Shown here: positions 1-64,000 of the stretch, piece by piece
How the letters are laid out: every line of letters starts with the position of its first letter
How positions within the stretch are numbered: position 1 is the first letter of the stretch
Source: Dyella sp. 2HG41-7
Lineage (GTDB): Bacteria; Pseudomonadota; Gammaproteobacteria; Xanthomonadales; Rhodanobacteraceae
DNA length: 64,000 bases
Direction of reading: 5' to 3'
NCBI RefSeq assembly: GCF_021390675.1
Contig: NZ_JAJEJV010000004.1
Coordinates: 2,108,001 to 2,172,000 of the forward strand
Program-made: the position numbers and the translations under genes
The notes under the pieces: generated by a model
Told to the model about the DNA's origin: nothing
What the model saw: the letters and a program-made list of their open reading frames with translations, nothing else
The model's database searches: none

Positions 1-462
1 TGGGGTGAGCGCGGGGACATGCGCATCGCTGTGGAAATCCAGCGCTCCTACCAGCACTCGCGCGATTACCTGGATCGCCAGGAGAAATACCGAGCGGCGG
101 GCGTCAGGACCGTGTGGCTGTTGCGCCTGGATCGTTACCGCACCCTGCTCATGTCCCTGGCCAAAGAGAAGTGGCGCGCCGATCGGCACAACCCAAACCT
201 GGAACGACAGGGCGCCTGCCATCCCGACCTGCCCATGGCCATCCTGACGCTGGATGACGCAGGGGAGGCCAAGGTCACCGGCGCCAGTGGCTTTGAAGCC
301 ACACTGCCCGAGCTCCTGGACGCCGTGATGTCCGATCGGTTCCTGTGCCTCGAAGGCCTGTGGTGCATCGACAACCTGGACGCGATGAAAGAACGGATGC
401 GCCTGGCGCGGGAGGCCAACGCGGCCAAGGGTCCACCACCGGCACGCAGGCGGCGTCGATAG
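1..462 (+). CDS. CoiA-like/restriction-endonuclease-fold protein, 5' truncated by window
   Basis: The frame is open to the left edge, so the N-terminus is missing; an internal ATG lies at 19. The visible stretch beginning VEIQRSYQHSRDYLDRQ, then R..Y...G....WLLR, resembles the core of CoiA-like nuclease-fold proteins (an E-x-Q-x-S element followed by R..Y...G....W.L). CoiA is linked to DNA uptake and recombination in Gram-positives; related proteins occur on mobile elements. The C-terminus ends in a run of arginines. It lies just upstream of the relaxase gene, separated by the TTGCCAACCGGC motif. The family assignment is tentative because only the C-terminal part is seen. Confidence 0.5.
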   Translation, partial: WGERGDMRIAVEIQRSYQHSRDYLDRQEKYRAAGVRTVWLLRLDRYRTLLMSLAKEKWRADRHNPNLERQGACHPDLPMAILTLDDAGEAKVTGASGFEATLPELLDAVMSDRFLCLEGLWCIDNLDAMKERMRLAREANAAKGPPPARRRRR

Positions 463-465
463 GCC

Positions 466-495
466 TGGGATTGCCAACCGGCGGAATTTTGAGAA
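466..495 (+). promoter_or_regulatory. TTGCCAACCGGC promoter/operator motif, copy 1
   Basis: The motif TTGCCAACCGGCGGAATTTT starts at 471, 55 bases upstream of the relaxase ATG. Near-identical copies occur at 4533 and, on the minus strand, upstream of the glycine-zipper and YadA genes. TTGCCA could act as a -35 hexamer; no convincing -10 follows. The function is inference from recurrence in front of transcription units. Confidence 0.5.
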
Positions 496-525
496 GTTGG
501 AGGGAACCCACGCGGATCCCTTCAC

Positions 526-3483
526 ATGTTCACAGCAGCAGAACTCAAGACCAGTGCAGACGACGGCACGTGCGGTGACCTGAGCCAATATTTCGGCGCG
601 GGTGCGAAAAGCTATTACTGCGACGCGAAGGGCGAGAAGAAGAGCGTGTCCCAATGGTGCGGCAAGGGAGCCGCAGCCCTCGGCCTCACGGGTCGCGTGG
701 ACGAGGATGTGTTTTCCAACCTCCTCATGGGGATTGGCCCGAGAGGGGAACAGTTGCGCCAGAACGCGGGCGAAAAGCCCCATTGGATCGCGGCCAAAAA
801 TCGTGACGGCACGCCGAAGCTCGATGACAAGGGCGAACCCGCTGGCCATTTCCAGGAGATGCGCATGGGCTACGACCTGTGCTGCTCTCCTGAAAAAACC
901 GTGTCGAATGCGTGGGCCATCGGCATGGCCAGCGATGACCCCAAAGAGCGGGCCCTCGGGGAACTGATCCACCAGATCCACGAGCGCAATGCCCTGAAGG
1001 CCATCACCTTCATTGAGGACCACGCAGAAACGCGCCGGGGCGCTGGCAGCAACGACTACTTGAAGGGCGAAGGCCTGGTGATTGGGGCGTTCCATCACTT
1101 CACCGCACGCGCGCACGATCGCGGACAGGACTCGGAGGCGGACACCATCGATGAGCAGTTACACACCCACTTTGTCGTGATGAACACCTGCATGGCCGAC
1201 GGCCGCTTTTCCTCGCTCGAAGCGCAGGAGATGCTGGGAGTGCTGCGCACGGCCAGCGCGATCTATCGCGCGGGCATGGCCAAAGACCTGCAGGAAGCGC
1301 GGTTCGGCTTGGACTTCACCGAGCAGCTCGACAAGAACGGTCAACGAATCGAGGGTGCCTACAAGCTTGTCGGCATTCCCGAAATATACCGCCGCGAGAA
1401 ATCCGGGCGGCGGCAGCAGATCGAAGCGTTCCTGGAGGAAAACCCCGGCGCGAGCAGCCAGGAAGCCAACTTGGCCACCCGCAAGGCCAAGAGGGAACCG
1501 GAGTTTGAGGAGTTGATCCACGACTGGCGCAAGAGCCAGGCCGACTTCCGGCGCCGTCACCCCGAGTTGAACCTCCCCGAGCGCCTGTCCGACATGCTGG
1601 GCCTGGCGCCCTCGGAAGAGGAGCAGCTCCGGCGCCTACAGAAAGCCCAGCAGACGCAGGAGGAGTTTGACGGCGAAGTCTTGGACAAACTCCACGAAAC
1701 CCAATCGGTGTTCCGCAAGCGCGACCTCGTGCGCGTGATCGCTGACAAAACAGCAGGCGACTACGACGCCAAGGGCATCATCAAACTCGCCAATGACTTC
1801 CTGGCGCGCCAGGACGACCTGGCGGTGATCGAGCGCGAGCAGGTGCACGAAGATGACCGTGTGGAAAAACCCTCCATGCGTTTCAAGGAATACCGGTTCG
1901 CGTCCAAGAGCCGCGTGCTCGACATGGAGAAGGATTTGGCCGAAGGGGCCAAAGCCCGTCAGCACGAGACCCACCAGCGCCTGGATCCCAAGGTCGTGGA
2001 GCAGTGCATGGCGGACTTCCAGAAGAAGCGCGGCTTTGCCCTGACGCCCGAGCAGGCCACCGCCGTGCGCTACGTCACCCAGGAGACGGGCGGCGTGGCA
2101 GTGGTGCGTGGTGCCCCGGGCAGCGGCAAAACGACTTCGTCCGACGTCACCGTCGATGCCTACCGTCGCTCCGGCTTCAAAGTCCTGGGAGCCGCCACAT
2201 CCTGGGATGCTGCGAAAAAACTGGAAGCGGAAACGGGCGTGGAGAGCCACTCCATTTCGCGCATTCTCAACCAGATGCAGAAAGGGCCGAAGTCCAAGAT
2301 CCAGATGGACAGCAAGACCGTCTTGATCGTGGACGAAGCGGGCATGATCGGCACCCGGAGTTTGCAGCGCCTGATGAAGCACGCGCACGACGCGGGGGCC
2401 CGAGTGATTCTCCAGGGTGATCAATACCAGCTCCAATCCGTGGAGGCCGGGGGTGGCCTCAGGACCGTGGTCGATGCCATCGGCATGACGGAGCTGAAAG
2501 ACATTCGCCGGCAGAAGAGCCAGAAGGGCCGGGACATCGCCACGAAATTCAGTGAGGCCGGCGGCGCCGAGAAGCGTTCCCGCGCCGAGAACCTGCGCAA
2601 GGGCCGGGAAATCATGCAGGAGATGGACGACAACGGGCACCTGCTCGATTACCTGGACCGCAAGGCCCTGATCAAGAACCTGGTGGCCGACTACCAGGCC
2701 AACCCACGGCCCGATCGGGAGAAGGTCATCCTGGGTGGCGTCCATGCAGACGTGGATGAAGTCACGGAGGCCTTGCGCCAGGTCAAGCAAGCCGCGGGCG
2801 AGCTCGGTGAAGACAAGGAAGTGCTGACGAAGACCCCGCGCGCCGGCCACGAGGTTCGGATGAAGCTGGCCGTCGGGGATCGCATCCGTTTCGCGGCCAA
2901 GGATGACGACCTGGACGTGGTCAACGGGACGGTGGCCGTGGTCACGGCGCTGATCCCGGGCAAGGACGGCAAGGCCCAGATCGAGGCGCGCATCGAGTCT
3001 TCGATCGAGAAGCAGGACGGTCGCAACATCCATTTTCGCTCCGACCAGCAGAGTTTCGGCCTGGCCTGGGGCCGCACGGTGCACCGCAGCCAGGGCCAGA
3101 GCATCGAAGACGTCTACCAAGTGCACAACCCGCGTTGCGTAGACCGTCAGAGCGCGATGGTGTCCTACACGCGCCACAAGGAACACTTCGGGCTCTACAT
3201 GCTGACGAAGGACAAGGACAACCTCCACCGCGACGCCCAAGTGGTCACCGACCGCCTGCAGGTCAACGCGCTGGAAGAGGGCGTCGCCTTCGGTGGCCGC
3301 AGCACGAAGGACCTGATCGCCGAGCATCGCGCGAAGAAAGCCCAGGCCCAGGCTCAGGCCCCCAAGTTGGATGCCGCCGCGGTGACCAAGGCCGCCGAGG
3401 CCTTCCAGCGCTTGCGTGAGCAGGTGCCACCGACGCTGGCCGAGGCGGTGCGTCGCTCACAAGGGCGTGGCCAGAGCCTCTGA
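526..3483 (+). CDS. MobF-family (TrwC/TraI-like) conjugative relaxase-helicase
   Basis: 985 aa. The relaxase nicks oriT, becomes covalently linked to the 5' DNA end, and unwinds the transferred strand. The N-terminal TrwC domain shows paired tyrosines at residues 30-31 (candidate catalytic Tyr) and the metal-binding histidines near 213-215 (HTHFVVMN). The C-terminal half is a superfamily 1 helicase: Walker A GAPGSGKTT near residue 529, a VDEAG Walker B-like motif near 606, and a UvrD-like C-terminal motif around HRSQGQS. Length matches TrwC (about 970 aa). The ATG has no strong ribosome binding site; a GGAGG lies 24 bases upstream. No T4SS or coupling-protein gene is adjacent in the window. 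Identification is firm. Confidence 0.92.
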   Translation: MFTAAELKTSADDGTCGDLSQYFGAGAKSYYCDAKGEKKSVSQWCGKGAAALGLTGRVDEDVFSNLLMGIGPRGEQLRQNAGEKPHWIAAKNRDGTPKLDDKGEPAGHFQEMRMGYDLCCSPEKTVSNAWAIGMASDDPKERALGELIHQIHERNALKAITFIEDHAETRRGAGSNDYLKGEGLVIGAFHHFTARAHDRGQDSEADTIDEQLHTHFVVMNTCMADGRFSSLEAQEMLGVLRTASAIYRAGMAKDLQEARFGLDFTEQLDKNGQRIEGAYKLVGIPEIYRREKSGRRQQIEAFLEENPGASSQEANLATRKAKREPEFEELIHDWRKSQADFRRRHPELNLPERLSDMLGLAPSEEEQLRRLQKAQQTQEEFDGEVLDKLHETQSVFRKRDLVRVIADKTAGDYDAKGIIKLANDFLARQDDLAVIEREQVHEDDRVEKPSMRFKEYRFASKSRVLDMEKDLAEGAKARQHETHQRLDPKVVEQCMADFQKKRGFALTPEQATAVRYVTQETGGVAVVRGAPGSGKTTSSDVTVDAYRRSGFKVLGAATSWDAAKKLEAETGVESHSISRILNQMQKGPKSKIQMDSKTVLIVDEAGMIGTRSLQRLMKHAHDAGARVILQGDQYQLQSVEAGGGLRTVVDAIGMTELKDIRRQKSQKGRDIATKFSEAGGAEKRSRAENLRKGREIMQEMDDNGHLLDYLDRKALIKNLVADYQANPRPDREKVILGGVHADVDEVTEALRQVKQAAGELGEDKEVLTKTPRAGHEVRMKLAVGDRIRFAAKDDDLDVVNGTVAVVTALIPGKDGKAQIEARIESSIEKQDGRNIHFRSDQQSFGLAWGRTVHRSQGQSIEDVYQVHNPRCVDRQSAMVSYTRHKEHFGLYMLTKDKDNLHRDAQVVTDRLQVNALEEGVAFGGRSTKDLIAEHRAKKAQAQAQAPKLDAAAVTKAAEAFQRLREQVPPTLAEAVRRSQGRGQSL

Positions 3484-3500
3484 CCACGCCTTGGCCTCAC

Positions 3501-4304
3501 TTACGGGGCAAGGACTTCCTTGCCCTTGATCGGAGCTGAAATCGCATCGTAGATCCCCAGCATTTCGCGGGTGTCGTAAGCAAAGATCTTCGAGTTGAAC
3601 AGGGGTGCATGTTTGCCCTTGCCGCCCTGGTCAACACTCACGTAGCCATTTTTTCCGGTGATCCGAATGATCACCTGGCTATCCGGTCCGATCTTCCGGA
3701 GCGCGGTGATTTGCTGGGGCGTCAGGACAAAATCAGAATCTTCCTGGACGTAACCCGTCCCGACGTGCGTGTTGACGTCGGCGTGATCGAAGTGGTGCTC
3801 CAAGACAATGTCGCCATCGACCATGATGGCCAGATCCGACATGAACAACCAATGCCCGCCGACGAAGTGGGTGGCGAGGAAATACACGGGCGCCCGGTTC
3901 TCTCTCACTGAAACGTATTGGGCGAAATACGGACCATCGGGGGCAATGCTGTCGATCCCCGCACCGCGTGACTTGAAGATCCACAGCTTGCGGAAGCCAT
4001 CCCGATCCACCGCCGCACCCAACTGACACTTGTTCATCTTCTCGGGAACCGCCGCGTCGAAGCAGGCGTAGAACTGCGTGTTGCCGTCGCCCTGATCCTC
4101 AGGCTTGCCCACGATGTGGAACGAACTGTCGAACGCCGCACGCCAGGCTTCCGGGGTGTTCTTCGATGCGAGCGGCGGAGGCGGGATCGCCAAGCTGGTG
4201 GAAGCAGCGGCTGGGGCCACCTGAGCGGTAGGGGTTGGAGCGGGCGATTGCGAGCACGCGGCCAGCGTCAACACAACCAAAGCCAAAACGGATTTGCGCA
4301 CCAT
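3501..4304 (-). CDS. Predicted lipoprotein, unknown function
   Basis: 267 aa with a type II signal peptide: basic start, hydrophobic stretch and lipobox LAAC, so Cys17 is the likely lipidated residue, followed by a Pro/Ala-rich linker to about residue 45. The mature part has no motif I recognise; it contains W.F...S..F.IVG and a G.G......D..LTPQQ segment. AAGGA lies about nine bases upstream of the ATG. It converges on the relaxase gene with a 17-base gap. The upstream region holds TTTCGGAGGGC, also found in the leader of the glycine-zipper gene at 11834. An accessory envelope or exclusion role is possible but not shown. Confidence 0.75.
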   Translation of the reverse strand: MVRKSVLALVVLTLAACSQSPAPTPTAQVAPAAASTSLAIPPPPLASKNTPEAWRAAFDSSFHIVGKPEDQGDGNTQFYACFDAAVPEKMNKCQLGAAVDRDGFRKLWIFKSRGAGIDSIAPDGPYFAQYVSVRENRAPVYFLATHFVGGHWLFMSDLAIMVDGDIVLEHHFDHADVNTHVGTGYVQEDSDFVLTPQQITALRKIGPDSQVIIRITGKNGYVSVDQGGKGKHAPLFNSKIFAYDTREMLGIYDAISAPIKGKEVLAP

Positions 4305-4529
4305 CGGTCAAAGTCCTTATTGAACCGCGCCCCCTGGCGCTTGGGGCCAGTATGCCCTCCGAAACATCTTGCGAAAAGCAGGGCCAATGGCTGACTTGCC
4401 AAGGGCCGAAGATTTCGTTGGGGCGGCTGAGACCTGAGAGCACATCTTGAAGCCAGGTGATGCCGGCAGTGATGCAACGACCCCACCTGGGACGAGGCAC
4501 ATCCATCGACACGAACGATCGGCGAGGGG

Positions 4530-4560
4530 ATTGCCAACCGGCGATTTTTTGAGAACGTAG
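4530..4560 (+). promoter_or_regulatory. TTGCCAACCGGC promoter/operator motif, copy 2
   Basis: The motif GATTGCCAACCGGCGATTTT begins at 4531 and is followed by TTGAGAACG. No protein-coding frame follows for almost 400 bases; instead the tract ends in a tRNA-like T-arm and a rho-independent terminator at 4765-4788, so the motif may drive a non-coding RNA. Confidence 0.5.
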
Positions 4561-4788
4561 AGTCATCCAAAGCGAAGTGGGAAAACCTCGGACCTGTTGG
4601 TTCACTTTCTCAGGGCAACACAACAGATCGAGGGCCTTTGGTGGATGGTTGTGTGTTTGGAAGTTGACTGAGCCAGGTCTAAGGTTGACGTATCTAAAAG
4701 TTCCGGAAGCCCGATACGGGGCGCAAATGCCGCGGACTTCGCAAGTTCGAATCTTGCACTTCTGAGCCCCCATCGGGGGCTTTCCTTT
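4561..4788 (+). ncRNA. Candidate non-coding transcript with tRNA-like T-arm
   Basis: This lies in a 634-base tract (4305-4938) without a convincing gene. A perfect T-arm-like hairpin (GCAAG, loop TTCGAAT, CTTGC) sits at 4741-4757, followed at once by a terminator. No complete cloverleaf can be drawn: the best acceptor partner upstream gives a body of only about 62 bases with a mismatch. It could be a degraded tRNA, a former attachment site, or an element regulatory RNA. The start is inferred from the motif at 4530. Confidence 0.3.
4765..4788 (+). terminator. Rho-independent terminator
   Basis: AGCCCCC-ATC-GGGGGCT hairpin followed by TTTCCTTTT. It closes the tract that begins with the TTGCCAACCGGC motif. 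Confidence 0.7.
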
Positions 4789-4938
4789 TGAGGCTTCAAC
4801 CGCATCAGTGACCCAACCACCTCTGTTGGGATCACCGTCACACTCCGTGTCGATACACGCACCAATCAGTCTTGCCAAGGAGCGGTTTCGGCCTAGAACA
4901 AGGTCAATCAAGACCCTTTTTCTAATCGGAGCCCCGCC

Positions 4939-5151
4939 ATGGCCGACGACCTCACCCAAGTTCAGCACGAGACCCTGCAATCCATGCAGGCCGCCCTAGA
5001 TGCCTCCCAGATCGAAGCCGACTCCTTCCGCGAGCTCGCGGCGACCCTGGCTGATCGGCTGGCCAAGCAAACGAAGCACAACCGTTTCCTGATCACCTTG
5101 TTGATCGGTGGGCTGGTGGCCGTGGTCGTGTGGTTCGGAACGGCGTGGTGA
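4939..5151 (+). CDS. Small single-pass membrane protein with coiled-coil head
   Basis: 70 aa. Residues 1-45 are polar and helical (likely coiled coil); residues 49-68 form one transmembrane segment (FLITLLIGGLVAVVVWFG). It is the first gene of a compact rightward run of seven or eight small genes up to 7079. A weaker copy of the element's leader motif (TTGCCAAGGAGCGGTTT) lies at 4872-4888. The function is unknown; small membrane proteins of this kind on conjugative elements may serve exclusion or transfer. Confidence 0.65.
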   Translation: MADDLTQVQHETLQSMQAALDASQIEADSFRELAATLADRLAKQTKHNRFLITLLIGGLVAVVVWFGTAW

Positions 5152-5156
5152 TCGTC

Positions 5157-5915
5157 ATGAAGAAACAAGACGAACTCAACCTGTTTGCCATGCTGCTTGA
5201 ACGCGAACGACGCGTGAGGGGCTCGCCGACGAATGCGGACGAACGCACAGCCCTCGCGGACCTACACGTGTGCGACATGGGCCTGCATCTGGATATCGAC
5301 TTCAACCGCATTGAGGGTCTGACCCACAAGTGGTTTAAGCAGGGCTGGTGGGACACCCGAAACGAATACCCATGGGGATACATCATTCCCGAAAATGGCG
5401 GGATTGGGATGCCGGGTGATCGGCCATGCGCAAAATTCCCAACCACGATGGAAGCCTTTGCCGGGCCGCACGCTGAGCCCAGCATCGATGCAGGTGTTGA
5501 GCTGGATCAATTGCTGGCCAAGCGCCGGGAGAGGCGCTTGGTTAAGGAGCCCCGCAGCGAACAGGAAGCCAGCTTTGTCGCCCGCCTCGTTGTCGGCTTT
5601 GAAGAGTTTATGACCTCCTTCAAGTCGAAAGCTGCCGCACCCGATCGGACGATCCAAGCCCCTATGCCCGTCAGCATCGCCATGGCTTCGGCGGATCCCG
5701 AACAGCAAAAGACTTTCATCCAGCACCTGGTGGCCAGCGGGCAAAAGGCCTCGCCCGCCACTCGGGAATACCTGGCGCGCCAGCCCAACAAAGATGTGGT
5801 GATTTTCGGACGGCCGGGTGCCAAGTCGCTCACGCGTGAAGACGTGGTGCGCGCGATGAACTCATCGGTCTGCCGGGATGCCCTGCGCATCCTGCGCGAG
5901 AAGGGGATGGTGTGA
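5157..5915 (+). CDS. Hypothetical protein
   Basis: 252 aa, soluble, without a recognisable motif. It begins MKKQDELNLFAMLLERERR and carries a charged helical segment near residues 120-150 (QLLAKRRERRL). It follows the preceding small membrane protein by five bases; a GTG at 5148 is an alternative start. The next gene's ATG overlaps its stop codon (TGATG), so translation is probably coupled. Confidence 0.6.
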   Translation: MKKQDELNLFAMLLERERRVRGSPTNADERTALADLHVCDMGLHLDIDFNRIEGLTHKWFKQGWWDTRNEYPWGYIIPENGGIGMPGDRPCAKFPTTMEAFAGPHAEPSIDAGVELDQLLAKRRERRLVKEPRSEQEASFVARLVVGFEEFMTSFKSKAAAPDRTIQAPMPVSIAMASADPEQQKTFIQHLVASGQKASPATREYLARQPNKDVVIFGRPGAKSLTREDVVRAMNSSVCRDALRILREKGMV

Positions 5916-6196
5916 TGACACAGGCTGAATTTTCTAACTTCATCAAGGGATGGCTCTACGGGATCCTTCTCGGTGCATCCGTTGCCACGATGATCGCATT
6001 GTTGTCGGCAGAGCCGACGAACAAACAGCAGCCCCTCCGGGACCGAGTCACGGTGCTTGAAGCAAAGGATCACCTGCGCACGGACGAACAGGACAAGATC
6101 GTGGATCGGCACAGTGTCGACATTGTCGAACTTCAAGCGCTGGTCTATGACACCCGGGAACGGGTGCGAGCCTTGGAAGCCAAGGAGCGTCACTGA
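5915..6196 (+). CDS. Small membrane-anchored coiled-coil protein
   Basis: 93 aa. One transmembrane segment around residues 11-31 (WLYGILLGASVATMIALLS) is followed by a heptad-rich C-terminal helix (RVTVLEAKDHL ... RERVRALEAKE). The start overlaps the stop of the upstream gene and the stop overlaps the start of the next. GTG at 5912 is an alternative start. Function unknown. Confidence 0.6.
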   Translation: MTQAEFSNFIKGWLYGILLGASVATMIALLSAEPTNKQQPLRDRVTVLEAKDHLRTDEQDKIVDRHSVDIVELQALVYDTRERVRALEAKERH

Positions 6197-6378
6197 TGCG
6201 CCCCGTCCCCCTGATGCTCACAGGCGGCCTCACCGCACTCGCCGTCGCTTACCTCATTCCACTCATCAACGATCCCACCGTGCACACGTGGGCGATGGCC
6301 GGCGGCATCGTCGCCGCGCTCATCGGCGTCGATGGGTGGCGCCGCACACGCAACTGGAACCCGGGAGATTACGCATGA
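6196..6378 (+). CDS. Small membrane protein
   Basis: 60 aa with two hydrophobic segments (about residues 5-24 and 31-46) and a basic C-terminus. The ATG overlaps the preceding stop, and the stop overlaps the ATG of the next gene by four bases. Function unknown. Confidence 0.55.
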   Translation: MRPVPLMLTGGLTALAVAYLIPLINDPTVHTWAMAGGIVAALIGVDGWRRTRNWNPGDYA

Positions 6379-6587
6379 ACAAGAATGTGAAACTCGACAA
6401 GGCGATGGTTTACGTCGCCTATGGCTGGATGTTTTTGTTCCCCACCATCGGTCATTTCGATAAGGCTTTGGGAAGCACACCAGGATGGTGGCCGACAGGA
6501 GTTGCGAGCCTATCGCTGTTCTACTGCCTTGCATTCACGCTGTGGCGGCCAACCCCGTTTTCCTATCGTTGGCGCCGGTGGAGTTGA
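6375..6587 (+). CDS. Small membrane protein
   Basis: 70 aa. The N-terminus is basic, two hydrophobic segments follow (about residues 10-27 and 41-57), and the tail is Arg/Trp-rich. It overlaps the upstream gene by four bases (ATGA), which supports this start over longer readings of the frame. Function unknown. Confidence 0.55.
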   Translation: MNKNVKLDKAMVYVAYGWMFLFPTIGHFDKALGSTPGWWPTGVASLSLFYCLAFTLWRPTPFSYRWRRWS

Positions 6588-6591
6588 ACGG

Positions 6592-6978
6592 ATGTCACTC
6601 AAAAGCAAACTCCAAACCTGGGCCAGACCCTGCATGAAAGTGAAGCACGCAACGCGTGATGCTGCCCAGTTGAAGCTCATCGAGGTCCGGAGTGAACGCA
6701 GCAGTCGCGGGGAAGCCATCAAACGGCGCAGGAAGGACTATGAGAGCCATGTCTACTTGTGTCCGAAGTGCGGTTTTTGGCACCTCACAAGCATGGATCC
6801 AAGCGAAATCACCATTTCAGCGATTGACATGCACTACATCATTCAAAGTGATGACCGGAGGAAGCACAACGGCGCCAGAAAGGAATTCAAGCGGACGTTG
6901 GATGCGACCCGTGATAGGGAGAAATGTGCACGTAGGGAAGCCAGACAACTGCGTGAAGAGAACCGGAGCACGTCATGA
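6592..6978 (+). CDS. Hypothetical zinc-ribbon-like basic protein
   Basis: 128 aa and strongly basic. It contains a CPKCGFWHLTS segment near residue 58, a possible partial zinc-binding knuckle common in phage and plasmid proteins. Both flanks are charged helices. It lies four bases after the preceding gene. A nucleic-acid-binding role is plausible but unproven. Confidence 0.55.
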   Translation: MSLKSKLQTWARPCMKVKHATRDAAQLKLIEVRSERSSRGEAIKRRRKDYESHVYLCPKCGFWHLTSMDPSEITISAIDMHYIIQSDDRRKHNGARKEFKRTLDATRDREKCARREARQLREENRSTS

Positions 6979-7079
6979 TCAAGCCCCTCAACCCCTCGCC
7001 GTGGCTCTTGCTCGATGAGTCTGACCTCACCCGCGACCAGGTTTGTCTTACCATCGATCCGGGGGCAGGTGTCGATTGA
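6975..7079 (+). CDS. Possible 34-aa mini-protein ending the small-gene operon
   Basis: A 34-codon frame starts at an ATG overlapping the previous stop by four bases (ATGA). It is short and lacks motifs. The coupling geometry is the only support. The tail-to-tail neighbour (minus-strand pilin) ends at 7103. Confidence 0.35.
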   Translation: MIKPLNPSPWLLLDESDLTRDQVCLTIDPGAGVD

Positions 7080-7102
7080 TCACTGATCCGGTTCCCCAGC
7101 GT

Positions 7103-8977
7103 TCATGGCTCCGCCCCGCCGTTGGGCAACGCCACGGAAATCTGGCACGTGCTCGCCCATTTCGTTCCGCTGCTCGTTTGCGAGCTGCTCGCGTTGATCA
7201 TGACGCCCACCGTGAAGGTCCCACCGCCGACGGAATAGGTTCCAGAGCTGTAGCCGTAGTAGCCACCTCCGCCGGAGCTGAAAGCCGAAGCGGTCAGGCT
7301 CACACCCTGGGAAACCCCATTGTTCGTGAGCGTCACGGAGCACGTGCAGGATTTTTGGACAGTCGTTGCCTGGGGCCACGTCAAACTCCAAGGTGTGGAC
7401 GTGACCCCTGAGCCCGGAATGCCCGTGGCCGTGCAACCGTTCCCCGATGCGGTGGGCGGCGCGTTCGGCGTGCAGGTGTTGACGTTGTTGGTGGTCGCGC
7501 CCGTGTCGCTCCATCCGCCGTAGCTGGTGGAACTGGTGTAACCCCCCTGCGGTGCGGGACACGCGTAGGTGGTCGTGTCCGTTCGCACTTGCTGTTCGGT
7601 GTAGCTGATCGTCCCAGACTGACCGGCAGGGCACGTGCCATAGCGTGTCGTGGGATCCCACCGGTATTCCAGCCACGAACTCGGGCCTGGGGCCACGCAC
7701 TTCGGCGCGCACACGCTCGATGCTGGCGGCGCCCAGGCACCGTAAGCGGTGGTGTAGCTCCCCTGTGGCGCCGGGCACGCATAGGTGACCGATCGCGTTT
7801 GCGTGAAGCTCGTGGCACCCGAGCTGGTGACCTGCCCGGCTGGGCACCCGGCACTCTGCGATTGAGAGCCAGGACCGGGCGCCACGCACTTCGGCGCACA
7901 AACACTGGCCACTGCCGGTGACCAGGCGCCGTAGGCCGTGGTGTAAGCCCCCGTCGGTGCGGGGCACGCGAAAGTGATGGCTTGCGTCTGCGGAAACGTC
8001 GTCGCACCCGAGGCAATCACCTGGCCTGCCGGACACGATCCGGTCTGCGTGCCGGTGCCCGTCGGCGGCGCCACGCACTTCGGCGCGCACGTGTTGCCAG
8101 TGGTCAACCATGGTCCGTAGACCGAGATCCCATATTTGTAAGTGCACGAAGCGGAGCGCGCTTGGCTGATGCCATCAACACCATACGGCGACACCGATTG
8201 GATCTGGCCCGCCGGGCACGCGATCGCCTGGGTTTGAGGCGATGCCGGCACGCACACGGGCGGATACCCGGGCGGAGGCGGCACCGGTGGATACACCGGC
8301 GGTGGAGCAGGACCTGGTGCGGGACTAGGACCTGGTGCGGGCGTGGGCCCACCCGAGGGCACGGTGGAAGGCGGTGGCGCCGGTGTCCAGGGCGGGGGTG
8401 GCGGAAGCGGGGGCGTGGGCATCCCCGGCGGCGGGTTGCGCGGCTGACCGGAACCCGGCGGCAGCAATTGCCCCACGCCTGCACCGCCGCGGAAGCCACC
8501 CCACATCGTGAACGTCATGGCGTGGGCGTTCGAGGTCTGGCAAAGCGTCAATCCCTGTGGCGCGTCATTGAGGGCGGTGCCATCCACTTGAATGGACGTC
8601 CATTCGCGGCCCATCTCGGCGTTGACCAATCCCTCGCATTCCTTGGTGGGCACGCCTGCATACGCGGCCAGCCAACCATCATTGGGGGCATTCACTTGCG
8701 CCGGTTGAAGCGAGAAACTCCCCCAAGGCGAGGGCGTGGCCAGATGCGCAAGCGTGGCATCCGTGCCGATGCCCTGAAAGTCTGGTGCACTGGCATACAG
8801 ACCTGGCACGGAGCGCCGGAGTTGATCCAGGCGCGACACCTCACCGGTGACTTCGCCGCCACTCCATGTGGGGCTGAAAATGGCATACGTCACCCCCGCC
8901 ACACCTGCGATCAAGCCGGCCGCGATCATCGCTTCAAGCAGAGAAAACGCGAGTTGAGTGTGTCGGAATTGCCGCAT
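7103..8977 (-). CDS. Modular type IV pilin-like protein with Pro-rich linker and Cys-rich repeats
   Basis: 624 aa. The N-terminus is a class III prepilin signal: HTQLA followed by FSLLEAMIAAG, with Glu at +5 and Ala at -1. A globular head extends to about residue 175, then a proline-rich linker (about 180-240). Four degenerate repeats of roughly 50-58 residues follow, containing CAPKCVAP, CPAGQ, TYACPAP and YGAW (about 240-520), and then a Ser/Gly-rich C-terminal domain. The architecture suggests a minor pilin or tip adhesin, comparable to PilV of thin pili. It is the last gene of a leftward pilin operon, three bases after the previous gene. No pilus assembly genes are in the window. Confidence 0.75.
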   Translation of the reverse strand: MRQFRHTQLAFSLLEAMIAAGLIAGVAGVTYAIFSPTWSGGEVTGEVSRLDQLRRSVPGLYASAPDFQGIGTDATLAHLATPSPWGSFSLQPAQVNAPNDGWLAAYAGVPTKECEGLVNAEMGREWTSIQVDGTALNDAPQGLTLCQTSNAHAMTFTMWGGFRGGAGVGQLLPPGSGQPRNPPPGMPTPPLPPPPPWTPAPPPSTVPSGGPTPAPGPSPAPGPAPPPVYPPVPPPPGYPPVCVPASPQTQAIACPAGQIQSVSPYGVDGISQARSASCTYKYGISVYGPWLTTGNTCAPKCVAPPTGTGTQTGSCPAGQVIASGATTFPQTQAITFACPAPTGAYTTAYGAWSPAVASVCAPKCVAPGPGSQSQSAGCPAGQVTSSGATSFTQTRSVTYACPAPQGSYTTAYGAWAPPASSVCAPKCVAPGPSSWLEYRWDPTTRYGTCPAGQSGTISYTEQQVRTDTTTYACPAPQGGYTSSTSYGGWSDTGATTNNVNTCTPNAPPTASGNGCTATGIPGSGVTSTPWSLTWPQATTVQKSCTCSVTLTNNGVSQGVSLTASAFSSGGGGYYGYSSGTYSVGGGTFTVGVMINASSSQTSSGTKWASTCQISVALPNGGAEP

Positions 8978-8980
8978 GGA

Positions 8981-9580
8981 TCAGCGCTTGATGTAGGTGA
9001 ATTGGAGCCGCCCCTCCGTTTCGCACGCGATGCTCGTGGTTTGCGGATCGGGTCGTGTGTGCCCCGTTGAAACAGGGGTTCCATCGACCGTAATCGAATC
9101 CGCGCTGGTGACAAGACTGCCGGCCAACTTCACGCAATCACCCGCCGGCACTTGGTCCATCGTGATGACCAACGCGCCCATGGATTTCAGAGGTGTATCG
9201 ACCCCTGTGATCGCAAAATCACCACCCCAAGGATTGACGAGCTGGCCACCGGTGAATGCGGCAGGGGGAAAGAGACCATCTTGTTGTGCACTGGCTTGCG
9301 TGAGCAGCGAATAGTCCGGGCGTGACATGTAAGCGGCAGCGGTGCGTTGTGCGGTGTCTTGCACCCAGGCTTGCGCTTGCGCCGTTTCACTGCCACCCCA
9401 CGTTGTGATGAAAAGCACGAGGGCGACGGTGGCGACCGCCACACCGAGCGCGAGCCAGAGCATCGCGTCCATGAGCAGGAAACCAGGAGAGAAGGTGCCC
9501 CGCCCCTTCCGGACAACAAATCCGCCCAGGCTCCCGGACCGGGAGGGTGAGTGTGGAAGGGGCAGGGCATAAGTGATCAC
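8981..9580 (-). CDS. Type IV prepilin-like protein
   Basis: 199 aa from a GTG start that overlaps the upstream stop by four bases (GTGA). The prepilin signal SPG followed by FLLMDAMLW gives Gly at -1 and Asp instead of the usual Glu at +5. A hydrophobic helix (LGVAVATVALVLFI) follows, then a soluble domain with paired cysteines near the C-terminus (VPAGDCVKL ... SIACETEG), as in type IVb major pilins. The leader is unusually long and proline/serine-rich. Confidence 0.7.
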   Translation of the reverse strand: MITYALPLPHSPSRSGSLGGFVVRKGRGTFSPGFLLMDAMLWLALGVAVATVALVLFITTWGGSETAQAQAWVQDTAQRTAAAYMSRPDYSLLTQASAQQDGLFPPAAFTGGQLVNPWGGDFAITGVDTPLKSMGALVITMDQVPAGDCVKLAGSLVTSADSITVDGTPVSTGHTRPDPQTTSIACETEGRLQFTYIKR

Positions 9581-10203
9581 GGGTGGCCCCACCACAGTTG
9601 GATGACGCCGTTGCCGCCCGTGTGCGCTTCGCACCAGGTCAGCACGTCCCCCTGATTAATGGGGTTGGCCCACACGCCGAGCGGGTCTTGATCGGATGAG
9701 ACACCAACGGCACCAAAGGCCCCTGGGCCGCCAGTGAGAAAATCGGCGCAATCGGCAGGCGACTGCACCCCCTGGATCTGCACGTCATAAGCCGTGCCCG
9801 TGGTGCCCTGGTCGAGCTCACCCACATGGATGGACATGCCGGTCAGCGCGGAATAGCAGCCCTGGCCTTCACTGGGCGAGCCATCGAGATCTGGACCGGT
9901 GCACGACGGACCACCCACCACGGTCGGCGCGGTGATGTAAGCCATCATCACGCCGGGACCGGAGGAGCTGTCCCACGGCGAATGGAACAAGGTGCCAATG
10001 TTGGCCCCGAGCGTGCGAACCAACGTGCGGTCATGTTCTACGTCTGAGCGATGCTGCGCGGACTGAAACACCGTGAACACCACGGCCGCAGCACCGATGA
10101 CGATGGCGAACACCAGGATGACTTCGAGCAACCCGAAGGCGCGGCGCCGTGTCTTCGTCAGCGGGCGCAAGGGGAAGGAGAGGGGGAGAGCAAGCGTGGT
10201 CAT
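9577..10203 (-). CDS. Type IV prepilin-like protein
   Basis: 208 aa. The prepilin signal KTRRRA-FGLLEVILVF has Ala at -1 and Glu at +5, then a hydrophobic helix. Its N-terminal 40 residues are almost identical to those of the next gene upstream, so the two are tandem paralogues. The soluble head contains four cysteines and SPADCADFL, like the type IVb pilin fold. The ATG at 10203 is chosen because the prepilin signal lies 20-30 residues downstream; longer readings add non-pilin sequence. Confidence 0.75.
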   Translation of the reverse strand: MTTLALPLSFPLRPLTKTRRRAFGLLEVILVFAIVIGAAAVVFTVFQSAQHRSDVEHDRTLVRTLGANIGTLFHSPWDSSSGPGVMMAYITAPTVVGGPSCTGPDLDGSPSEGQGCYSALTGMSIHVGELDQGTTGTAYDVQIQGVQSPADCADFLTGGPGAFGAVGVSSDQDPLGVWANPINQGDVLTWCEAHTGGNGVIQLWWGHP

Positions 10204-10211
10204 GGCGGCCC

Positions 10212-10823
10212 TCAGTGCGCGAAGACAGAGAAGCCGAACGACGGGCCATCGGTGAACAAGGTGCCCGAGCACCAGGCCGTCACTTTCGTCATGTCCACTT
10301 TGCAGGGATTGGTCGTGGCGCACACCGATGCGCCGGTGTCCGTCGGACCCGGGCCAGCGGCCCAGATGTCGTCGTAGCCCTCGGCGGCAAACGCGCTCAG
10401 CATTTTTGTGCACGCCGCGCCGTCCGACGGCTCGTAATTCATGGTGATGTTGAACTGCTGATTGTTGAAACCCGGACCGATCAGGGCAGGCTGTCCCGTG
10501 GACGGATCAATCGCCTGGCCGCTCTGGTTCCAATCCGTCGGAAAAATGCCGGGGATGTATTGGCCGTTGGTGGGCAATGTGGAGTAGTCATGACTCATGC
10601 CCCACGGGCTCGTGCGGATATTCGCTGCGATGAGGTCCGTCTGGGCCACCACGCGGTCGGCATTGGCCGAACCGTTGGCGCCCGTGAACACAGTGAACAC
10701 CACGGCGGCGGCGCCGATCACGATGGCAAACACCAGGATCACTTCGAGCAACCCGAAGGCACGCATGCGGCGTTTGAGCAGAGGTGGAAAAGTCACAGCA
10801 GGAGAGAGGGCAAGGGCAGACAT
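10212..10823 (-). CDS. Type IV prepilin-like protein
   Basis: 203 aa. The signal KRRMRA-FGLLEVILVF has Ala at -1 and Glu at +5, followed by a hydrophobic helix. The head has cysteines near residues 133, 162, 169 and 180. It is a tandem paralogue of the downstream prepilin, eight bases away, and is preceded by a secreted pilin-like protein. The set looks like pilin subunits without their assembly machine in the window. Confidence 0.75.
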   Translation of the reverse strand: MSALALSPAVTFPPLLKRRMRAFGLLEVILVFAIVIGAAAVVFTVFTGANGSANADRVVAQTDLIAANIRTSPWGMSHDYSTLPTNGQYIPGIFPTDWNQSGQAIDPSTGQPALIGPGFNNQQFNITMNYEPSDGAACTKMLSAFAAEGYDDIWAAGPGPTDTGASVCATTNPCKVDMTKVTAWCSGTLFTDGPSFGFSVFAH

Positions 10824-10836
10824 GGCGGGGTCCGGG

Positions 10837-11274
10837 TCAGTGAGTGATGAGGTCCATCCCCACCTGATCGTGGGCATGGCAGGCGCGATCGAGCGCGGCG
10901 AGGTCGAGATGGCCAGAGCGGTAAACGGATCCGCCGACCGCGCTAGGGGAGGCATCGGCGATCCACACGTCCTGGAAGGCAGGCGCAATCGCGCGCACGT
11001 AGGCCATGCAGTCACCACTGGACAGGCCATCGATGTGCAGGCCGAAATTGCGGGTGGTGCGCGTGTCGGGGTAGGTGCCGGCAAAGGCCAGCAACGTGCC
11101 CCACGGCAACGCCACCGTTTGGCGCCCAGACCCCAGGTCGGCGTAATCGCCGCTCGGGTGTCCGACACGGATCTGCTCAGCCACCGACACGGTGACCTGG
11201 GCAGCGCGCGAGGTTTCATCGGCGAAGGCGGGAGCGCTGGCCATCACCAGCGCGGCAAGGATCAAGCGCTTCAT
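10837..11274 (-). CDS. Secreted pilin-head-like protein with ordinary signal peptide
   Basis: 145 aa. An N-terminal signal peptide (MKRLILAALVMASAPAFA) replaces the prepilin signal. The mature part has the same small-domain style as the neighbouring pilins, with SSGDCMAYVRAIAP and a second Cys near the C-terminus (DRACHAHDQ), so it may be a pilin-like globular domain lacking the polymerising helix. The start overlaps the preceding gene's stop by four bases. Function is inferred only from context. Confidence 0.6.
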   Translation of the reverse strand: MKRLILAALVMASAPAFADETSRAAQVTVSVAEQIRVGHPSGDYADLGSGRQTVALPWGTLLAFAGTYPDTRTTRNFGLHIDGLSSGDCMAYVRAIAPAFQDVWIADASPSAVGGSVYRSGHLDLAALDRACHAHDQVGMDLITH

Positions 11275-11834
11275 GGCAGCACCCCTACACCATACGAACC
11301 CGGCCCACGCACATCCGTCTGCGCGGGCTGGGCTTCGAGTTGCACGTCGGCGCGAACGATCGAAAGACCATTGCGGCCGCGCACGAGCAACACACGATCA
11401 CCTGGACGGAACGAGCCCTGATCGTCCGCCTCAACCACACTGGTCAATTGCGGATAAGGACGCCCGTTCATCTGATAGCGCTGAACGAAAATTTGGAGCG
11501 CGTGGTGGGGGCCGGACATGTTTCCGATGGTTTGTCCCGCGGCTCCCCCCATTGCCCCGCCAAGGACACCGCCCAACATGTGAGCGGTGAACGAGCTGGA
11601 GCCGCGGGACAAAGCGTAGCCACCTGCAGCGCCCACGGTGGCACCGATATACGTGCCCGGGTTGCTGCCGGTGTTTTTGATTTGCACGTCTCGCACAGCC
11701 ACCACCGTGGCCAGCTCAGCGCTCTGTGCACTGAGCGCTGCACGCGAGTCGTAGACGTTCGCGCTGATGTTCTGGCCTGCCACCGCAGGGGTAGCCAGGG
11801 CCAACAGCAGCGCAGCGGAAAGCAGAGATTTCAT
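11271..11834 (-). CDS. Exported glycine-zipper outer-membrane-type protein
   Basis: 187 aa with a cleavable signal peptide (MKSLLSAALLLALATPAVAG) and a glycine-zipper hairpin around residues 65-100 (YIGATVGAAGGYALSRG ... LGGVLGGAMGGAAGQTIG), as in SlyB/Pcp-like envelope proteins but without a lipobox Cys. It heads the leftward pilin operon. Its leader contains the motif TTGCCAACCGGCGATTTT (minus strand, about 11906-11923) and TTTCGGAGGGC, shared with other units of this element. Confidence 0.7.
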   Translation of the reverse strand: MKSLLSAALLLALATPAVAGQNISANVYDSRAALSAQSAELATVVAVRDVQIKNTGSNPGTYIGATVGAAGGYALSRGSSSFTAHMLGGVLGGAMGGAAGQTIGNMSGPHHALQIFVQRYQMNGRPYPQLTSVVEADDQGSFRPGDRVLLVRGRNGLSIVRADVQLEAQPAQTDVRGPGSYGVGVLP

Positions 11835-11899
11835 GGGCGGGGCTCTCTCGGATGGGGGCGGGGACGAGAGCGCGCGTTTTCCTGGGCCCTCCGAAATGT

Positions 11900-11926
11900 T
11901 TTTGCAGAAAATCGCCGGTTGGCAAG
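11900..11926 (-). promoter_or_regulatory. TTGCCAACCGGC promoter/operator motif, copy 3
   Basis: Minus-strand TTGCCAACCGGCGATTTT lies about 70-90 bases upstream of the glycine-zipper gene. It matches copies at 471 and 4533 on the plus strand in 14 or more of 16 positions. Confidence 0.5.
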
Positions 11927-11978
11927 AGCCCAACCGAAAAGAGAGATCGATGGGTCACAGAAGGGCTGAAACGAAGAA

Positions 11979-11998
11979 GGCCGCCCCGAAGAGCGGCC
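11979..11998 (-). terminator. Terminator of the YadA-like gene
   Basis: GGCCGC stem with eight-base loop and GCGGCC, followed on the minus strand by TTCTTCGTTT, about 20 bases after the adhesin stop codon. Confidence 0.6.
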
Positions 11999-12019
11999 CT
12001 CTGTTTCAAGGCGAAGGGC

Positions 12020-13552
12020 TCACCAGCCGTAGCCGATGCCCACCCCGATGCTGCGTTCGCTGCCGGAAATGGCACCCTGGATGGACCAGGACACCCGCTG
12101 CGACTCGCTCACATGCCGGTAGCCAACGGCGATCGCGTTGTGGCCACCTTGGAAGCCCAGCCCTGCTGCAAAGCTGTTGGGGGTGTCGCGGTAGTTTGAG
12201 GCCAAGGCAGCCGAAGCGGCGGACGTGGCACCCACGCGCGCGATGCGATCGTTCAAGCCCTGGATCGCCTGGTCGGTGTAAGCCTTGGCCCAGTTCCGGT
12301 CGGACTGTTGCGCTGCGTAGAGCTGCCCACCATTGATGGCCTGCGACGATCCAGGTGCAATGGCACCGGGGGCCACGCCGTTGATCACGTTACCGCCGTT
12401 GTCCAGCCCTGCACCACTCAGCGTCACTGCGTTGGAGGTCGCAGGTGTGATCACCACACCCTCGCCGGAGACCACAGTGCTGGATCCACCGTTGGAAGCG
12501 GTGACGGTGGAAAACGTCGGCGTTGCGCTGGTGGACACCACCTGGTCGCCGTTCGCGTTCTGGCTCACCACGATGTTGGTGCCGGCCACCACGTTCGCAC
12601 CAGAACCGGCTGGACCGGCTGGCCCCTGAGGACCGGCCGGACCCTGGCTGCCCGTGCCCGAGGGCTTGCTGTCCAGGTAGAGCAGGGCGCTGCCCACGTT
12701 GTTGAACGTGCCGCCCGAAAGCACGTAGTTCGGCGCAGTGAACACGCCGTTGTTGAGGCCTGCACCGGCGCCGAAGTAGCTCAGCCCCGTGTTGAGCTGG
12801 CCCACGTTCACAGCGTCGTTGCTCAGCACACCGGGCGCCACGTGTTGCAGCGTGTAGTCGTAACCCGGGCTGCCGAAGCTCACCGTGGCCGATTGGGTGC
12901 AGGTGGCACCGTTGCCGATTGCAGTGCAATCAGCGGCCTGGGCTGACGCAGCGAAACCCAAGGCCGCGCTGCCCGTGGCGCTCGAAAGCACGTAGGAACC
13001 CGTGCCGAGACTGATGGAATACTGGGCTTGGGCTTGGGCGTTGTTGCCGCCAGCAAGCGAATACTGACCCATGGCACGTGCACCGATGCCGAAGGCTGAC
13101 CCGTAAGCGCCGGTGACAGTCGCGCCGGCACCAAAGGCCGAACCGTAGTCCGCCGTGACGGAACTGCCGGTGCCGAAGGCCGAGGACTGAACGTTCTGCG
13201 CTTGCGCGCCCCATCCCACAGCGGCAGCCCCCTGCTGGATGGCCTGCGACAGTGAGCCAATGGCGACTTGGCCACCGATGGGCTGGCCATTGGAATCCAC
13301 GATCTGTCCGTTGCCTGCTTGGGCACTGTTGCCGAGCGCGATGGCTTGGCTCGATGTGGTCTGGGCACCGGAACCGGCAGCAAGCGACCAAAACCCGGAC
13401 ACGGTGGGCGTGTCGCCCACACCGGATCCGTTGGCGCAGAAATACCCGGAGCACAGGGTGGTTTGCGGTGCAGCGGTGGTTTGCGCGTGTAGGGCAGGTG
13501 TGGCCAAGGCGACCAGCACCAGCAGCGCAGGCAGAAAACGTCGAAGGTTCAT
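12020..13552 (-). CDS. YadA-like trimeric autotransporter adhesin with collagen-like segment
   Basis: 510 aa. A signal peptide (about residues 1-25) precedes a head of YadA-type repeats of the form SAFG.G..V and ..A.G..A, around residues 80-230. A neck-like DYTLQHVAPG...DAVNVGQL segment follows, then a Gly-Pro-Ala collagen-like run near 300-320 (GPAGPQGPAGPAG), a second head/neck region with AINGGQLYAAQQS, and a C-terminal YadA anchor (VSWSIQGAISGSERSIGVGIGYGW). These proteins trimerise in the outer membrane and bind surfaces or cells. Its carriage on a mobile element, beside pilin genes, suggests mating-pair or biofilm contact; that role is inference. Confidence 0.88.
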   Translation of the reverse strand: MNLRRFLPALLVLVALATPALHAQTTAAPQTTLCSGYFCANGSGVGDTPTVSGFWSLAAGSGAQTTSSQAIALGNSAQAGNGQIVDSNGQPIGGQVAIGSLSQAIQQGAAAVGWGAQAQNVQSSAFGTGSSVTADYGSAFGAGATVTGAYGSAFGIGARAMGQYSLAGGNNAQAQAQYSISLGTGSYVLSSATGSAALGFAASAQAADCTAIGNGATCTQSATVSFGSPGYDYTLQHVAPGVLSNDAVNVGQLNTGLSYFGAGAGLNNGVFTAPNYVLSGGTFNNVGSALLYLDSKPSGTGSQGPAGPQGPAGPAGSGANVVAGTNIVVSQNANGDQVVSTSATPTFSTVTASNGGSSTVVSGEGVVITPATSNAVTLSGAGLDNGGNVINGVAPGAIAPGSSQAINGGQLYAAQQSDRNWAKAYTDQAIQGLNDRIARVGATSAASAALASNYRDTPNSFAAGLGFQGGHNAIAVGYRHVSESQRVSWSIQGAISGSERSIGVGIGYGW

Positions 13553-13605
13553 GGGGCGGGGCTCTCGATTGGGGAAAGGGGACGAGAGCGGGAGGCCCTC
13601 TACCA

Positions 13606-13637
13606 GGTTTTCCCAAAAAATCGCTGCTTGGCAAGCC
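13606..13637 (-). promoter_or_regulatory. TTGCCAA-type promoter/operator motif, copy 4
   Basis: Minus-strand TTGCCAAGCAGCGATTTTTT lies about 65-85 bases upstream of the adhesin ATG. It differs from the other copies at three central positions but keeps TTGCCAA and GCGATTTT. The following leader (GAGGGCC, CTCTCGTCCCC, GAGAGCCCCGCCC) also matches the leader of the glycine-zipper gene. Confidence 0.5.
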
Positions 13638-13684
13638 CCTGACGCGAAAAAAGAGGTCAAACGACCTCTGCGTGGATCGAAGGC

Positions 13685-13712
13685 CAAAAAAAGGGCCGCC
13701 CTGAGGCGGCCC
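13685..13712 (-). terminator. Terminator downstream of coiled-coil gene
   Basis: Perfect GGGCCGCC-TCAG-GGCGGCCC hairpin followed on the minus strand by TTTTTTT; it separates the coiled-coil gene from the adhesin gene. Confidence 0.8.
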
Positions 13713-13737
13713 AAATGCGTGCACGGTCATGCGGTGG

Positions 13738-14181
13738 TCAGAACTTGGTTCGTCCGGAGGATTGGCGGGCGCGGATCCGCTCGCGCTGGTGTTTCGTCGT
13801 CGCGTCCCGCTTCTCGATCCACGCCGGATCCTGTTGTGCTTCGGCATGGTGGGTGTTCACCAGCGTGCTCAGGTCGGTTGCGGCCCCTGCCGGCGGCGTC
13901 CAGTGCTGGCGCAGGTGCTGCATGGTGCGCCGGAACGCTTCGCTACCGTTGGCCCAGAAATGGATCAGCTCTTCGGCCTCGGATAGCGCGGCCCGCAATT
14001 GAACGCATTCGTCCTCTAAGTCATCGTTCTCGCGCTGAACCGCGCGGCGACGGGCGCCCTGCGTCGCCTCTTGGGACCGTTGGCGCTGGTGCATGAGGTC
14101 AACTTGAAGCCGGGTCATGCGGCTCGAATGCCGATTAACTTGATCAACTGTTTCTTCGTCTATGCGCGACGCAGTGGACAT
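13738..14181 (-). CDS. Coiled-coil cytoplasmic protein, unknown function
   Basis: 147 aa, highly charged, without a signal peptide. Residues 20-75 form a predicted coiled coil (VQRENDDLEDECVQLRAALSE). The C-terminus is basic. GGGGGA lies about eight bases upstream of the ATG at 14181; the ATG at 14187 is an alternative. It is followed by a strong terminator. Confidence 0.6.
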   Translation of the reverse strand: MSTASRIDEETVDQVNRHSSRMTRLQVDLMHQRQRSQEATQGARRRAVQRENDDLEDECVQLRAALSEAEELIHFWANGSEAFRRTMQHLRQHWTPPAGAATDLSTLVNTHHAEAQQDPAWIEKRDATTKHQRERIRARQSSGRTKF

Positions 14182-14200
14182 CTTCATTTCCCCCTTGGGT

Positions 14201-14794
14201 TTAGGGCGTGGCGGCCAACGCGTTGGGTTCGGCCTCGATCGCCTGCACATGGCTCCGGCCGTGCTGATAGAGCAGAGCTGTTGGGGTGACGAGATAGCTG
14301 GGCGCTGCAAAGTCCGTGTCAGAAAACACGTTGGGATCCTGGCCGTGCATCGTCACCAAGATGCCGCTGTCCGGGGTGAGGCCATCCACTTCATCGTGCG
14401 GATCGTCCATCGCGGCAAAAATCACCTTGTCCGTGTTGCTCATCGTGAAGCCACCCTTTTTGCCGGGGCCGTGGATGCTCTCACCGGTCGCCGTCATGCC
14501 CTCGGGCAACGCGTGGGCGATGCAGCCCAGGTGCGACCGGTTGGAACCCAGCTCGATGCCGTAGCGGCCCTGGCCGTCGGTGCCGATCAGACCGCACGCT
14601 TGGTAGCCGGTGTGGGTCGCGTAGTCGCGGAGCTGGGGCGCGATGCGCAGGAGGAACGCGTGTTCGCTCTCACCGGGCTGGCTGACGAGCGTGGCCAAGT
14701 GAGTCACGGGGAGGTGGGCGGCGTCGGGGGAAGCGAGGGCGGACGACGCGACGAAGGAGAGCGCCAGGGCGGCGAGGGTGAGGATGGTCTTCAT
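14201..14794 (-). CDS. Secreted protein with JAB/DUF4329-like features
   Basis: 197 aa with a signal peptide (MKTILTLAALALSFVASSALA). The mature part contains ACGLIG, a GESIHGPG element, TMHGQDPNVFSDTDFAAPSYLVTP and LLYQHG. The order (Gly-Glu-Ser-x-His, then His-Gly, then Ser-Asp-x-Asp) recalls a derived JAB/MPN metalloprotease core, or DUF4329-type proteins of secretion-system elements. The usual JAB H-x-H is only partly kept. Family placement is tentative. Confidence 0.5.
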   Translation of the reverse strand: MKTILTLAALALSFVASSALASPDAAHLPVTHLATLVSQPGESEHAFLLRIAPQLRDYATHTGYQACGLIGTDGQGRYGIELGSNRSHLGCIAHALPEGMTATGESIHGPGKKGGFTMSNTDKVIFAAMDDPHDEVDGLTPDSGILVTMHGQDPNVFSDTDFAAPSYLVTPTALLYQHGRSHVQAIEAEPNALAATP

Positions 14795-14906
14795 GGTGGA
14801 CCCCTGTTTCGGATGCGCTGCTCCGTCACCAGCCCCACCGGCAGCGCACGCTGGGGCGGCCAAAACCGTGGCCTGGGGCTCATCTTGCGCCCGTTCTGGC
14901 CAGAAT

Positions 14907-14921
14907 ACCTGAACATCAGGT
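14907..14921. promoter_or_regulatory. 15-bp palindromic operator, copy 1
   Basis: ACCTGAACATCAGGT is a perfect palindrome with six-base arms and a three-base centre, in the divergent region between the secreted protein gene and the XRE regulator gene. Confidence 0.6.
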
Positions 14922-14960
14922 GTCGATGTGGCTTGAAAACGGCCTTTGGACGGCGTATCC

Positions 14961-14975
14961 ACCTGAGCATCAGGT
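14961..14975. promoter_or_regulatory. 15-bp palindromic operator, copy 2
   Basis: ACCTGAGCATCAGGT, 54 bases from copy 1 (about five helical turns) and 48 bases upstream of the XRE regulator ATG. The spacing would allow cooperative binding of two dimers. Confidence 0.65.
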
Positions 14976-15022
14976 CATGGAGTGGCGCGCATATTGTGTG
15001 AGACCGCAGAAGAAGGGCGGTC

Positions 15023-15364
15023 ATGGCCAACCCAGCCAACAGCACGAAGTCGATTGATCAGCGCGAATACGAGGTCGTGTGCCGGCTGCTGCGTGCTTTG
15101 CGCACGCGGGCCAAGCTCAGTCAGAAGGAGCTGGGGGAGCGCCTCAATCGGCCCCAGACCTATGTGAGTGACGTGGAACTGGCGGGGCGCCGGCTGGACG
15201 CATTGCAGCTCCGAGCCTTCGCCCAAGCCTGCGGATCCAGCTTCACAGAATTTGCCCGGCGCCTGGACGAGGCCCTGGAAGTGATGCCACCCCCGCTGGC
15301 CAAGAAGGTGGCCAAGAAGGTGGCCAAGAAGGCCCCCAAGAAAACGCCACCTCGGGGTGAGTGA
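15023..15364 (+). CDS. XRE-family transcriptional regulator with Lys/Ala-rich tail
   Basis: 113 aa. Residues 20-75 form an HTH_3/XRE domain (LLRALRTRAKLSQKELGERL ... TYVSDVELAGRRL). The C-terminus is a basic repeat of the AKKVAKK type, like histone H1 or AlgP tails, which could add non-specific DNA affinity. Two copies of the palindrome ACCTGANCATCAGGT lie upstream and a third lies before the next gene, so autoregulation plus control of the Cys-rich gene is likely. That link is inference. Confidence 0.8.
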   Translation: MANPANSTKSIDQREYEVVCRLLRALRTRAKLSQKELGERLNRPQTYVSDVELAGRRLDALQLRAFAQACGSSFTEFARRLDEALEVMPPPLAKKVAKKVAKKAPKKTPPRGE

Positions 15365-15479
15365 GGTGGCGGTCGGGCGTCGGTCATCCGTGATGCAGCG
15401 GGGCCCCACTGCGGACGCCAAGGACTTCCCGGCCCCTCATTCTTGCGCCCGCTCCCGGTCGGATTCAAGCCTGTCCCCC

Positions 15480-15494
15480 ACCTGATCATCGGGT
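15480..15494. promoter_or_regulatory. 15-bp palindromic operator, copy 3
   Basis: ACCTGATCATCGGGT, one arm mismatch relative to copies 1 and 2, placed 30 bases upstream of the Cys-rich mini-protein ATG. Confidence 0.55.
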
Positions 15495-15523
15495 TTATGC
15501 TCGCCGGGTCAGCAGGAGATGAC

Positions 15524-15715
15524 ATGCAGCCAAGCGAGCAAGGGCGCCGACGCTATCCGCCGGACGGGATTTTTCGGGAGGCAAAGGAGGTGGGCCCCGT
15601 GGCGTGCCGATGTAACGACGCGTGCCGGAACCCCTGCCAGGGCGAGTGCGGGTGCATCGCGTGCGCCGTGCGGTTTTGCACTGAGCAGTCCAAGGACCTG
15701 GGCATCGACGGCTGA
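15524..15715 (+). CDS. Cys-rich mini-protein (GRRRYP...GECGC family), element 1 copy
   Basis: 63 aa. It begins M.P.E.GRRRYP and has seven cysteines in the order C.C...C...C.GECGC.AC, suggesting a metal-bound knot; no export signal is seen. AGGAG lies six bases upstream of the ATG. A clear homologue lies at 49208-49459 in element 2, where it is translationally coupled to an SRAP gene; element 1 also has an SRAP gene, at 22993. Preceded by the third XRE-type palindrome. The family is not one I recognise. Confidence 0.7.
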   Translation: MQPSEQGRRRYPPDGIFREAKEVGPVACRCNDACRNPCQGECGCIACAVRFCTEQSKDLGIDG

Positions 15716-15775
15716 TGCCTTGCGAACGGGCGAAGCTGGCCTAGGGTCTGGGGATCGCCCTGCTCGGATCTTCTG

Positions 15776-16132
15776 ATGCTCACCCTCGATCGCCGGATCC
15801 AATCCTTGCTTGTTGTCCTGACGGCCTACTCCCTGTTGATCGGACTGATGATCACGGCCCCGCAGAACGCCCTGGGCTTTTGGCCCGGGCTGTTGGCCGG
15901 CGTCATCGGGTGTGTCCTCTGGCGCGACCTGCGGACACCCCCAACACTCCAACAAACCCGTCATCGTCTGCGGGTGGCCGGATCTCTCCTGGTCTTGGGG
16001 TTGACCCTGGTCCTGGCGCCACAGCGGGACATTCCCATCGCTGCCGCCCCCTTGGGCGTGCTCATGGCGATCACCGGGGCGTTGATCCTGGATCGGCGTG
16101 GGTTGAGCCGCTCCTCAAGCATGCCAAAATGA
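15776..16132 (+). CDS. Small integral membrane protein
   Basis: 118 aa with about four hydrophobic segments (residues 10-28, 33-48, 67-82, 88-105). The N- and C-termini are basic. It sits between the Cys-rich gene and the restriction-modification gene. No motif is recognised. Confidence 0.55.
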   Translation: MLTLDRRIQSLLVVLTAYSLLIGLMITAPQNALGFWPGLLAGVIGCVLWRDLRTPPTLQQTRHRLRVAGSLLVLGLTLVLAPQRDIPIAAAPLGVLMAITGALILDRRGLSRSSSMPK

Positions 16133-16187
16133 AGGGGACAGGCTGCCAAGAGGGCGGCCTAAGTCTTTGATGGAGAATGATGTTCCG

Positions 16188-19100
16188 ATGAGCGCCCTGC
16201 ATGACTTGCTCGACACCTACCGACATGCCGCCGTCACCGAGCGGGAAAAGGGCACCTACTTCGAGGAACTGATCTGCGCTTACCTGCGCCATGAGGCCAC
16301 CTACCAAGACCTCTATGAGCAGGTGTGGACCTATGCGGAGTGGGCGAGGGAACAGGGCATGGACGCGCGGGACACCGGCATTGACCTGGTGGCCAGGACT
16401 CGGGGAACCGGCGAGTTCCACGCCATCCAGTGCAAGTTCTACGCAGAGGACTACAAGGTCCAGAAGTCGGACATCGACAGCTTTTTCAATGCATCGAGCA
16501 AAAAGACCTTTGCCCATCGAATCATTGTCAGCACCACCAACAACTGGTCTGACCACGCCGAAGACGCCTTGGTCGATAAGCAGCCGCCCGTCAGCAAGAT
16601 TGACCTGTTCGCGCTCGAAAACAGCCAGATCGACTGGGCACGATTCAAAGCCCTCCACAAGGTCGAACTGAAACCCAAGAAGCGTCTGCTCGATCACCAG
16701 GACAGTGCGGTGCGTGCGGTGATGCAGGGCCTGGCCACCGCGGATCGCGGCAAGATGATCATGGCCTGTGGCACGGGCAAGACCTTCACGAGCCTGAAAA
16801 TTGCCGAGCGCATGGCCGGGCGGGGCAAACGCGTCCTGTTCCTGGTCCCCAGCTTGTCCCTGTTGTCCCAGACCCTCACGGAATGGACTCAGGAGAGCGA
16901 AACACCCCTTCACAGTTTCGCGGTGTGCTCCGACAGCGATGTGGGGAAGAAAAAGCGCCGCAAGGAAGACGACGAGGTCCAAACCTTCGTCCACGAACTG
17001 CGCTACCCGGCCACCACGGATGCCCGGCGCTTGGCTCAGGCCATGAAGGCTCGACATGACAACGAGCACATGAGCGTGGTGTTCAGCACCTACCACTCCA
17101 TCGACGTCATCCACGACGCGCAAGCGAACTTCGGGATGGCGGACTTCGACCTGATCATTTGCGACGAGGCGCACCGCACCACAGGCTTCACCTTCGCCGA
17201 TGACGACAATGAAAGTCATTTTGTGAAGGTGCACGATGCGGCCTTCATCAAGAGCGAGCGACGCCTCTACATGACCGCCACCCCGCGTATTTACGCGGAC
17301 AGCGCCAAAGCCACCGCCGAGCGGGACCATGTGGCCCTGTGCTCGATGGACGACGAGACGCTGTATGGCAAGCAGCTTTACCTGATCACCTTTTCCGAAG
17401 CGGTGAAACGCGAGTTGTTGGTGGACTACAAGGTCCTGGTGCTGGCCGTGGAAGAAAGCCACGTCAACCGTCGCCTGCAATCCTTGCTTGCCGGCGACGA
17501 CAACCACATCAAGGTGGATGACGCCGCCAAGATCATCGGTTGCTGGAAAGCCCTGGCCAAGCAGGGCTTGACCGAAGACCTTTTGGGCGATGACGCCCCC
17601 ATGCAGCGTGCGGTCGCTTTCTGCCAAGTGATTGAAATCGCCAAGGGGGCCAAAGCCCACAAGGTCAGCTCCAAGAACATCGCGGACATGTTCAAGGCGG
17701 TGGTGGACGCCTACCAGGAAGCCGAGGACATTGAGCCCGCTTCACGCCTGTCCTGTGAGGCCCGGCATGTGGATGGGGGCATGAATGCGGGCACCAAGGA
17801 GGAGAAACTCGACTGGCTCAAGGCCCAAGTGCCCGAGGGCACCTGTCGCGTGCTCTCCAACGTCCGCTGTCTCTCCGAGGGCGTGGACGTGCCCGCCCTG
17901 GATGCGGTGCTGTTCCTGACCCCCCGCAATTCGCAGGTGGATGTGGTCCAGTCCGTGGGGCGCGTGATGCGCAAAGCCCCGGGCAAAAAGCGTGGCTACG
18001 TCATCCTGCCTGTGGTGATTCCGGCTGGGGTGGAACCGCACGAGGCCCTGAACGACAACAAGACCTATGCCGTCGTGTGGCAAGTCTTGCAAGCCCTGCG
18101 ATCGCACGATGACCGCTTCGACGCCATGGTCAACAAGCTGGACCTGATTGGCCAAGACACGAAGAAGATGGAGGTCATCGCCATCAGCGACAAGGTGCAG
18201 CGCAAACCCGCGCATGCCAAAGCGGGAAAATCGAACCAGGCTGCCGGGCGGGGCCAGTTCGGAATTGGCGCCCCGCAACGCAATCATGGTGAGAAGCCCG
18301 ATCAGGGCCAGTTGGCATTTGAGATCGGGGAAATCGAGAAAGCTATCTACGCCAAGGTGGTGAAGAAGTGCGGCAATCGGCGCCACTGGGAAGAGTGGGC
18401 CAAGGACATTGCCAAAATTGCACGCACGCACATCGATCGCATCCACGCGATCATTGAAGATCCGAATCACGCCAACGAGCGGGCGGCCTTCGACGCATTT
18501 GCGGCTGAGTTGCGGGATGACCTCAACGACAACATCACCGACGACGAAATTGTGGAGATGCTGGCCCAGCATCTGATCACCAAACCCGTCTTCGACGCGT
18601 TGTTCGCGGATTACAGCTTCGCCCAACACAATCCGATGAGCCAGGCGATGCAGGGTGTGCTGGATGTCCTGCAGGAGCACCGGCTGGATAAGGAAGCCGA
18701 CACGCTCGAACTTTTCTACGAGAGTGTGCGCGAACGGGCTCGGGACATCGACAATGCGGCCGGCAAGCAGAAGATCGTCGTGGAGCTCTACGACAAATTC
18801 TTCGCCACCGCCTTTCCGAAACTCCGCGACAAGCTGGGCATCGTCTACACCCCGGTGCCGGTGGTGGACTTCATCATCCACAGCGTCGCGCATTTGTTGC
18901 AGACCGAATTTGGGCAGTCGCTTGGCGATAAGAATGTCCATATTCTCGATCCCTTCACCGGAACGGGAACGTTCATCACGCGACTCTTGCAAAGTGGCCT
19001 GATCGCCCCGGAACAACTCCCCTACAAATACAAGAATGAGATCCACGCCAATGAGCTCGTGCTGTTGGCCTACTACATCGCGGCCATCAACATCGAGGCG

Positions 19101-21086
19101 GTGTATCACGGCTTGGTGGGCGGCCACTACGAGCCCTTTGAGGGAATCTGCCTGACTGACACCTTCCAGATGTATGAGAAGGAGGATTTGGTCGATCAGA
19201 TCCTGGTGGACAACAGCAAGCGCCGAAAGCGCCAGAAGGGGCTGGACATTCGAGTCATCCTCGGCAACCCGCCCTATGCGGTTGGGCAAGAGGACGCGAA
19301 CGAAAACAACCAGAACGTGGACTACCCGTATCTGAACCATCGCATTGAAGCGACCTATGCGGCCCGCTCCAATGCAACGAACCTCAGAAACCTTTACGAC
19401 AGCTACATTCGGGCGATCCGATGGGCGAGTGATCGCATCGGGAATGCAGGGGTCATTGGGTTTGTGACCAACGGTGGATTTCTGGAGGCCGGCACGGCAG
19501 ACGGCATGCGTCGGTGCCTCGCGGAAGAGTTTTCGAGCCTCCACATTTTCAATCTCCGGGGCAACCAGCGGACCATCGGCGAAGTGTCGCGCCGGGAGGG
19601 CGGAAAGATTTTTGAGGGCGGCAGTCGCGCCCCCATCGCCATCTCGTTGCTGGTCAAGAATCCGGCCAAGTCGGAGCGGGGCGCCATCCACTATCACGAC
19701 ATTGGTGATTACCTGACGCGTGACGAAAAGCTGGAGCGAATTGCGGGGTTTCAAAGCATCGCGGGGATCCAGGAGTGGCAGACCATCCAACCCGACGCCC
19801 ATGGCGATTGGCTCCGTCAGCGGGACGCTGGCTTCGAGCAGTTCATCTCGATGGGGGACAAGAAGGGTGGTGGCGATCGCCTGTTTGAAAACTTCTCCCA
19901 GGGTGTGACCACCGCCCGGGATGCGTGGTGCTACAACTCAAGCAAGGCCACACTGACCCGGAACATGCAGAGCTTCATCGAGTTCTACGACGAACAAGTG
20001 ACTCATTTTGAGAACGCCTGCGCGGGCCTGGGTCGCAAGGAGCGCGAAGAGCGTCTTGAACACCTGATTGAGACGGACCGAACCAAGATCAGTTGGACGC
20101 GAGGCCTGAAAAAGGAGCTGATCAAGGGCAAGCGGTTTGAGTTTTCGGATGAGGCCTTGGTGAAGAGCGTGTATCGACCCTTCGCCAAGCGCTGGCTGTA
20201 TTTCGACCGCAGGTTCAATGAGTATGTCTATCAGTTGCCGCGCCTGTTTCCCCATGCGGAGGCCGAAAACAAGGTCATCATGGTGAAGCAACGCTGGAAT
20301 GGCGTGGGGCAGTTTGCCTTGATGGTGGATGCGATCCCCGAGTTCCAGACGGACGGGGGAACCCAGTGCTTCCCGCTCTATCTCTACGGGAAAAGCGAGG
20401 AGACAGAGGGCGAGGAGGGCCTCTTCACGGCGGGGCAAGACGCCCCGGCGGAGGTGCGACAAGACGCCATCACGGACGCAGGATTGGCCCATTTCCAGGC
20501 GGCCTATCCTGGTGAGGCCATCACCAAGGAAGACATCTTCTATTACGTCTACGGGCTGCTCCATGCCCCGGACTATCAGGAACGGTTCGCGGACAACCTG
20601 GCCAAGGAGTTGCCGCGCGTGCCCTGCGTCAAGGCGATCGCCGATTTCCGGTTCATCGTCCAGGCGGGTCGCGGCTTGGCGGAGCTGCATCTGAACTACG
20701 AAAATGTCCAACTCTTTCCGGCGAAGATCGAGGCCGTCGGCGGCAAGTTGAAGGATGAGGACTATCGCGTTGAAAAAATGAAGATCCCGAAGAAGGGTAA
20801 GGGGAAGGACCTGACCACCTTGGTCTACAACACCAAGATCACGGTGACCGGCATTCCTTCGGAAGCCTATGACTACGTGGTCAACGGCAAGCCGGCGCTG
20901 CAATGGGTGATCGAACAGCAATGCGTCGATCCCGATAAGCCCACCGGCATCGTCAATGACGCCAACGACTGGGCCGAGGAGACCATGGACAATCCGCGCT
21001 ATCCGCTGGACCTGTTCCTCAGGATGGTCACCGTGAGCATGGAGTCCATGAAGATCGTGCGCTCCCTTCCTAACTTGGATATTTGA
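16188..21086 (+). CDS. Type ISP (single-polypeptide) restriction-modification enzyme
   Basis: 1632 aa. One chain combines an N-terminal Mrr-like nuclease (Asp66 in GIDLVAR and the Q-x-K at 81-83), an SF2 helicase/translocase (Walker A ACGTGKTF near 193-200, DEAH at 326-329, ATPRIY, and GRVMRKAPGKKRG), and an N6-adenine methyltransferase (DPFTGTGTF near 920 and NPPY near 1026). A C-terminal target-recognition region follows. Order and length match LlaGI/LlaBIII-type enzymes, which methylate one strand of an asymmetric site and cut after converging translocation. ATG at 16170 or TTG at 16167 are alternative starts. An Abi_C/HEPN-like gene follows after eight bases. Confidence 0.9.
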   Translation: MSALHDLLDTYRHAAVTEREKGTYFEELICAYLRHEATYQDLYEQVWTYAEWAREQGMDARDTGIDLVARTRGTGEFHAIQCKFYAEDYKVQKSDIDSFFNASSKKTFAHRIIVSTTNNWSDHAEDALVDKQPPVSKIDLFALENSQIDWARFKALHKVELKPKKRLLDHQDSAVRAVMQGLATADRGKMIMACGTGKTFTSLKIAERMAGRGKRVLFLVPSLSLLSQTLTEWTQESETPLHSFAVCSDSDVGKKKRRKEDDEVQTFVHELRYPATTDARRLAQAMKARHDNEHMSVVFSTYHSIDVIHDAQANFGMADFDLIICDEAHRTTGFTFADDDNESHFVKVHDAAFIKSERRLYMTATPRIYADSAKATAERDHVALCSMDDETLYGKQLYLITFSEAVKRELLVDYKVLVLAVEESHVNRRLQSLLAGDDNHIKVDDAAKIIGCWKALAKQGLTEDLLGDDAPMQRAVAFCQVIEIAKGAKAHKVSSKNIADMFKAVVDAYQEAEDIEPASRLSCEARHVDGGMNAGTKEEKLDWLKAQVPEGTCRVLSNVRCLSEGVDVPALDAVLFLTPRNSQVDVVQSVGRVMRKAPGKKRGYVILPVVIPAGVEPHEALNDNKTYAVVWQVLQALRSHDDRFDAMVNKLDLIGQDTKKMEVIAISDKVQRKPAHAKAGKSNQAAGRGQFGIGAPQRNHGEKPDQGQLAFEIGEIEKAIYAKVVKKCGNRRHWEEWAKDIAKIARTHIDRIHAIIEDPNHANERAAFDAFAAELRDDLNDNITDDEIVEMLAQHLITKPVFDALFADYSFAQHNPMSQAMQGVLDVLQEHRLDKEADTLELFYESVRERARDIDNAAGKQKIVVELYDKFFATAFPKLRDKLGIVYTPVPVVDFIIHSVAHLLQTEFGQSLGDKNVHILDPFTGTGTFITRLLQSGLIAPEQLPYKYKNEIHANELVLLAYYIAAINIEAVYHGLVGGHYEPFEGICLTDTFQMYEKEDLVDQILVDNSKRRKRQKGLDIRVILGNPPYAVGQEDANENNQNVDYPYLNHRIEATYAARSNATNLRNLYDSYIRAIRWASDRIGNAGVIGFVTNGGFLEAGTADGMRRCLAEEFSSLHIFNLRGNQRTIGEVSRREGGKIFEGGSRAPIAISLLVKNPAKSERGAIHYHDIGDYLTRDEKLERIAGFQSIAGIQEWQTIQPDAHGDWLRQRDAGFEQFISMGDKKGGGDRLFENFSQGVTTARDAWCYNSSKATLTRNMQSFIEFYDEQVTHFENACAGLGRKEREERLEHLIETDRTKISWTRGLKKELIKGKRFEFSDEALVKSVYRPFAKRWLYFDRRFNEYVYQLPRLFPHAEAENKVIMVKQRWNGVGQFALMVDAIPEFQTDGGTQCFPLYLYGKSEETEGEEGLFTAGQDAPAEVRQDAITDAGLAHFQAAYPGEAITKEDIFYYVYGLLHAPDYQERFADNLAKELPRVPCVKAIADFRFIVQAGRGLAELHLNYENVQLFPAKIEAVGGKLKDEDYRVEKMKIPKKGKGKDLTTLVYNTKITVTGIPSEAYDYVVNGKPALQWVIEQQCVDPDKPTGIVNDANDWAEETMDNPRYPLDLFLRMVTVSMESMKIVRSLPNLDI

Positions 21087-21094
21087 AGGCGTCC

Positions 21095-21901
21095 ATGTCT
21101 GACTTGACCCCCAAAGAGCGGCGAGCGTTGGAGGCATTTCTGGGCATGGGCTCCGGCTATGTGCTGAATTTCAGTGATCGGACCTATGCGCGGTTTTTTG
21201 CCGAAGAAGTGGATCGTGACATCGACGATCCACGCTTCCGAATCCAGAGCGGTTCCAAAGCGTGGCGCATGCGCGCCTTTTGGGATCAGGAGGACAACTG
21301 GGTCGTGGCCAAGTGTCTCACGGCGCTCCTCGATTTGGCCCGAGAGGATGGGTGGCCAGCGATCACCGACGAAAAGCTGGTGGCCGGCTACCAGGCGGTG
21401 CTCACCCGCATTTCCGCCGGTCAGCCCGTCGCGGACCTGGCCGCCATTGCCGCCGAACCCGATGACCGGGATTTTGAAGCCGTGGCGAAGGCTGCACGCG
21501 AAGCCATCGAGAAGAACCAGCCCGAAGCCGGCCTCGATCGCCTGCACACCTTCGTCGTGAAATTCTTCCGGAAGCTTTGCGATGACCACGACTTGAAGTT
21601 GGATCGCAACGTGCCGTTGAACGGCTTGGTCGGCGCTTACGTGAAGGTGCTGAAAGAGCAGAACAAGATCGGCTCCGACATGGCCGAGCGCATCCTGAAA
21701 TCGAGCATCGCGCACTTCGAGGCCTTCAACCACGTGCGGAACAACCACTCCATGGCGCACGACAACACCATTCTGGGCTACGACGAGGCCTTGCTGATTT
21801 ACAGCCACGTGGCCAGCACCGTGCGTTTCATCAAAGCCTTGGAGGCACGTTGGCCAAGGGGGCCGGACCCCGTTTCTCCGGCGAACTTGACGCGCTTCTG
21901 A
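21095..21901 (+). CDS. Abortive-infection (Abi_C-like) HEPN-type protein
   Basis: 268 aa. The C-terminal part (about residues 200-255) carries VRNNHSMAHDN, that is Arg215-x6-His222, in the context typical of Abi_C domains and of HEPN ribonuclease motifs (R-x4-6-H). The N-terminal half is helical without a recognised motif (LTPKERRALEAFLGMGSG). Only eight bases separate it from the type ISP gene, with AAGG before the ATG, so the two are probably cotranscribed. A back-up RNase acting when restriction fails is a plausible role, by analogy with RloC/PrrC-type partnerships. Confidence 0.72.
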   Translation: MSDLTPKERRALEAFLGMGSGYVLNFSDRTYARFFAEEVDRDIDDPRFRIQSGSKAWRMRAFWDQEDNWVVAKCLTALLDLAREDGWPAITDEKLVAGYQAVLTRISAGQPVADLAAIAAEPDDRDFEAVAKAAREAIEKNQPEAGLDRLHTFVVKFFRKLCDDHDLKLDRNVPLNGLVGAYVKVLKEQNKIGSDMAERILKSSIAHFEAFNHVRNNHSMAHDNTILGYDEALLIYSHVASTVRFIKALEARWPRGPDPVSPANLTRF

Positions 21902-21995
21902 TGGCTTGCCGGACCAATCTCAACCTCTGAGAGTTGACGCACGTAGCCTTGCGTTGAACGGCGCCCACAGGGGGCGCCGCCATCAGGAGCTCGAC

Positions 21996-22085
21996 ATGTT
22001 CAAGGTTATCGGTGCCGTTGTGGTGTATGGATTTGCGTTGCTGGGTCTGGCCAAATATCTGGAAAGCACTCATTCGAACGTGTGA
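21996..22085 (+). CDS. 29-aa single-pass membrane mini-protein
   Basis: A 30-codon frame (MFKVIGAVVVYGFALLGLAK, then YLESTHSNV) encodes one transmembrane helix with a polar tail. It has a strong Shine-Dalgarno AGGAG seven bases before the ATG. A GC-rich hairpin (GGCGCC..., about 21960-21980) precedes it. Size and hydrophobicity are like type I toxins or small regulatory membrane peptides. It sits between the HEPN-like gene and an orphan gene in the defence island. Confidence 0.5.
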   Translation: MFKVIGAVVVYGFALLGLAKYLESTHSNV

Positions 22086-22118
22086 TGGGGCGTGTTGAAA
22101 ACAGGGGAATGCAGGCAG

Positions 22119-22958
22119 ATGGAACAGTTGAGCTTGTTGATCACGGTTGTCCCCGACGCCGTGGTTGAAGTTGAAAAGCAGATGGGGACACCAAAGAACG
22201 AAAGCGAAGAAGCTCCCTTCCTGCAAAAGGTTCAAAGCCTCGCAGTGGACTACGCCAAGTTCTCTTGGCAAATGAGCGTTTTTGGTCTAGGAGGGCTGGC
22301 CATTCGTTCCATCATGGAGGCACGCAGGCGTGCAAAATCCGAAGGACTGGATGTGCAGATGGTGGGTTCCGGCGTGGCCAAGGATCTGCTGTTCCCGCCT
22401 GGTCATCCGCGGGCGAAAGTCGTCTACATGCAGCATCCCGCCAATCAACGCTTGTATTACCCGGTGGCGTCCTTTCACAGGCATGTGTTTGAACACAAGT
22501 TCAGTGAAGCCCTCCTGCTTCTGGGCGCGCTCGGCGCGAACACCATCAATGTTCAGCACGTGAAGGGGTGGTCACGAGAGTTTGCCGGCGAGTTGTCCGT
22601 TCCCATTCCACCCAGTGCGGGCACGGGGCAAGCGGGGGGCTCGGTCGGCACACAAGCACGCACCGGTGAAAACCTGCTGTTCCATGCCTCACTTCGCGGA
22701 AGCAACGCGGCGGCCATGATCGACAATCCAGTGTGGTTTCCCCATGAGCCGACTTGGCAAGCCGTGGCCAAGTTGAGATTGGACCATGGCTTGGATGTGT
22801 TTTCGCTCACCGTGAACTACGAGGACGACTTTCAGGTCAACGCCCACCTGACCGCCGCCATCGAAGGGGCTGGCTTTCAGGTAGGGGGCAAGTTCGAAAA
22901 CCACCAGTCCACGGTGTGGACCATGAGCGGCGAGTTCGGCGCGCGGCGCAAGGATTGA
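22119..22958 (+). CDS. Orphan protein in defence island, unknown function
   Basis: 279 aa, no signal peptide. It has a helical N-terminal third with GLGGLAIRSIMEARRRA near residue 55, a central segment of alternating polar and hydrophobic residues (GANTINVQHVKGWSREFAG near 150), a Gly/Ser-rich loop near 175-190, and a beta-rich C-terminus ending TVWTMSGEF. I do not recognise the family. Position between restriction and SRAP genes suggests an effector or DNA-stress role. GTG at 22092 is an alternative start. Confidence 0.6.
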   Translation: MEQLSLLITVVPDAVVEVEKQMGTPKNESEEAPFLQKVQSLAVDYAKFSWQMSVFGLGGLAIRSIMEARRRAKSEGLDVQMVGSGVAKDLLFPPGHPRAKVVYMQHPANQRLYYPVASFHRHVFEHKFSEALLLLGALGANTINVQHVKGWSREFAGELSVPIPPSAGTGQAGGSVGTQARTGENLLFHASLRGSNAAAMIDNPVWFPHEPTWQAVAKLRLDHGLDVFSLTVNYEDDFQVNAHLTAAIEGAGFQVGGKFENHQSTVWTMSGEFGARRKD

Positions 22959-22992
22959 ACCCGGGCGGTGCGGTGGCCGATGGCCGCCTGGG

Positions 22993-24012
22993 TCATGACG
23001 ACCCGGGTGGCGGCTCTTCACCCTCTGCATCAAATCCCTTCTGCACAATCTGGTGCTGGTAGAACGCACCAATCGGGTCTTCCAAGATCGCATATTGCGC
23101 CCCGAGGTTCTTGGGATCGGGATCCAGCCACGCGTCCAGGTTCTTCGGCTTCAACGGGATCACACACCGGTTGTGGCCGGCCGCCAAGACCTCCGGGGGC
23201 GGTTCGCGGGTCACCGCAGCGAAGGTGAAATAACCCCCTTCGTCGCCTTCCGGCTCGACATACCGATACAGGCACGCCAGCAGCATCTCTTGCTCGGGTT
23301 CCGGGCTGAAAACAATCTCAATGTTTTGCTCTTTCTCGCCCGGCGCCAGCGCACGTTGCTGGTTGTCGTGAAGCAAGACGGACTCATAGAACCGCCGCGC
23401 CACGACCACCGCATGGAAGTGCCCGAAGATCCCGCGCCACGCGGTTTTCAGTGAATCCATTCGCGCGTTATACGTGCCAGGTTTCAGGCGTTCGTCCTTT
23501 TCCGTCCACCCCACCAACCGGCATCGGTAGCGCGCCGGCACGATCCGGCGTTCCCCCGTGGCGGGATCGCGGATCAGGATGGGGCAATAGTGCCCCGGCC
23601 AGATCCGGGTGAACCCATCGTGTTGCGCCGCTGCCTCATGCGCCTGCGCCATGCGCGCATTCGCCTCATCAATCTTCTTCTGAGCGATCCGCGCCTCGTT
23701 CTCCGCCGTTTTCGTGGGCATCTTGGCCAGTTTTTGCTGGGCCTTGATCAGGCGCTCGGTTTGCTCCACCACAATTTCTTCGTAGTGCAAAATCACATCA
23801 CGATAGGCCTGGACCACCGCGGCCTTGACGTCCTGTTCGTCCTGGCCCACGGCCTGGTCGAAGGCATCACGCACGGCCTTGGGCACCAGCTTCGTGAACG
23901 TGCCTTTTTTGCCCTGGTGGAAAAACAGATCGACAAAGGCTTTCAGATCCAGCGTGCCGCCGTAGCGTTGGTATTTGCGAAAATCCGAATAAACCTCAGC
24001 GGAATAGCACAT
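22993..24012 (-). CDS. Large SRAP (YedK/HMCES-type) abasic-site-crosslinking protein
   Basis: 339 aa. SRAP proteins use Cys2 to form a covalent bond with abasic sites in single-stranded DNA. Cys2 is present, with the conserved Asn in YNAR (Asn182), Glu in FYES (Glu210) and His in AGHNRC (His280). E. coli YedK is about 220 aa; this protein has about 110 extra residues between Cys2 and the NAR motif, including a coiled coil (about 75-125). The homologue at 49456-50448 shares the insertion. It is transcribed away from the next gene. It likely protects transferred or damaged ssDNA; that use is inference. Confidence 0.88.
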   Translation of the reverse strand: MCYSAEVYSDFRKYQRYGGTLDLKAFVDLFFHQGKKGTFTKLVPKAVRDAFDQAVGQDEQDVKAAVVQAYRDVILHYEEIVVEQTERLIKAQQKLAKMPTKTAENEARIAQKKIDEANARMAQAHEAAAQHDGFTRIWPGHYCPILIRDPATGERRIVPARYRCRLVGWTEKDERLKPGTYNARMDSLKTAWRGIFGHFHAVVVARRFYESVLLHDNQQRALAPGEKEQNIEIVFSPEPEQEMLLACLYRYVEPEGDEGGYFTFAAVTREPPPEVLAAGHNRCVIPLKPKNLDAWLDPDPKNLGAQYAILEDPIGAFYQHQIVQKGFDAEGEEPPPGSS

Positions 24013-24087
24013 GGGAGCTTGGGCAGAGGATGGGGTTGGAATTAGCCTACACCGACCGATCTCAGGTTCCGCGACGGAGGGTGGGGC

Positions 24088-24432
24088 ATGTTGACGAACG
24101 AACAGTCGGACCGCGTGGGAAGACTGGATGCGACGGATCCGGCGGCCAAGCTCATCAAGACAGCGTTGCTGCTGGCCATGGACACGAACAGCTATTCACC
24201 CCTATTGACCCCGGAGGTCCAGGCGGCGGTGAGGGACGCGGCCAAAAATGCGAAACAGGCTCAGCAAAACGATCCCGAGTCCGAGGGACTCCTTGACCTG
24301 ATCGCCAAGGGGCAGGAGCCAAGGACAGTGAAATTGGACGATCTGATTTGGGTGATGGAACTGGCCCAGAAAGCCACCTTGGCAAACTCCCAGCCGCCTG
24401 CGGAGTCCGAACCGGACAGGAAATGGCTGTGA
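24088..24432 (+). CDS. Hypothetical protein
   Basis: 114 aa, soluble, mostly helical, acidic. It has GGAGGGTGGGG upstream of the ATG. It lies upstream of the palindrome that precedes the UmuD-like gene, divergent from the SRAP gene. No motif is recognised. Confidence 0.55.
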   Translation: MLTNEQSDRVGRLDATDPAAKLIKTALLLAMDTNSYSPLLTPEVQAAVRDAAKNAKQAQQNDPESEGLLDLIAKGQEPRTVKLDDLIWVMELAQKATLANSQPPAESEPDRKWL

Positions 24433-24462
24433 GGTCTCTCAGCTCCTGAGACCGGCCCGGTG

Positions 24463-24496
24463 GTAAACTTGAATTCTGCACAAAATTCAAGTTTAC
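24463..24496. promoter_or_regulatory. Perfect 13-bp inverted repeat overlapping the umuD-like start region
   Basis: GTAAACTTGAATT, eight-base spacer, AATTCAAGTTTAC. The right arm ends four bases before the ATG at 24501, leaving no room for a Shine-Dalgarno sequence. A TTGAAT/17/TTTACG pair inside the repeat could be the promoter. The arrangement fits an operator for the extended UmuD protein and a leaderless mRNA; both are inference. Confidence 0.55.
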
Positions 24497-24500
24497 GCCC

Positions 24501-25088
24501 ATGCCTCCCTCCCAACACGGCGGTGCCCGCCCCGGCGCAGGCCGCAAACCCGGCGGTCCCTTTGGCGAGCAAACCCAGCAAATCCGGGTCCCGCTCTCTC
24601 AGGTTGAGACCGTCGTGGCGTTCCTCGACGCTTACCGGCAGGACACCACGGCGGAGCATCCTCAGCCGGTCGCCATCGCGCCTGATCTGAACCTGGTGGC
24701 GTTTGTCAGCCGGGTGCCGTGTGGGTTTCCGAGCCCTGCCCAGGATTACGAAGAGCACCTGGATCTTGGGGCTGAGATGGTCATTCCCGGGCATGAGGCG
24801 AGCACCTTTATCTTGCAGGTGCGGGGCTGGTCCATGCATGGCGCCGGAATCTTCGATGGCGACCGTGTGGTGGTGGATCGGGCGCTCCATCCCATTCGGG
24901 GCGATGTCGTGGTGGCGATCGTGAATAACGATTTGACGATCAAGACTCTGGGTGAGGAGGACGGTAAACCCGTCCTCATCCCCGAGAACAGCCACTTTCC
25001 CAAAATTACGTTCGATGAAGGCGATGAACTCGTGGTCTGGGGTGTCGTGACCCACTGCCTGAAATCCTTCAAACGCGGACGACGATGA
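24501..25088 (+). CDS. UmuD-like SOS protein with 50-residue N-terminal extension
   Basis: 195 aa. The self-cleavage core is intact: Cys74-Gly75 cleavage site in PCGFPSPAQDY, catalytic Ser111 (GWSMHGAG) and Lys148 (LTIKTL). Spacing equals that of E. coli UmuD (C24-G25, S60, K97) after adding exactly 50 residues. The extension starts with a basic GGARPGAGRKPG and resembles a DNA-binding arm. Acinetobacter UmuDAb also has an extended N-terminus and acts as a repressor, so a cleavable repressor role is plausible here. It begins the UmuD-X-UmuC cluster; a perfect palindrome covers its promoter region. Confidence 0.88.
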   Translation: MPPSQHGGARPGAGRKPGGPFGEQTQQIRVPLSQVETVVAFLDAYRQDTTAEHPQPVAIAPDLNLVAFVSRVPCGFPSPAQDYEEHLDLGAEMVIPGHEASTFILQVRGWSMHGAGIFDGDRVVVDRALHPIRGDVVVAIVNNDLTIKTLGEEDGKPVLIPENSHFPKITFDEGDELVVWGVVTHCLKSFKRGRR

Positions 25089-25143
25089 CACGCGTTTTTG
25101 GCGGGCATAAATAAGTGGGTCATACAACCAAAAGGAACATCCC

Positions 25144-25515
25144 ATGACATACCAATACCCAACCTACGATCGCCAGAAGCTCTACAACGCCGTCCACGGC
25201 AAGGACACCTACACCTTCACCTTGGGCACGGCCGACCTGGAAGACCTGGGCGTCAAGCTGCCCAACGATCAAGCCCAGATCCGTGACGGTGGCCGCTTCG
25301 ATCTGACGCCCTGGCGCAAGAACCCGCCACGTCCGTCCTTGCTCAACACCGGTCTGACGCCACGCGAAATCCTGTTGGACGCCAGCCAAGTGGCGGGTCA
25401 CCTTTTCCTGCAACTGGAACCCAGCGGCGGGCCGAATGGCATGGGCGAAATCTCGGCCACGTATAACCCGATGGAAACGCCGACGCTGCGCGTGGTGCAC
25501 GTGGAGCCGGTGTGA
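25144..25515 (+). CDS. Hypothetical protein between umuD- and umuC-like genes
   Basis: 123 aa, soluble, no recognised motif (begins MTYQYPTYDRQKLYNAVHG). AAGGA precedes the ATG. It lies 55 bases after the UmuD-like gene and one base before the UmuC-like gene, so it is probably part of the same transcription unit. A cofactor of the mutagenic polymerase is possible but only from position. Confidence 0.65.
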   Translation: MTYQYPTYDRQKLYNAVHGKDTYTFTLGTADLEDLGVKLPNDQAQIRDGGRFDLTPWRKNPPRPSLLNTGLTPREILLDASQVAGHLFLQLEPSGGPNGMGEISATYNPMETPTLRVVHVEPV

Positions 25516-25516
25516 C

Positions 25517-26824
25517 ATGGAACCCCCAGAACGAAGGTGCCTGGCGCTGGTGGACGTCAACAACTGCTACGTGAGTTGTGAACGTCTGATGCGCCCGGAT
25601 CTGGAACGCACCCCGATGGTTATCTTGTCGAACAACGACGGGGTCTGCGTCAGCCGCAGTGCCGAGGTGAAGGCATTGGGCAGCGTCCCGATGGGGACGC
25701 CTTGGCACAAGATGAAAAACCTGGCGCGGCAACACGGCATCTTGGCGATGTCCAGCAACTACGAACTCTACGGCGACATGTCCCGTCGATTTCATGGGTT
25801 GCTGGCGACTTGGGTGCCGCCGCATTGCCAGGAGATTTACAGCATCGATGAGAGCTTCCTGGACTTCGGTGGCCAGAGGATCGACCGCACCGCCACTGGT
25901 CACGCGATCAAGCGCCAAGTGCAACAGTGGCTGGGATTGCCCGTGTGCGTGGGCTTCGGCGGGAGCACGAAGACCCTCGCCAAGTTTGCCAATCACGTGG
26001 CGAAGAAACGCCCCGAATGGCAGGGCGTGTGCGACCTCACCGCGCTGAGCGCGGAGGAGCGACTGGCTCTGCTGGATCAGTTCGAGGCCAAGGATGTGTG
26101 GGGCATCGGGCGGCGCTTGTCCGAACAATTGAAAGAGCACGGCATCCACACCGCGGGCGACCTCGCGCGGTGCGATCCCAAGCGCGCCCGTGAGCGGTGG
26201 GGCGTGGTCATGGAACGCACCATCAACGAGCTCAATGGCGTGTCCTGCATCGCCTGGGAAGACGAGCCACCCACAAAGCAGCAGATCATTTCCTCCCGAT
26301 CGTTCGGTGGTCCGGTCTATACCGTGGACGAGTTGGCCGATCCCGTGCGCATGCACGTGGGCCGCGCGGCAGAGAAACTCCGCGCGCAAGGCTCCGTGGC
26401 GGGGCGCCTGGGCGTGTTCATCACGACCAACGCCTTCCGCCCGCAAGACCCCCAATACTCACCCATCCGCACCATCCGGCTGGCCGTGCCCACGGACGAC
26501 ACCGCCACGCTGACGGTGTGGGCCGTGCAGATCCTCAAATCCATCTTCCGGCCTTATCGCTTCGTCAAGGCTGGTGTGATGCTCGATGACTTGCGACCAA
26601 AGAGTGTGATGCAAGGGTCACTCTTCGATGCGCTGCCATCGGAGCAGGACATGAAGCGCGAGAAGCTGATGGGCGTGATGGATAAAGCCAACGGCAAATG
26701 GGGGCGGGGCTCCTTGGGCATCGGCTCGGCCGGCGTGAAAGGCGAGCGCGATTGGTCGATGCAACGCGGGATGCTGTCGCCCCGTTACACGACCCGCTGG
26801 AACGAGCTGCGCGAAATCAGTTGA
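25517..26824 (+). CDS. umuC: UmuC-like Y-family DNA polymerase (Pol V catalytic subunit)
   Basis: 435 aa (E. coli UmuC is 422). It performs error-prone translesion synthesis with cleaved UmuD. Catalytic motifs are visible: LVDVNNCYVSCER at the N-terminus (Asp and Tyr steric gate), SIDESFLDF near residue 112 (catalytic Asp-Glu), an HhH region (VWGIGRRLSEQL near 195), and a DUF4113-like C-terminus ending near TRWNELREI. Its start follows the stop of the preceding gene by one base. Confidence 0.92.
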   Translation: MEPPERRCLALVDVNNCYVSCERLMRPDLERTPMVILSNNDGVCVSRSAEVKALGSVPMGTPWHKMKNLARQHGILAMSSNYELYGDMSRRFHGLLATWVPPHCQEIYSIDESFLDFGGQRIDRTATGHAIKRQVQQWLGLPVCVGFGGSTKTLAKFANHVAKKRPEWQGVCDLTALSAEERLALLDQFEAKDVWGIGRRLSEQLKEHGIHTAGDLARCDPKRARERWGVVMERTINELNGVSCIAWEDEPPTKQQIISSRSFGGPVYTVDELADPVRMHVGRAAEKLRAQGSVAGRLGVFITTNAFRPQDPQYSPIRTIRLAVPTDDTATLTVWAVQILKSIFRPYRFVKAGVMLDDLRPKSVMQGSLFDALPSEQDMKREKLMGVMDKANGKWGRGSLGIGSAGVKGERDWSMQRGMLSPRYTTRWNELREIS

Positions 26825-26844
26825 AGCAGAAACAGGACGAAGGC

Positions 26845-27111
26845 ATGAAGCCCAATCGATTGTTCAAATGCACCGAAAGCCCGTTCCCCGCAGTCGATGC
26901 GGTGTTGAACTATGGCTTTGCGGTGCTCAGCGACACCACGAGCTTCGCGGATCCTTTCGGGAAGCGCGTGATCGAGGCGTTGGCGCCCTACGATGATGTC
27001 CAACCCCATGTCGATTACGTCGCGCACCATTACGTGGTGGTGGATCGGGCCCGTTTCCCGACCGAGGAACGCAATGGCCGGCTGGCACAGGCCATCAAGG
27101 CGCTCACATAA
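26845..27111 (+). CDS. Hypothetical protein downstream of umuC
   Basis: 88 aa, soluble, no motif recognised. A GACGAAGG element lies just upstream of the ATG. It follows umuC by 20 bases and converges on the Gabija helicase gene with a 15-base gap. Function unknown. Confidence 0.5.
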   Translation: MKPNRLFKCTESPFPAVDAVLNYGFAVLSDTTSFADPFGKRVIEALAPYDDVQPHVDYVAHHYVVVDRARFPTEERNGRLAQAIKALT

Positions 27112-27126
27112 AAGAGCAAAGTGCCG

Positions 27127-28386
27127 CTACTTAAACGGGGGTTGGTCCAATTGCTGCTTCAGCTGGACCAGCACGAGGCAGTCCGATTTCGCTCGGGTGA
27201 TTGCGTTGTAAAGCAGACGACGTTTGTGTTCGTCGTCACCAGCCACGGCCGCGGGCCAAAGCACCACCACATGCTCGAACTCCCTGTTTTTCGCACCATG
27301 AATGGACATGGCTCGTAGACCCCGATCAAGCGGGCGCTGGAAGCGGCGGCGGTTGGCGTAAATCATCTGGATGCGCTCAGCCAGCGTTTCTCGGGTGATG
27401 GTGGTCGGACCGCGGGTGCGACTTAATCGGTCGAGCCACGATGCCACCTCGCGGACCAAAGCCTGGTCATGAAGGGCGTGCAGGGCCGCGAGCGCTTGGG
27501 CCGGGGTAGCTTCTTTGGGCAGAGCAATGCCTTCCATGGCGATTTCGGCGGCCCTGGTTTCGCTCTTCTCCCACGCAATCGCGTAAGGACCCATTCCTCG
27601 GCTGTTTGATTTGGTGCTGGACCAAGTGACGACGCCCTCTGCGAAGTGTTTGATGGTTGGCGTGATGATGGCCAGCCCGCCGCCCTTAAGTCCGGCAATG
27701 CGCGTGTTCAGATATCCGCCCGCCATGGGGGCGGTTGCTGTGAGGGAAACGGTGAAGCCTTTCCCAGTCGGCAGAGCCCGGCCACCCCGAACTGCAGCTG
27801 CGGCATCGAGCAAGGAGGCGACACGGGTGCGCATCGGTTGTTCGAGAGCGATGTGGTCTTTCTGAGCGCTCAACCACTCCCACGCGGGATTGGGCCTCAG
27901 CTCTTCATTCAGGCACTGGAATTCATCGGCCGCGATCAGCGCGGTCAGCTCCGTGGCAAGGCATTGAACGATGCTCAGCCGGGAATGAGAGAGATCCTGG
28001 GCTTCATCGATCACCAGGATGGGAAAGGAGGCCTTGACCCAGCGCACGACCTCTGGGTGGGCGAGGATCAGAGCGGCAACAGCGCAGATGTCGTCATATT
28101 CGGTCTCCAGGGGAATGCGGGCGCCCTGTTGCACGGCCAAGGACTGCCACCGTCGAACGATCCGTGCGGCAAAGCTGTCCAGCGTGGTGCACTCGTAACG
28201 CCTTCCAAGCCCTGGCACCGATGCCAGACGATCATCGAGCCTTCGGCGCGCGCCGTGCATGAAGGTCAGGGCGAGCACTTTCTGGCCGTCCTTGGGCGGC
28301 TGGGCCTCGATGATGGCGGCCAGCCGTTGCATCAACTGATACGTTTTGCCGCAACCCGCTCCGCCCGAAAAGACGGTGACACTCAT
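27127..28386 (-). CDS. gajB: Gabija helicase subunit GajB-like (UvrD-type)
   Basis: 419 aa. SF1 helicase motifs are present: Walker A GGAGCGKT (residues 8-15), motif Ia ALTFMHGARRRL, TLDSFAARI, Walker B VIDEAQDLS near 120, QPMRTRV, SIHGAKNREFEHVV and YNAITRAKSD. It is somewhat shorter than GajB of Bacillus cereus (about 494 aa). The ATG overlaps the stop of the OLD-family gene by four bases. In Gabija systems this subunit works with the GajA nuclease to degrade phage DNA. Identification rests on the pair. Confidence 0.85.
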   Translation of the reverse strand: MSVTVFSGGAGCGKTYQLMQRLAAIIEAQPPKDGQKVLALTFMHGARRRLDDRLASVPGLGRRYECTTLDSFAARIVRRWQSLAVQQGARIPLETEYDDICAVAALILAHPEVVRWVKASFPILVIDEAQDLSHSRLSIVQCLATELTALIAADEFQCLNEELRPNPAWEWLSAQKDHIALEQPMRTRVASLLDAAAAVRGGRALPTGKGFTVSLTATAPMAGGYLNTRIAGLKGGGLAIITPTIKHFAEGVVTWSSTKSNSRGMGPYAIAWEKSETRAAEIAMEGIALPKEATPAQALAALHALHDQALVREVASWLDRLSRTRGPTTITRETLAERIQMIYANRRRFQRPLDRGLRAMSIHGAKNREFEHVVVLWPAAVAGDDEHKRRLLYNAITRAKSDCLVLVQLKQQLDQPPFK

Positions 28387-30173
28387 GGCTGGAATACCCA
28401 GGCCTGGTCGCGTTGGACGAAGCGAGGGGTGGCTGTTCCTGCGCACGCTTTGGCGATGGCCTGGAAGAGTTCCGATGCTCGGGCGCGGCACGCGGCGCTT
28501 TCACAGATGGCTTCGGCAACGGCCTCATACAACACGAGATCGCACTTTTTGTTTTTTATTTTCATGTGCGCGATCACGCCAGCAAGGTTGGCCCCATCAA
28601 GCTCTGGCACGTCGTTGGTCAAGCCCGCAAGGGACGCCACATCCGCTTCGAGGATCCAGCCGACGGCATCTTCAATCATTTGACCGTCGGGCCAGCGGAT
28701 CACCACGGCAGGCGGTTGGGCCAAGGCTGCAAGATTGCGAACGTAACGTTGCCCCTCATCATCACCATCCACGAGGCAACACACCCGAGGATGGATCCGC
28801 GACAGGTCACATGTCGTTTCCACGACCTTCGCGTCCTCAGTGGGCACCACGCCGACTTCAAGCCCGAACGCATGGGCATGCTCGCCACCCCAGCCTTGAT
28901 GCAGCATGAGGGGCCTGAGCACGGTCTTGAGAAGCAGGTGATCGGAGCGGCCTTCCGGCACCAAGACCGTGGCATGCATCAATGCATCGATCACCTCGGT
29001 GCGATTGTGCTGATAAAACCTGCGCTGCCAGTTAGCTGCATCCGGTCCCAACTTCTTGGCTAGGAACGGTTCCGCCGAAAGCCGCCCTTGGACGTTTCTC
29101 AGCATCAGAACCGACGTGGGATCGGCCATGGCGGCAATGGTCGGCGAGTGCGTGGTGATGAAGGTCTGGGATGAGAGGGCCTGCACACGCAGAACCAGTT
29201 GCTGCTGGGTTGCCGGCGGCAGGTGCAGTTCCGGTTCTTCCAGTGCCATCGTGAAGCCGTCCCTAGCTTCGGCGCGAAGGCGACCCAGTTCGAGCAAAAG
29301 AAAAAGGCCTTGAAGTGAGATGAGCCCGTTGCCTTGCCGTGCGGCAGGGACACTGGCTGCATCTCCCACCGCATAGTGCGGCGAGACCGCATCCAACACC
29401 GAGCGACTGTCGGTGCTGGTCACCCGGAGCGTGAGCCGAGGTGACATGGCGATGCATCGCGCGACCTCGTTGTTGACGCTGTTGATCAGAGGAGCGATCT
29501 GGGGGTCTTCCTCGATGGCTCTTTCTGGCGTCCGAAGTTGATTGCGTTGGGCGAGGATCGCATCGGCTGGCTGCGCTGCGGCTGCTTGAAGGGTGCGCCG
29601 GAACAGTTCGCTACCCCAGGACAGAACTCGGTCCCAGGTGCGGCTGGCCCGCACCAGGAAAAAGCCGAATTGCTGCACGAGTTTTGGCGGAACGCCAATC
29701 GGGGAGTCATCATCGAACGGGTCCATGACGCCATCGTGGTCATGGAAGTAGCGAACCACTTCAACCGTCAGCGATGGGCGGTCGAAGTAGGCCTGCACAC
29801 CGATCTGACAACACAGTTTCCAGTTGGCATCCGTCCGGGCAGGATGGACCGCGCCCTCCGCATCGTCCCACCACTTTGGGACAGCGCGCCCATCTCGGAA
29901 CCAATCCGGGTGGTCACTGGGGTCATCGCCCTCGAAGCCGGTGATCGTGGCGACGAGTTGGATCCGATCGGCGGGCTGTGGATCGGAACCAAAGAAGTCG
30001 TGTTCGGTGAGGTCCCGGATCAATCGATCACGGCCCAAAAGGAGGGTCAGGGCCTCAATGACGGTGGTTTTGCCGGTGTTGTTGGCCCCCACCAGGACCA
30101 CATGAGGCTTGAATCGAAGGTATCCCTCGCGGATGCCCCGATAGTTCCTGATCGAAAGATCGGCCACTCTCAT
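28383..30173 (-). CDS. gajA: Gabija nuclease subunit GajA-like (OLD-family ATPase with TOPRIM)
   Basis: 596 aa (B. cereus GajA 578). The N-terminal ABC-type ATPase has Walker A GANNTGKT at residues 29-36, an EEPELHLPP Walker B near 310, and the H-loop THSPT. The C-terminal TOPRIM domain has LVPEGRSDHLLLK near 405 and VDGDDEGQ near 468. This is a class 2 OLD protein because a UvrD-like helicase gene follows directly. GajA nicks phage DNA and is activated on nucleotide depletion. GTG at 30179 is an alternative start; ATG at 30173 has AGGG nearby. Confidence 0.88.
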   Translation of the reverse strand: MRVADLSIRNYRGIREGYLRFKPHVVLVGANNTGKTTVIEALTLLLGRDRLIRDLTEHDFFGSDPQPADRIQLVATITGFEGDDPSDHPDWFRDGRAVPKWWDDAEGAVHPARTDANWKLCCQIGVQAYFDRPSLTVEVVRYFHDHDGVMDPFDDDSPIGVPPKLVQQFGFFLVRASRTWDRVLSWGSELFRRTLQAAAAQPADAILAQRNQLRTPERAIEEDPQIAPLINSVNNEVARCIAMSPRLTLRVTSTDSRSVLDAVSPHYAVGDAASVPAARQGNGLISLQGLFLLLELGRLRAEARDGFTMALEEPELHLPPATQQQLVLRVQALSSQTFITTHSPTIAAMADPTSVLMLRNVQGRLSAEPFLAKKLGPDAANWQRRFYQHNRTEVIDALMHATVLVPEGRSDHLLLKTVLRPLMLHQGWGGEHAHAFGLEVGVVPTEDAKVVETTCDLSRIHPRVCCLVDGDDEGQRYVRNLAALAQPPAVVIRWPDGQMIEDAVGWILEADVASLAGLTNDVPELDGANLAGVIAHMKIKNKKCDLVLYEAVAEAICESAACRARASELFQAIAKACAGTATPRFVQRDQAWVFQP

Positions 30174-30338
30174 GATCACCCTGTCCCTGAAAGCCTGTCC
30201 CCGCCTCGAACTATATCGAAACCGGGAACGACAAGAGGCACAGAAAGGAGCGACCGCTTGGAGGCTTGATCCTCAAATGCGGCGTGTTGGACGCCAAGTC
30301 GTTACGCTCAGGTCGCCACCCACAACAGGAGTTTGTCG

Positions 30339-30929
30339 ATGTTGAACCCTCAGGAAGTGAGCTATGAAGCCGAGCTGGATGCAGCCATCGCGCGAACCAG
30401 GCAATGGGGGCTGGAATGCCCCGATATCAAGTTCAACACGCAGCGCTACCTGACGGATGCGTTCATCGGAAAGATCGTGAAGAGCGCCCAGCGCGTCACG
30501 GGTCACCTGGAACCAGAAGCCGTCGCGGGCCAGTGCTTCGCCGTGCATCACTTCATCAAAGATGCGCTCGAACAAGATTTGGGAGTGCCGCTGCTCTACA
30601 CCATCGGCTACGTCACCTATGAAACGGGTCGCGCGGTGTTCCACACCGAGGTCGCTCAACTGAAAGCCATGCTGGATCGAGGCCCGCCGATCTCCGGACC
30701 GTTGAGCCTCCATGCCTGGCTGACGTTGCCCAGCCATGAAATCCTCGACCTGACCTTCGGCTCGACCTATGGCGTGGTCCATGGCATCGAGAAGTTGCTG
30801 GGCACTGCCACGTTCACGCATCCGAGCGAGTTGAAGCGCGGCATGCGCTATCACCCCCAGCTCGTGGGCACCGACTACTTCCACCGCATCGGTGCGATCA
30901 CCGTGTTGCCGACGGTGTTGATGGGCTGA
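30339..30929 (+). CDS. Transglutaminase/papain-like cysteine hydrolase candidate
   Basis: 196 aa. A possible catalytic triad is seen in the family order: Cys66 in VAGQCFAVHHF, His125 in LSLHAWLTL and Asp137 in ILDLTFGS. The G-x-C, HAW and hxDxT context is typical of transglutaminase-like proteases. No signal peptide. AGGAG lies seven bases before the ATG. It is divergent from gajA, about 165 bases apart. A role with Gabija is possible, but could be incidental. Confidence 0.6.
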   Translation: MLNPQEVSYEAELDAAIARTRQWGLECPDIKFNTQRYLTDAFIGKIVKSAQRVTGHLEPEAVAGQCFAVHHFIKDALEQDLGVPLLYTIGYVTYETGRAVFHTEVAQLKAMLDRGPPISGPLSLHAWLTLPSHEILDLTFGSTYGVVHGIEKLLGTATFTHPSELKRGMRYHPQLVGTDYFHRIGAITVLPTVLMG

Positions 30930-31027
30930 TGACTGGGCCACCGTGCCAGGACTTCTCTGGCCGGTGGCACCACTCACGAACCCACGGAAGTGACTCAATA
31001 TCCGCGCCATCCCCAGGGGTCGTTGAC

Positions 31028-31552
31028 GTGAACACACTTCTTCCGCTGCTACTCCAGGCCTGGGCCCGGATCGTCCCCGCCCGCCCCGGCCCGGCGCACG
31101 TGACGCCCTGGTGGCTGGATCCTACCGCGCGGCTGCAAGCCATCATCCAGGCCGCCAAAACCCTCGGTTGGCAGGGGCAGCCCAGCGCCGACGAAGATTG
31201 GGATTTGCACCTGACGACATCCACTGGGCCCCTGGCGGTGCGATGCGTCGGCGCCGGTGTCGATCTTGGCCCCGAAGGTGCCCGGCGGGACGTGATCCAC
31301 GATGCCTGGCGATATCTCGACCTGACGGCGTCGCCCCCACGCGGCACGGTGGGGGTGCACCTGGTCAGCGTGGAACCGCACCTGGCCCAAGCCGGGGATG
31401 AGGCCAGCGTTCGAGCTCGGATGGCGGCCTGGCGCGCGGCTCACCCGTGGCCAGAGCCGTCCGTGTGGGTGGACGCATCGACACCGATGCCTCGCAACAG
31501 CGTCGGCACCGCCTTCCCAGGCTTGGGATTGATCGCGCGGGTGGGGGACTGA
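31028..31552 (+). CDS. Hypothetical protein
   Basis: 174 aa from a GTG preceded by AGGGG; an ATG at 30929 overlapping the previous stop would give 207 aa with an unconvincing N-terminus. The protein is soluble, Pro/Ala/Trp-rich, with a central DWDLHLTTSTGPLAVRCVGAG segment suggesting a restriction-endonuclease-like or alpha/beta core, but no catalytic motif is certain. Confidence 0.45.
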   Translation: MNTLLPLLLQAWARIVPARPGPAHVTPWWLDPTARLQAIIQAAKTLGWQGQPSADEDWDLHLTTSTGPLAVRCVGAGVDLGPEGARRDVIHDAWRYLDLTASPPRGTVGVHLVSVEPHLAQAGDEASVRARMAAWRAAHPWPEPSVWVDASTPMPRNSVGTAFPGLGLIARVGD

Positions 31553-31594
31553 GCCAACGAAAATAGCGAAAAAGGCAACTTTCGTTGGACAGGA

Positions 31595-32275
31595 TCAGGA
31601 GCGCGAGGTGGGCGGGCGCACGCGATGGCGCGTGGGCGGCGAGGCGAGGGCTTCGGCCTGGCGCCGGGTGGCCCGGAGCACTTCAATCTCGCGCCAAACG
31701 GCATTCCAGAATGCTTTGCTGCGTTCCTGGGCTTTCTTGTAGCGAACCGCGGCCAGCTCCGACACAAACTCGGTGCGCACCGGCACCACCGGGATCTGGC
31801 GCTGGGGACGCCAACGCCACCCCTCGGGGTTGGCCACCAGGATGTTGCCTTTCGTGATGAGGCCGGCCGTGGATGTCGTGACACCCCCTTTGTCCGCACC
31901 GGGGCCTCTCTTGTTCGTGCTCTTGTTCTCGTTCTCGTAGTTAATCCGATTGCTCCGGAAGCCGCCCTTACCTTTGGTCGATTTCGACTCTTTGGGCTGG
32001 ATGGCCTCCGGGTCCCGAAGCTTGGCCATCGCCTTCACCAAGTCAGACACCCAGATGCGTTTGCCCGCACCGGACAGCTCGCGCGGCTTGATGCCGAGCT
32101 TCGGCAGGTTGCGCCGGGCCACTTCATACCTGGAGTCATCGTTTCCCTTCCCCATGCCATGGACCCTGTGAAGGTAGAGCGCTGTTTCCTCGATCGACAG
32201 CGAGCCGCCCAGGCGGTCGGGAAAGAGCCGGAGAACACTTTCCAGGATGTCTGCAACAGGAGAAGTTTCGGTCAT
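31595..32275 (-). CDS. Putative DNA-binding protein near the attachment site
   Basis: 226 aa and strongly basic. The N-terminal 80 residues (SLSIEETALYLHRVHGMGK ... RNLPKLGIKPRELSGAGKRIWV) look like a winged-helix or excisionase-type domain. A Ser/Lys/Asn-rich linker follows (about 95-130), then a helical C-terminus. Its place next to tandem repeats and the tRNA-Ala fits a recombination directionality or partition factor; that is inference. Confidence 0.5.
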   Translation of the reverse strand: MTETSPVADILESVLRLFPDRLGGSLSIEETALYLHRVHGMGKGNDDSRYEVARRNLPKLGIKPRELSGAGKRIWVSDLVKAMAKLRDPEAIQPKESKSTKGKGGFRSNRINYENENKSTNKRGPGADKGGVTTSTAGLITKGNILVANPEGWRWRPQRQIPVVPVRTEFVSELAAVRYKKAQERSKAFWNAVWREIEVLRATRRQAEALASPPTRHRVRPPTSRS

Positions 32276-32327
32276 GGGGACTGGGCCAAATCTGGGCCAA
32301 AAAGGGGTTGGACAGCAGGGTAACGCA

Positions 32328-32367
32328 GTCGGAAATTGTCGGAAACGGTTGGAAACGGTCGGAAGCG
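32328..32367. repeat. Four tandem 10-bp repeats (GTCGGAAACG) near tRNA-Ala
   Basis: Units GTCGGAAATT, GTCGGAAACG, GTTGGAAACG and GTCGGAAGCG follow each other without gaps, giving a period of one helical turn. Their position about 125 bases inside the tRNA fits arm-type integrase sites or a protein-array operator. Confidence 0.6.
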
Positions 32368-32385
32368 CGCGAACCGTGAGGCCAT

Positions 32386-32427
32386 AAAAAAAACCCTCGA
32401 AGGTTTGGCCTTCAAGGGTTCTTTTTT
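32386..32427. terminator. Bidirectional terminator
   Basis: AACCCTCGAAGG-loop-CCTTCAAGGGTT with an A-run on the left and T-run on the right (one mismatch in the stem). It lies between the element's last gene and tRNA-Ala and can stop the tRNA transcript on the minus strand. Confidence 0.65.
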
Positions 32428-32491
32428 GGCGTTACACCACCGAAATTCTTGTTGTTTGATTGGAGCATAAATCCCAATCAAATCAAGAAGT

Positions 32492-32567
32492 TGGTGGAGC
32501 GGATGAGGATCGAACTCACGACCTCCACGATGCGAACGTGGCGCTCTCCCAGCTGAGCTACCGCCCC
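32492..32567 (-). tRNA. tRNA-Ala (anticodon CGC)
   Basis: 76 nt including encoded CCA. Cloverleaf: acceptor GGGGCGG/CCGCTCC with wobble, D-arm GCTC/GAGC, anticodon stem CCACG/CGTGG with loop TTCGCAT, and T-arm GTGAG-TTCGATC-CTCAT. Anticodon CGC reads GCG (Ala). It follows a tRNA-Ala 5' fragment and its promoter. Confidence 0.92.
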
Positions 32568-32613
32568 AATAAATTGTCTCTGGAACACTCTCGACGTGGG
32601 CAAGAAATTTACC

Positions 32614-32651
32614 TTGCGAACGCAGCGCTCTCCCAGCTGAGCTACCGCCCC
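32614..32651 (-). pseudogene. tRNA-Ala 5' half (truncated at anticodon loop)
   Basis: 38 nt identical to the first 26 nt of the neighbouring tRNA-Ala, then a different anticodon stem strand (CTGCG) and loop TTCGCAA. Homology stops exactly at the end of the anticodon loop. It is a remnant of a second tRNA-Ala, probably the original host gene cut by element insertion or rearrangement. Confidence 0.75.
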
Positions 32652-32664
32652 ACGCGAGCTCCAA

Positions 32665-32694
32665 ATGGTAGCAGCGGAGCGGGGATCGAGCCAA
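32665..32694 (-). promoter_or_regulatory. Promoter for tRNA-Ala unit
   Basis: Minus-strand TTGGCT, 18 bases, TACCAT, ending about 14 bases upstream of the truncated tRNA 5' end. It would drive the fragment and the intact tRNA together. Confidence 0.45.
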
Positions 32695-32706
32695 GCCCTT
32701 GCACGC

Positions 32707-33822
32707 TTAGCCCGGTAAAAGGCTGCCGAGCCGGTCGTACAGCACATCGCGGCGCCAGCCTTCCAGCGCTTCAGGCCATTGGGCCGTAACGGCGAACTCT
32801 TCGAGCACGCGACGTGAACAGAGCAGACCGGCGGGCAGGTCGAGCTCCGCAGCCAGCGTGTCCACGCATAGCTTCATCGCGGAGAGGGCTTGCTTAGCCT
32901 TGCCTTGCGGGTAGGGGGCGATGAGGCCGGTTTCGGCGATTTCAGCGTCGGTGACGGCGTCCTCCAACACCTCGAACAATTCGGCGCGTTGCTGAGAGCG
33001 GAGCGCGCGTTGGCCTGAGCCGCGGCGGTCCAGTTCCTCCAGATTGCGCGGACGTTGTTCGGCGATGCTGAGGACGAGCGCGTCTTCCAGCAGCCACGGA
33101 CGCGGTTTGTCCAATTGTCGTGCGGTGGCGTCGCGCCACAACAAAATGCGGCGCAGGAATGCCTGCTGCTCGCGCGGCCATTCGGCGGCGTTGCGAAAGG
33201 CGAGTTGCGGTTGCGGATCGCCCTCGCGCGGGCAGCTTTTGCGTTTGAGGCGTTCGCAGTCTTCGGCGTGCCAGGCGGTGCGATCGCGCTGCGCCAGGCG
33301 TTCGACGAGTTGCTCATGGATGGTCTTGAGGTAAACGACATCCAGCGTCGCGTAGTCGCGTTGCGATGCCGTGAGCGGGCGTTGCATCCAGTCCGAGCGT
33401 GTTTCGCCTTTATCGAGTTCTGCGCCGGCCAGTTCCGCGACGAGCGCGCGATAACTGAGGCCGAAACCCATGCCTGCGAAGGCCGCAGCGATCTGGGTAT
33501 CGAACAATACGCGCGGCCCTTCCGGCAGCCAGGGCGACAGCGTTTCGAGGTCTTCGCTCGCGCTGTGCATCACGGTGACGACGTTCGCATTGTTCAGCGG
33601 TTGCAGTGCCGTTCCGATATCGAAAGCGAGCGGGTCCACCAGCGCGTATTGATCGTTCAAACCCAATTGAAGCAACGCGAGCTGCGGATAAAAGGTATTG
33701 CGGCGCATAAACTCGGTGTCGAGACCGAGCACCTGAGGGGTCGACAATTGGTCCAGCCAGCGTTCAAGTTCGCTGCGTTGTTCGATCCAATCTGCCTTGG
33801 GGGGCGGCGCAAGCAGGGGCAT
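32707..33822 (-). CDS. rnd: Ribonuclease D
   Basis: 371 aa. A 3'-5' exonuclease for tRNA maturation. DEDDy motifs are visible: GLDTEFMRRNTFYP (Exo I), HSASEDLETL (Exo II) and QRDYATLDVVYL (Exo III with Tyr); an HRDC domain follows near residues 210-290. AAGGA lies six bases before the ATG at 33822; an ATG ten codons upstream lacks this signal. This core gene marks the end of element 1. Confidence 0.93.
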   Translation of the reverse strand: MPLLAPPPKADWIEQRSELERWLDQLSTPQVLGLDTEFMRRNTFYPQLALLQLGLNDQYALVDPLAFDIGTALQPLNNANVVTVMHSASEDLETLSPWLPEGPRVLFDTQIAAAFAGMGFGLSYRALVAELAGAELDKGETRSDWMQRPLTASQRDYATLDVVYLKTIHEQLVERLAQRDRTAWHAEDCERLKRKSCPREGDPQPQLAFRNAAEWPREQQAFLRRILLWRDATARQLDKPRPWLLEDALVLSIAEQRPRNLEELDRRGSGQRALRSQQRAELFEVLEDAVTDAEIAETGLIAPYPQGKAKQALSAMKLCVDTLAAELDLPAGLLCSRRVLEEFAVTAQWPEALEGWRRDVLYDRLGSLLPG

Positions 33823-33928
33823 GTGTATTCCTTGAGACGACCGGATCTGCAATTCGCGATTGCCCCGTCATCGGTGGTGCCATAAGGTAAGCGGTGAACC
33901 ATAGCAGGCCAGTCACGGATAGCCCACC

Positions 33929-35878
33929 ATGCCGAGCAAGGAAACCGTACAACGCCAGCGCGCATTAGGTGGGGCGCTTGGCGTGCTCGTGCTGGCGTTC
34001 GGCCTCACGTATCACTTTTTCCCCCAGGTCTTTCATGTGAGCCCGGAAGAGGTCGCCAACCCTCCGGCTCCCGGCGTGCCGCGCTTGGCGCCCACGACCG
34101 CCACGCGTCCCGTCACCGCAGTGCCTTCCGAGCAGGACGAGATCAACGCCGGCCCGCCGTTGACGCTCGCGCCGACTGCAGTGATTGCCGCGCGCCTGAC
34201 TCGTAAGCCCGCACCGTTGCCCGAGCAATTGACGGCGGACCCGCCGGAAGTGAAAGCCTTGCTCGAGCGCGCGGACAAGGCATACCAGGCGGGGCGCATC
34301 GCTGGCGACAAAAACAGTGCGGCGGCGTTGTATCTGGCGGCGCTCAAACTCAAATCGGACAGCCGTGCCGCGGCGCAGGGGCTGGATCAGGTTCGCACGC
34401 ATCTGATCGCGCAGATCACGCAAGACATCGCCATCGGCGATTCCGAATCGGCAGGCACCTTGCTGGACACCCTCAAGGCGCTACCCAATACCGCGAACGA
34501 TGTCGCGCCGCTCGAAGCAAGCATGAAGACCTTGCTGCAAGTGCGCCCGATGCTGGCGCAAGCGGCGACGATGTTGCAGCAAGGCAAGGTCGATAAGCCA
34601 GCCGATGGCAATGCGCTGGATATGTATCGCTCTGTGCAAAAAGTCGATCCGGAAAATGCTGTGGCCGCGCAAGGTATTTTGCAGGTGCAACGGGTGGTGC
34701 TAGACCGCGCGCTTGCGGCCGTGGCGCAGAACGATTTCGTAGGCGCGGAACAGGCGATGACGGAAGCGACGCCTATCCAGCCCGATTCGCCGCAATTGCA
34801 CGACGTGCGAAACCAGATCGACACGATTCGCCAGCAACGCGCGGCCAATATTCTCGCGCAAGCGCGCTCGGCGCTGGATGCCGGCAACATTCCGCTGGCC
34901 AAACAACTGGCGGGGCAGGCGCAGTCGATCAGCGCGCAGCTGACCGGGCTGGAGGAATTCGAAGAGCGTCTGACAAATGCGCGTCTCTATGCGAACTTTA
35001 AACCGGGACAGGTGTTCAGCGATCGCTTTGTGGATATGAACGGTCAATCGCCCACCATGCTGGTGGTTCCGACCGGTACGTACATGATGGGCGCGCCGGA
35101 CAACGAAGCGGGGCGCGCCGATACGCAGACGCCGCAGCACGAGGTCACCATCAGCAAAGGCTACGCATTGTCGCAATCGGATATCACGGTGGCGCAGTTT
35201 CGCGAGTTTGTGCGCGCGAGCGGCTACAAACCCGATTCGACGACGCAAGGCGGCGCTAGCGTTTACGACGAACGCACCGGTGTGATGCGCGATGTGTCGG
35301 ATGCGAATTGGCAAGACGATTACGCCGGTCACGCCGCGACGGACAACTTGCCGGTGGTCAATATTTCCTGGAACGACGCCAATGCCTACGTGCAATGGTT
35401 GAGTCAGCGCACCGGCAAGAAATTCCGGCTGCCCAGCGAATCGGAATTCGAATACGCGCTGCGCGCCGGCAGCACGACGCGTTACTGGTGGGGCAACAGT
35501 ACGCCCAAGGGCAAAGTGGAAAACCTCACCGGTTCACTCGATCGCTCGCCGAGCGGGCGTCGCTGGAGCCACGCGTTCCAAAACTACGGCGACGGTTTTT
35601 GGGGGCCCGCGCCGATCATGAGTTTCTCGCCCAACGCGTTCGGTCTCTACGACATGGACGGCAACGTGTCGGAATGGATGGCCGATTGCTGGCACGATAA
35701 CTACGTGCGCGCGCCGGTGGACGGTTCGGCGTGGATCAACCCGGGCTGTTCGATCCGCGTCGTGCGCGGCGGCTCGTGGGGCAGTTCGCCGGAGCAGGCC
35801 AATTCGGCGTATCGCCAGGGAGCGGACGCGAGCATTCGCAGCGGTCGCGTGGGCTTTCGCATACTGCGCGAGCTGTGA
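33929..35878 (+). CDS. Membrane-anchored SUMF1/FGE-domain protein with TPR-like region
   Basis: 649 aa. One transmembrane helix near residues 13-31, a Pro/Ala-rich linker, a helical TPR-like region (about 100-350), and a C-terminal formylglycine-generating-enzyme-like domain (about 375-648): VPTGTYMMGAPDNE, FRLPSESEFEYALRAG, GNVSEWMADCW and VRGGSWGSS. The active-site cysteines of true FGE are not evident, so it may be a binding or signalling relative rather than a sulfatase maturase. Divergent from rnd. Confidence 0.8.
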   Translation: MPSKETVQRQRALGGALGVLVLAFGLTYHFFPQVFHVSPEEVANPPAPGVPRLAPTTATRPVTAVPSEQDEINAGPPLTLAPTAVIAARLTRKPAPLPEQLTADPPEVKALLERADKAYQAGRIAGDKNSAAALYLAALKLKSDSRAAAQGLDQVRTHLIAQITQDIAIGDSESAGTLLDTLKALPNTANDVAPLEASMKTLLQVRPMLAQAATMLQQGKVDKPADGNALDMYRSVQKVDPENAVAAQGILQVQRVVLDRALAAVAQNDFVGAEQAMTEATPIQPDSPQLHDVRNQIDTIRQQRAANILAQARSALDAGNIPLAKQLAGQAQSISAQLTGLEEFEERLTNARLYANFKPGQVFSDRFVDMNGQSPTMLVVPTGTYMMGAPDNEAGRADTQTPQHEVTISKGYALSQSDITVAQFREFVRASGYKPDSTTQGGASVYDERTGVMRDVSDANWQDDYAGHAATDNLPVVNISWNDANAYVQWLSQRTGKKFRLPSESEFEYALRAGSTTRYWWGNSTPKGKVENLTGSLDRSPSGRRWSHAFQNYGDGFWGPAPIMSFSPNAFGLYDMDGNVSEWMADCWHDNYVRAPVDGSAWINPGCSIRVVRGGSWGSSPEQANSAYRQGADASIRSGRVGFRILREL

Positions 35879-35889
35879 AGACACAAACG

Positions 35890-35918
35890 AAAAGAGCCGC
35901 CTTGCGGCAGCTCTTTTG
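35890..35918. terminator. Terminator after SUMF1-domain gene
   Basis: AAAAGAGCCGC-CTT-GCGGC(AG)CTCTTTT hairpin with a two-base bulge and a T-rich tail, 12 bases after the stop codon and just before attL of element 2. Confidence 0.65.
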
Positions 35919-35926
35919 CTTTTATC

Positions 35927-35946
35927 TGGTGCCCAGAAGAGGACTC
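35927..35946. repeat. attL of element 2 (20-bp direct repeat)
   Basis: TGGTGCCCAGAAGAGGACTC is identical to 51866-51885, the 3' end of tRNA-Leu including CCA. It marks the left junction; homology ends at both sides. Confidence 0.9.
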
Positions 35947-36072
35947 ACACTGGCTGTCCAAGGGAATCCGATGAAGTCCAGTGCGCTCCGAAAAACGCGG
36001 GCTTTTCTAGGCATTTATCGCGTTTTGTTGTCCAGTGGCGTCCGAGGTGTATTCATTGCATCCGGCTTTAAG

Positions 36073-36094
36073 TGTGGGTAGATTGTGGGTAGAT
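36073..36094 (+). repeat. Arm-type direct repeats near attL
   Basis: Two adjacent perfect copies of TGTGGGTAGAT (36073-36083 and 36084-36094), just upstream of the integrase ATG. The same pair recurs at 51790-51812 beside attR. Confidence 0.75.
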
Positions 36095-36109
36095 CACAGG
36101 TGGATTCCC

Positions 36110-37324
36110 ATGCTCACGCTGCCGCAAATCAAGAACGCCAAGCCGCGTCCCAAGACGTACAAAATGGCCGACGGTTTCGGCCTAACATTGCTGGTCCAGT
36201 CGGATGGCGCAAAGCTTTGGCGCTTTCGATACCGCTTTGCCGGCAAGGAGCAAATGCTCAGCTTCGGTCAGTGGCCACAGGTATCGCTTGCTGAGGCTCG
36301 TCAGTCGCGTGACGATGCGCGTACGCAACTACGTGGTGGTTTGAACCCCGGCGCCGTACGAAAACAAACGAAGGCACAGGCGAAGGTCGCCGCGGCCAAT
36401 TCGTTTCGCGCGGTCGCCGAGGAGTGGATCGAACTCAATCGGGGCAAGTGGCGTGCAACGCATGTCGTACGTGTGCAATCACAACTCGACCGCGACATTC
36501 TCCCGTCGCTTGGCGATCGACCGATTAGCAACATCTCGCCTGCCGAAGTGCTGGCGGTCGCAAAGCGCGTGGAGGGCAGGGACGCGCTCGATCAGGCGAA
36601 ACGTTGTCTGCAGCGGGTAGCGTCCATCTTTGCGCTTGGCGTGCGCACGTTGCGGTGCGAGACGAATCCGGCACGAGAACTTGTCGGCGTGATTAGGACA
36701 CGCAAAGTGCAGCATCGCGCAGCACTCACCTTTGATCAGTTGCCAGATTACCTTGGGCGTTTGGAGAATGTTGGCGCCGGTGCCGAAACGAAAGGTGCCC
36801 TCGAATTCCTTCTCCTCACCGCGACACGCTCTGGCGAGACTCGCGGCATGCGGTGGTCAGAGGTCGACATGGACAAAGGGCTGTGGCGTATTCCAGGTGA
36901 ACGGACGAAGACCGGTATGGAGCACCTCGTACCGTTGAGCAAGCAAGCCAAGGCCATCTTGGAACGCATGCAGCCGCTCACCGGCAACGGTGACTTGGTT
37001 TTCCCAAGTCCGGTGAAGAAGAACGAGCCGCTGCACGCTAACGCGCTGTTGGCCGCGCTACGGCGCATGGGATACGAGACTGGTGACATCACTGCACACG
37101 GCTTCCGCGCCACGTTCAGCACGACCCTAAACGAACTGGGGCATAACCCGGACGTGATCGAGCGCGCGCTGGCGCATGTGCCAAAAGACAAGATCCGCGC
37201 GGCCTATCACCGCTCCCAGTATCTCGAAGAACGGCGGGTGCTGCTGCAGGCCTGGGCGGACATGATCGATGCGAAGCGGAAGGGCGCGAACGTGGTGCCG
37301 ATGCGCAAAAAGGCAGTTGGGTAA
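36110..37324 (+). CDS. int: P4-type tyrosine recombinase integrase
   Basis: 404 aa. The N-terminal DUF4102-like arm-binding domain begins LTLPQIKNAKPRPK; the central core-binding domain spans about 95-185. The catalytic domain has RSGETRGMRW (first Arg), HGFRATFSTTLNELGH (His-x-x-Arg and His) and a C-terminal Tyr in AAYHRSQYLEERR. The ATG at 36110 is preferred over 36035 because AGGTGG lies six bases before it and the added N-terminus overlaps arm repeats. It catalyses integration at tRNA-Leu. Confidence 0.95.
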   Translation: MLTLPQIKNAKPRPKTYKMADGFGLTLLVQSDGAKLWRFRYRFAGKEQMLSFGQWPQVSLAEARQSRDDARTQLRGGLNPGAVRKQTKAQAKVAAANSFRAVAEEWIELNRGKWRATHVVRVQSQLDRDILPSLGDRPISNISPAEVLAVAKRVEGRDALDQAKRCLQRVASIFALGVRTLRCETNPARELVGVIRTRKVQHRAALTFDQLPDYLGRLENVGAGAETKGALEFLLLTATRSGETRGMRWSEVDMDKGLWRIPGERTKTGMEHLVPLSKQAKAILERMQPLTGNGDLVFPSPVKKNEPLHANALLAALRRMGYETGDITAHGFRATFSTTLNELGHNPDVIERALAHVPKDKIRAAYHRSQYLEERRVLLQAWADMIDAKRKGANVVPMRKKAVG

Positions 37325-37371
37325 CTGATTAGTGCACAATGCCAGTACCTAACTGCAGACAAGGTGTCGAG

Positions 37372-37551
37372 ATGAATGATTTGGCGAAGGTTCGGAGCGA
37401 TATTGTCGCTCGACTGCTCGCGACAAAGTTCGAAAAGGTCGCACTTACAGCACATGCAGATGGCGTGTCCGAGAACATAAAAAAGCAGATCAAGGGCGCC
37501 TTGAATATTGCTGATGAGATCATCCGGCAAGCAGGGGAAAAAGACTTCTGA
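37372..37551 (+). CDS. Small hypothetical protein
   Basis: 59 aa, helical and charged (MNDLAKVRSDIVARLLATKF). It follows the integrase by 47 bases and is closed by a strong terminator. An excisionase or other integration accessory is possible from position only. Confidence 0.45.
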   Translation: MNDLAKVRSDIVARLLATKFEKVALTAHADGVSENIKKQIKGALNIADEIIRQAGEKDF

Positions 37552-38114
37552 ACTGAATTTGCCAACTGCAACCCCGCGCCAGCGGGGTTTTTAGTGTCTG
37601 GGAATAAAAGAAAAGGACGGTATTAAACCGTCCCTTTCTTGCGCCATACGCCGCTTCTGGCGCGCACCTACTTTACGACCCCGGGTGCAAAGGCCTGGCT
37701 GGTCCGAGGTCTAGTGCGACGCACCCTCGGCTCGTTTGTGTCCCGACGTATCGGTGCAGGCAGCGGGGGCCGTGCAAAAACTTGAGCAAAGCGCGGCCCT
37801 CCTTTCCAGTTTTTGAGCTGGCAACGAAGCCTAAGCGTTTCTTTTTGCGCGAACCAGAATTGACAGGTTGCGCATCGCGGAGCATTCTAGATTTGTCCCT
37901 GCCAATTCGGGGACCAGGTTTGGCGACCTGAACTGACTAAGGCGCAACGGCGCCGATGGCGCTTTTTTTTGTGCCCGGCGCGTGTGCTTGCTCACTTTGC
38001 GGTGGGCGTGCAGGGCAGCCTTCGGGCTGGCCGGTAACCTTAGTCGCCGGTTCGCCAACCCTGCACGTCCATCACCTCTTCGGAGGTGGCTCATTCGCGC
38101 AGAGGGAGGCACCA
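37552..38114. other. Non-coding tract with several hairpins
   Basis: 563 bases without a convincing gene. It holds the terminator above, a second hairpin GGACGGT-ATTAA-ACCGTCC followed by CTTTCTT (37615-37640), and a GGCGC-AACG-GCGCC hairpin followed downstream by a T-run (about 37940-37970). The middle (37680-37930) is unstructured to the eye; a small RNA cannot be excluded. Confidence 0.4.
37572..37592 (+). terminator. Rho-independent terminator
   Basis: CCCCGC-GCCA-GCGGGG followed by TTTTT. Confidence 0.8.
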
Positions 38115-38765
38115 ATGAAAGACCAAGACACTTTGACGCCCGACCAGTTGGAGATGGAGCGTCTGACCCGCCAAATGAAAGCGCTCATTCGAGCAAAGTG
38201 GCCGGAGCGATACAACACGAAACGGGCTGATTTGAAGATCGTCCCTTCGGTTCCTGTAACGAGTCCCGCAAACGCAAAAATGTCTCGCGAGGAAATTCGC
38301 GGTCAGTTGCTCGCACACATTCGAAAGACGTGGCCGGAAGAGTTCGCGCTGGGCCAGCCGGAACTGAAAGTTATGGTGCCAACGATTGAGCACGAAACTC
38401 CCAGTCCACGCATCGATAGGGAGATGGTCGACCGACTCAAAGCGATGATTCGATCTACTTGGCCCGACGAGTTTGGCCGTGGTTCTCAAGTCATCCCGTT
38501 TCCGCGCAAAAAGAAACCGGGCGCCAAATCGCGCAAGGGTCCTTGTGCGGAAGTCATTCGGTTTCGCTGTGGCAGAGCGGACTATTCAGACCGCCAACGC
38601 AAAATCTTCGACATCTTCGTCAAAGACGGAAAGAGTGCTCGCTTCTCGGCCGCGATGATTGAATTTATGCGACGTCCATGCTCAAGGCCGGGGGACGATT
38701 TGTTCGTCAGAGGCGGGATTGCGATCGCGGACTATATGGATCAGCTCGCAAGGGACGGTATTTGA
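38115..38765 (+). CDS. Repeat-containing hypothetical protein
   Basis: 216 aa. Three degenerate copies of an ~30-residue unit occur (LTRQMKALIRAKWPERY, IRGQLLAHIRKTWPEEF, MVDRLKAMIRSTWPDEF), each a short helix ending in W-P-E/D. A basic stretch follows near 130-145 (FPRKKKPGAKSRK). GGGAGG precedes the ATG. The repeats suggest a small DNA- or protein-binding module; the family is unknown to me. Confidence 0.6.
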   Translation: MKDQDTLTPDQLEMERLTRQMKALIRAKWPERYNTKRADLKIVPSVPVTSPANAKMSREEIRGQLLAHIRKTWPEEFALGQPELKVMVPTIEHETPSPRIDREMVDRLKAMIRSTWPDEFGRGSQVIPFPRKKKPGAKSRKGPCAEVIRFRCGRADYSDRQRKIFDIFVKDGKSARFSAAMIEFMRRPCSRPGDDLFVRGGIAIADYMDQLARDGI

Positions 38766-38841
38766 TCTTCATCGGGGAAATCATTCCCTTTCCATCGCAG
38801 GTGAAGTTCTGCGCGTTAAATATCAACACACGAGGTGAGGT

Positions 38842-39102
38842 ATGAATATGAAGCCAGACGACGTGGCCGTTACTCCGACCGCTTACCGTTTTGAAGACTA
38901 CTTGGCATATGAGAGTTCCGCGGATGTCGTGGACCGCAAGTTATACCAAGCGGCTGCACTGTCAGCGATGCTTTACGGTGGTGGACTTCAGCCGTTCCTT
39001 GAAAATCGTGAGACGATCCAGGACGGTGTGCTGTGGCTTTTGCACGACACGATCTGTGGTGCTATTGCTGCGCGTAGCTCGACGTCACAAGCTACGGAAT
39101 AA
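38842..39102 (+). CDS. Hypothetical protein
   Basis: 86 aa, soluble, no motif. GAGGTGAGGT upstream of the ATG is a good ribosome binding site. An ATG two codons later is an alternative. Confidence 0.5.
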   Translation: MNMKPDDVAVTPTAYRFEDYLAYESSADVVDRKLYQAAALSAMLYGGGLQPFLENRETIQDGVLWLLHDTICGAIAARSSTSQATE

Positions 39103-39192
39103 CTGTTTATTCCGCGCCTAGGCTGATCCCCAAAAACCACGCACCTTCAGTGGCTGGCGCGGCTCCTATTTGAAGGGCGCAGAGGTGTGCGC

Positions 39193-39885
39193 ATGATCGA
39201 TACGCATGAAAAACCGCGCAAAGAGCGAACTCCGGAAGAGTATGCGGGGCAGGTGCTCGATTCCGCCGCTAACTCGCTCATGGCGCTCGGCTTTGTAAAG
39301 GATGAAGCTGATTTCATTGATCGAATGTTTAATTTTGCAGCCAACGCCCACGCAAAACATGGACTCGGCGGAGACGATTGGTATTTAGGCTTTACGGATG
39401 GTGGCCATAAGAGAATTTACAGTGCTTTGGAAAACAAAGGGCTCGTGCCTAAGAATGCGAGGCCCATTCTTAGCAATCGCGGATTTTGGGGGCTCGTTGC
39501 GTGTGGTTATTGCGTCCAAGCCATTGCCGCGTATCGAGCGGGCGATGTCACTGAAGCGTGGACATATGTCGTAGATGCTCGATTTGCCGCGGATTCGCTT
39601 CTGAGCCAATTAACAGACATCGAAATGGTCAAGCTCGATAGGATCAACAGGGCGAAAAAGGCGGTAGGCGTAAAACTTGCAAATGATCCGACGCAGGCGG
39701 CCAAGACCGACGCCCACAAGCTTTGGCGGGATTGGCGATCTGGAGCGGCGATATTCAAATCCGCTGCTGCTTTCGATCGGCACATAGTCGAAAAATTTCC
39801 AGCGGTCACGGCGACGAAAACTGTCGAGCGTTGGCGCAAAGAGTGGTCGGATCAAGAGGCGGAAAATAGGGACTCAGCGAGCTAA
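39193..39885 (+). CDS. Hypothetical helical protein
   Basis: 230 aa, soluble, mostly helical. Near the C-terminus are KLWRDWRSGAAIFKSAAAFDRHIVEKFP and WRKEWSDQE, which recall a short DNA-binding helix pair seen in small phage proteins. AGAGG lies seven bases before the ATG. Function unknown. Confidence 0.55.
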   Translation: MIDTHEKPRKERTPEEYAGQVLDSAANSLMALGFVKDEADFIDRMFNFAANAHAKHGLGGDDWYLGFTDGGHKRIYSALENKGLVPKNARPILSNRGFWGLVACGYCVQAIAAYRAGDVTEAWTYVVDARFAADSLLSQLTDIEMVKLDRINRAKKAVGVKLANDPTQAAKTDAHKLWRDWRSGAAIFKSAAAFDRHIVEKFPAVTATKTVERWRKEWSDQEAENRDSAS

Positions 39886-39972
39886 GTCCCCTACGTGCTT
39901 GCTCGTGAGGTGTAAGCGTTAGTTGGACGCCACAGACTGATTTCATCCCGCAACGGATGGAGTTAGTCAAAA

Positions 39973-40203
39973 ATGAACACCACTGCATTACCGGCAACTG
40001 GTTATCTGCGCCTACCGCAGATCATCGGTAAGCCAGCCACCGATACTTCTCCGGCCATCCCGGCAATTTTCCCCGTCTGCAAGTCGACTTGGTTTGCCGG
40101 CATCAAAGCTGGGCGCTATCCGAAACCCGTGAAACTGGGTGAGCGTGTTTCCGCCTGGCGCGTAGAGGATATCCAGGCACTCATTCAGCGGGCATCGGCA
40201 TGA
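39973..40203 (+). CDS. AlpA-family transcriptional regulator
   Basis: 76 aa. Typical AlpA/excisionase winged helix: GYLRLPQIIG near the start, STWFAGIKAGRYPKPVKLGERVSAWRVEDI in the centre. AlpA-like proteins control excision and replication genes on P4-like elements. It starts a tightly packed operon; its stop overlaps the next start by four bases. Confidence 0.85.
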   Translation: MNTTALPATGYLRLPQIIGKPATDTSPAIPAIFPVCKSTWFAGIKAGRYPKPVKLGERVSAWRVEDIQALIQRASA

Positions 40204-40400
40204 GTGGCACCAACCGCCCGCTGGACGAAGTCGACGCGCAGCTGCTGGCGGCCTGCCACAGCATGGGAGTGCTTGCCGAGCATATAGCCTCACACGGACT
40301 GCAGCCTCAGCTGTTGACCAATTTGGAACGTGTCGCCGACGGCTTCCGCAGGCTGGTCGTTGAACGCCGCGCCGCGCTGATGGGCAGGGAAGCCGCCTGA
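40200..40400 (+). CDS. Small hypothetical protein in replication operon
   Basis: 66 aa, helical, no motif. It overlaps AlpA by four bases (ATGA) and its stop overlaps the next ATG by one base. Function unknown. Confidence 0.55.
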   Translation: MSGTNRPLDEVDAQLLAACHSMGVLAEHIASHGLQPQLLTNLERVADGFRRLVVERRAALMGREAA

Positions 40401-40699
40401 TGGCCACCGATCACCTGCCCGCAAACTGGCGTTCGCGTCTGCCGGCCCCATCGACGTATTACGCACACCATGTTTGCGACCTCGGAGCGCCAAATGCCAC
40501 GGGATGGGCTCAGGCTACATGCCCGTTCCATGCCGACCAAAACCACAGCCTGTCGGTGCAGCTGCTCGGTGAGCGTGGACATTGGCGCTGCAATGGGTCT
40601 TGCGGCGGCGGTGACATGGTGGGTTTCCACATGCGCCTTCGCGGGATCGAATTCAAATCCGCTATTCGCGACCTCGTTGGGTTGAGGGCCGCGGCATGA
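40400..40699 (+). CDS. CHC2-type primase zinc-finger protein
   Basis: 99 aa. The pattern HHVCDLG, CPFHADQNHSLSV, GHWRCNGSCGGGDMVGF corresponds to the DnaG zinc-binding domain (C-H-x-C ... C-x-x-C style ligands). There is no TOPRIM catalytic domain, so it supplies only template recognition, probably with the helicase encoded next (four-base overlap). Confidence 0.8.
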   Translation: MATDHLPANWRSRLPAPSTYYAHHVCDLGAPNATGWAQATCPFHADQNHSLSVQLLGERGHWRCNGSCGGGDMVGFHMRLRGIEFKSAIRDLVGLRAAA

Positions 40700-42489
40700 G
40701 CGCAGCGCGCAACGACATCGCTCAAAGCACGCGACCACGTCGCCGCATGCTCACCGTGGCGACCACCACGCCGTGCCCTGATGCGTTGCGCGAATTGCCT
40801 TGCTCCATCGACGCCGAACAGGCAGTCCTCGGCGCGCTGATGATCCAGCCATCTGCGCTGGCCAAGATCAAGGACTGGCTTCAAGAGTCCGATTTCTTCC
40901 GTCGCGACCATCAGGCGATCTATCGTGCGATGTCAGTGCTGATCGATCGCGGTGATGCAGTTGATGCCATCACGCTCGGCGATTGGTTTGAGACGAATGG
41001 TCTCACTGAACTGACGGGTGGCCGCGGTTATTTGATTGAGCTCGATCAGGCTACGGCGAGCGCGGCGAACATTGTCGGCTACGCGGAAATCGTAGCCGAG
41101 AAATCCAGACTTCGATCCGCCGTAGATATCGGCGAACGTCTCGCCGCAGCGGCCCTGCAAGGGACGGAAGACCCGCAAGCATTACTCATCCAAGCTCGCG
41201 CAGACGTCGATGCGCTGAGCGCACGGCATACGAAGCTCAACCCCATCGCCGCAGCGCTGTCGTCGGCTCTGGCGCCTTTCTCAGCGCAGGAGTTCAGCGA
41301 CGCGGCGACCCCTCATCCTCATGCATTCCAGGCTGCCGATGTAGGCCTCTTCCCAGTTGGTGAGGTGACATTGATTGCCGCCCAGGGCAGGGAAGGCAAG
41401 ACCTTCTGCGAAATCGGTTTCGCCGCAGCGTTCGCACGCAACAAGCCCCTCGTGGGACTGACGCCGGCAGCAGAGCGAAGCGTGATCATCTACAGCGCCG
41501 AGGACGATCGTCGCCAATATGCCCGCAAGGTCGCGGCACAGCGCTGGCTCAACGGCGAAGGCGAATGGACCAATCGCATCATCGTTCCCGACCTCAACGC
41601 GCCTGGTGTCATGGAGTGGCGCGAATTGGTTCGAGTGACAGACCGACGCCCAGAGATCAGTCCCGCGGTCGACGCCATCATCGCGTCTATTCAGCCGCTG
41701 ATGAGCCAACCCGGCGCACCAGGGCTATTGATCTTCGAGACGGCTAGCACGCTCACGCAGGCGGACGAGGACAACGCTGGACACAAAACGCTTATCGCTG
41801 CGCTCCGGAAGATTGCGCGAACTTTAGAGATCGCCGTAGTGCTGGTGCACCACACCAGCCAGGCCGCGACCGCAAATCTTCCCACCCTCAACCTCGCGAC
41901 CATCGACATACGCGGCGCGACGGCACTGACCGCCAATAGCCGCCAATGCCTTCAACTGGTGAATCTCGGCAGTGACGAGGATCCGCATCCCGGCAACGAT
42001 GCGCGCACTCAGTTACGCGAATTGGTTGCTCCTTCGGACGGAGCTCGAATTTCAGTCCTGATCTGCCTGGATAGCTCCAAGGCGATCGACCCGCCTCCGG
42101 TGTTTTTCAAATGGCATGTCACGCCGTATGGTCCGGCTTTGAAAGAGTTCACGCCGCCGGCATCGGTCGAGGGTAAACGCTGGCGCAAGGTGCGCGAGAT
42201 GCTCAGTGGCAAGCGCGCAGACGCACGCGCAGACGCAAAAGATGCCGAGACCGCGGCGAAGGTCGATCAAGCTGTGGAGGCGGTTAGGAAGCTCCAGCGC
42301 GAAAACAAACCGGCTAGTGCTAGGGCAGTGTCACTCGCCGCCGGAAAAGCCACCGGTTGGGCGGTCCCCTATCTATTCCGAGCCGTGGACGAAGGTCGGC
42401 TGGCAACGAAGATGGCGAAGATCCCCCGCACCTCAGGCGAGACGCCTGTGTATTTCATTCCTTCTGACTCGTGGGAGGGTGACAAGTGA
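40696..42489 (+). CDS. DnaB-N/RepA-like replicative helicase
   Basis: 597 aa. Residues 25-125 match the DnaB N-terminal domain (LPCSIDAEQAVLGALMIQP ... IELDQATASAAN). An AAA_25/RepA-like ATPase follows: Walker A AAQGREGKTF near 228-237, Walker B LLIFETAS, and VVLVHHTSQA. The C-terminus is a winged-helix-like tail. With the zinc-finger protein and downstream direct repeats this forms an autonomous replication module. Confidence 0.88.
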   Translation: MSAARNDIAQSTRPRRRMLTVATTTPCPDALRELPCSIDAEQAVLGALMIQPSALAKIKDWLQESDFFRRDHQAIYRAMSVLIDRGDAVDAITLGDWFETNGLTELTGGRGYLIELDQATASAANIVGYAEIVAEKSRLRSAVDIGERLAAAALQGTEDPQALLIQARADVDALSARHTKLNPIAAALSSALAPFSAQEFSDAATPHPHAFQAADVGLFPVGEVTLIAAQGREGKTFCEIGFAAAFARNKPLVGLTPAAERSVIIYSAEDDRRQYARKVAAQRWLNGEGEWTNRIIVPDLNAPGVMEWRELVRVTDRRPEISPAVDAIIASIQPLMSQPGAPGLLIFETASTLTQADEDNAGHKTLIAALRKIARTLEIAVVLVHHTSQAATANLPTLNLATIDIRGATALTANSRQCLQLVNLGSDEDPHPGNDARTQLRELVAPSDGARISVLICLDSSKAIDPPPVFFKWHVTPYGPALKEFTPPASVEGKRWRKVREMLSGKRADARADAKDAETAAKVDQAVEAVRKLQRENKPASARAVSLAAGKATGWAVPYLFRAVDEGRLATKMAKIPRTSGETPVYFIPSDSWEGDK

Positions 42490-42658
42490 AATCCACGAGT
42501 GCTCGTTTAAACCGCGCCACTGTGCCATTTCGACTCGTGGGTGACTCGTGGATACGCAATCCACGACTGCTCAAGGGAAATGGGACGAGTGAGAAAAGCG
42601 CGCACGCAGTGCGCTTTCTCACCGTTCCCTCTGCACCTGATCGACTCGTGACTCGTGG
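42466..42658. repeat. Iteron-like GACTCGTGG repeat cluster (candidate origin)
   Basis: Four exact GACTCGTGG copies (42466, 42532, 42543, 42650), a GACTCGTGA at 42643, and inverted partial copies (CCACGAGT at 42493, CCACGACT at 42561). They begin in the helicase 3' end and run into the tract 42490-42940. Position behind the replication genes fits an origin. Confidence 0.6.
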
Positions 42659-42940
42659 ATTACCTAGGGGGTATGGGGGAATCCACACGAGTAGTCAGGG
42701 CATGAAAACAGGCCCTGCAACCCATCGATACCACTCACTTCGCACAGGCGCGCGTGCGCGAATGACTTTGAGCGGAGCAATGACCCGTCTCGACCAATGT
42801 CATGCCGTAAAAGCGCGCCAGCGACTTTCTTTCCTGACCACGCAACCACCTTCGGTCGCGCAACTGGCGCTGCACCGCGGTTGTCCGGCTCGACGCCACA
42901 GAACTACCCGCAGCTGTACCCACACACCAGGAGATCACTG
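42490..42940. other. Tract without a convincing gene (candidate replication origin region)
   Basis: 451 bases. A frame of 151 codons starting GTG at 42486 spans it, but the product is low in recognisable composition, overlaps the repeat array and has no clear ribosome binding site. The first 170 bases hold the GACTCGTGG repeats; the rest shows no feature I can support. Confidence 0.4.
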
Positions 42941-43240
42941 ATGTCATACCCAAAACAACTGAACCCGCTTCCCGGCGGCAGCACGAGCTTGAAAAACATT
43001 ACCGGCCCGACCCTCTGCAAAGCGGTGCTCGGCCGTGTTTGGACCGTCTCAGTCATCGTCGCAGGGTCCGCGCCTGGAAGCGTCTACGACTCCAACTCGC
43101 TTTCTGGCCTTTCAACGGCCAATCAGATCGGCACCGTCCCCAACACGGTGGGCCCCGCATCAATGGGTGGATTCCGCGTTAACACCGGCATCGTCCTTGT
43201 GCCTGGCACCGGCCAGACGCTCGCGATCGCTTTCACCTGA
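42941..43240 (+). CDS. Small Gly/Ser/Thr-rich protein, probably virion-associated
   Basis: 99 aa, beta-prone and rich in Gly, Ser, Thr and Val (KAVLGRVWTVSVIVAGSAPG). AGGAG lies seven bases before the ATG. It is the first gene of the virion-like block; the composition is like small phage decoration or tail proteins. The assignment is by context. Confidence 0.5.
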   Translation: MSYPKQLNPLPGGSTSLKNITGPTLCKAVLGRVWTVSVIVAGSAPGSVYDSNSLSGLSTANQIGTVPNTVGPASMGGFRVNTGIVLVPGTGQTLAIAFT

Positions 43241-43250
43241 GGAGATGATC

Positions 43251-43826
43251 ATGAGCGACATAGGACCGAGCAAGGCATCCAACACTCGATTTGCAGATCA
43301 AACGAAGCATCCGAACATCATCGACGGCAATTTGATGGATGGCGAGGGCTCCATCGGAACTCGCGCACAGAAGCTGATGAAGCTGCAGCGACTCGGTGTT
43401 GTCGAAAAGAATTTCGACTTCCCGAAGCTGGTGCAGGGAGATCCGAACGTATTCAATTTTGTCGAAAACTCTGCCTTGACTGCGGCGCGCCAGAAGGCAA
43501 CTACCCAAGGCTTCATGCTTCGGCATGTCAAAGGCAGCGATCCGAGGATGCAGGAAGTCTGGTTCGAGGGTGACCCTGCGGTGTGTTGGGACATGTTCAA
43601 AGCCCCGGCTTTCTACGGAAAGATCAACAAAGATGTCGGCACGCACGAAGAAACAGTCAAGCTCAGAGACAGCGATGAACTTGTGATCCTAAGGTCGGAT
43701 GGATCGATCGTTCGCCAAAACGGAGCGGTGATTCGCCACGCCGATAGCGGTAGTCGCAACGACGCCTCTGACTTTCAGCGCGACATTACCGAAGCCAAGA
43801 ACGCTCCAGTGGGTTACGGAACTTGA
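43251..43826 (+). CDS. Hypothetical protein in virion-like block
   Basis: 191 aa, soluble. It has a mixed alpha/beta central segment (MLRHVKGSDPRMQEVWFEGDP) and short antiparallel-like repeats (DELVILRSDGSIVRQNGAVI). GGAG lies six bases before the ATG; an ATG two codons earlier is possible. Function unknown. Confidence 0.5.
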   Translation: MSDIGPSKASNTRFADQTKHPNIIDGNLMDGEGSIGTRAQKLMKLQRLGVVEKNFDFPKLVQGDPNVFNFVENSALTAARQKATTQGFMLRHVKGSDPRMQEVWFEGDPAVCWDMFKAPAFYGKINKDVGTHEETVKLRDSDELVILRSDGSIVRQNGAVIRHADSGSRNDASDFQRDITEAKNAPVGYGT

Positions 43827-43917
43827 GTTCACGGCGCCATCCCTCACGACACCACACGGCCGATCTCCCCGTGGAGGGATGGCGCCCCTTCTTTGGAGAG
43901 GCACAGGAACTCTGACG

Positions 43918-44871
43918 ATGCGCTACTACGACATTGCACTCTCGCAGCCAAATGCAACGACACCGGCGATTCACTTCACGTCGCACCCCAATGGGCAATA
44001 CGACCCGGCGGCGCTGAATGTCCTTTTCGATATGCCGATCCTGCCGTATGACACACCAGTGGGCGGCCAAACGATTCAAGTCGAAGGCGTGCCGCTTCAG
44101 TTACTCGGCGAGGCCCAGGATCTCGCCGGCTGGAACATAGAAGTCATTGGCGGAATGAAAAAGGGTCTGCCGTTGGCGAATCCAAATCAGGCAGGCCTTT
44201 TGGCGAAAGGTCAAATCTTCCAATCTTGGGGTAACTGGGAAGGCACGGAGATGGTGTTGAATCTGCTCCTTATGCCCTCGGGGTACACGATGAGCGAGCC
44301 AGGGAATTTGATGTTCATTTGGCGCGCCGGCCAGTCACTTCCGGATGCGCTGACGAGCATGTTCTCGACCGCGTACCCAGGGATGCCCGTCAGCATCAAC
44401 GTTGGATCGAATCTGAAGGTCGACTACGACTTCATCGATCGTGCTTCGTCCCTGGAAAGTTTCGCCGGCATGTTTACTTCCTTCACAGAGAAGCAATTTG
44501 GCCAGGCGGTGACCATCACGATTCAAGCGGGAAAAATTGTCGTTTTTGATTCGACGCACAAGCCCTCGCCAATCCAGATGGAGTTTACGGATTTCGTCGG
44601 CCAGCCTACTTGGATCGAAAAACAGGTGATGCAGGTCAAGACCGTCATGCGTGGCGACCTTCAGATCGGCTCCATCATCAAGATGCCGAAAGGCTTTCAG
44701 AACGCGCCCGGCTTCATAACGACGGTTGGTAGCTCGTATCCGTCGAGCATTCGATACAAGAGCGCGTTTCAGAACGATTTCATGATCAAGGAAATGCGCC
44801 ACGTCGGAGACTATCGGTCTCCGGATGGTTCGGCGTGGTCCACGATCTTCAATTGCATACCGCAGGGCTGA
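43918..44871 (+). CDS. Phage baseplate-hub-like protein
   Basis: 317 aa. The N-terminal part is beta-rich (TIQVEGVPLQLLGEAQDLAG; IEVIGGMKKGLPLANPNQAGLL). The C-terminal part has KTVMRGDLQIGSIIKMP and F.NDFMIKEMRHVGDYRSPDGSAW, like hub/Gp27-type or prophage tail proteins in which a short 'R.G..I.LP' strand precedes the C-terminal domain. It is followed by a tape-measure-like protein. Assignment by overall pattern and context; a structural comparison would settle it. Confidence 0.55.
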   Translation: MRYYDIALSQPNATTPAIHFTSHPNGQYDPAALNVLFDMPILPYDTPVGGQTIQVEGVPLQLLGEAQDLAGWNIEVIGGMKKGLPLANPNQAGLLAKGQIFQSWGNWEGTEMVLNLLLMPSGYTMSEPGNLMFIWRAGQSLPDALTSMFSTAYPGMPVSINVGSNLKVDYDFIDRASSLESFAGMFTSFTEKQFGQAVTITIQAGKIVVFDSTHKPSPIQMEFTDFVGQPTWIEKQVMQVKTVMRGDLQIGSIIKMPKGFQNAPGFITTVGSSYPSSIRYKSAFQNDFMIKEMRHVGDYRSPDGSAWSTIFNCIPQG

Positions 44872-44913
44872 TGCGCTCACCGGCAACCGCACACCTATCA
44901 GAGGAAACGACAC

Positions 44914-46752
44914 ATGGCCTTCAAACCGATTCTTGAAATTGACATTGATGACGCGCAATTTCGCCAGTTCTACGAGCTCTTCAAGGAGTATCAGGTCGAG
45001 GCCGGCAACATGCCGGAGGACTGGAAAGCATTGAACAAAGCGATTACCGAAAGCAGCGAGGCGATGTCGAACATCGTCAGCACGTTTGTCGAAACGATGA
45101 TTGTCTCGAACGCCCACGCGAAGGAACTGGTTGATCACTTCAAAGAGGCGACCGACGCACAGAAAGATTTCGTCACAGTTTCGACTGACAGTGAAACTGC
45201 CCTGAAGAAAATGGGCAAGGAGGCCAAAGTATTTGCGGACAGCATCTTCGGCATCGGAAAGTTCTTGATGAAGTTGGGTGTGCTCGGAGTTGGCTCCGCT
45301 GCCGGCGGGTTGTTCGGGCTGGACAAGCTGGCGGAGAGTGCGGTGGGCACGCAGCGAAGCGCCCGCGGTCTCGGCCTCACGCCAGGTCAGCTGAAAGCCT
45401 TCGAAACAGACTTTGGTGGGCGCTATGTAGACGCCGGCGTACTGGGTTCCATCGCAGACGCGCAAGGTGACCTATCGAAGCAATGGGCGCTCCGCAGCGC
45501 CACCGGCTTGTCACAGGCGCGCATCGACCAAACGGATGTCGGTACGCTGGCGGGGATCATGGCGCTGCGGGCGCACGACTGGTGGGCCAATACGCCGGAA
45601 GGTCAACGCAACAAACAGTTCTATCAGGTGACCGGACTGGAACAATCCGGCTTTCCCTTCGAGCTGGCGCGCCAGGAGGGGCACACTGATCGCGCTGAGC
45701 TCGTGAGAGCGATCGCTCAATACCAGCAGGACTCCAAAACGTTGAACGTTAGCGACCGCAGCACGGACTCGCTGTACATCTTTATGCGGGATCTGAAGCT
45801 GGCGGGCTCCGATATCGAGACCTATTTTTCCAATAAGCTCGCGGAGCTCGGCCCACACCTGGGCGATTTCATTACCGCGCTCGAGCGCGATGCCAAAGTC
45901 TTGCTGGATGAGGTGCTCACGCCGGCAAACCTGCACAAGGCCGAAGACGCCATCCAGGATTTTGCAAATTACCTCGGCAGCGACGACTTCAAGAATACGC
46001 TCAAGGAGGCAGGCCAGGACATCAAGACCTTCGGCGATGGCGTGAGCGCCGTGGCGCGATTTATCGCCGACCTACTGCCTGACAAATACAAGATGCCCGA
46101 AGAGCAGCTTGATCCCAACAGCAAGATCGACCCGAACTACGTTCCATATAAAACGTCGCACCCTTACAACTACTACGACGTGCATCATGCAGGATGGCTC
46201 GGCGACTGGACGGAAAAGCAGTACGGCGGCCCGTACTACAATTTTCTCAATCCGAAGAATCCCGATTACAAGAAGAACGCGGCATTGCTCAGCAATCTTG
46301 AGCAGAAATATGGATTGCCATCTGGCTTCCTGGAAGCTCAAGCGTTCGCTGAATCATCGGGGGTGCAATACGCAATTTCGCCGAAGGGCTCGAAGGGACC
46401 GTTCCAGCTCGGTGATGCGACTGCGAAACAATATGGCGTCACCGATCCCTTCGACTTCGCGCAATCTGCAGAGGCCGCGGCGCACTACGACCATGATCTG
46501 AAAACGAAATACCACGGCGATCTGAGAAAGGCGCTTGCTGGCTATAACTGGGGTCCTGGCAACCTCGACAAGAGCCTCACCAAAGGCGACGCCGATTGGC
46601 AGGCATCGTCTCCGACCGAAACCAGTGCATACATCGATCGCGTGCTCAAGCTGATGGCCAAGCAGCAGGCGCAGGGTGCGAACGTCAACATCACTATCTC
46701 GAACAAGACCGGCAGCGACGTCGCTGTCTCAACTAATGCGGGGAGAAACTGA
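44914..46752 (+). CDS. Tape-measure/ejection-type protein with lytic transglycosylase domain
   Basis: 612 aa. The N-terminal 430 residues are helical with a Gly/Ala-rich hydrophobic patch near 105-135 (GIGKFLMKLGVLGVGSAAGG). Residues 460-585 form an SLT domain: YGLPSGFLEAQAFAESSG with catalytic Glu, PKGSKGPFQLGDATAKQYG, and ALAGYNWGPGNLDK. Such proteins cross the cell wall during DNA or effector injection. It follows the hub-like gene by 42 bases. Confidence 0.75.
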   Translation: MAFKPILEIDIDDAQFRQFYELFKEYQVEAGNMPEDWKALNKAITESSEAMSNIVSTFVETMIVSNAHAKELVDHFKEATDAQKDFVTVSTDSETALKKMGKEAKVFADSIFGIGKFLMKLGVLGVGSAAGGLFGLDKLAESAVGTQRSARGLGLTPGQLKAFETDFGGRYVDAGVLGSIADAQGDLSKQWALRSATGLSQARIDQTDVGTLAGIMALRAHDWWANTPEGQRNKQFYQVTGLEQSGFPFELARQEGHTDRAELVRAIAQYQQDSKTLNVSDRSTDSLYIFMRDLKLAGSDIETYFSNKLAELGPHLGDFITALERDAKVLLDEVLTPANLHKAEDAIQDFANYLGSDDFKNTLKEAGQDIKTFGDGVSAVARFIADLLPDKYKMPEEQLDPNSKIDPNYVPYKTSHPYNYYDVHHAGWLGDWTEKQYGGPYYNFLNPKNPDYKKNAALLSNLEQKYGLPSGFLEAQAFAESSGVQYAISPKGSKGPFQLGDATAKQYGVTDPFDFAQSAEAAAHYDHDLKTKYHGDLRKALAGYNWGPGNLDKSLTKGDADWQASSPTETSAYIDRVLKLMAKQQAQGANVNITISNKTGSDVAVSTNAGRN

Positions 46753-46753
46753 C

Positions 46754-47122
46754 ATGCGATCCCCAAATGACCATAAGCGTGTTATGGAAGTGGTCGACCG
46801 CATCCTCAGTTATGACCCTGGGCCCGGAGCAACGAAGCGCGGTGTTCCCGCCGACTACGCCGGCGATGATCCGAGTCTGTGCAATGCGCGGACCAAATCG
46901 GGGCGCCCATGTCGTTCGCTCGGGCTCGAACCGAACGGTCGATGCAAATGGCATGGCGGTTTGTCTACGGGACCAAGGACCCCTGAAGACAAAGCGACCA
47001 CGGCGGGGAACTTCTCTTGGGAGAAGGAGAAGCTCAAAAGGCAGGTCGTGCGGCAATTGCAGAAGACGGGGTATCTGCCCGAACGCCCGTTTGCGACGGA
47101 CTCTCCGCCGACGCGCAAGTGA
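46754..47122 (+). CDS. HGGxSTGP-motif protein (phage-associated)
   Basis: 122 aa. It has the family signature: C.A.TKSGRPCRS, then NGRCKWHGGLSTGPRTPEDK. Cysteines and His probably bind zinc. Members lie in prophages and plasmids, often near packaging genes; the exact role is unknown. Its start follows the tape-measure-like stop by one base. Confidence 0.75.
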   Translation: MRSPNDHKRVMEVVDRILSYDPGPGATKRGVPADYAGDDPSLCNARTKSGRPCRSLGLEPNGRCKWHGGLSTGPRTPEDKATTAGNFSWEKEKLKRQVVRQLQKTGYLPERPFATDSPPTRK

Positions 47123-47310
47123 CTTGCCGTGCGCGCTGGCCGGTTCACCTTCCAACTGAGCAACCACATTCGAGCCCGTAAGCGGCATCTGCCAACGGGC
47201 TCCCGGTGGGATCGCAGCTGGATACCCTCCGTCCTACCCACACCGGCCGCCGAGCACCTCGGACGCGACTGCGCTACCCTCAGGCCGCCAACTAAAGGGG
47301 AGGGAGCTTC

Positions 47311-47829
47311 ATGGCAGACGGGACCAAGGCATGCCCTGCATGCGCAGAGACGATCCAGGCCGCGGCGAATAAGTGCCGCTTCTGCGGAACGGATATCGAG
47401 GCGTATACCGCGAGCCGAGAGCAGACGGTGGAGCGCACCCTGTTCTCCGGGCACCCGCGAGTGATTTATATCTTCCACCAGTACGTCATGTGCGTGATCA
47501 CGCTCGGCATCGCGCTGTTCTTTTATTGGATCCGTAGCCTATCGACGACGTTCGTCATCACGACTCAGCGCGTGCGCGTCGAACAAGGTTTGTTCTCGAA
47601 GGTGCAGCGAAACCTCGAATTGTTTCGCGTTGATCACTTCGATGTGGTGAAGCCGATTGGAATGCAGGCGTTGGGCTTGTGCGAAGTGCTTTTGCACTCG
47701 TCCGACGAAGGCATGCCCTCGGTGCTCCTGTACGGTATCCCTGGCCTCGAGCAGCTCGCCGACGAATTGCGGGAATGTTCGCTGCGTGAACGTACTCGTC
47801 GTCGCGTGATGCCGATTGAGCGGATGTAG
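47311..47829 (+). CDS. Zinc-ribbon plus bacterial PH-domain membrane protein
   Basis: 172 aa. Residues 8-26 form a zinc ribbon (CPACAETIQAAANKCRFCG). A hydrophobic hairpin follows near 55-80 and then a bPH2-like domain (TTFVITTQRVRVEQGLFSK ... LYGIPGLEQLADELRE). GGGAGGGAG lies before the ATG. Similar proteins sit at membranes as scaffolds; cargo role in this element is unknown. Confidence 0.75.
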   Translation: MADGTKACPACAETIQAAANKCRFCGTDIEAYTASREQTVERTLFSGHPRVIYIFHQYVMCVITLGIALFFYWIRSLSTTFVITTQRVRVEQGLFSKVQRNLELFRVDHFDVVKPIGMQALGLCEVLLHSSDEGMPSVLLYGIPGLEQLADELRECSLRERTRRRVMPIERM

Positions 47830-47880
47830 CAGCCCCTGAAATTAGTGTGTCGGTCAAATTCGCCAGAAAAAGGAATGATC

Positions 47881-48084
47881 ATGGCAAGCATCAAAGAGCC
47901 AATATCGCTACCAAAGCATTGTCCAGTCACAAACAAGTCAATTGTCTTGACAGCTCTCCGAGTTTCCCTTCCCGGCGGCGCTGCGACCGAAATTACAAAG
48001 AAGAGTTGCTCAAACATTGCACAGTGCTTCACGAAGTATGGATCCGTTGAACAAATTCCCGGATGTCTCATCAAGACGCTGTAG
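47881..48084 (+). CDS. Small hypothetical protein
   Basis: 67 aa, no motif beyond paired Cys (KHCPVTNKS ... KSCSNIAQCF). AAGGA precedes the ATG. It starts an AT-richer islet. Confidence 0.4.
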   Translation: MASIKEPISLPKHCPVTNKSIVLTALRVSLPGGAATEITKKSCSNIAQCFTKYGSVEQIPGCLIKTL

Positions 48085-48133
48085 CCGATGCCTGGATTCT
48101 CCACAACGGAATGTTCAAAACGGCGGAAAGAAA

Positions 48134-48490
48134 ATGACGACTGAAGTGCTCGGCCTTAGTGACAAGCAGTTAGCCATTTTGCGTGGAGTGGTCGAATTTC
48201 TTCGAAATTTGGCAACTATGTTTGCGTTTTCAACTGGTGCTGCCTATTTCATAGTGCGCCAGCCGTTTCACGCGTTGCATGGTGTTGTTTCATACGTAAT
48301 CGGTGGCATTCTTTATTTGTTAGCGCAGATTGGAATTTCGTGTGCCTTCTTTACGTTCGTTAACATCATGCTGACCAATTCATCTTGGTCACCAAGACAA
48401 CTTCGTTGGGCCAACAGGATTGTATTTTGGACTGCTGAAGTATTGTGCCAAATTCCCCTCTTTGCCTTTTTAAGTTTCAAGGGACAATAG
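48134..48490 (+). CDS. Small multi-pass membrane protein (AT-rich islet)
   Basis: 118 aa with four hydrophobic segments (about residues 15-35, 42-58, 63-80, 98-115). GGAAAG precedes the ATG. Base composition is visibly AT-richer than the element's phage-like genes. A HEPN-like gene follows about 160 bases downstream, so the pair could be a cargo toxin or defence unit. Function unknown. Confidence 0.55.
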   Translation: MTTEVLGLSDKQLAILRGVVEFLRNLATMFAFSTGAAYFIVRQPFHALHGVVSYVIGGILYLLAQIGISCAFFTFVNIMLTNSSWSPRQLRWANRIVFWTAEVLCQIPLFAFLSFKGQ

Positions 48491-48647
48491 TTCGATTTCT
48501 GTAGCGGGAATCGCAATTGTGCTGCGAATCCCGATAACGCTTGGCATTGCGCAAACGCGATATGGTTAGTACCCACTGTTCTACCCATGCGTGGCGAGGC
48601 ACAACAAAACGGCTTCGATGACAATAAACAAAATTATTGGGTGACAA

Positions 48648-49187
48648 ATGCCACAACCTTTGATGCCGGGAAAAGGTGTTCAGTATGGTCCGAACACGGT
48701 CCTCAAGCGCCCCGATCTAGCTGCGGCGATCGCCAATGTGTGCGCAAATTGGAGCCTGGTCGAAAATCACGTCATCTCAATTTACGCTTTTCTCATGGGC
48801 GACTATCTCCCTAGGGTTCCTGGATATGCTCCACCAACGCATCCGGTTGCCCGCCAAGTAATGGACGCGCTAAATGCCTTCAATCCCAAATTGGAGCTTT
48901 TGTGCAAGCTGCTTGATTGGCGCGAGCCGGAATTGTCTCAGCAGTTTAGGGAAGGGAATGCCATGAGACTTCGGAAGCGTTATAACGAGCGAAGTGAAGT
49001 TGCGCACGGAACGTGGGCTGTATGCGATGACTATCCAGATGCACTAATACTCGCGCCGACTTTTGGGGCGATGATGATATACAAGATCAGAGATTTTGAC
49101 GCTATCTCAGAGCGAATCCTTGAAGAGGTGCGTGCGCTAGGAGAATTGACGAGCCACATTTACAAAAAAAGGGAACAGCGAGGGTGA
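48648..49187 (+). CDS. HEPN-like hypothetical protein
   Basis: 179 aa, helical. It has the segment RYNERSEVAHGTW: Arg115-x4-His120 with a flanking Asn, the pattern of HEPN ribonuclease active sites. The N-terminal helix (LAAAIANVCANWSLVENHVI) is in the usual HEPN position. It belongs to the AT-rich islet. A ribonuclease/toxin role is inference. Confidence 0.6.
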   Translation: MPQPLMPGKGVQYGPNTVLKRPDLAAAIANVCANWSLVENHVISIYAFLMGDYLPRVPGYAPPTHPVARQVMDALNAFNPKLELLCKLLDWREPELSQQFREGNAMRLRKRYNERSEVAHGTWAVCDDYPDALILAPTFGAMMIYKIRDFDAISERILEEVRALGELTSHIYKKREQRG

Positions 49188-49207
49188 GCATGTGAATCGG
49201 GGAGCAA

Positions 49208-49459
49208 TCAGCTCCAATCCCCAAACCGATACGCGCGCAACGCGCGATCTTCATCGAGCGCTAAATCAGCCTTAAAGAATTGCGGAACGTCGCTTATAAA
49301 TTCTTGGAAGCGGATCATGCAGGCGGAACAGCCGCACTCGCCGGCGCACTTCGGGTCGCATGTCACGACGCAGGTACATGGCACGGGATCTACATGACTT
49401 GCCGTGTAGTACCCGTTGGACTCGGGATAGCGCCTGCGCCCTTCTTCATTTGGGTTCAT
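49208..49459 (-). CDS. Cys-rich mini-protein (GRRRYP...GECGC family), element 2 copy
   Basis: 83 aa. It begins MNPNEEGRRRYP and has seven cysteines in C.C...C...C.GECGC.AC, matching the protein at 15524-15715 of element 1, with an extra acidic C-terminal tail. Its ATG overlaps the stop of the SRAP gene by four bases, so the two are translationally coupled. The family is not one I recognise; partner function with SRAP is inference. Confidence 0.75.
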   Translation of the reverse strand: MNPNEEGRRRYPESNGYYTASHVDPVPCTCVVTCDPKCAGECGCSACMIRFQEFISDVPQFFKADLALDEDRALRAYRFGDWS

Positions 49460-50448
49460 ACAGCCTCCGCCTTGTCGGATACCAACTCATGTTGGTAGTA
49501 CACATCGGGCGGGGTGTCGATAATCTCAAACATAGCGTTTAGGTGATGTGGATCCGGCGCAAGCCACGCGTCGAGATTTTCCGGTTTGATGGCGACGACG
49601 CAGCGGTCATGGCCGGCAGCGAGAACTTCGGGCGGCGGATCTCGCGTGATGATCGCGAACGAGTAGAACCCTGGCCCGTCGTCCGTATCCTCGACGTAGC
49701 GCCAAAGGCAGGCGAGAAAGAGATCCTGCTTCGGCTCCGCCTCAAACCGAATCTCGACGGCGATATCTCGCTCGCCTGGTGCCAGTTCACGCTGGTGCAG
49801 ACGGTGCAGGCTCACCGATTCATAGAACTTGCTCGCTATGACAACGCCGTGGTTGTAGCCGAACAGTTTCTTCCAGACGGTCGACAGCTTGTCTCGTCTG
49901 GCGTTGTACGTTCCTGGCTTCTCGACCTCGTCTTGCGCCGACCAACCGGGCAGGCGGCAACGGTAACGCATCGGAACGATCATGCGCTCACCGGTCGCGT
50001 GATCGCGCATCAACACGGGGCAGTACGAGCCAGGCCAGATGCGACCGTAGCCGTCCGTCTTGGATTGGTCGTTCAGCTCGCGAAGCTTGGCCTCGGCTGC
50101 AGCGATCTTGTTGGTGGCAACGCGGACATCATTTGCCGCCTTCTTGGTAGGCTTGGCGCCGGCAAGCACCGTCTCCGCTTTCACCTTCCGCTCCGTCTGC
50201 TCGGCGACTTCCTTCTCGTAGACGAGCGCAGCCGAGCGGTAGGCCTCGATCGCTACGGCATTGGCTTCGGCTTCGTCCGGTGTTCGCGGATCGGCGAAAG
50301 AATCGCGCATCGCCTTGGGAACCTTTTTTACCCAGTCGCCGGACTTCTTGCGCTCCCAGAACATCTTCACGAACGCTTTAATGTCGAGCTTGCCGCCGTG
50401 ATGTTCGTACTTGCGGAAGTCCGCGTAGATCATCGCCGAGTAACACAC
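49456..50448 (-). CDS. Large SRAP (YedK/HMCES-type) protein, element 2 copy
   Basis: 330 aa. Cys2 (MCYSAMIYADF), YNAR, FYES and AGHDRC carry the four SRAP catalytic positions. The insertion with a coiled coil (EKEVAEQTERKVKAE) is shared with the element 1 copy at 22993-24012; the two are clear homologues at roughly half identity by eye. It should crosslink to abasic sites in ssDNA. The Cys-rich mini-protein follows in the same operon. Confidence 0.88.
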   Translation of the reverse strand: MCYSAMIYADFRKYEHHGGKLDIKAFVKMFWERKKSGDWVKKVPKAMRDSFADPRTPDEAEANAVAIEAYRSAALVYEKEVAEQTERKVKAETVLAGAKPTKKAANDVRVATNKIAAAEAKLRELNDQSKTDGYGRIWPGSYCPVLMRDHATGERMIVPMRYRCRLPGWSAQDEVEKPGTYNARRDKLSTVWKKLFGYNHGVVIASKFYESVSLHRLHQRELAPGERDIAVEIRFEAEPKQDLFLACLWRYVEDTDDGPGFYSFAIITRDPPPEVLAAGHDRCVVAIKPENLDAWLAPDPHHLNAMFEIIDTPPDVYYQHELVSDKAEAV

Positions 50449-50528
50449 CGCCGTGCTCCGAAGCCGGGGAGTCCATCATGCCACGGGCGCTCGCACGGGG
50501 TGAGACGGAGGCGGCGTAGCTTGCCGCT

Positions 50529-50822
50529 ATGGGCACTCACATGGAAAGGCTGCAGTGGATTGATGATTCGACCTACTTCAAGGTCAACTACGCCGCGCAG
50601 CCGTTCTGCCGGGTCCGTGACACCGGCCATGAGTTCGAAATCCTGTTTGCCGCCGGCAAAGGCCCGAAGAATCCGGGCCCGTATTACGCCTACAGTTTCA
50701 ATCAGGCAAAGCGCTATGTCCTCGGCTATGCCAAGCATCACGAGTCGAGACTGCAAGGGCAGGTGATGAAGGTTGGAAACTATGCGCCAGAACCGAACGA
50801 GCCTTGGCCGTGGCCGGTTTGA
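50529..50822 (+). CDS. Hypothetical protein
   Basis: 97 aa, soluble, no motif recognised (GPYYAYSFNQAKRYVLG). Divergent from the SRAP operon with an 80-base gap. An ATG four codons later is an alternative. Confidence 0.5.
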   Translation: MGTHMERLQWIDDSTYFKVNYAAQPFCRVRDTGHEFEILFAAGKGPKNPGPYYAYSFNQAKRYVLGYAKHHESRLQGQVMKVGNYAPEPNEPWPWPV

Positions 50823-50956
50823 GACGGATTCGTGTGACGGCGTTTTCCCCTTGGTTCCCCCGATGTCCCCGCTTGTGGGAAGCCGGGGGACATGAGCACG
50901 ATTCGTGCCGAAGTGACCGTCAATCGCAGTCAAATTTTTTGAGTGACGTTGAGGAA

Positions 50957-51376
50957 CTACCAACCGCGCTGTTCTTGTCGCTCACGGTTGCTGATGGCGA
51001 GTTCGTGCGCGGCTTCGGTGACAGGACATTGCGCACTGCGATGAGTGCCGTGGAGATGCCTACGCAGGCCCTCAGGGTACGTAAACCCCGGCCCGTGCTT
51101 GTAGAAGTTTTGCGCCTCAGCGCGACACAGCGGACATATTGCTCGCTCTTCGCTGTACTTTTCGTTGCCGACCGTAATGACGTCCGCTAGCTCAAGCACT
51201 TTCTCGACGGCATCGCGAAACCAGGTGTACACAGCGCCGGGTTCGTTGAAGTCTGCTCGCGGATATAACACCTTTTCGAACTTGGGCCCGGTCAATTCGA
51301 TGATCGTCACCCGCGCCATATAGAGGTCGCTCTCGAGCTTCCGCATACGAGTCTCGAGCTCTGACTTGGCTCTCAT
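50957..51376 (-). CDS. Coiled-coil and zinc-finger-like hypothetical protein
   Basis: 139 aa. N-terminal coiled coil (residues 3-30), middle domain, then ICPLCRAEAQNFYKHGPGFTYPEGLRRHLHGTH, a C-x-x-C ... H-x3-H arrangement like a C2H2 zinc finger. DNA- or RNA-binding is plausible. Confidence 0.5.
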   Translation of the reverse strand: MRAKSELETRMRKLESDLYMARVTIIELTGPKFEKVLYPRADFNEPGAVYTWFRDAVEKVLELADVITVGNEKYSEERAICPLCRAEAQNFYKHGPGFTYPEGLRRHLHGTHRSAQCPVTEAAHELAISNRERQEQRGW

Positions 51377-51541
51377 GTGTGCGCCTCCGACAGACCGATA
51401 ATTGCCGACAAGACTTTTTATCGGTCGTTATCGTATCCCTGATCGTCGGCACATTGACTAGCGGCTACGGGTTACCCACAGCTGATCTGAGTCACCGATG
51501 TACACTCGTGTTCACGTTTGTCCACAACAGGAGTAGGGACG

Positions 51542-51784
51542 ATGGCCGTAGGTCCAGAGATTGCCGTGCATCAAGGAATTGAGATTCGATACGGCTATGA
51601 CATTGTCTCCGACAAGTTCATTGCACATATCACTGTTCCAGAATCAAAGCGTCCGGGCAGAGCGCATGTGCGTAGTGCAATGCGACGCGCGTTACCGGGC
51701 CACTCTTATTCAATGCAAGATTCCATTCTTGAGCATCTTTTGGACAGCATGAAGGATGCAATCGATGAATTTCTCGATGCATGA
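51542..51784 (+). CDS. Hypothetical protein near attR
   Basis: 80 aa, soluble, no motif. AGGAGTAGGG upstream of the ATG is a strong ribosome binding site; an upstream ATG at 51518 would overlap it. Last gene before attR. Confidence 0.5.
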   Translation: MAVGPEIAVHQGIEIRYGYDIVSDKFIAHITVPESKRPGRAHVRSAMRRALPGHSYSMQDSILEHLLDSMKDAIDEFLDA

Positions 51785-51789
51785 AATCG

Positions 51790-51812
51790 TGTGGGTAGAT
51801 ATGTGGGTAGAG
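51790..51812 (+). repeat. Arm-type direct repeats near attR
   Basis: TGTGGGTAGAT (51790-51800) and TGTGGGTAGAG (51802-51812), one base apart, in the same orientation as the pair at 36073-36094. An inverted TGTGGGTA also lies at 51472-51479. Confidence 0.75.
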
Positions 51813-51865
51813 CAAGCCACAAAAACGAAAAAACCAAGGCTTTTCAAGACCTTGGTTTCTATGTT

Positions 51866-51950
<85 letters not shown>

Positions 51951-51988
51951 AGGTGTCGCGTGAGCCTTTTGGGCTGTGCGAGCCGCGT

Positions 51989-52017
51989 AGAGTACGGGGC
52001 GACGCATGCATTGTCAA
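51989..52017 (-). promoter_or_regulatory. Promoter of tRNA-Leu
   Basis: Minus-strand TTGACA, 17-base spacer, TACTCT; the -10 lies 39 bases upstream of the tRNA 5' end. Confidence 0.6.
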
Positions 52018-52099
52018 CAATTTGCCGATGGCGGCGGTGGCGTTCGATCAACGGACGACAAGTCATTTATCCCGGCATTCATCGAGGCGATACTAGGAC

Positions 52100-54676
52100 G
52101 TGACCAAGAAAAAGAAACCCAGCAAAGAGAAGGCGCCCCGCAAGGCCGCCAAGGCGCCGAAAGTTCGCGCTGCCGCTTCGAAGTCCACGCGACGCGATCG
52201 CCAGACTGGCGCGGGCGAGGCGCCGCCCAAGCGGCAGCACGATCCGTACGCGGAACGCGAAGCGCAGCGCTACGAGCGTCCCATTCCCAGCCGCGAAGCC
52301 ATCCTGGCGCTGCTTGAGGAGCGCGGGGAGTTGCTGACGCAGGCTCGCATCGCCGAAGCGCTGCAGCTCTACGACGAATACGGCATCGCAGCGTTGACCA
52401 AGCGCCTTACCGCGATGGTGCGCGACGGCCAGCTGCTGCTGGGACGCCGCGGCGGCTACGCGCCAGCGCGTAAGTTGGATCTGATCCCCGGCGTGGTGCT
52501 GGCGAACGCGGAAGGTTACGGCTTCCTGCGTCCAGACGAAGGCGGCGATGACCTTTACCTCTCGCCGTATCAAATGCGCAGCGTGATGCACGGCGACCGC
52601 GTGCTTGCCAGCGTCGTGGGCTTGGACCGCCGTGGTCGGCGGCAGGGTTCCATTGTGGAAGTACTGCAGCGACGTTCACCGCGACTGGTCGGCCGTGTCG
52701 TGGTCGAGAATGGCGTGACGCTGGTCGTGCCCGACGACCGCCGTTTGCATCAGGACCTGATGATCGCCCCGGGCAAGGAACGTGGCGCCACCTCAGGTCA
52801 GATCGTGGTGGCCGAGATCACCGATCCGCCCACCGCGTATCGCGGCCCGCTAGGCGCCATACGCGCCGTGCTGGGCGAACGCCTGCAGCCCTCGTTGTTG
52901 GTCGACATGGCCATTGCCAGCCACGATCTGCCGCACGAATGGCCGCCGGAAGTGCTGCGCGAAGCCGAAGCGGTGGAGCCGGAAGTCACCGCCGCCGAGC
53001 GCGAAGGTCGCGTCGATCTGCGCAAGCTGCCGCTGGTCACCATCGACGGCGCGGATGCGCGTGACTTCGACGACGCTGTCTACGCCGAACCCAAACGTGG
53101 CGGCGGCTGGCGGTTGGTGGTCGCGATCGCCGACGTGTCGCACTACGTGCCAGTCGACAGCGCGCTGGACAAAGAAGCGTACGAACGCAGCACGTCCACG
53201 TATTTCCCCGGTTTCGTCGTACCGATGCTGCCGGAAACCTTGTCCAACGGCATTTGCTCGCTCAATCCGAAGGTCGAGCGCCTTTGTATGGTTTGCGACA
53301 TGCAAGTCGATGCGACCGGCGAGGTTGTGAAATCCAAGTTCTATGCTGGGGTGATGCGCTCGCACGCGCGCCTCACGTACGACAAAGTGTGGCAAGCCAT
53401 CGGTTTGCAGGATGCCGATGCAAGGCACGAAGTCGCCGATGTATTGCCGCAGTTGGAACATCTGCACGCGCTCTACAAGGCGATGGCCGAGCAACGCCGT
53501 CGCCGCGGCGCCATCGACTTCGAAACGCCGGAGGTGAAGTTCCGGCTCGATCAGACAGGCGAAGTGCAGACGGTCGGCGCGGTGGAGCGCAACGATGCGC
53601 ACAAGCTGATCGAAGAATGCATGATCGCCGCCAACGTGCAGGCGGCGCTGTTTTTATCCAAGCGTAAAATTCCCGCGCTCTACCGCGCGCACGAACCGCC
53701 GCCGGCGGAGAAGTACGAAGATCTGCAGCAGTTCCTGCGCGAATTCAAATTGCGCATGCCGCCGGTCGAAGATGTCACGCCAGGTGATTTTGCAGATGTA
53801 CTGCGGATGGTGCGCGATCGCCCCGAGCGCGAGCTGATCCAATCTGTGTTGTTGCGCGCGCAAAGCATGGCCGCGTATCAGCCCGACAATCGCGGCCACT
53901 TCGGTTTGGCATTGGAAGCGTACGCGCATTTCACGTCGCCCATTCGCCGCTATCCCGATTTGCTGGTGCATCGTGCGATCCGATATGCATTGAGCGGAGG
54001 CAAGCCTTCCGCTTACGTGTATTCGGAAGCAGCCATGGCGGCGATGGCCGTGCATTGCTCGCAACGCGAACGTCGCGCGGAAGAAGCCGAGCGCGATGTG
54101 GACGAACGCTTCCGCTGCGCCTGGATGGCCAAGCATATCGGCGAAGAATTCGCGGGCGTGGTGACGGGTGTGACCTCGTTCGGGTTATTCGTCGAATTGG
54201 ACGAATCGAAAGTGTCGGGCCTGGTTCACATCAGTCAGTTGTCCAACGATTACTACCATTTCGATCCGGTGCGGCATTTACTGAAGGGCGAGCGCAACGG
54301 CGTGCAGTTCCGCCTCGGCGATCACGTGCATGTGCAGGTGCTGCGCGCGAGCTTGGAAGATCGCAAGATCGATTTCCGCTTGGTGCAACCGGGTGCGCGG
54401 AAACCTGCCGAAACGAGCAGCGCTGCGGCGGCGCCCACGTCGCGGGCTTACAATTACGCTGCCGCAGGCGAGCGTTATTCCTTGCCGTCCGGCAGGAAGC
54501 CGTTGCCTTCGCTGCCACCACTGCCAACACACGACCGCGCGACGGGCAAGCCAGGGAAAAAAGCCGCGGCGAAACTGGAAGGCAAGCGTCACGACAAAGC
54601 GCCAAGCAAACCCAAGAACAAAAGCAAGCCGCGGGCCGCCAAGAGCGGTCCGCCGAAATCGAAAGGCAAACGATGA
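52100..54676 (+). CDS. rnr: Ribonuclease R
   Basis: 858 aa from GTG with AGGA upstream. A hydrolytic 3'-5' exoribonuclease that degrades structured RNA. Lys/Arg-rich N-terminus (1-50), HTH and cold-shock domains, an RNB catalytic domain with DGADARDFDDAVY near residue 315 (metal-binding Asp), an S1 domain near 670-755 (GVVTGVTSFGLFVEL), and a basic C-terminal tail. The stop overlaps the rlmB start. Confidence 0.95.
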   Translation: MTKKKKPSKEKAPRKAAKAPKVRAAASKSTRRDRQTGAGEAPPKRQHDPYAEREAQRYERPIPSREAILALLEERGELLTQARIAEALQLYDEYGIAALTKRLTAMVRDGQLLLGRRGGYAPARKLDLIPGVVLANAEGYGFLRPDEGGDDLYLSPYQMRSVMHGDRVLASVVGLDRRGRRQGSIVEVLQRRSPRLVGRVVVENGVTLVVPDDRRLHQDLMIAPGKERGATSGQIVVAEITDPPTAYRGPLGAIRAVLGERLQPSLLVDMAIASHDLPHEWPPEVLREAEAVEPEVTAAEREGRVDLRKLPLVTIDGADARDFDDAVYAEPKRGGGWRLVVAIADVSHYVPVDSALDKEAYERSTSTYFPGFVVPMLPETLSNGICSLNPKVERLCMVCDMQVDATGEVVKSKFYAGVMRSHARLTYDKVWQAIGLQDADARHEVADVLPQLEHLHALYKAMAEQRRRRGAIDFETPEVKFRLDQTGEVQTVGAVERNDAHKLIEECMIAANVQAALFLSKRKIPALYRAHEPPPAEKYEDLQQFLREFKLRMPPVEDVTPGDFADVLRMVRDRPERELIQSVLLRAQSMAAYQPDNRGHFGLALEAYAHFTSPIRRYPDLLVHRAIRYALSGGKPSAYVYSEAAMAAMAVHCSQRERRAEEAERDVDERFRCAWMAKHIGEEFAGVVTGVTSFGLFVELDESKVSGLVHISQLSNDYYHFDPVRHLLKGERNGVQFRLGDHVHVQVLRASLEDRKIDFRLVQPGARKPAETSSAAAAPTSRAYNYAAAGERYSLPSGRKPLPSLPPLPTHDRATGKPGKKAAAKLEGKRHDKAPSKPKNKSKPRAAKSGPPKSKGKR

Positions 54677-55416
54677 GCGAGAGTTGGATAGTCGGTATCA
54701 ATCCCGTCGACGGCGCGTTGAACAACGACGCGCAACGTGTGCGCGAGGTGTTGGTCGAAAACGGTCAGCGCAATGCACGCGTGCATGAGCTGGCGGAGAA
54801 AGCGAAAGCGCTGAAGATTCCGGTGCACCATCGCCCGCGCGAGCAGTTGGACCGCGTATCGGGCGAAGCGCGTCATCAAGGCATCGTGGCGCTGTACGAG
54901 GCGCCGCCTTTGGCCAGCGAACAAGATCTGCCCGATCTGCTCGAAAAGGCGGGCAACAACGCTTTGGTGTTGGTGCTCGATGGTGTGACCGATCCGCACA
55001 ATCTCGGTGCATGCCTTCGCAGTGCCGCGGCGGCCAACGCGACCGCTGTGATCGTGCCGAAGGATCGCGCCGTCGGCCTTACGCCAGTCGTACGTCGTGC
55101 ATCGGCCGGCGGCGCAGATCGTGTGCCGCTGATCGCCGCCACCAATCTTGCGCGCGCGTTGCGAGCACTCAAAGATGCAGGCGTGTGGATCACGGGATTG
55201 GCGGGCGATACCGACCAATCGATCTACGACATCGATTTCAAAGGTCCCGTGGCGCTGGTGTTGGGCAGCGAAGGCGAGGGCATCCGCCGACTCACGCGCG
55301 AAACCTGCGATTTCGTGGCGAAGATTCCTATGCCCGGCAGCATGGAAAGTCTCAACGTCTCGGTCGCCACCGGCATCGTGCTGTTCGAAGCCTTGCGTCA
55401 GAGGAGCGTGCGATGA
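54673..55416 (+). CDS. rlmB: 23S rRNA (guanosine-2251-2'-O)-methyltransferase
   Basis: 247 aa SPOUT methyltransferase. An N-terminal substrate-binding domain precedes the SPOUT core: VLDGVTDPHNLGACLRSAAA, VRRASAGGADRVPL, LVLGSEGEGIR and the C-terminal knot MPGSMESLNVSVATGI. It overlaps rnr by four bases, the common rnr-rlmB arrangement. Confidence 0.95.
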   Translation: MSESWIVGINPVDGALNNDAQRVREVLVENGQRNARVHELAEKAKALKIPVHHRPREQLDRVSGEARHQGIVALYEAPPLASEQDLPDLLEKAGNNALVLVLDGVTDPHNLGACLRSAAAANATAVIVPKDRAVGLTPVVRRASAGGADRVPLIAATNLARALRALKDAGVWITGLAGDTDQSIYDIDFKGPVALVLGSEGEGIRRLTRETCDFVAKIPMPGSMESLNVSVATGIVLFEALRQRSVR

Positions 55417-55685
55417 CGTTTCATTGGCACGATTGGGCTGGCTACATCGGTGTTGCGCTGATGTTGTTGGCGTATTTGCTTATGCAAGCGCACAAGCTGC
55501 ATGGCAACGGGTTGATCTATCAGTTGATGAATGTGCTTGGCGCGCTCGGCGTGATGCTGTCGCTGGTGTTCGGTTCGTTTAACACCTCGGCGTTTTTTAT
55601 GGAAGTAGCGTGGTTGCTTATCGGCATTTACGGCATCGCGCGCAGCGCGCGCTTGCGTCGGGAAGCGCGCCACAACCAACCGTAG
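55413..55685 (+). CDS. Small membrane protein (CBU_0592-like)
   Basis: 90 aa with three hydrophobic helices (about residues 9-25, 35-53, 60-75). GAGGAG upstream and a four-base overlap with rlmB support the start. Similar small proteins occur in many proteobacteria; function unknown. Confidence 0.7.
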   Translation: MTFHWHDWAGYIGVALMLLAYLLMQAHKLHGNGLIYQLMNVLGALGVMLSLVFGSFNTSAFFMEVAWLLIGIYGIARSARLRREARHNQP

Positions 55686-55695
55686 GACGGGGTCA

Positions 55696-57510
55696 TTACT
55701 GATTTTGCGACGTGGCTGGTGCCGTTGTCGTCGTATCGCGGATTGTTCCGTTTGATGTGTGCCAGCGGCGTATGCGATACGACGCGATAACGCCGGGCGA
55801 TTGCGGTGAAGGCACGGCAGTGACCAACAAGCGGTCGCCCACCGAATACGTGCGATCGGTCGCAGTGCCATGGGTTAGCACTGCTTGCGTATCGACGGTG
55901 GAAGGCGTCGCCCGCAAAAATACGAACGCGCTCGGCTGCGGTTTCCACGTTAGCCAGCTCAGGTCGTACGTGACGATTTCCTGCACGACGACCTGACGAT
56001 CGGCAAGCCCGGGTTGACTGGCGAGTCTCTTCGCCAATGCCAGGGCGTTGTCTTCGCTGGAAATATCATGCAGTGTCCACGCGACAACAGGGCACGCGGT
56101 GCTCGATGCGGGCGCCGCATCGGCATAGCGCCGAATCAAGTCATCCGGCTCGTAGGCATATGGTCGATACGATGCCGGCAGGTAATAACCGTAGTAATGC
56201 CGCTCGATCATATCGTGCACGGCGGGCGTCATGCCGATACCGTAAGTGCCTGGGAGCGTAACCACGGGAATGGTGGCGTTGTCGCATCCCGGCAGGCTTT
56301 GAACGTAGGCAGCCGATTCACGCCATGGCTCGTTCGACGGCAGAAACCGGCCGCGTATCAGTGCGATCGATTGCGAGCCGATCAGCAAAACAATGGCTGC
56401 CACACAGATTGCGCCCATTCGCGTCTCGACACGTGGGCCCGCCACGTCGTACAGCTTCGCGATAAGAAACCAGCCAAATGGCGCGCATACCAGCACATTG
56501 CGATACGAGAACGATGGCGCAATCAACAACGACACGGCGATGCCGCTGATTGTTACGCCCGCGCATACCACACCGCAAAGTGCAGTCGTCCAACCGGTTT
56601 CGTCCACCTCTGCGTCAGCCGAGCGCTCGACACGTCGCGACCGGCGCAGCCACATTGCTACGAGCATGGCGACGATCACCAGCAGCGACTGCCGGCTCAT
56701 AAAGTGGAAGAACACCCGCCGCAGATGCGAAAGGAAGAACGACGCTTTGTTGCTATACCAGGTGTCGTGGAAATCGTGTGCCGAAGTGTGCGTCATCAAC
56801 CACAGCAAGCCGACATAAAGTCCCAACACGATAAGACCGGATACGCCCATCGCGATACGCATCGGCCAGGTCCGCGACGTGAGCAGCAAATACAACAACA
56901 GCATGCCCACCGTCAGCAACATATAGGGATGCACTTGGCTCCCGGCGATACCTAGCAGCGTAAGCCACAGCCACGCGCCAACCGGCAAGCGTGCGCTCAA
57001 ACGCGTACGTCGATAAAGATCGATGGCGGCGGCCAGCAGCGCGGACGAGATGAGAATGGCCAGCGTGTAGTTGCGCGCGTTTTGAGATTGTTCGTACCAG
57101 AACAAGGACGTGCTTGCGACGGCGCAAGCAAAGGCGATGGCCGTTGGGCTTAGCCGCCGACGTGTTCCGAAGGCAAATACGACGAGGCTAAGGACAGCCA
57201 ACATGGCGCTGAGCAGCCGCACTGCCCATTCGCTGGCGCCGACAAGGTTGATCCAGCCGTAGAGAAGAAAGTCGTACAACGGTGGGTGGACATCGGCGAG
57301 CACGCGTCGAAAGACTTCACCAAGGCCCTGGTGATGTCCGACGACTTGCATCGTAAACAGCTCGTCGGCCCAGAAACTGTTGCTGGAAAGGCCGATGAAC
57401 GCGAACACGCAACCGATCAGCGCAATAAGCGCATAAAGCGTGCAGGGCCAATCGAGGCGGCTTTGGGAGCTGGCGGCTGGGCGGGTATTCAACGCTTGGA
57501 ATCCTCGCAT
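55696..57510 (-). CDS. GT39/ArnT-like membrane glycosyltransferase
   Basis: 604 aa integral membrane protein with about 10-12 helices. The first periplasmic loop holds the catalytic-type motif WADELFTMQ (Asp-Glu) and DVHPPLYDFLLYGW, as in dolichyl-phosphate-mannose/undecaprenyl-phosphate-sugar transferases. A periplasmic C-terminal domain follows. It would transfer a lipid-linked sugar to an envelope acceptor; the acceptor is unknown. Confidence 0.8.
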   Translation of the reverse strand: MRGFQALNTRPAASSQSRLDWPCTLYALIALIGCVFAFIGLSSNSFWADELFTMQVVGHHQGLGEVFRRVLADVHPPLYDFLLYGWINLVGASEWAVRLLSAMLAVLSLVVFAFGTRRRLSPTAIAFACAVASTSLFWYEQSQNARNYTLAILISSALLAAAIDLYRRTRLSARLPVGAWLWLTLLGIAGSQVHPYMLLTVGMLLLYLLLTSRTWPMRIAMGVSGLIVLGLYVGLLWLMTHTSAHDFHDTWYSNKASFFLSHLRRVFFHFMSRQSLLVIVAMLVAMWLRRSRRVERSADAEVDETGWTTALCGVVCAGVTISGIAVSLLIAPSFSYRNVLVCAPFGWFLIAKLYDVAGPRVETRMGAICVAAIVLLIGSQSIALIRGRFLPSNEPWRESAAYVQSLPGCDNATIPVVTLPGTYGIGMTPAVHDMIERHYYGYYLPASYRPYAYEPDDLIRRYADAAPASSTACPVVAWTLHDISSEDNALALAKRLASQPGLADRQVVVQEIVTYDLSWLTWKPQPSAFVFLRATPSTVDTQAVLTHGTATDRTYSVGDRLLVTAVPSPQSPGVIASYRIRRWHTSNGTIRDTTTTAPATSQNQ

Positions 57511-57579
57511 CGCGTAACGCCGGACGTGTCTCCGGTCTTGGAAGAGTCGAACAGTACGCGAGCGATGCCGGAACGAAAA

Positions 57580-57602
57580 GGCCCGGGCGATAAACCCGGG
57601 CC
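57580..57602 (-). terminator. Terminator of pst-phoU operon
   Basis: GGCCCGGG-TTTATCG-CCCGGGCC followed on the minus strand by TTTTC. Confidence 0.8.
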
Positions 57603-57627
57603 TTGATAGCTACCGCTTAGTGCGTGG

Positions 57628-58362
57628 TCAATCGGGGCGGTTACCCAGTTTCACGGGTTCGGGGCTGGACGTCAGATCGCGCTTGTCGCGTTGCGCCATC
57701 AGCGGTTCGCCCTTCACCTGGAACCACACGTTTTCGGCGATGTTGGTCGCATGATCGCCGATGCGTTCAATGTTCTTGGCCATGAACAGCAGATGCGTGC
57801 ACGGCGTGATGACGCGCGGATCTTCCATCATGTACGTGAGCAGTTCACGGAAGTAGGCCGTATAGGCCTCATCGAGCTGCACATCGTCCTGCCACACTTT
57901 GTAAGCCAGGTCGGCATCGCGGTCGCGATAGGCGCGCAATACGCCGCGAACTTCCTCAGCCGCCAGCTCGGCCAAGTGCGCGAGGCCGCCGGTAGGCGTC
58001 ATCGGCGCGGCCATGGAAAGCGGAATGGAACGCTTGGCGACGTTGGCGGCGTAGTCGCCGATGCGCTCGATATCGGCCGCGATACGCAGCGCGGCGAAGA
58101 CATTGCGCAGGTCGCCGGCGATCGGCGCGCGCAGGGCGAGCAGGCGCACGACGTCGTGGCTGATTTCCTGTTCTAGCTGATCGATGGCGTCGTCGTTGTT
58201 CACCACGTGCTGGGCGGCGCGTTCGTCGCGGCGATCCACCACGTCAATGGCCGCCTCCAACTGGCTCACCGCCAGCTCGCCCATGCGAACCAGTTCGCCG
58301 GTCAGGCGAATCAGCTCGTCGTCGTAGCTCTTGATGATGTGTTCCTTGCTGCTGCCGCTCAT
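57628..58362 (-). CDS. phoU: Phosphate-signalling protein PhoU
   Basis: 244 aa. Two three-helix repeats with the E/D-x-x-x-D metal-cluster pattern (IERIGDYAANVAKR and IERIGDHATNIAENVW). PhoU restrains PhoR through the Pst transporter. Last gene of the leftward pst operon. Confidence 0.95.
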   Translation of the reverse strand: MSGSSKEHIIKSYDDELIRLTGELVRMGELAVSQLEAAIDVVDRRDERAAQHVVNNDDAIDQLEQEISHDVVRLLALRAPIAGDLRNVFAALRIAADIERIGDYAANVAKRSIPLSMAAPMTPTGGLAHLAELAAEEVRGVLRAYRDRDADLAYKVWQDDVQLDEAYTAYFRELLTYMMEDPRVITPCTHLLFMAKNIERIGDHATNIAENVWFQVKGEPLMAQRDKRDLTSSPEPVKLGNRPD

Positions 58363-58436
58363 GGGGATGGCCTCTTGAACTTTGGTAGATGGGGAAGGGG
58401 ACTCAACGAATGTCGCGAGGTTTGCCGCTTACCCAA

Positions 58437-58460
58437 CCCTCTCCGCAAACATGGAGAGGG
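58437..58460. repeat. Intergenic hairpin between pstB and phoU
   Basis: CCCTCTCC-GCAAACAT-GGAGAGGG in the 112-base gap; may tune or process the mRNA. No T-run, so not a full terminator. Confidence 0.5.
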
Positions 58461-58474
58461 CGTTATGAATTGGA

Positions 58475-59278
58475 TCAACCGAAACGACCGGTGATGTAAT
58501 CCTCGGTCTGTTTTTTGCCCGGCTTGGTGAAGATCTTTTCGGTGTTGTCGAACTCGATCAATTCGCCCAAGTACATGAAGGCAGTGCGGTCGGACACGCG
58601 CGCAGCCTGCTGCATGTTATGGGTAACGATGACGATGGTGTATTCGTGCTTGAGTTCTTCCACCAGCTGCTCGATACGGCCGGTCGCGATGGGGTCCAGC
58701 GCGGATGTCGGTTCGTCGAGCAGCAGCACTTCCGGACGCAATGCGATGCCGCGCGCAATACACAGACGCTGTTGCTGACCGCCGGAAAGACCCAGTGCGC
58801 TTTGCTTGAGCTTGTCTTTCACTTCGTCCCACAGGGCGGCGCTGCGCAGCGCTTTTTCGACACGGATTTCCATGTCCGCGCGCGACAGGCGCTCGTGATG
58901 GCGAATGCCGTAGGCCACGTTTTCGAAGATGGTCATCGGAAACGGCACCGGCTTCTGGAACACCATGCCGACCTTCGTGCGAAGACGGTTCATGGAGTAG
59001 CTCGCGTCGAGAATATTTTCGCCGTCGAGTTCGATAGAGCCTTTCGCTTCCAGCTTCGGATAGATGGCGTAGATGCGATTGAAGATGCGCAGCAGGGTGG
59101 ACTTGCCGCAACCCGAAGGGCCGATGATCGCCGTCACCTGCTTTTCCGGGATATCCATGTTGATGCCTTTCAGCGCATGGAATCCTTGATAGTAGAAGTG
59201 CACATCACGCACTTTCAGTTTGGCGGGCGACGTAGCGCCGGTCAGTGGGGCCGCAGCAGCGGCGGCGAGGTCATTCAT
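58475..59278 (-). CDS. pstB: Phosphate ABC transporter ATPase
   Basis: 267 aa. Walker [10 protein letters not shown], signature LSGGQQQRL, Walker [13 protein letters not shown] and H-loop VTHNMQQA. Energises PstCA. It overlaps pstA by eight bases. Confidence 0.97.
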
Positions 59279-60137
59279 AACTCACCTTCTTGCGCGAAAA
59301 CATGATGCGGGTCAGCAGGCTCAACGCCAGCACGAACAAGGTAATCAGCAGCGCGCCTGCCCAGGCGATCGCGTGCAGTGCCGGATTCGGGTCGTTGGTG
59401 TACTGATAAATGGTGACAGGCATGCTGGCCATCTTGTCCAGCGGATGCACGGTCATAAAGTTGTTGCCGAACGCGGTGAACAGCAGCGGCGCCGTTTCGC
59501 CGGCGAGGCGAGCCAGCGCCAGCAGCACGCCGGTGAGAATGCCGGAGAACGCCGCGCGGATGAGCACCTGCACGGTCAATTTCCACTGCGGTATGCCCAG
59601 CGACAGCGCCGCTTCGCGCAACGTGCCAGGCACCAGCTGCAGCATTTCGTCGGTCGTGCGCACGATCACCGGCAAACCGATCAACGCCAAAGCCACGCTG
59701 CCGGCGAAACCGGAAAACGTGATGCTACCGTTGGTGAGCTCGGTCGTCGGCAACACGATGATCACGTAGACGAACAGACCCAACACGATCGACGGCGCCG
59801 ACAAGAGAATGTCGTTGAGGAAGCGGACCGATGCGCCAAGTCGCGTTGAGTTTGCGTACTCGGCGAGATACGTGCCGGCCAATACGCCGATTGGCGCGCA
59901 GATCAGTAGCGCCATCAGATCCATGATCAAGCTGCCGACGATGGCGTTGGCTAAACCGCCTTGATCGGCATACGCCGTGATCTTGGTGAACAGCGTCGGC
60001 TTCAGCGCCTCCAGACCATTCTCCGCGGTGATCCAAAGGATCCACACCAGAAAGATCAGGCCGATAAGGGTGGCGATTCCGCTAAGCACCAACGCAATAA
60101 TGTTGGTGGCATTGCGGCGAGCGTAAATGGCGGACAT
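59271..60137 (-). CDS. pstA: Phosphate ABC transporter permease
   Basis: 288 aa, six transmembrane helices, binding-protein-dependent permease motif ([29 protein letters not shown] region, with EAA...G). Start chosen at 60137 because it overlaps the pstC stop by one base and gives the usual N-terminus. Forms the channel with PstC. Confidence 0.95.
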
Positions 60138-61108
60138 CAGCGACCCTCCTTGCGAGCGAGCTGACGCAGCATGAGGCGCGCGACCAGCAACACGATGAAG
60201 GTCACCACGAACAGCAGGAAGCCGAGCGCGATGAGCGCGGAACGATGCAAACCCACCGCTTCGTTGAATTCGTTGGCGATGCTCGAAGAGATCGAGGTGC
60301 CTGGCATCAACAACGATGCCGTGATGTTGTACGAATTGCCCAGCACGAACGTGACTGCCATGGTTTCGCCGAGCGCGCGGCCCAGACCCAGGAAGATACC
60401 GCCGATCACCGCCGAGCGGGTATAGGGCAACACGATGTTCCACACCACTTCCCACGTGGTGGATCCCAGCGCGTACGACGATTCTTTAAGACGCGCCGGT
60501 ACGGTTTGGAACACTTCGCGCATCACCGAAGAAATAAACGGCAAAATCATCACGGCCAGCACGATGCCCGCGGTAAGCAGGCCAAGACCCAGTGGCGGCC
60601 CTTGGAATAAAGCGCCGATAACAGGAATGTTACCGAGCGTGTCGTTGAGCGTCGGTTCGATGTTGGCCATGAACGGCACGAAAACGAACAAGCCCCACAT
60701 GCCGTAAATGATCGAAGGAATGCCCGCGAGCAATTCAATCGCGGAACTAACCGGGCCGCGCATCCAATTGGGCGCGATCTCGGTAAGAAAGAGTGCGATG
60801 CCGAAGCTGACAGGCACGGCGAGAATCAGCGCGATCAGCGACGTCACCAAGGTGCCGACGATGGGGGCGAGCGCGCCGAACTGGTTTTCGACCGGGTTCC
60901 AGTCGGAACTCAGCAAGAAATGGAAGCCATCCGTGAACAGCACTTCGCGGCCGCCCCACAGTGTGGACAGCGCGGCGCCCAGCAGTGCCGCCAGCACCAG
61001 CAACGCGCAGAAGCGCAACAGCATTCGAAAGAGAAAATCGTGGCGGGCGTCTGTGCGCGAACGATGTTCGGTATCGCGAGGGACCGGTTCGGCACTTATT
61101 GCAGACAT
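60137..61108 (-). CDS. pstC: Phosphate ABC transporter permease
   Basis: 323 aa, six transmembrane helices; permease motif YALGSTTWEVVWNIVLPY and LGRALGETMAVTFVLGN near the C-terminal third. About 105 bases downstream of pstS with a strong hairpin between. Confidence 0.95.
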   Translation of the reverse strand: MSAISAEPVPRDTEHRSRTDARHDFLFRMLLRFCALLVLAALLGAALSTLWGGREVLFTDGFHFLLSSDWNPVENQFGALAPIVGTLVTSLIALILAVPVSFGIALFLTEIAPNWMRGPVSSAIELLAGIPSIIYGMWGLFVFVPFMANIEPTLNDTLGNIPVIGALFQGPPLGLGLLTAGIVLAVMILPFISSVMREVFQTVPARLKESSYALGSTTWEVVWNIVLPYTRSAVIGGIFLGLGRALGETMAVTFVLGNSYNITASLLMPGTSISSSIANEFNEAVGLHRSALIALGFLLFVVTFIVLLVARLMLRQLARKEGR

Positions 61109-61144
61109 GCTTTGCGTATTCCGCGTTCGGTTTCAATCAGAACG

Positions 61145-61171
61145 ACGCGCGCAACGTAACGTTGCGCGCGT
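61145..61171. repeat. Hairpin between pstS and pstC
   Basis: ACGCGCGCAACG-TAA-CGTTGCGCGCGT, 12-bp perfect arms. No T-run; likely attenuates or stabilises the pstS mRNA so that the binding protein is made in excess. Confidence 0.6.
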
Positions 61172-61212
61172 CGCAGGTTTGCGCTGCTGCTGTCCTTGCG
61201 GCAGCGGGCAGC

Positions 61213-62247
61213 TTACATCTTGTATTCGCCGGACCAGTAGGTCTCGATCTGCTGCACCAGCGTAGCGGGGAGCGGAACATAGTCGAGCGCGCGGGCCGAA
61301 TCCTGGCCGTGCTCGTACGACCACTTGAAGAAGTCGAAAGCAACCTTGGTGTTGGCGGCGTTCTTCGGCGTCTTGTACATGATCACCCACGAGGTGGCGG
61401 TAATCGGCCATGCGTCGGCGCCCGGTGCGTTGGTCATCAACAAGTTGAAGTCCTTCGCGCTCTTCCAGTCGGCGGTGTTGGCGGCAGCCTGGAAGCTGGC
61501 GATGGTCGGTTCGACCACGTTGCCGGCCGCGTTCTTCATCTTGGCGTAGCCCAGCTTGTTCTGCACGGCGTAGGCGTATTCCACATAACCGATTGAATTC
61601 GGAATCTGCTTGATGTAAGCGGAAACACCTTCGTTGCCCTTGCCGCCGATACCGGTCGGCCACTGCACGGCGGTGCCTTCACCCACCTTCGACTTCCAAT
61701 CCGCGCTCACCTTCGAGAGGTAGTCGGTGAAGTTGAAGCTGGTGCCCGAACCATCCGAACGATGCACCACGAAAATCTTGGAGCTCGGCAGATGTGCGCC
61801 GGGGTTGAGCTTGGCGATCGCCGGATCGTTCCAGGTGGTGATCTTGCCGAGATAGATGTCGGCCAGCGTGGTGCCGTCGAGCACCAGCGCGCCCGGCGCA
61901 ACACCGGCAACGTTGAACGCCGGCACGATGCCGCCGATCACGTCGGGGAACTGGCCCAGACCGAACTTGGCGAGATCTTCCGCCTTCAACGGCATATCGG
62001 AAGCGCCGAAATCGACCGTGCCTGCCTTGATCTGCGCGATGCCGCCGCCGGAACCGATCGACTGATAGTTGATGTGGTTGCCAGTCTTTTCGGCGTACGC
62101 CGCCGACCACTTGGAGATCACCGGATACACGAAGCTGGAGCCCGCACCCGTGATATCGGTAGCGTGGGCGCTCATGCCGAACAGCGACGCGGCGACCGCA
62201 ATGGCGATCGTGCCGAGGCGCGACGGGAGTTTGAATGAATTCAACAC
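61213..62247 (-). CDS. pstS: Periplasmic phosphate-binding protein
   Basis: 344 aa with signal peptide ending SAHA. Phosphate-binding loops ITGAGSSFVYPV, SIGSGGGIAQIKAGTVDFGASD and VHRSDGSGTSFNFTDYL. AAGGAG lies before the ATG. First gene of the operon, with a Pho box upstream. Confidence 0.97.
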   Translation of the reverse strand: MLNSFKLPSRLGTIAIAVAASLFGMSAHATDITGAGSSFVYPVISKWSAAYAEKTGNHINYQSIGSGGGIAQIKAGTVDFGASDMPLKAEDLAKFGLGQFPDVIGGIVPAFNVAGVAPGALVLDGTTLADIYLGKITTWNDPAIAKLNPGAHLPSSKIFVVHRSDGSGTSFNFTDYLSKVSADWKSKVGEGTAVQWPTGIGGKGNEGVSAYIKQIPNSIGYVEYAYAVQNKLGYAKMKNAAGNVVEPTIASFQAAANTADWKSAKDFNLLMTNAPGADAWPITATSWVIMYKTPKNAANTKVAFDFFKWSYEHGQDSARALDYVPLPATLVQQIETYWSGEYKM

Positions 62248-62333
62248 AGTGGCTCCTTAGGAGGTATTTAGCGAGTGAAAGCCTGCGACCCGCGTATTGC
62301 AGAGGTTATGTGTTGCAATGAGATGAGATGAAT

Positions 62334-62351
62334 ATGTCAGCTTGATGACAA
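62334..62351 (-). promoter_or_regulatory. Pho box upstream of pstS
   Basis: Minus-strand TTGTCAT-CAAG-CTGACAT: two 7-base half-sites with 11-base period, 11 of 14 positions or better against CTGTCAT/CTGTCAC. It lies about 87 bases upstream of the pstS ATG, in line with PhoB activation. Confidence 0.65.
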
Positions 62352-62378
62352 TCGCAAATTCTTGACGTAATCCGGTCA

Positions 62379-62516
62379 CTTAGGGCCTGTTTGCACGCAT
62401 TGCGTGGCCTGCGCCGGGAGCCGTTTGCGCGCCAGCTACATCGTCGCCTCGCACTACCACCTGTCGGCTACTCCACGGCAACGCGTGCTACCTAAATAGT
62501 ACGGGCAGGCCCTAAG
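62379..62516. repeat. 138-bp MITE/REP-like element with 11-bp terminal inverted repeats
   Basis: CTTAGGGCCTG at the left and CAGGCCCTAAG at the right. The right end overlaps the rnt stop codon. No gene inside; internal GC-rich inverted stretches. It lies upstream of the pstS Pho box. Confidence 0.5.
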
Positions 62517-63171
62517 GCAGTTCGGAGCCCACGCGATCAAGCTCCAGCAACTCCAGCGAGCGAAGCCGGTTGACGATCCGACAGAACAGCAGCGCGGTGC
62601 GCTCGGCGTCATAAATAGCGGAGTGGGCTTCGCGCGAATCAAAGGTGTAACCGGCGGCGAGCACGGCCTTGCTCAGCACGGTTTGTCCATAGAGCAATCC
62701 ACTGAGCGTGGCGGTATCGAAACAGCTGAAAGGATGGAACGGATTGCGCTTGTGGTTGACGCGGCGCACGGCTGCATTGAGAAATCCAAGATCGAACGCG
62801 GCATTGTGGCCGACCAGGATCGCGCGCTGGCATTCGTTGCTGCGCACGGCTGCGCGTACTGCTTGAAAGATATGGTCGAGCGCGGTGCGTTCGTCCAATG
62901 CGCCTCGCAGAGGGTTGTCCGGGTCGATCCCCGTGATCTCCAAGGCGCGTGGATCGATATTTGCGCCTGGAAACGCCTCGACATGCGTGGATACCGCCGG
63001 GTGCGGATAGAGGTTGCCCTCCTGATCCATGCCGATGGTGACGGCGGCGATTTCAAGCAATGCGTCGTGCTCGGCGTCGAATCCTCCGGTCTCCACGTCC
63101 ACGATCACTGGCAGGAAGCCGCGGAAACGATCGGCCATTCGGGCCGCCAAGCTGTTAGTGAGTTGCTCCAT
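62512..63171 (-). CDS. rnt: Ribonuclease T
   Basis: 219 aa DEDDh exonuclease maturing tRNA 3' ends. Exo motifs [19 protein letters not shown] and [10 protein letters not shown] are present. Its stop codon is within the terminal repeat of the 138-bp element. Confidence 0.95.
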
Positions 63172-63272
63172 CGCGCAAGCATATCAGTCGGCCTGTCTAA
63201 GCTGATGCGAACGGCGTTTTTACAGGCGCGCGCGGCGACATTGATGACGAACCGTATGTTTTTGTCTTCGTT

Positions 63273-63290
63273 CTGTCACATAACATCCAT
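63273..63290 (+). promoter_or_regulatory. Possible partial Pho box upstream of porin
   Basis: CTGTCAC-ATAA-CATCCAT: the first half-site is perfect, the second weak. It lies about 107 bases upstream of the porin ATG. Weak evidence only. Confidence 0.3.
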
Positions 63291-63396
63291 CTAACGGTAA
63301 AGCTCCCGCCCGATCATGCGCCCCAACCCGCAGGCCGCTCCCAGGGGAATGTGCTGAGAAGCCTTGCGGTTCCATTGATAAAGCGGAGACAACAAC

Positions 63397-64000
63397 ATGC
63401 GTTCCAAGATGCTCACGGTAGCCATTGCTGCCGGTTTGGGCTTGACCAGCGTTACGGCGCCTGTGTCGGCACAAACATCCAACAAGAAGGTGTCCGTCAG
63501 CGCTTCTGAACTGGCGCAGATGAAGGCAGAAATCCAAGCATTGGAGCAGAAGGTTCAAGACCTGGAGTCCCAGCAGCAGGCTGCACAGCAGGCGCAGGTT
63601 GAAACGGCTCAGTCCGTGCAGGCCACGCAGGCTCAGGTGGCGGCCACGCAGACTCAGGTCGCTGCCGCTACGACGGCTGCGAAGCAGCACTCGGGCGACA
63701 TCCTGGGTGGCAGTGGTGGCGTGAAGTGGACGTTCGGCGGCTTCCTGGCTGCTGAAACGGCGTACCGCTCGCGCGACACCGCCGACGATATCGCGACCAA
63801 GTTCACCGCCATTCCGTTCCAAGGCGGCACGACCACCGCGCCGATCAACACGGGCACCGGCGCGACCACGGCTTACCCGGTCACCAACGCCAAGAATGAT
63901 CAGTTCGTCTACAGCGCGCGCCAGAGCCGCCTGTCGATCAAGGCCGAAGGCGACATCAACGATTCCACGCACGTCACTGGCTACTACGAGACGGACTTCC
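63397..64000 (+). CDS. Coiled-coil outer-membrane porin (DcaP/OprP-like), 3' truncated by window
   Basis: At least 201 residues. Signal peptide ending VSAQ, a coiled coil (about residues 33-85, ELAQMKAEIQALEQKVQDLE), then the first strands of a beta barrel (VKWTFGGFLAAETAYRS and QSRLSIKAEGDINDSTHVTGYYETDF). N-terminal coiled coils are typical of trimeric DcaP-like and some OprP-like porins. The nearby pst operon and a Pho-box-like site hint at phosphate uptake, but the substrate cannot be told. Confidence 0.8.
   Translation, partial: MRSKMLTVAIAAGLGLTSVTAPVSAQTSNKKVSVSASELAQMKAEIQALEQKVQDLESQQQAAQQAQVETAQSVQATQAQVAATQTQVAAATTAAKQHSGDILGGSGGVKWTFGGFLAAETAYRSRDTADDIATKFTAIPFQGGTTTAPINTGTGATTAYPVTNAKNDQFVYSARQSRLSIKAEGDINDSTHVTGYYETDF

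Follow-up and report, generated by a model that had tools for sequence, protein, structure and literature searches.

Two SRAP proteins, Escherichia coli YedK and human HMCES, crosslink to AP sites; SRAP reacts with abasic DNA to give a thiazolidine crosslink, and the active-site roles that we use below for Cys2, Asn, Glu and His come from the same paper (PMC9436759). Among the matches listed from the open-licence PMC literature, no dedicated bacterial partner of YedK was found save for two Zn-chelating domains reported from gene neighbourhoods containing both SRAP and Ku (Aravind et al. 2013, PMC3765255). Compact cysteine clusters have been described in other settings; the SET2 AWS domain holds a Zn2Cys7 cluster and CXC/pre-SET segments a Zn3Cys9 cluster, the CXC consensus comprising nine ligands and a C-terminal CXN (PMC3447885).

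Here, we describe a family of small cysteine-rich proteins, referred to as mini-proteins, two of which are encoded in a 64,000-nucleotide stretch of the genome of Dyella sp. 2HG41-7 (the window, by which we mean the whole stretch of DNA analysed), each in an element that also encodes a large SRAP protein. The mini-protein is not itself an SRAP, SRAP being its partner only. The two genes form a real gene pair and the mini-protein belongs to a small family of which the matches listed from the same literature hold no description; it is probably a small protein with a metal cluster that acts as an accessory to DNA repair.

Two mini-proteins and two large SRAP proteins in one window

The preliminary description of this DNA had placed the mini-proteins correctly (Table 1) and had recognised two motifs common to them, M.P.E.GRRRYP and C.C...C...C.GECGC.AC, both of which are present in each protein; the two are homologous, with 26/51 residues identical (51%) and an E value of 2e-17 over 51 aa in a BLASTP comparison of the pair. 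The reading frame of mini-protein 1 sits within a longer open frame, and its closest relative by identity is the mini-protein of locus L076 (61% over 56 columns), which shares with it a directly upstream gene for an XRE regulator of family F17.

Table 1. Coordinates of the features discussed, counted from the first letter of the window
Feature	Position	Strand	Details
XRE-type HTH regulator	15023..15364	+	Pfam HTH_31/HTH_3; family F17; directly upstream of mini-protein 1
Mini-protein 1	15524..15715	+	63 aa; seven motif Cys plus an eighth beyond the motif; starts MQPSEQGRRRYP
Type ISP restriction-modification enzyme, element 1	16167..21086	+	PF18135, PF22240, PF13156; PADLOC type IIG model
Large SRAP 1	22993..24012	-	PF02586, 57 bits; 7.3 kb from mini-protein 1, opposite strand
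LexA/UmuD-like S24 peptidase, element 1	24501..25088	+	PF00717; palindrome with 13-bp arms ahead
UmuC-type Y-family polymerase, element 1	25517..26824	+	PF00817, PF11799, PF13438; open frame begins 25436
att repeat of element 2, left copy	35927..35946	.	exact 20-bp repeat
Tyrosine integrase, element 2	36035..37321	+	PF00589 and others; open frame from 36035
Mini-protein 2	49208..49459	-	83 aa; seven Cys; starts MNPNEEGRRRYP
Large SRAP 2	49456..50448	-	PF02586, 69.4 bits; GTG start; 4-bp overlap with mini-protein 2
att repeat of element 2, right copy	51866..51885	.	exact 20-bp repeat; 3' end of tRNA-Leu

The two large proteins are members of the SRAP family. Both exceed the PF02586 gathering score of 27.1 bits, the proteins start with MCYSA, and Cys2, the N of NAR, the E of FYE and the H of AGH are kept in all 12 large SRAPs aligned, the active-site Asn, Glu and His aligning with those of canonical SRAPs in a profile-profile alignment. 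An AlphaFold model of SRAP 2 (pLDDT 84.3) gave 1zn6 as its best Foldseek match (E 1.5e-10), followed by human HMCES and E. coli YedK. What sets the large class apart from these canonical relatives, with which it has Pfam score, catalytic residues and structural matches in common, is a set of about 95 extra residues ahead of the aligned core, which include a two-helix hairpin. In the SRAP 2 model this hairpin follows the first strand and precedes the SRAP core, its two long helices spanning residues 57-96 and 102-126; it corresponds to the coiled coil that the preliminary description had ascribed to both proteins. SRAP 1 and SRAP 2 are 53% identical over 330 aligned positions, and at the sequence level SRAP 1 can be aligned through the coiled-coil part.

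The elements that carry the pairs are differently organised. Element 2 is a stretch of approximately 16 kb with a tyrosine integrase, inserted at tRNA-Leu and flanked by the att repeats, in which the four-base overlap remarked on earlier is an ATGA shared by the stop of the SRAP 2 gene and the start of the mini-protein 2 gene. In element 1, for which a search of the window found no convincing candidate for direct repeats at the borders, the two genes lie far apart and on opposite strands (Table 1), and there is therefore no operon. Both SRAP matches in this genome fall inside the window.

The mini-protein family

A profile built from 22 mini-proteins (E <= 0.001) was run against 233 genomes from the family to which the host belongs and found 49 matches, including a few that are weak or have an internal stop, spread over 35 of these genomes. 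In a class-level sample, where at most 14 candidates per genome were scored among the matches listed, mini-proteins occurred in 2 of 369 genomes, both from that same family. A scan of a genome-contig collection with a 13-row alignment matched 34 stretches, 17 of which were confirmed, with titles naming Dyella, Frateuria or Rhodanobacter and, once, a Lysobacterales MAG. The virus collection IMG/VR provided 27 mini-protein loci and, with mini-protein 2 as the sole query, PLSDB provided three plasmids and the INPHARED phages no match. The dN/dS ratio lay between 0.05 and 0.19 in all eight pairs tested, with dS above 1 in some, which indicates that the mini-proteins are real genes under purifying selection.

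The defining feature of the family is its seven cysteines, arranged as C.C...C...C.G.CGC.AC in all 38 rows chosen for alignment and preceded in most aligned mini-proteins by a PT.EG..RYP-like start. This seven-cysteine pattern is fitted exactly by 61 of 69 domain hits, and the remaining eight comprise three with one additional residue, two with D for G, one with a residue fewer and another two (L102 and L126) that are missing part of the first cysteines. In the short contigs L117 and L119 a mini-like start is fused to a longer C-terminal part, which in L119 is without a Pfam match.

Comparison with described families returned little. Profile searches of Pfam and PHROGs with the 38-row alignment, of NCBIfam with the two window mini-proteins as queries, and of PDB sequences gave no convincing match, in keeping with the preliminary description, whose author knew of no described family. 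The predicted structure of mini-protein 2 is a confident one (pLDDT 92.4, pTM 0.81), for which Foldseek found no convincing fold match in PDB or BFVD, the PDB search yielding a single unrelated match at E 6.9. Foldseek probably struggles with short cysteine-rich folds, and little weight attaches to this negative result. By composition the nearest likeness is to the compact multi-cysteine segments of CXC/pre-SET and to SET2 AWS, which likewise has seven cysteines (PMC3447885), and the seven cysteines of the mini-protein would be the right number for two zinc ions with one thiolate in common, the arrangement of SET2 AWS. The CXC consensus itself is not matched, the mini-protein having C.C...C...C...C.C..C in place of the nine ligands.

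Association with SRAP genes

When SRAP genes around the 49 family mini-proteins were tabulated, the proximity suggested earlier for the window emerged as a recurrent arrangement. An SRAP lies within 300 bp of 13 mini-proteins, within 3 kb of 15 and within 10 kb of 19, where 0.02, 0.09 and 0.28, respectively, would be expected if the SRAP genes of each genome were placed evenly along its length. Judged by the nearest SRAP, 12 of the 13 close pairs are on the same strand, and in the thirteenth (G229) another large SRAP is found on the same strand, 65 bp upstream of the mini-protein. At the level of whole genomes, SRAP is present in 25 of the 35 that encode a mini-protein vs 80 of the 198 others (p=8e-4, a value that ignores kinship), and in IMG/VR it lies upstream in 9 of the 27 mini-protein loci.

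The arrangement of the genes is also recurrent. The window and loci L063-L129 contain 20 SRAP-then-mini pairs within 700 bp; in 11 of them the genes overlap by 4 bp (NTGA), in eight they are separated by a gap of 10-37 bp and in one by a gap of 379 bp, and the order is reversed, with the mini-protein before SRAP, in L078 and L081. The overlaps involve five canonical and six large SRAPs, some of these pairs being closely related to each other. In the best reading, the mini-protein is carried by mobile elements and frequently translated together with SRAP. Plasmid p1 of Dyella sp. BiH032 has a run of three genes, first a small one, then SRAP, then the mini-protein. Membership of an obligate module of three genes was entertained for a small family, F3, of which a member lies within 400 bp of 18 SRAPs, and was dismissed because F3 is present in 75 of the 233 genomes and frequently has multiple copies there.

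Similar mini-proteins can be found beside different SRAP classes. The mini-protein of L063, next to a canonical SRAP, and that of L105, next to a large one, are 78% identical over 68 aa, and in a tree of the mini-proteins (69 rows, 69 columns; poorly resolved, with 37 of 63 inner branches open) these two are united by a starred branch (97), while a second starred branch (96) unites L079 with L083 and L090, again with differing SRAP classes. The tree requires six changes of SRAP class among 24 paired rows. The labels 'unpaired' and 'large' cluster on the tree, none of 500 shuffles being as low as observed for either; for 'canonical', a label that takes in two loci whose SRAP lies at a distance of 1.2 and 2.7 kb, 29 of 500 shuffles were as low, and this label is not clearly clustered. 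This exchange of partners between two SRAP classes argues that the mini-protein is linked to what SRAPs do, and a functional partnership is likely.

An obligate pairing is refuted. The preliminary description had proposed that the two proteins are partners, and had named mini-proteins occurring mostly without SRAP as the finding that would speak against it; taken literally, this is what is seen, as 30 of 49 family mini-proteins have no SRAP within 10 kb, an upper bound because some sit on short contigs, and 18 of the 27 IMG/VR records are without an SRAP match, short contigs making this number, too, an upper bound. The recurrence and the overlapping genes support a partnership, and the unpaired mini-proteins remove the claim that it is fixed. 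The same holds from the other side, in that roughly nine in ten of 144 above-cut-off SRAP places in the family have no adjoining mini-protein.

The unpaired mini-proteins could also be taken to mean that the family consists of free-standing metal-binding or regulatory small proteins of mobile elements and phages, which come to lie beside SRAP because both reside in shared accessory stretches, with no joint function. A short form of the mini-protein, often ending in DFLS or similar, is found on several phage-like contigs among small unnamed open frames, and on two of the three plasmids, both from Rhodanobacter denitrificans, the mini-protein is near transfer or pilus genes with no annotated SRAP within 9 kb. 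Hitchhiking of this kind is, however, hard to reconcile with the recurrence of the 4-bp overlap in both SRAP classes, with the close relatives beside different classes and with the Ku/LigD-associated subclade described below, and although it is the best of the alternatives we regard it as doubtful.

Links to DNA repair and damage tolerance

A subclade formed by L085, L091 and L095 (SH-aLRT 97) lies near Ku and LigD, as identified by Pfam, and in L085 the mini-protein and Ku genes are head to head, their matched parts separated by 203 bp. Three of the 49 mini-proteins, all from this one subclade, have Ku within 10 kb, against 0.14 expected for the 29 mini-proteins in Ku-bearing genomes; the genome of the window has no Ku match. 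Such a context points to DNA repair in general. It also brings to mind the two domains of Aravind et al. 2013, which are likewise predicted to bind metal and are encoded beside SRAP and Ku genes (PMC3765255). Those domains are described as Zn-ribbon-like and come from neighbourhoods with both SRAP and Ku; SRAP-adjacent and Ku-near mini-proteins both occur, in separate places, and the mini-protein may be related to these domains.

A second context is that of element 1, where genes for an S24 peptidase and UmuC accompany the mini-protein and SRAP. Both genes share a stretch with a mini-protein in the window, L070, L071, L076, L078, L080 and L081 (7 of 68 stretches examined), which assigns some of its members to damage tolerance. 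A palindrome lies directly upstream of six of the seven S24 peptidase genes, L076 being the exception. Short palindromes are also present upstream of several SRAP operons, for example those of L080, L090, L103, L104, L107, L116 and mini-protein 2, at scattered positions and with no common sequence; the patterns tried revealed no shared operator or SOS box upstream of these operons, a TAGTA-type match in L104 standing alone.

These contexts bear on a proposal carried over from the preliminary description, that SRAP and the mini-protein protect abasic sites in incoming ssDNA; this would happen during transfer of the element and might also serve against a glycosylase-type defence of the host. In its favour, pairs occur on the tRNA-inserted element 2, on a plasmid and on contigs of IMG/VR, the SRAP complement of the window's genome is confined to the window, and the crosslinking of AP sites by YedK and HMCES would supply the chemistry. 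The Ku/LigD context, however, suggests repair of a more general kind, and deletion of yedK in E. coli leaves Brig1 immunity unaffected according to PMC11078745, so that we consider protection of incoming ssDNA unlikely. That the mini-protein instead regulates the SRAP/UmuDC cassette as a DNA-binding protein with a zinc cluster, as its small size, its cysteines, its conserved EG..RYP start and the XRE regulator genes preceding mini-protein 1 and its nearest relative might suggest, is very improbable, given that it usually lies downstream of SRAP and precedes it in L078 and L081, that the patterns tried gave no shared operator upstream of the SRAP operons and that it has no HTH or zinc-finger match in Pfam.

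A probable accessory factor for SRAP

On balance, we judge it somewhat more likely than not that the mini-protein, defined by its seven cysteines, is an accessory factor of DNA-damage processing that works most often with SRAP, most economically by acting together with it on DNA or on the crosslink. The cysteines would hold a compact metal cluster; the protein may bind SRAP, DNA or both, and would help SRAP to cap abasic sites or to hand the capped site on. The substrate would be mobile-element DNA that is damaged or single-stranded, and the cassette could also include the UmuD/LexA-like peptidase and the UmuC polymerase. A more far-reaching version, which we put forward tentatively and think rather unlikely, is that a dedicated zinc-cluster partner serves to read, stabilise or release the crosslink between SRAP and DNA at abasic sites and has also been recruited to Ku/LigD end joining, making it an adaptor for lesion-capped or broken ends that is spread by mobile elements.

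To our knowledge, no dedicated bacterial partner of YedK is known. A mini-protein whose gene overlaps those of two SRAP classes, and which is also found near Ku and LigD, is a concrete candidate for a YedK-type partner that can be tested with purified proteins. The mini-SRAP pair likewise offers a handle on why mobile elements bring their own abasic-site and translesion cassettes.

Neighbouring genes and a palindrome in the window

Beside the Cys-rich mini-protein (mini) of element 2 lies a 179-aa protein for which family searches gave no match, and which contains an ERSEVAH stretch similar to a HEPN R(X4)H motif. The GajA/OLD-like AAA ATPase possibly belongs to element 1. Directly upstream of the S24 peptidase gene of element 1, which begins at 24501, is a palindrome, and relatives of this gene in five loci outside the window (L070, L071, L078, L080 and L081) likewise have a palindrome directly upstream; none lies directly upstream of the S24 gene in L076.

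Features of the window
Feature	Position	Detail
179-aa protein	48648-49184	next to mini 2
GajA/OLD-like AAA ATPase	28386-30179	
Palindrome	24463-24496	13-bp arms

Genes accompanying the minis and SRAP proteins elsewhere

Ku and LigD are found close to one mini subclade, in L085 (9739-11158), L091 and L095, with Ku and the mini arranged head to head in L085. Two contigs, G227:C78 (L096) and G229:C30 (L087), carry an additional divergent SRAP-like gene on the opposite strand, at most a few hundred bases from the large SRAP-mini pair.

A second small protein family, F3 (about 75 aa, motif DFWP.FAG.AD), gave no convincing Pfam match for the two members searched. Its gene directly precedes SRAP in L064, L065, L079, L080, L083, L090, L108, L109 and L116, and in L078 lies directly upstream of the mini rather than SRAP. 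F3 also occurs away from SRAP, in many copies, and is present in 75 of the 233 genomes of the host's family.
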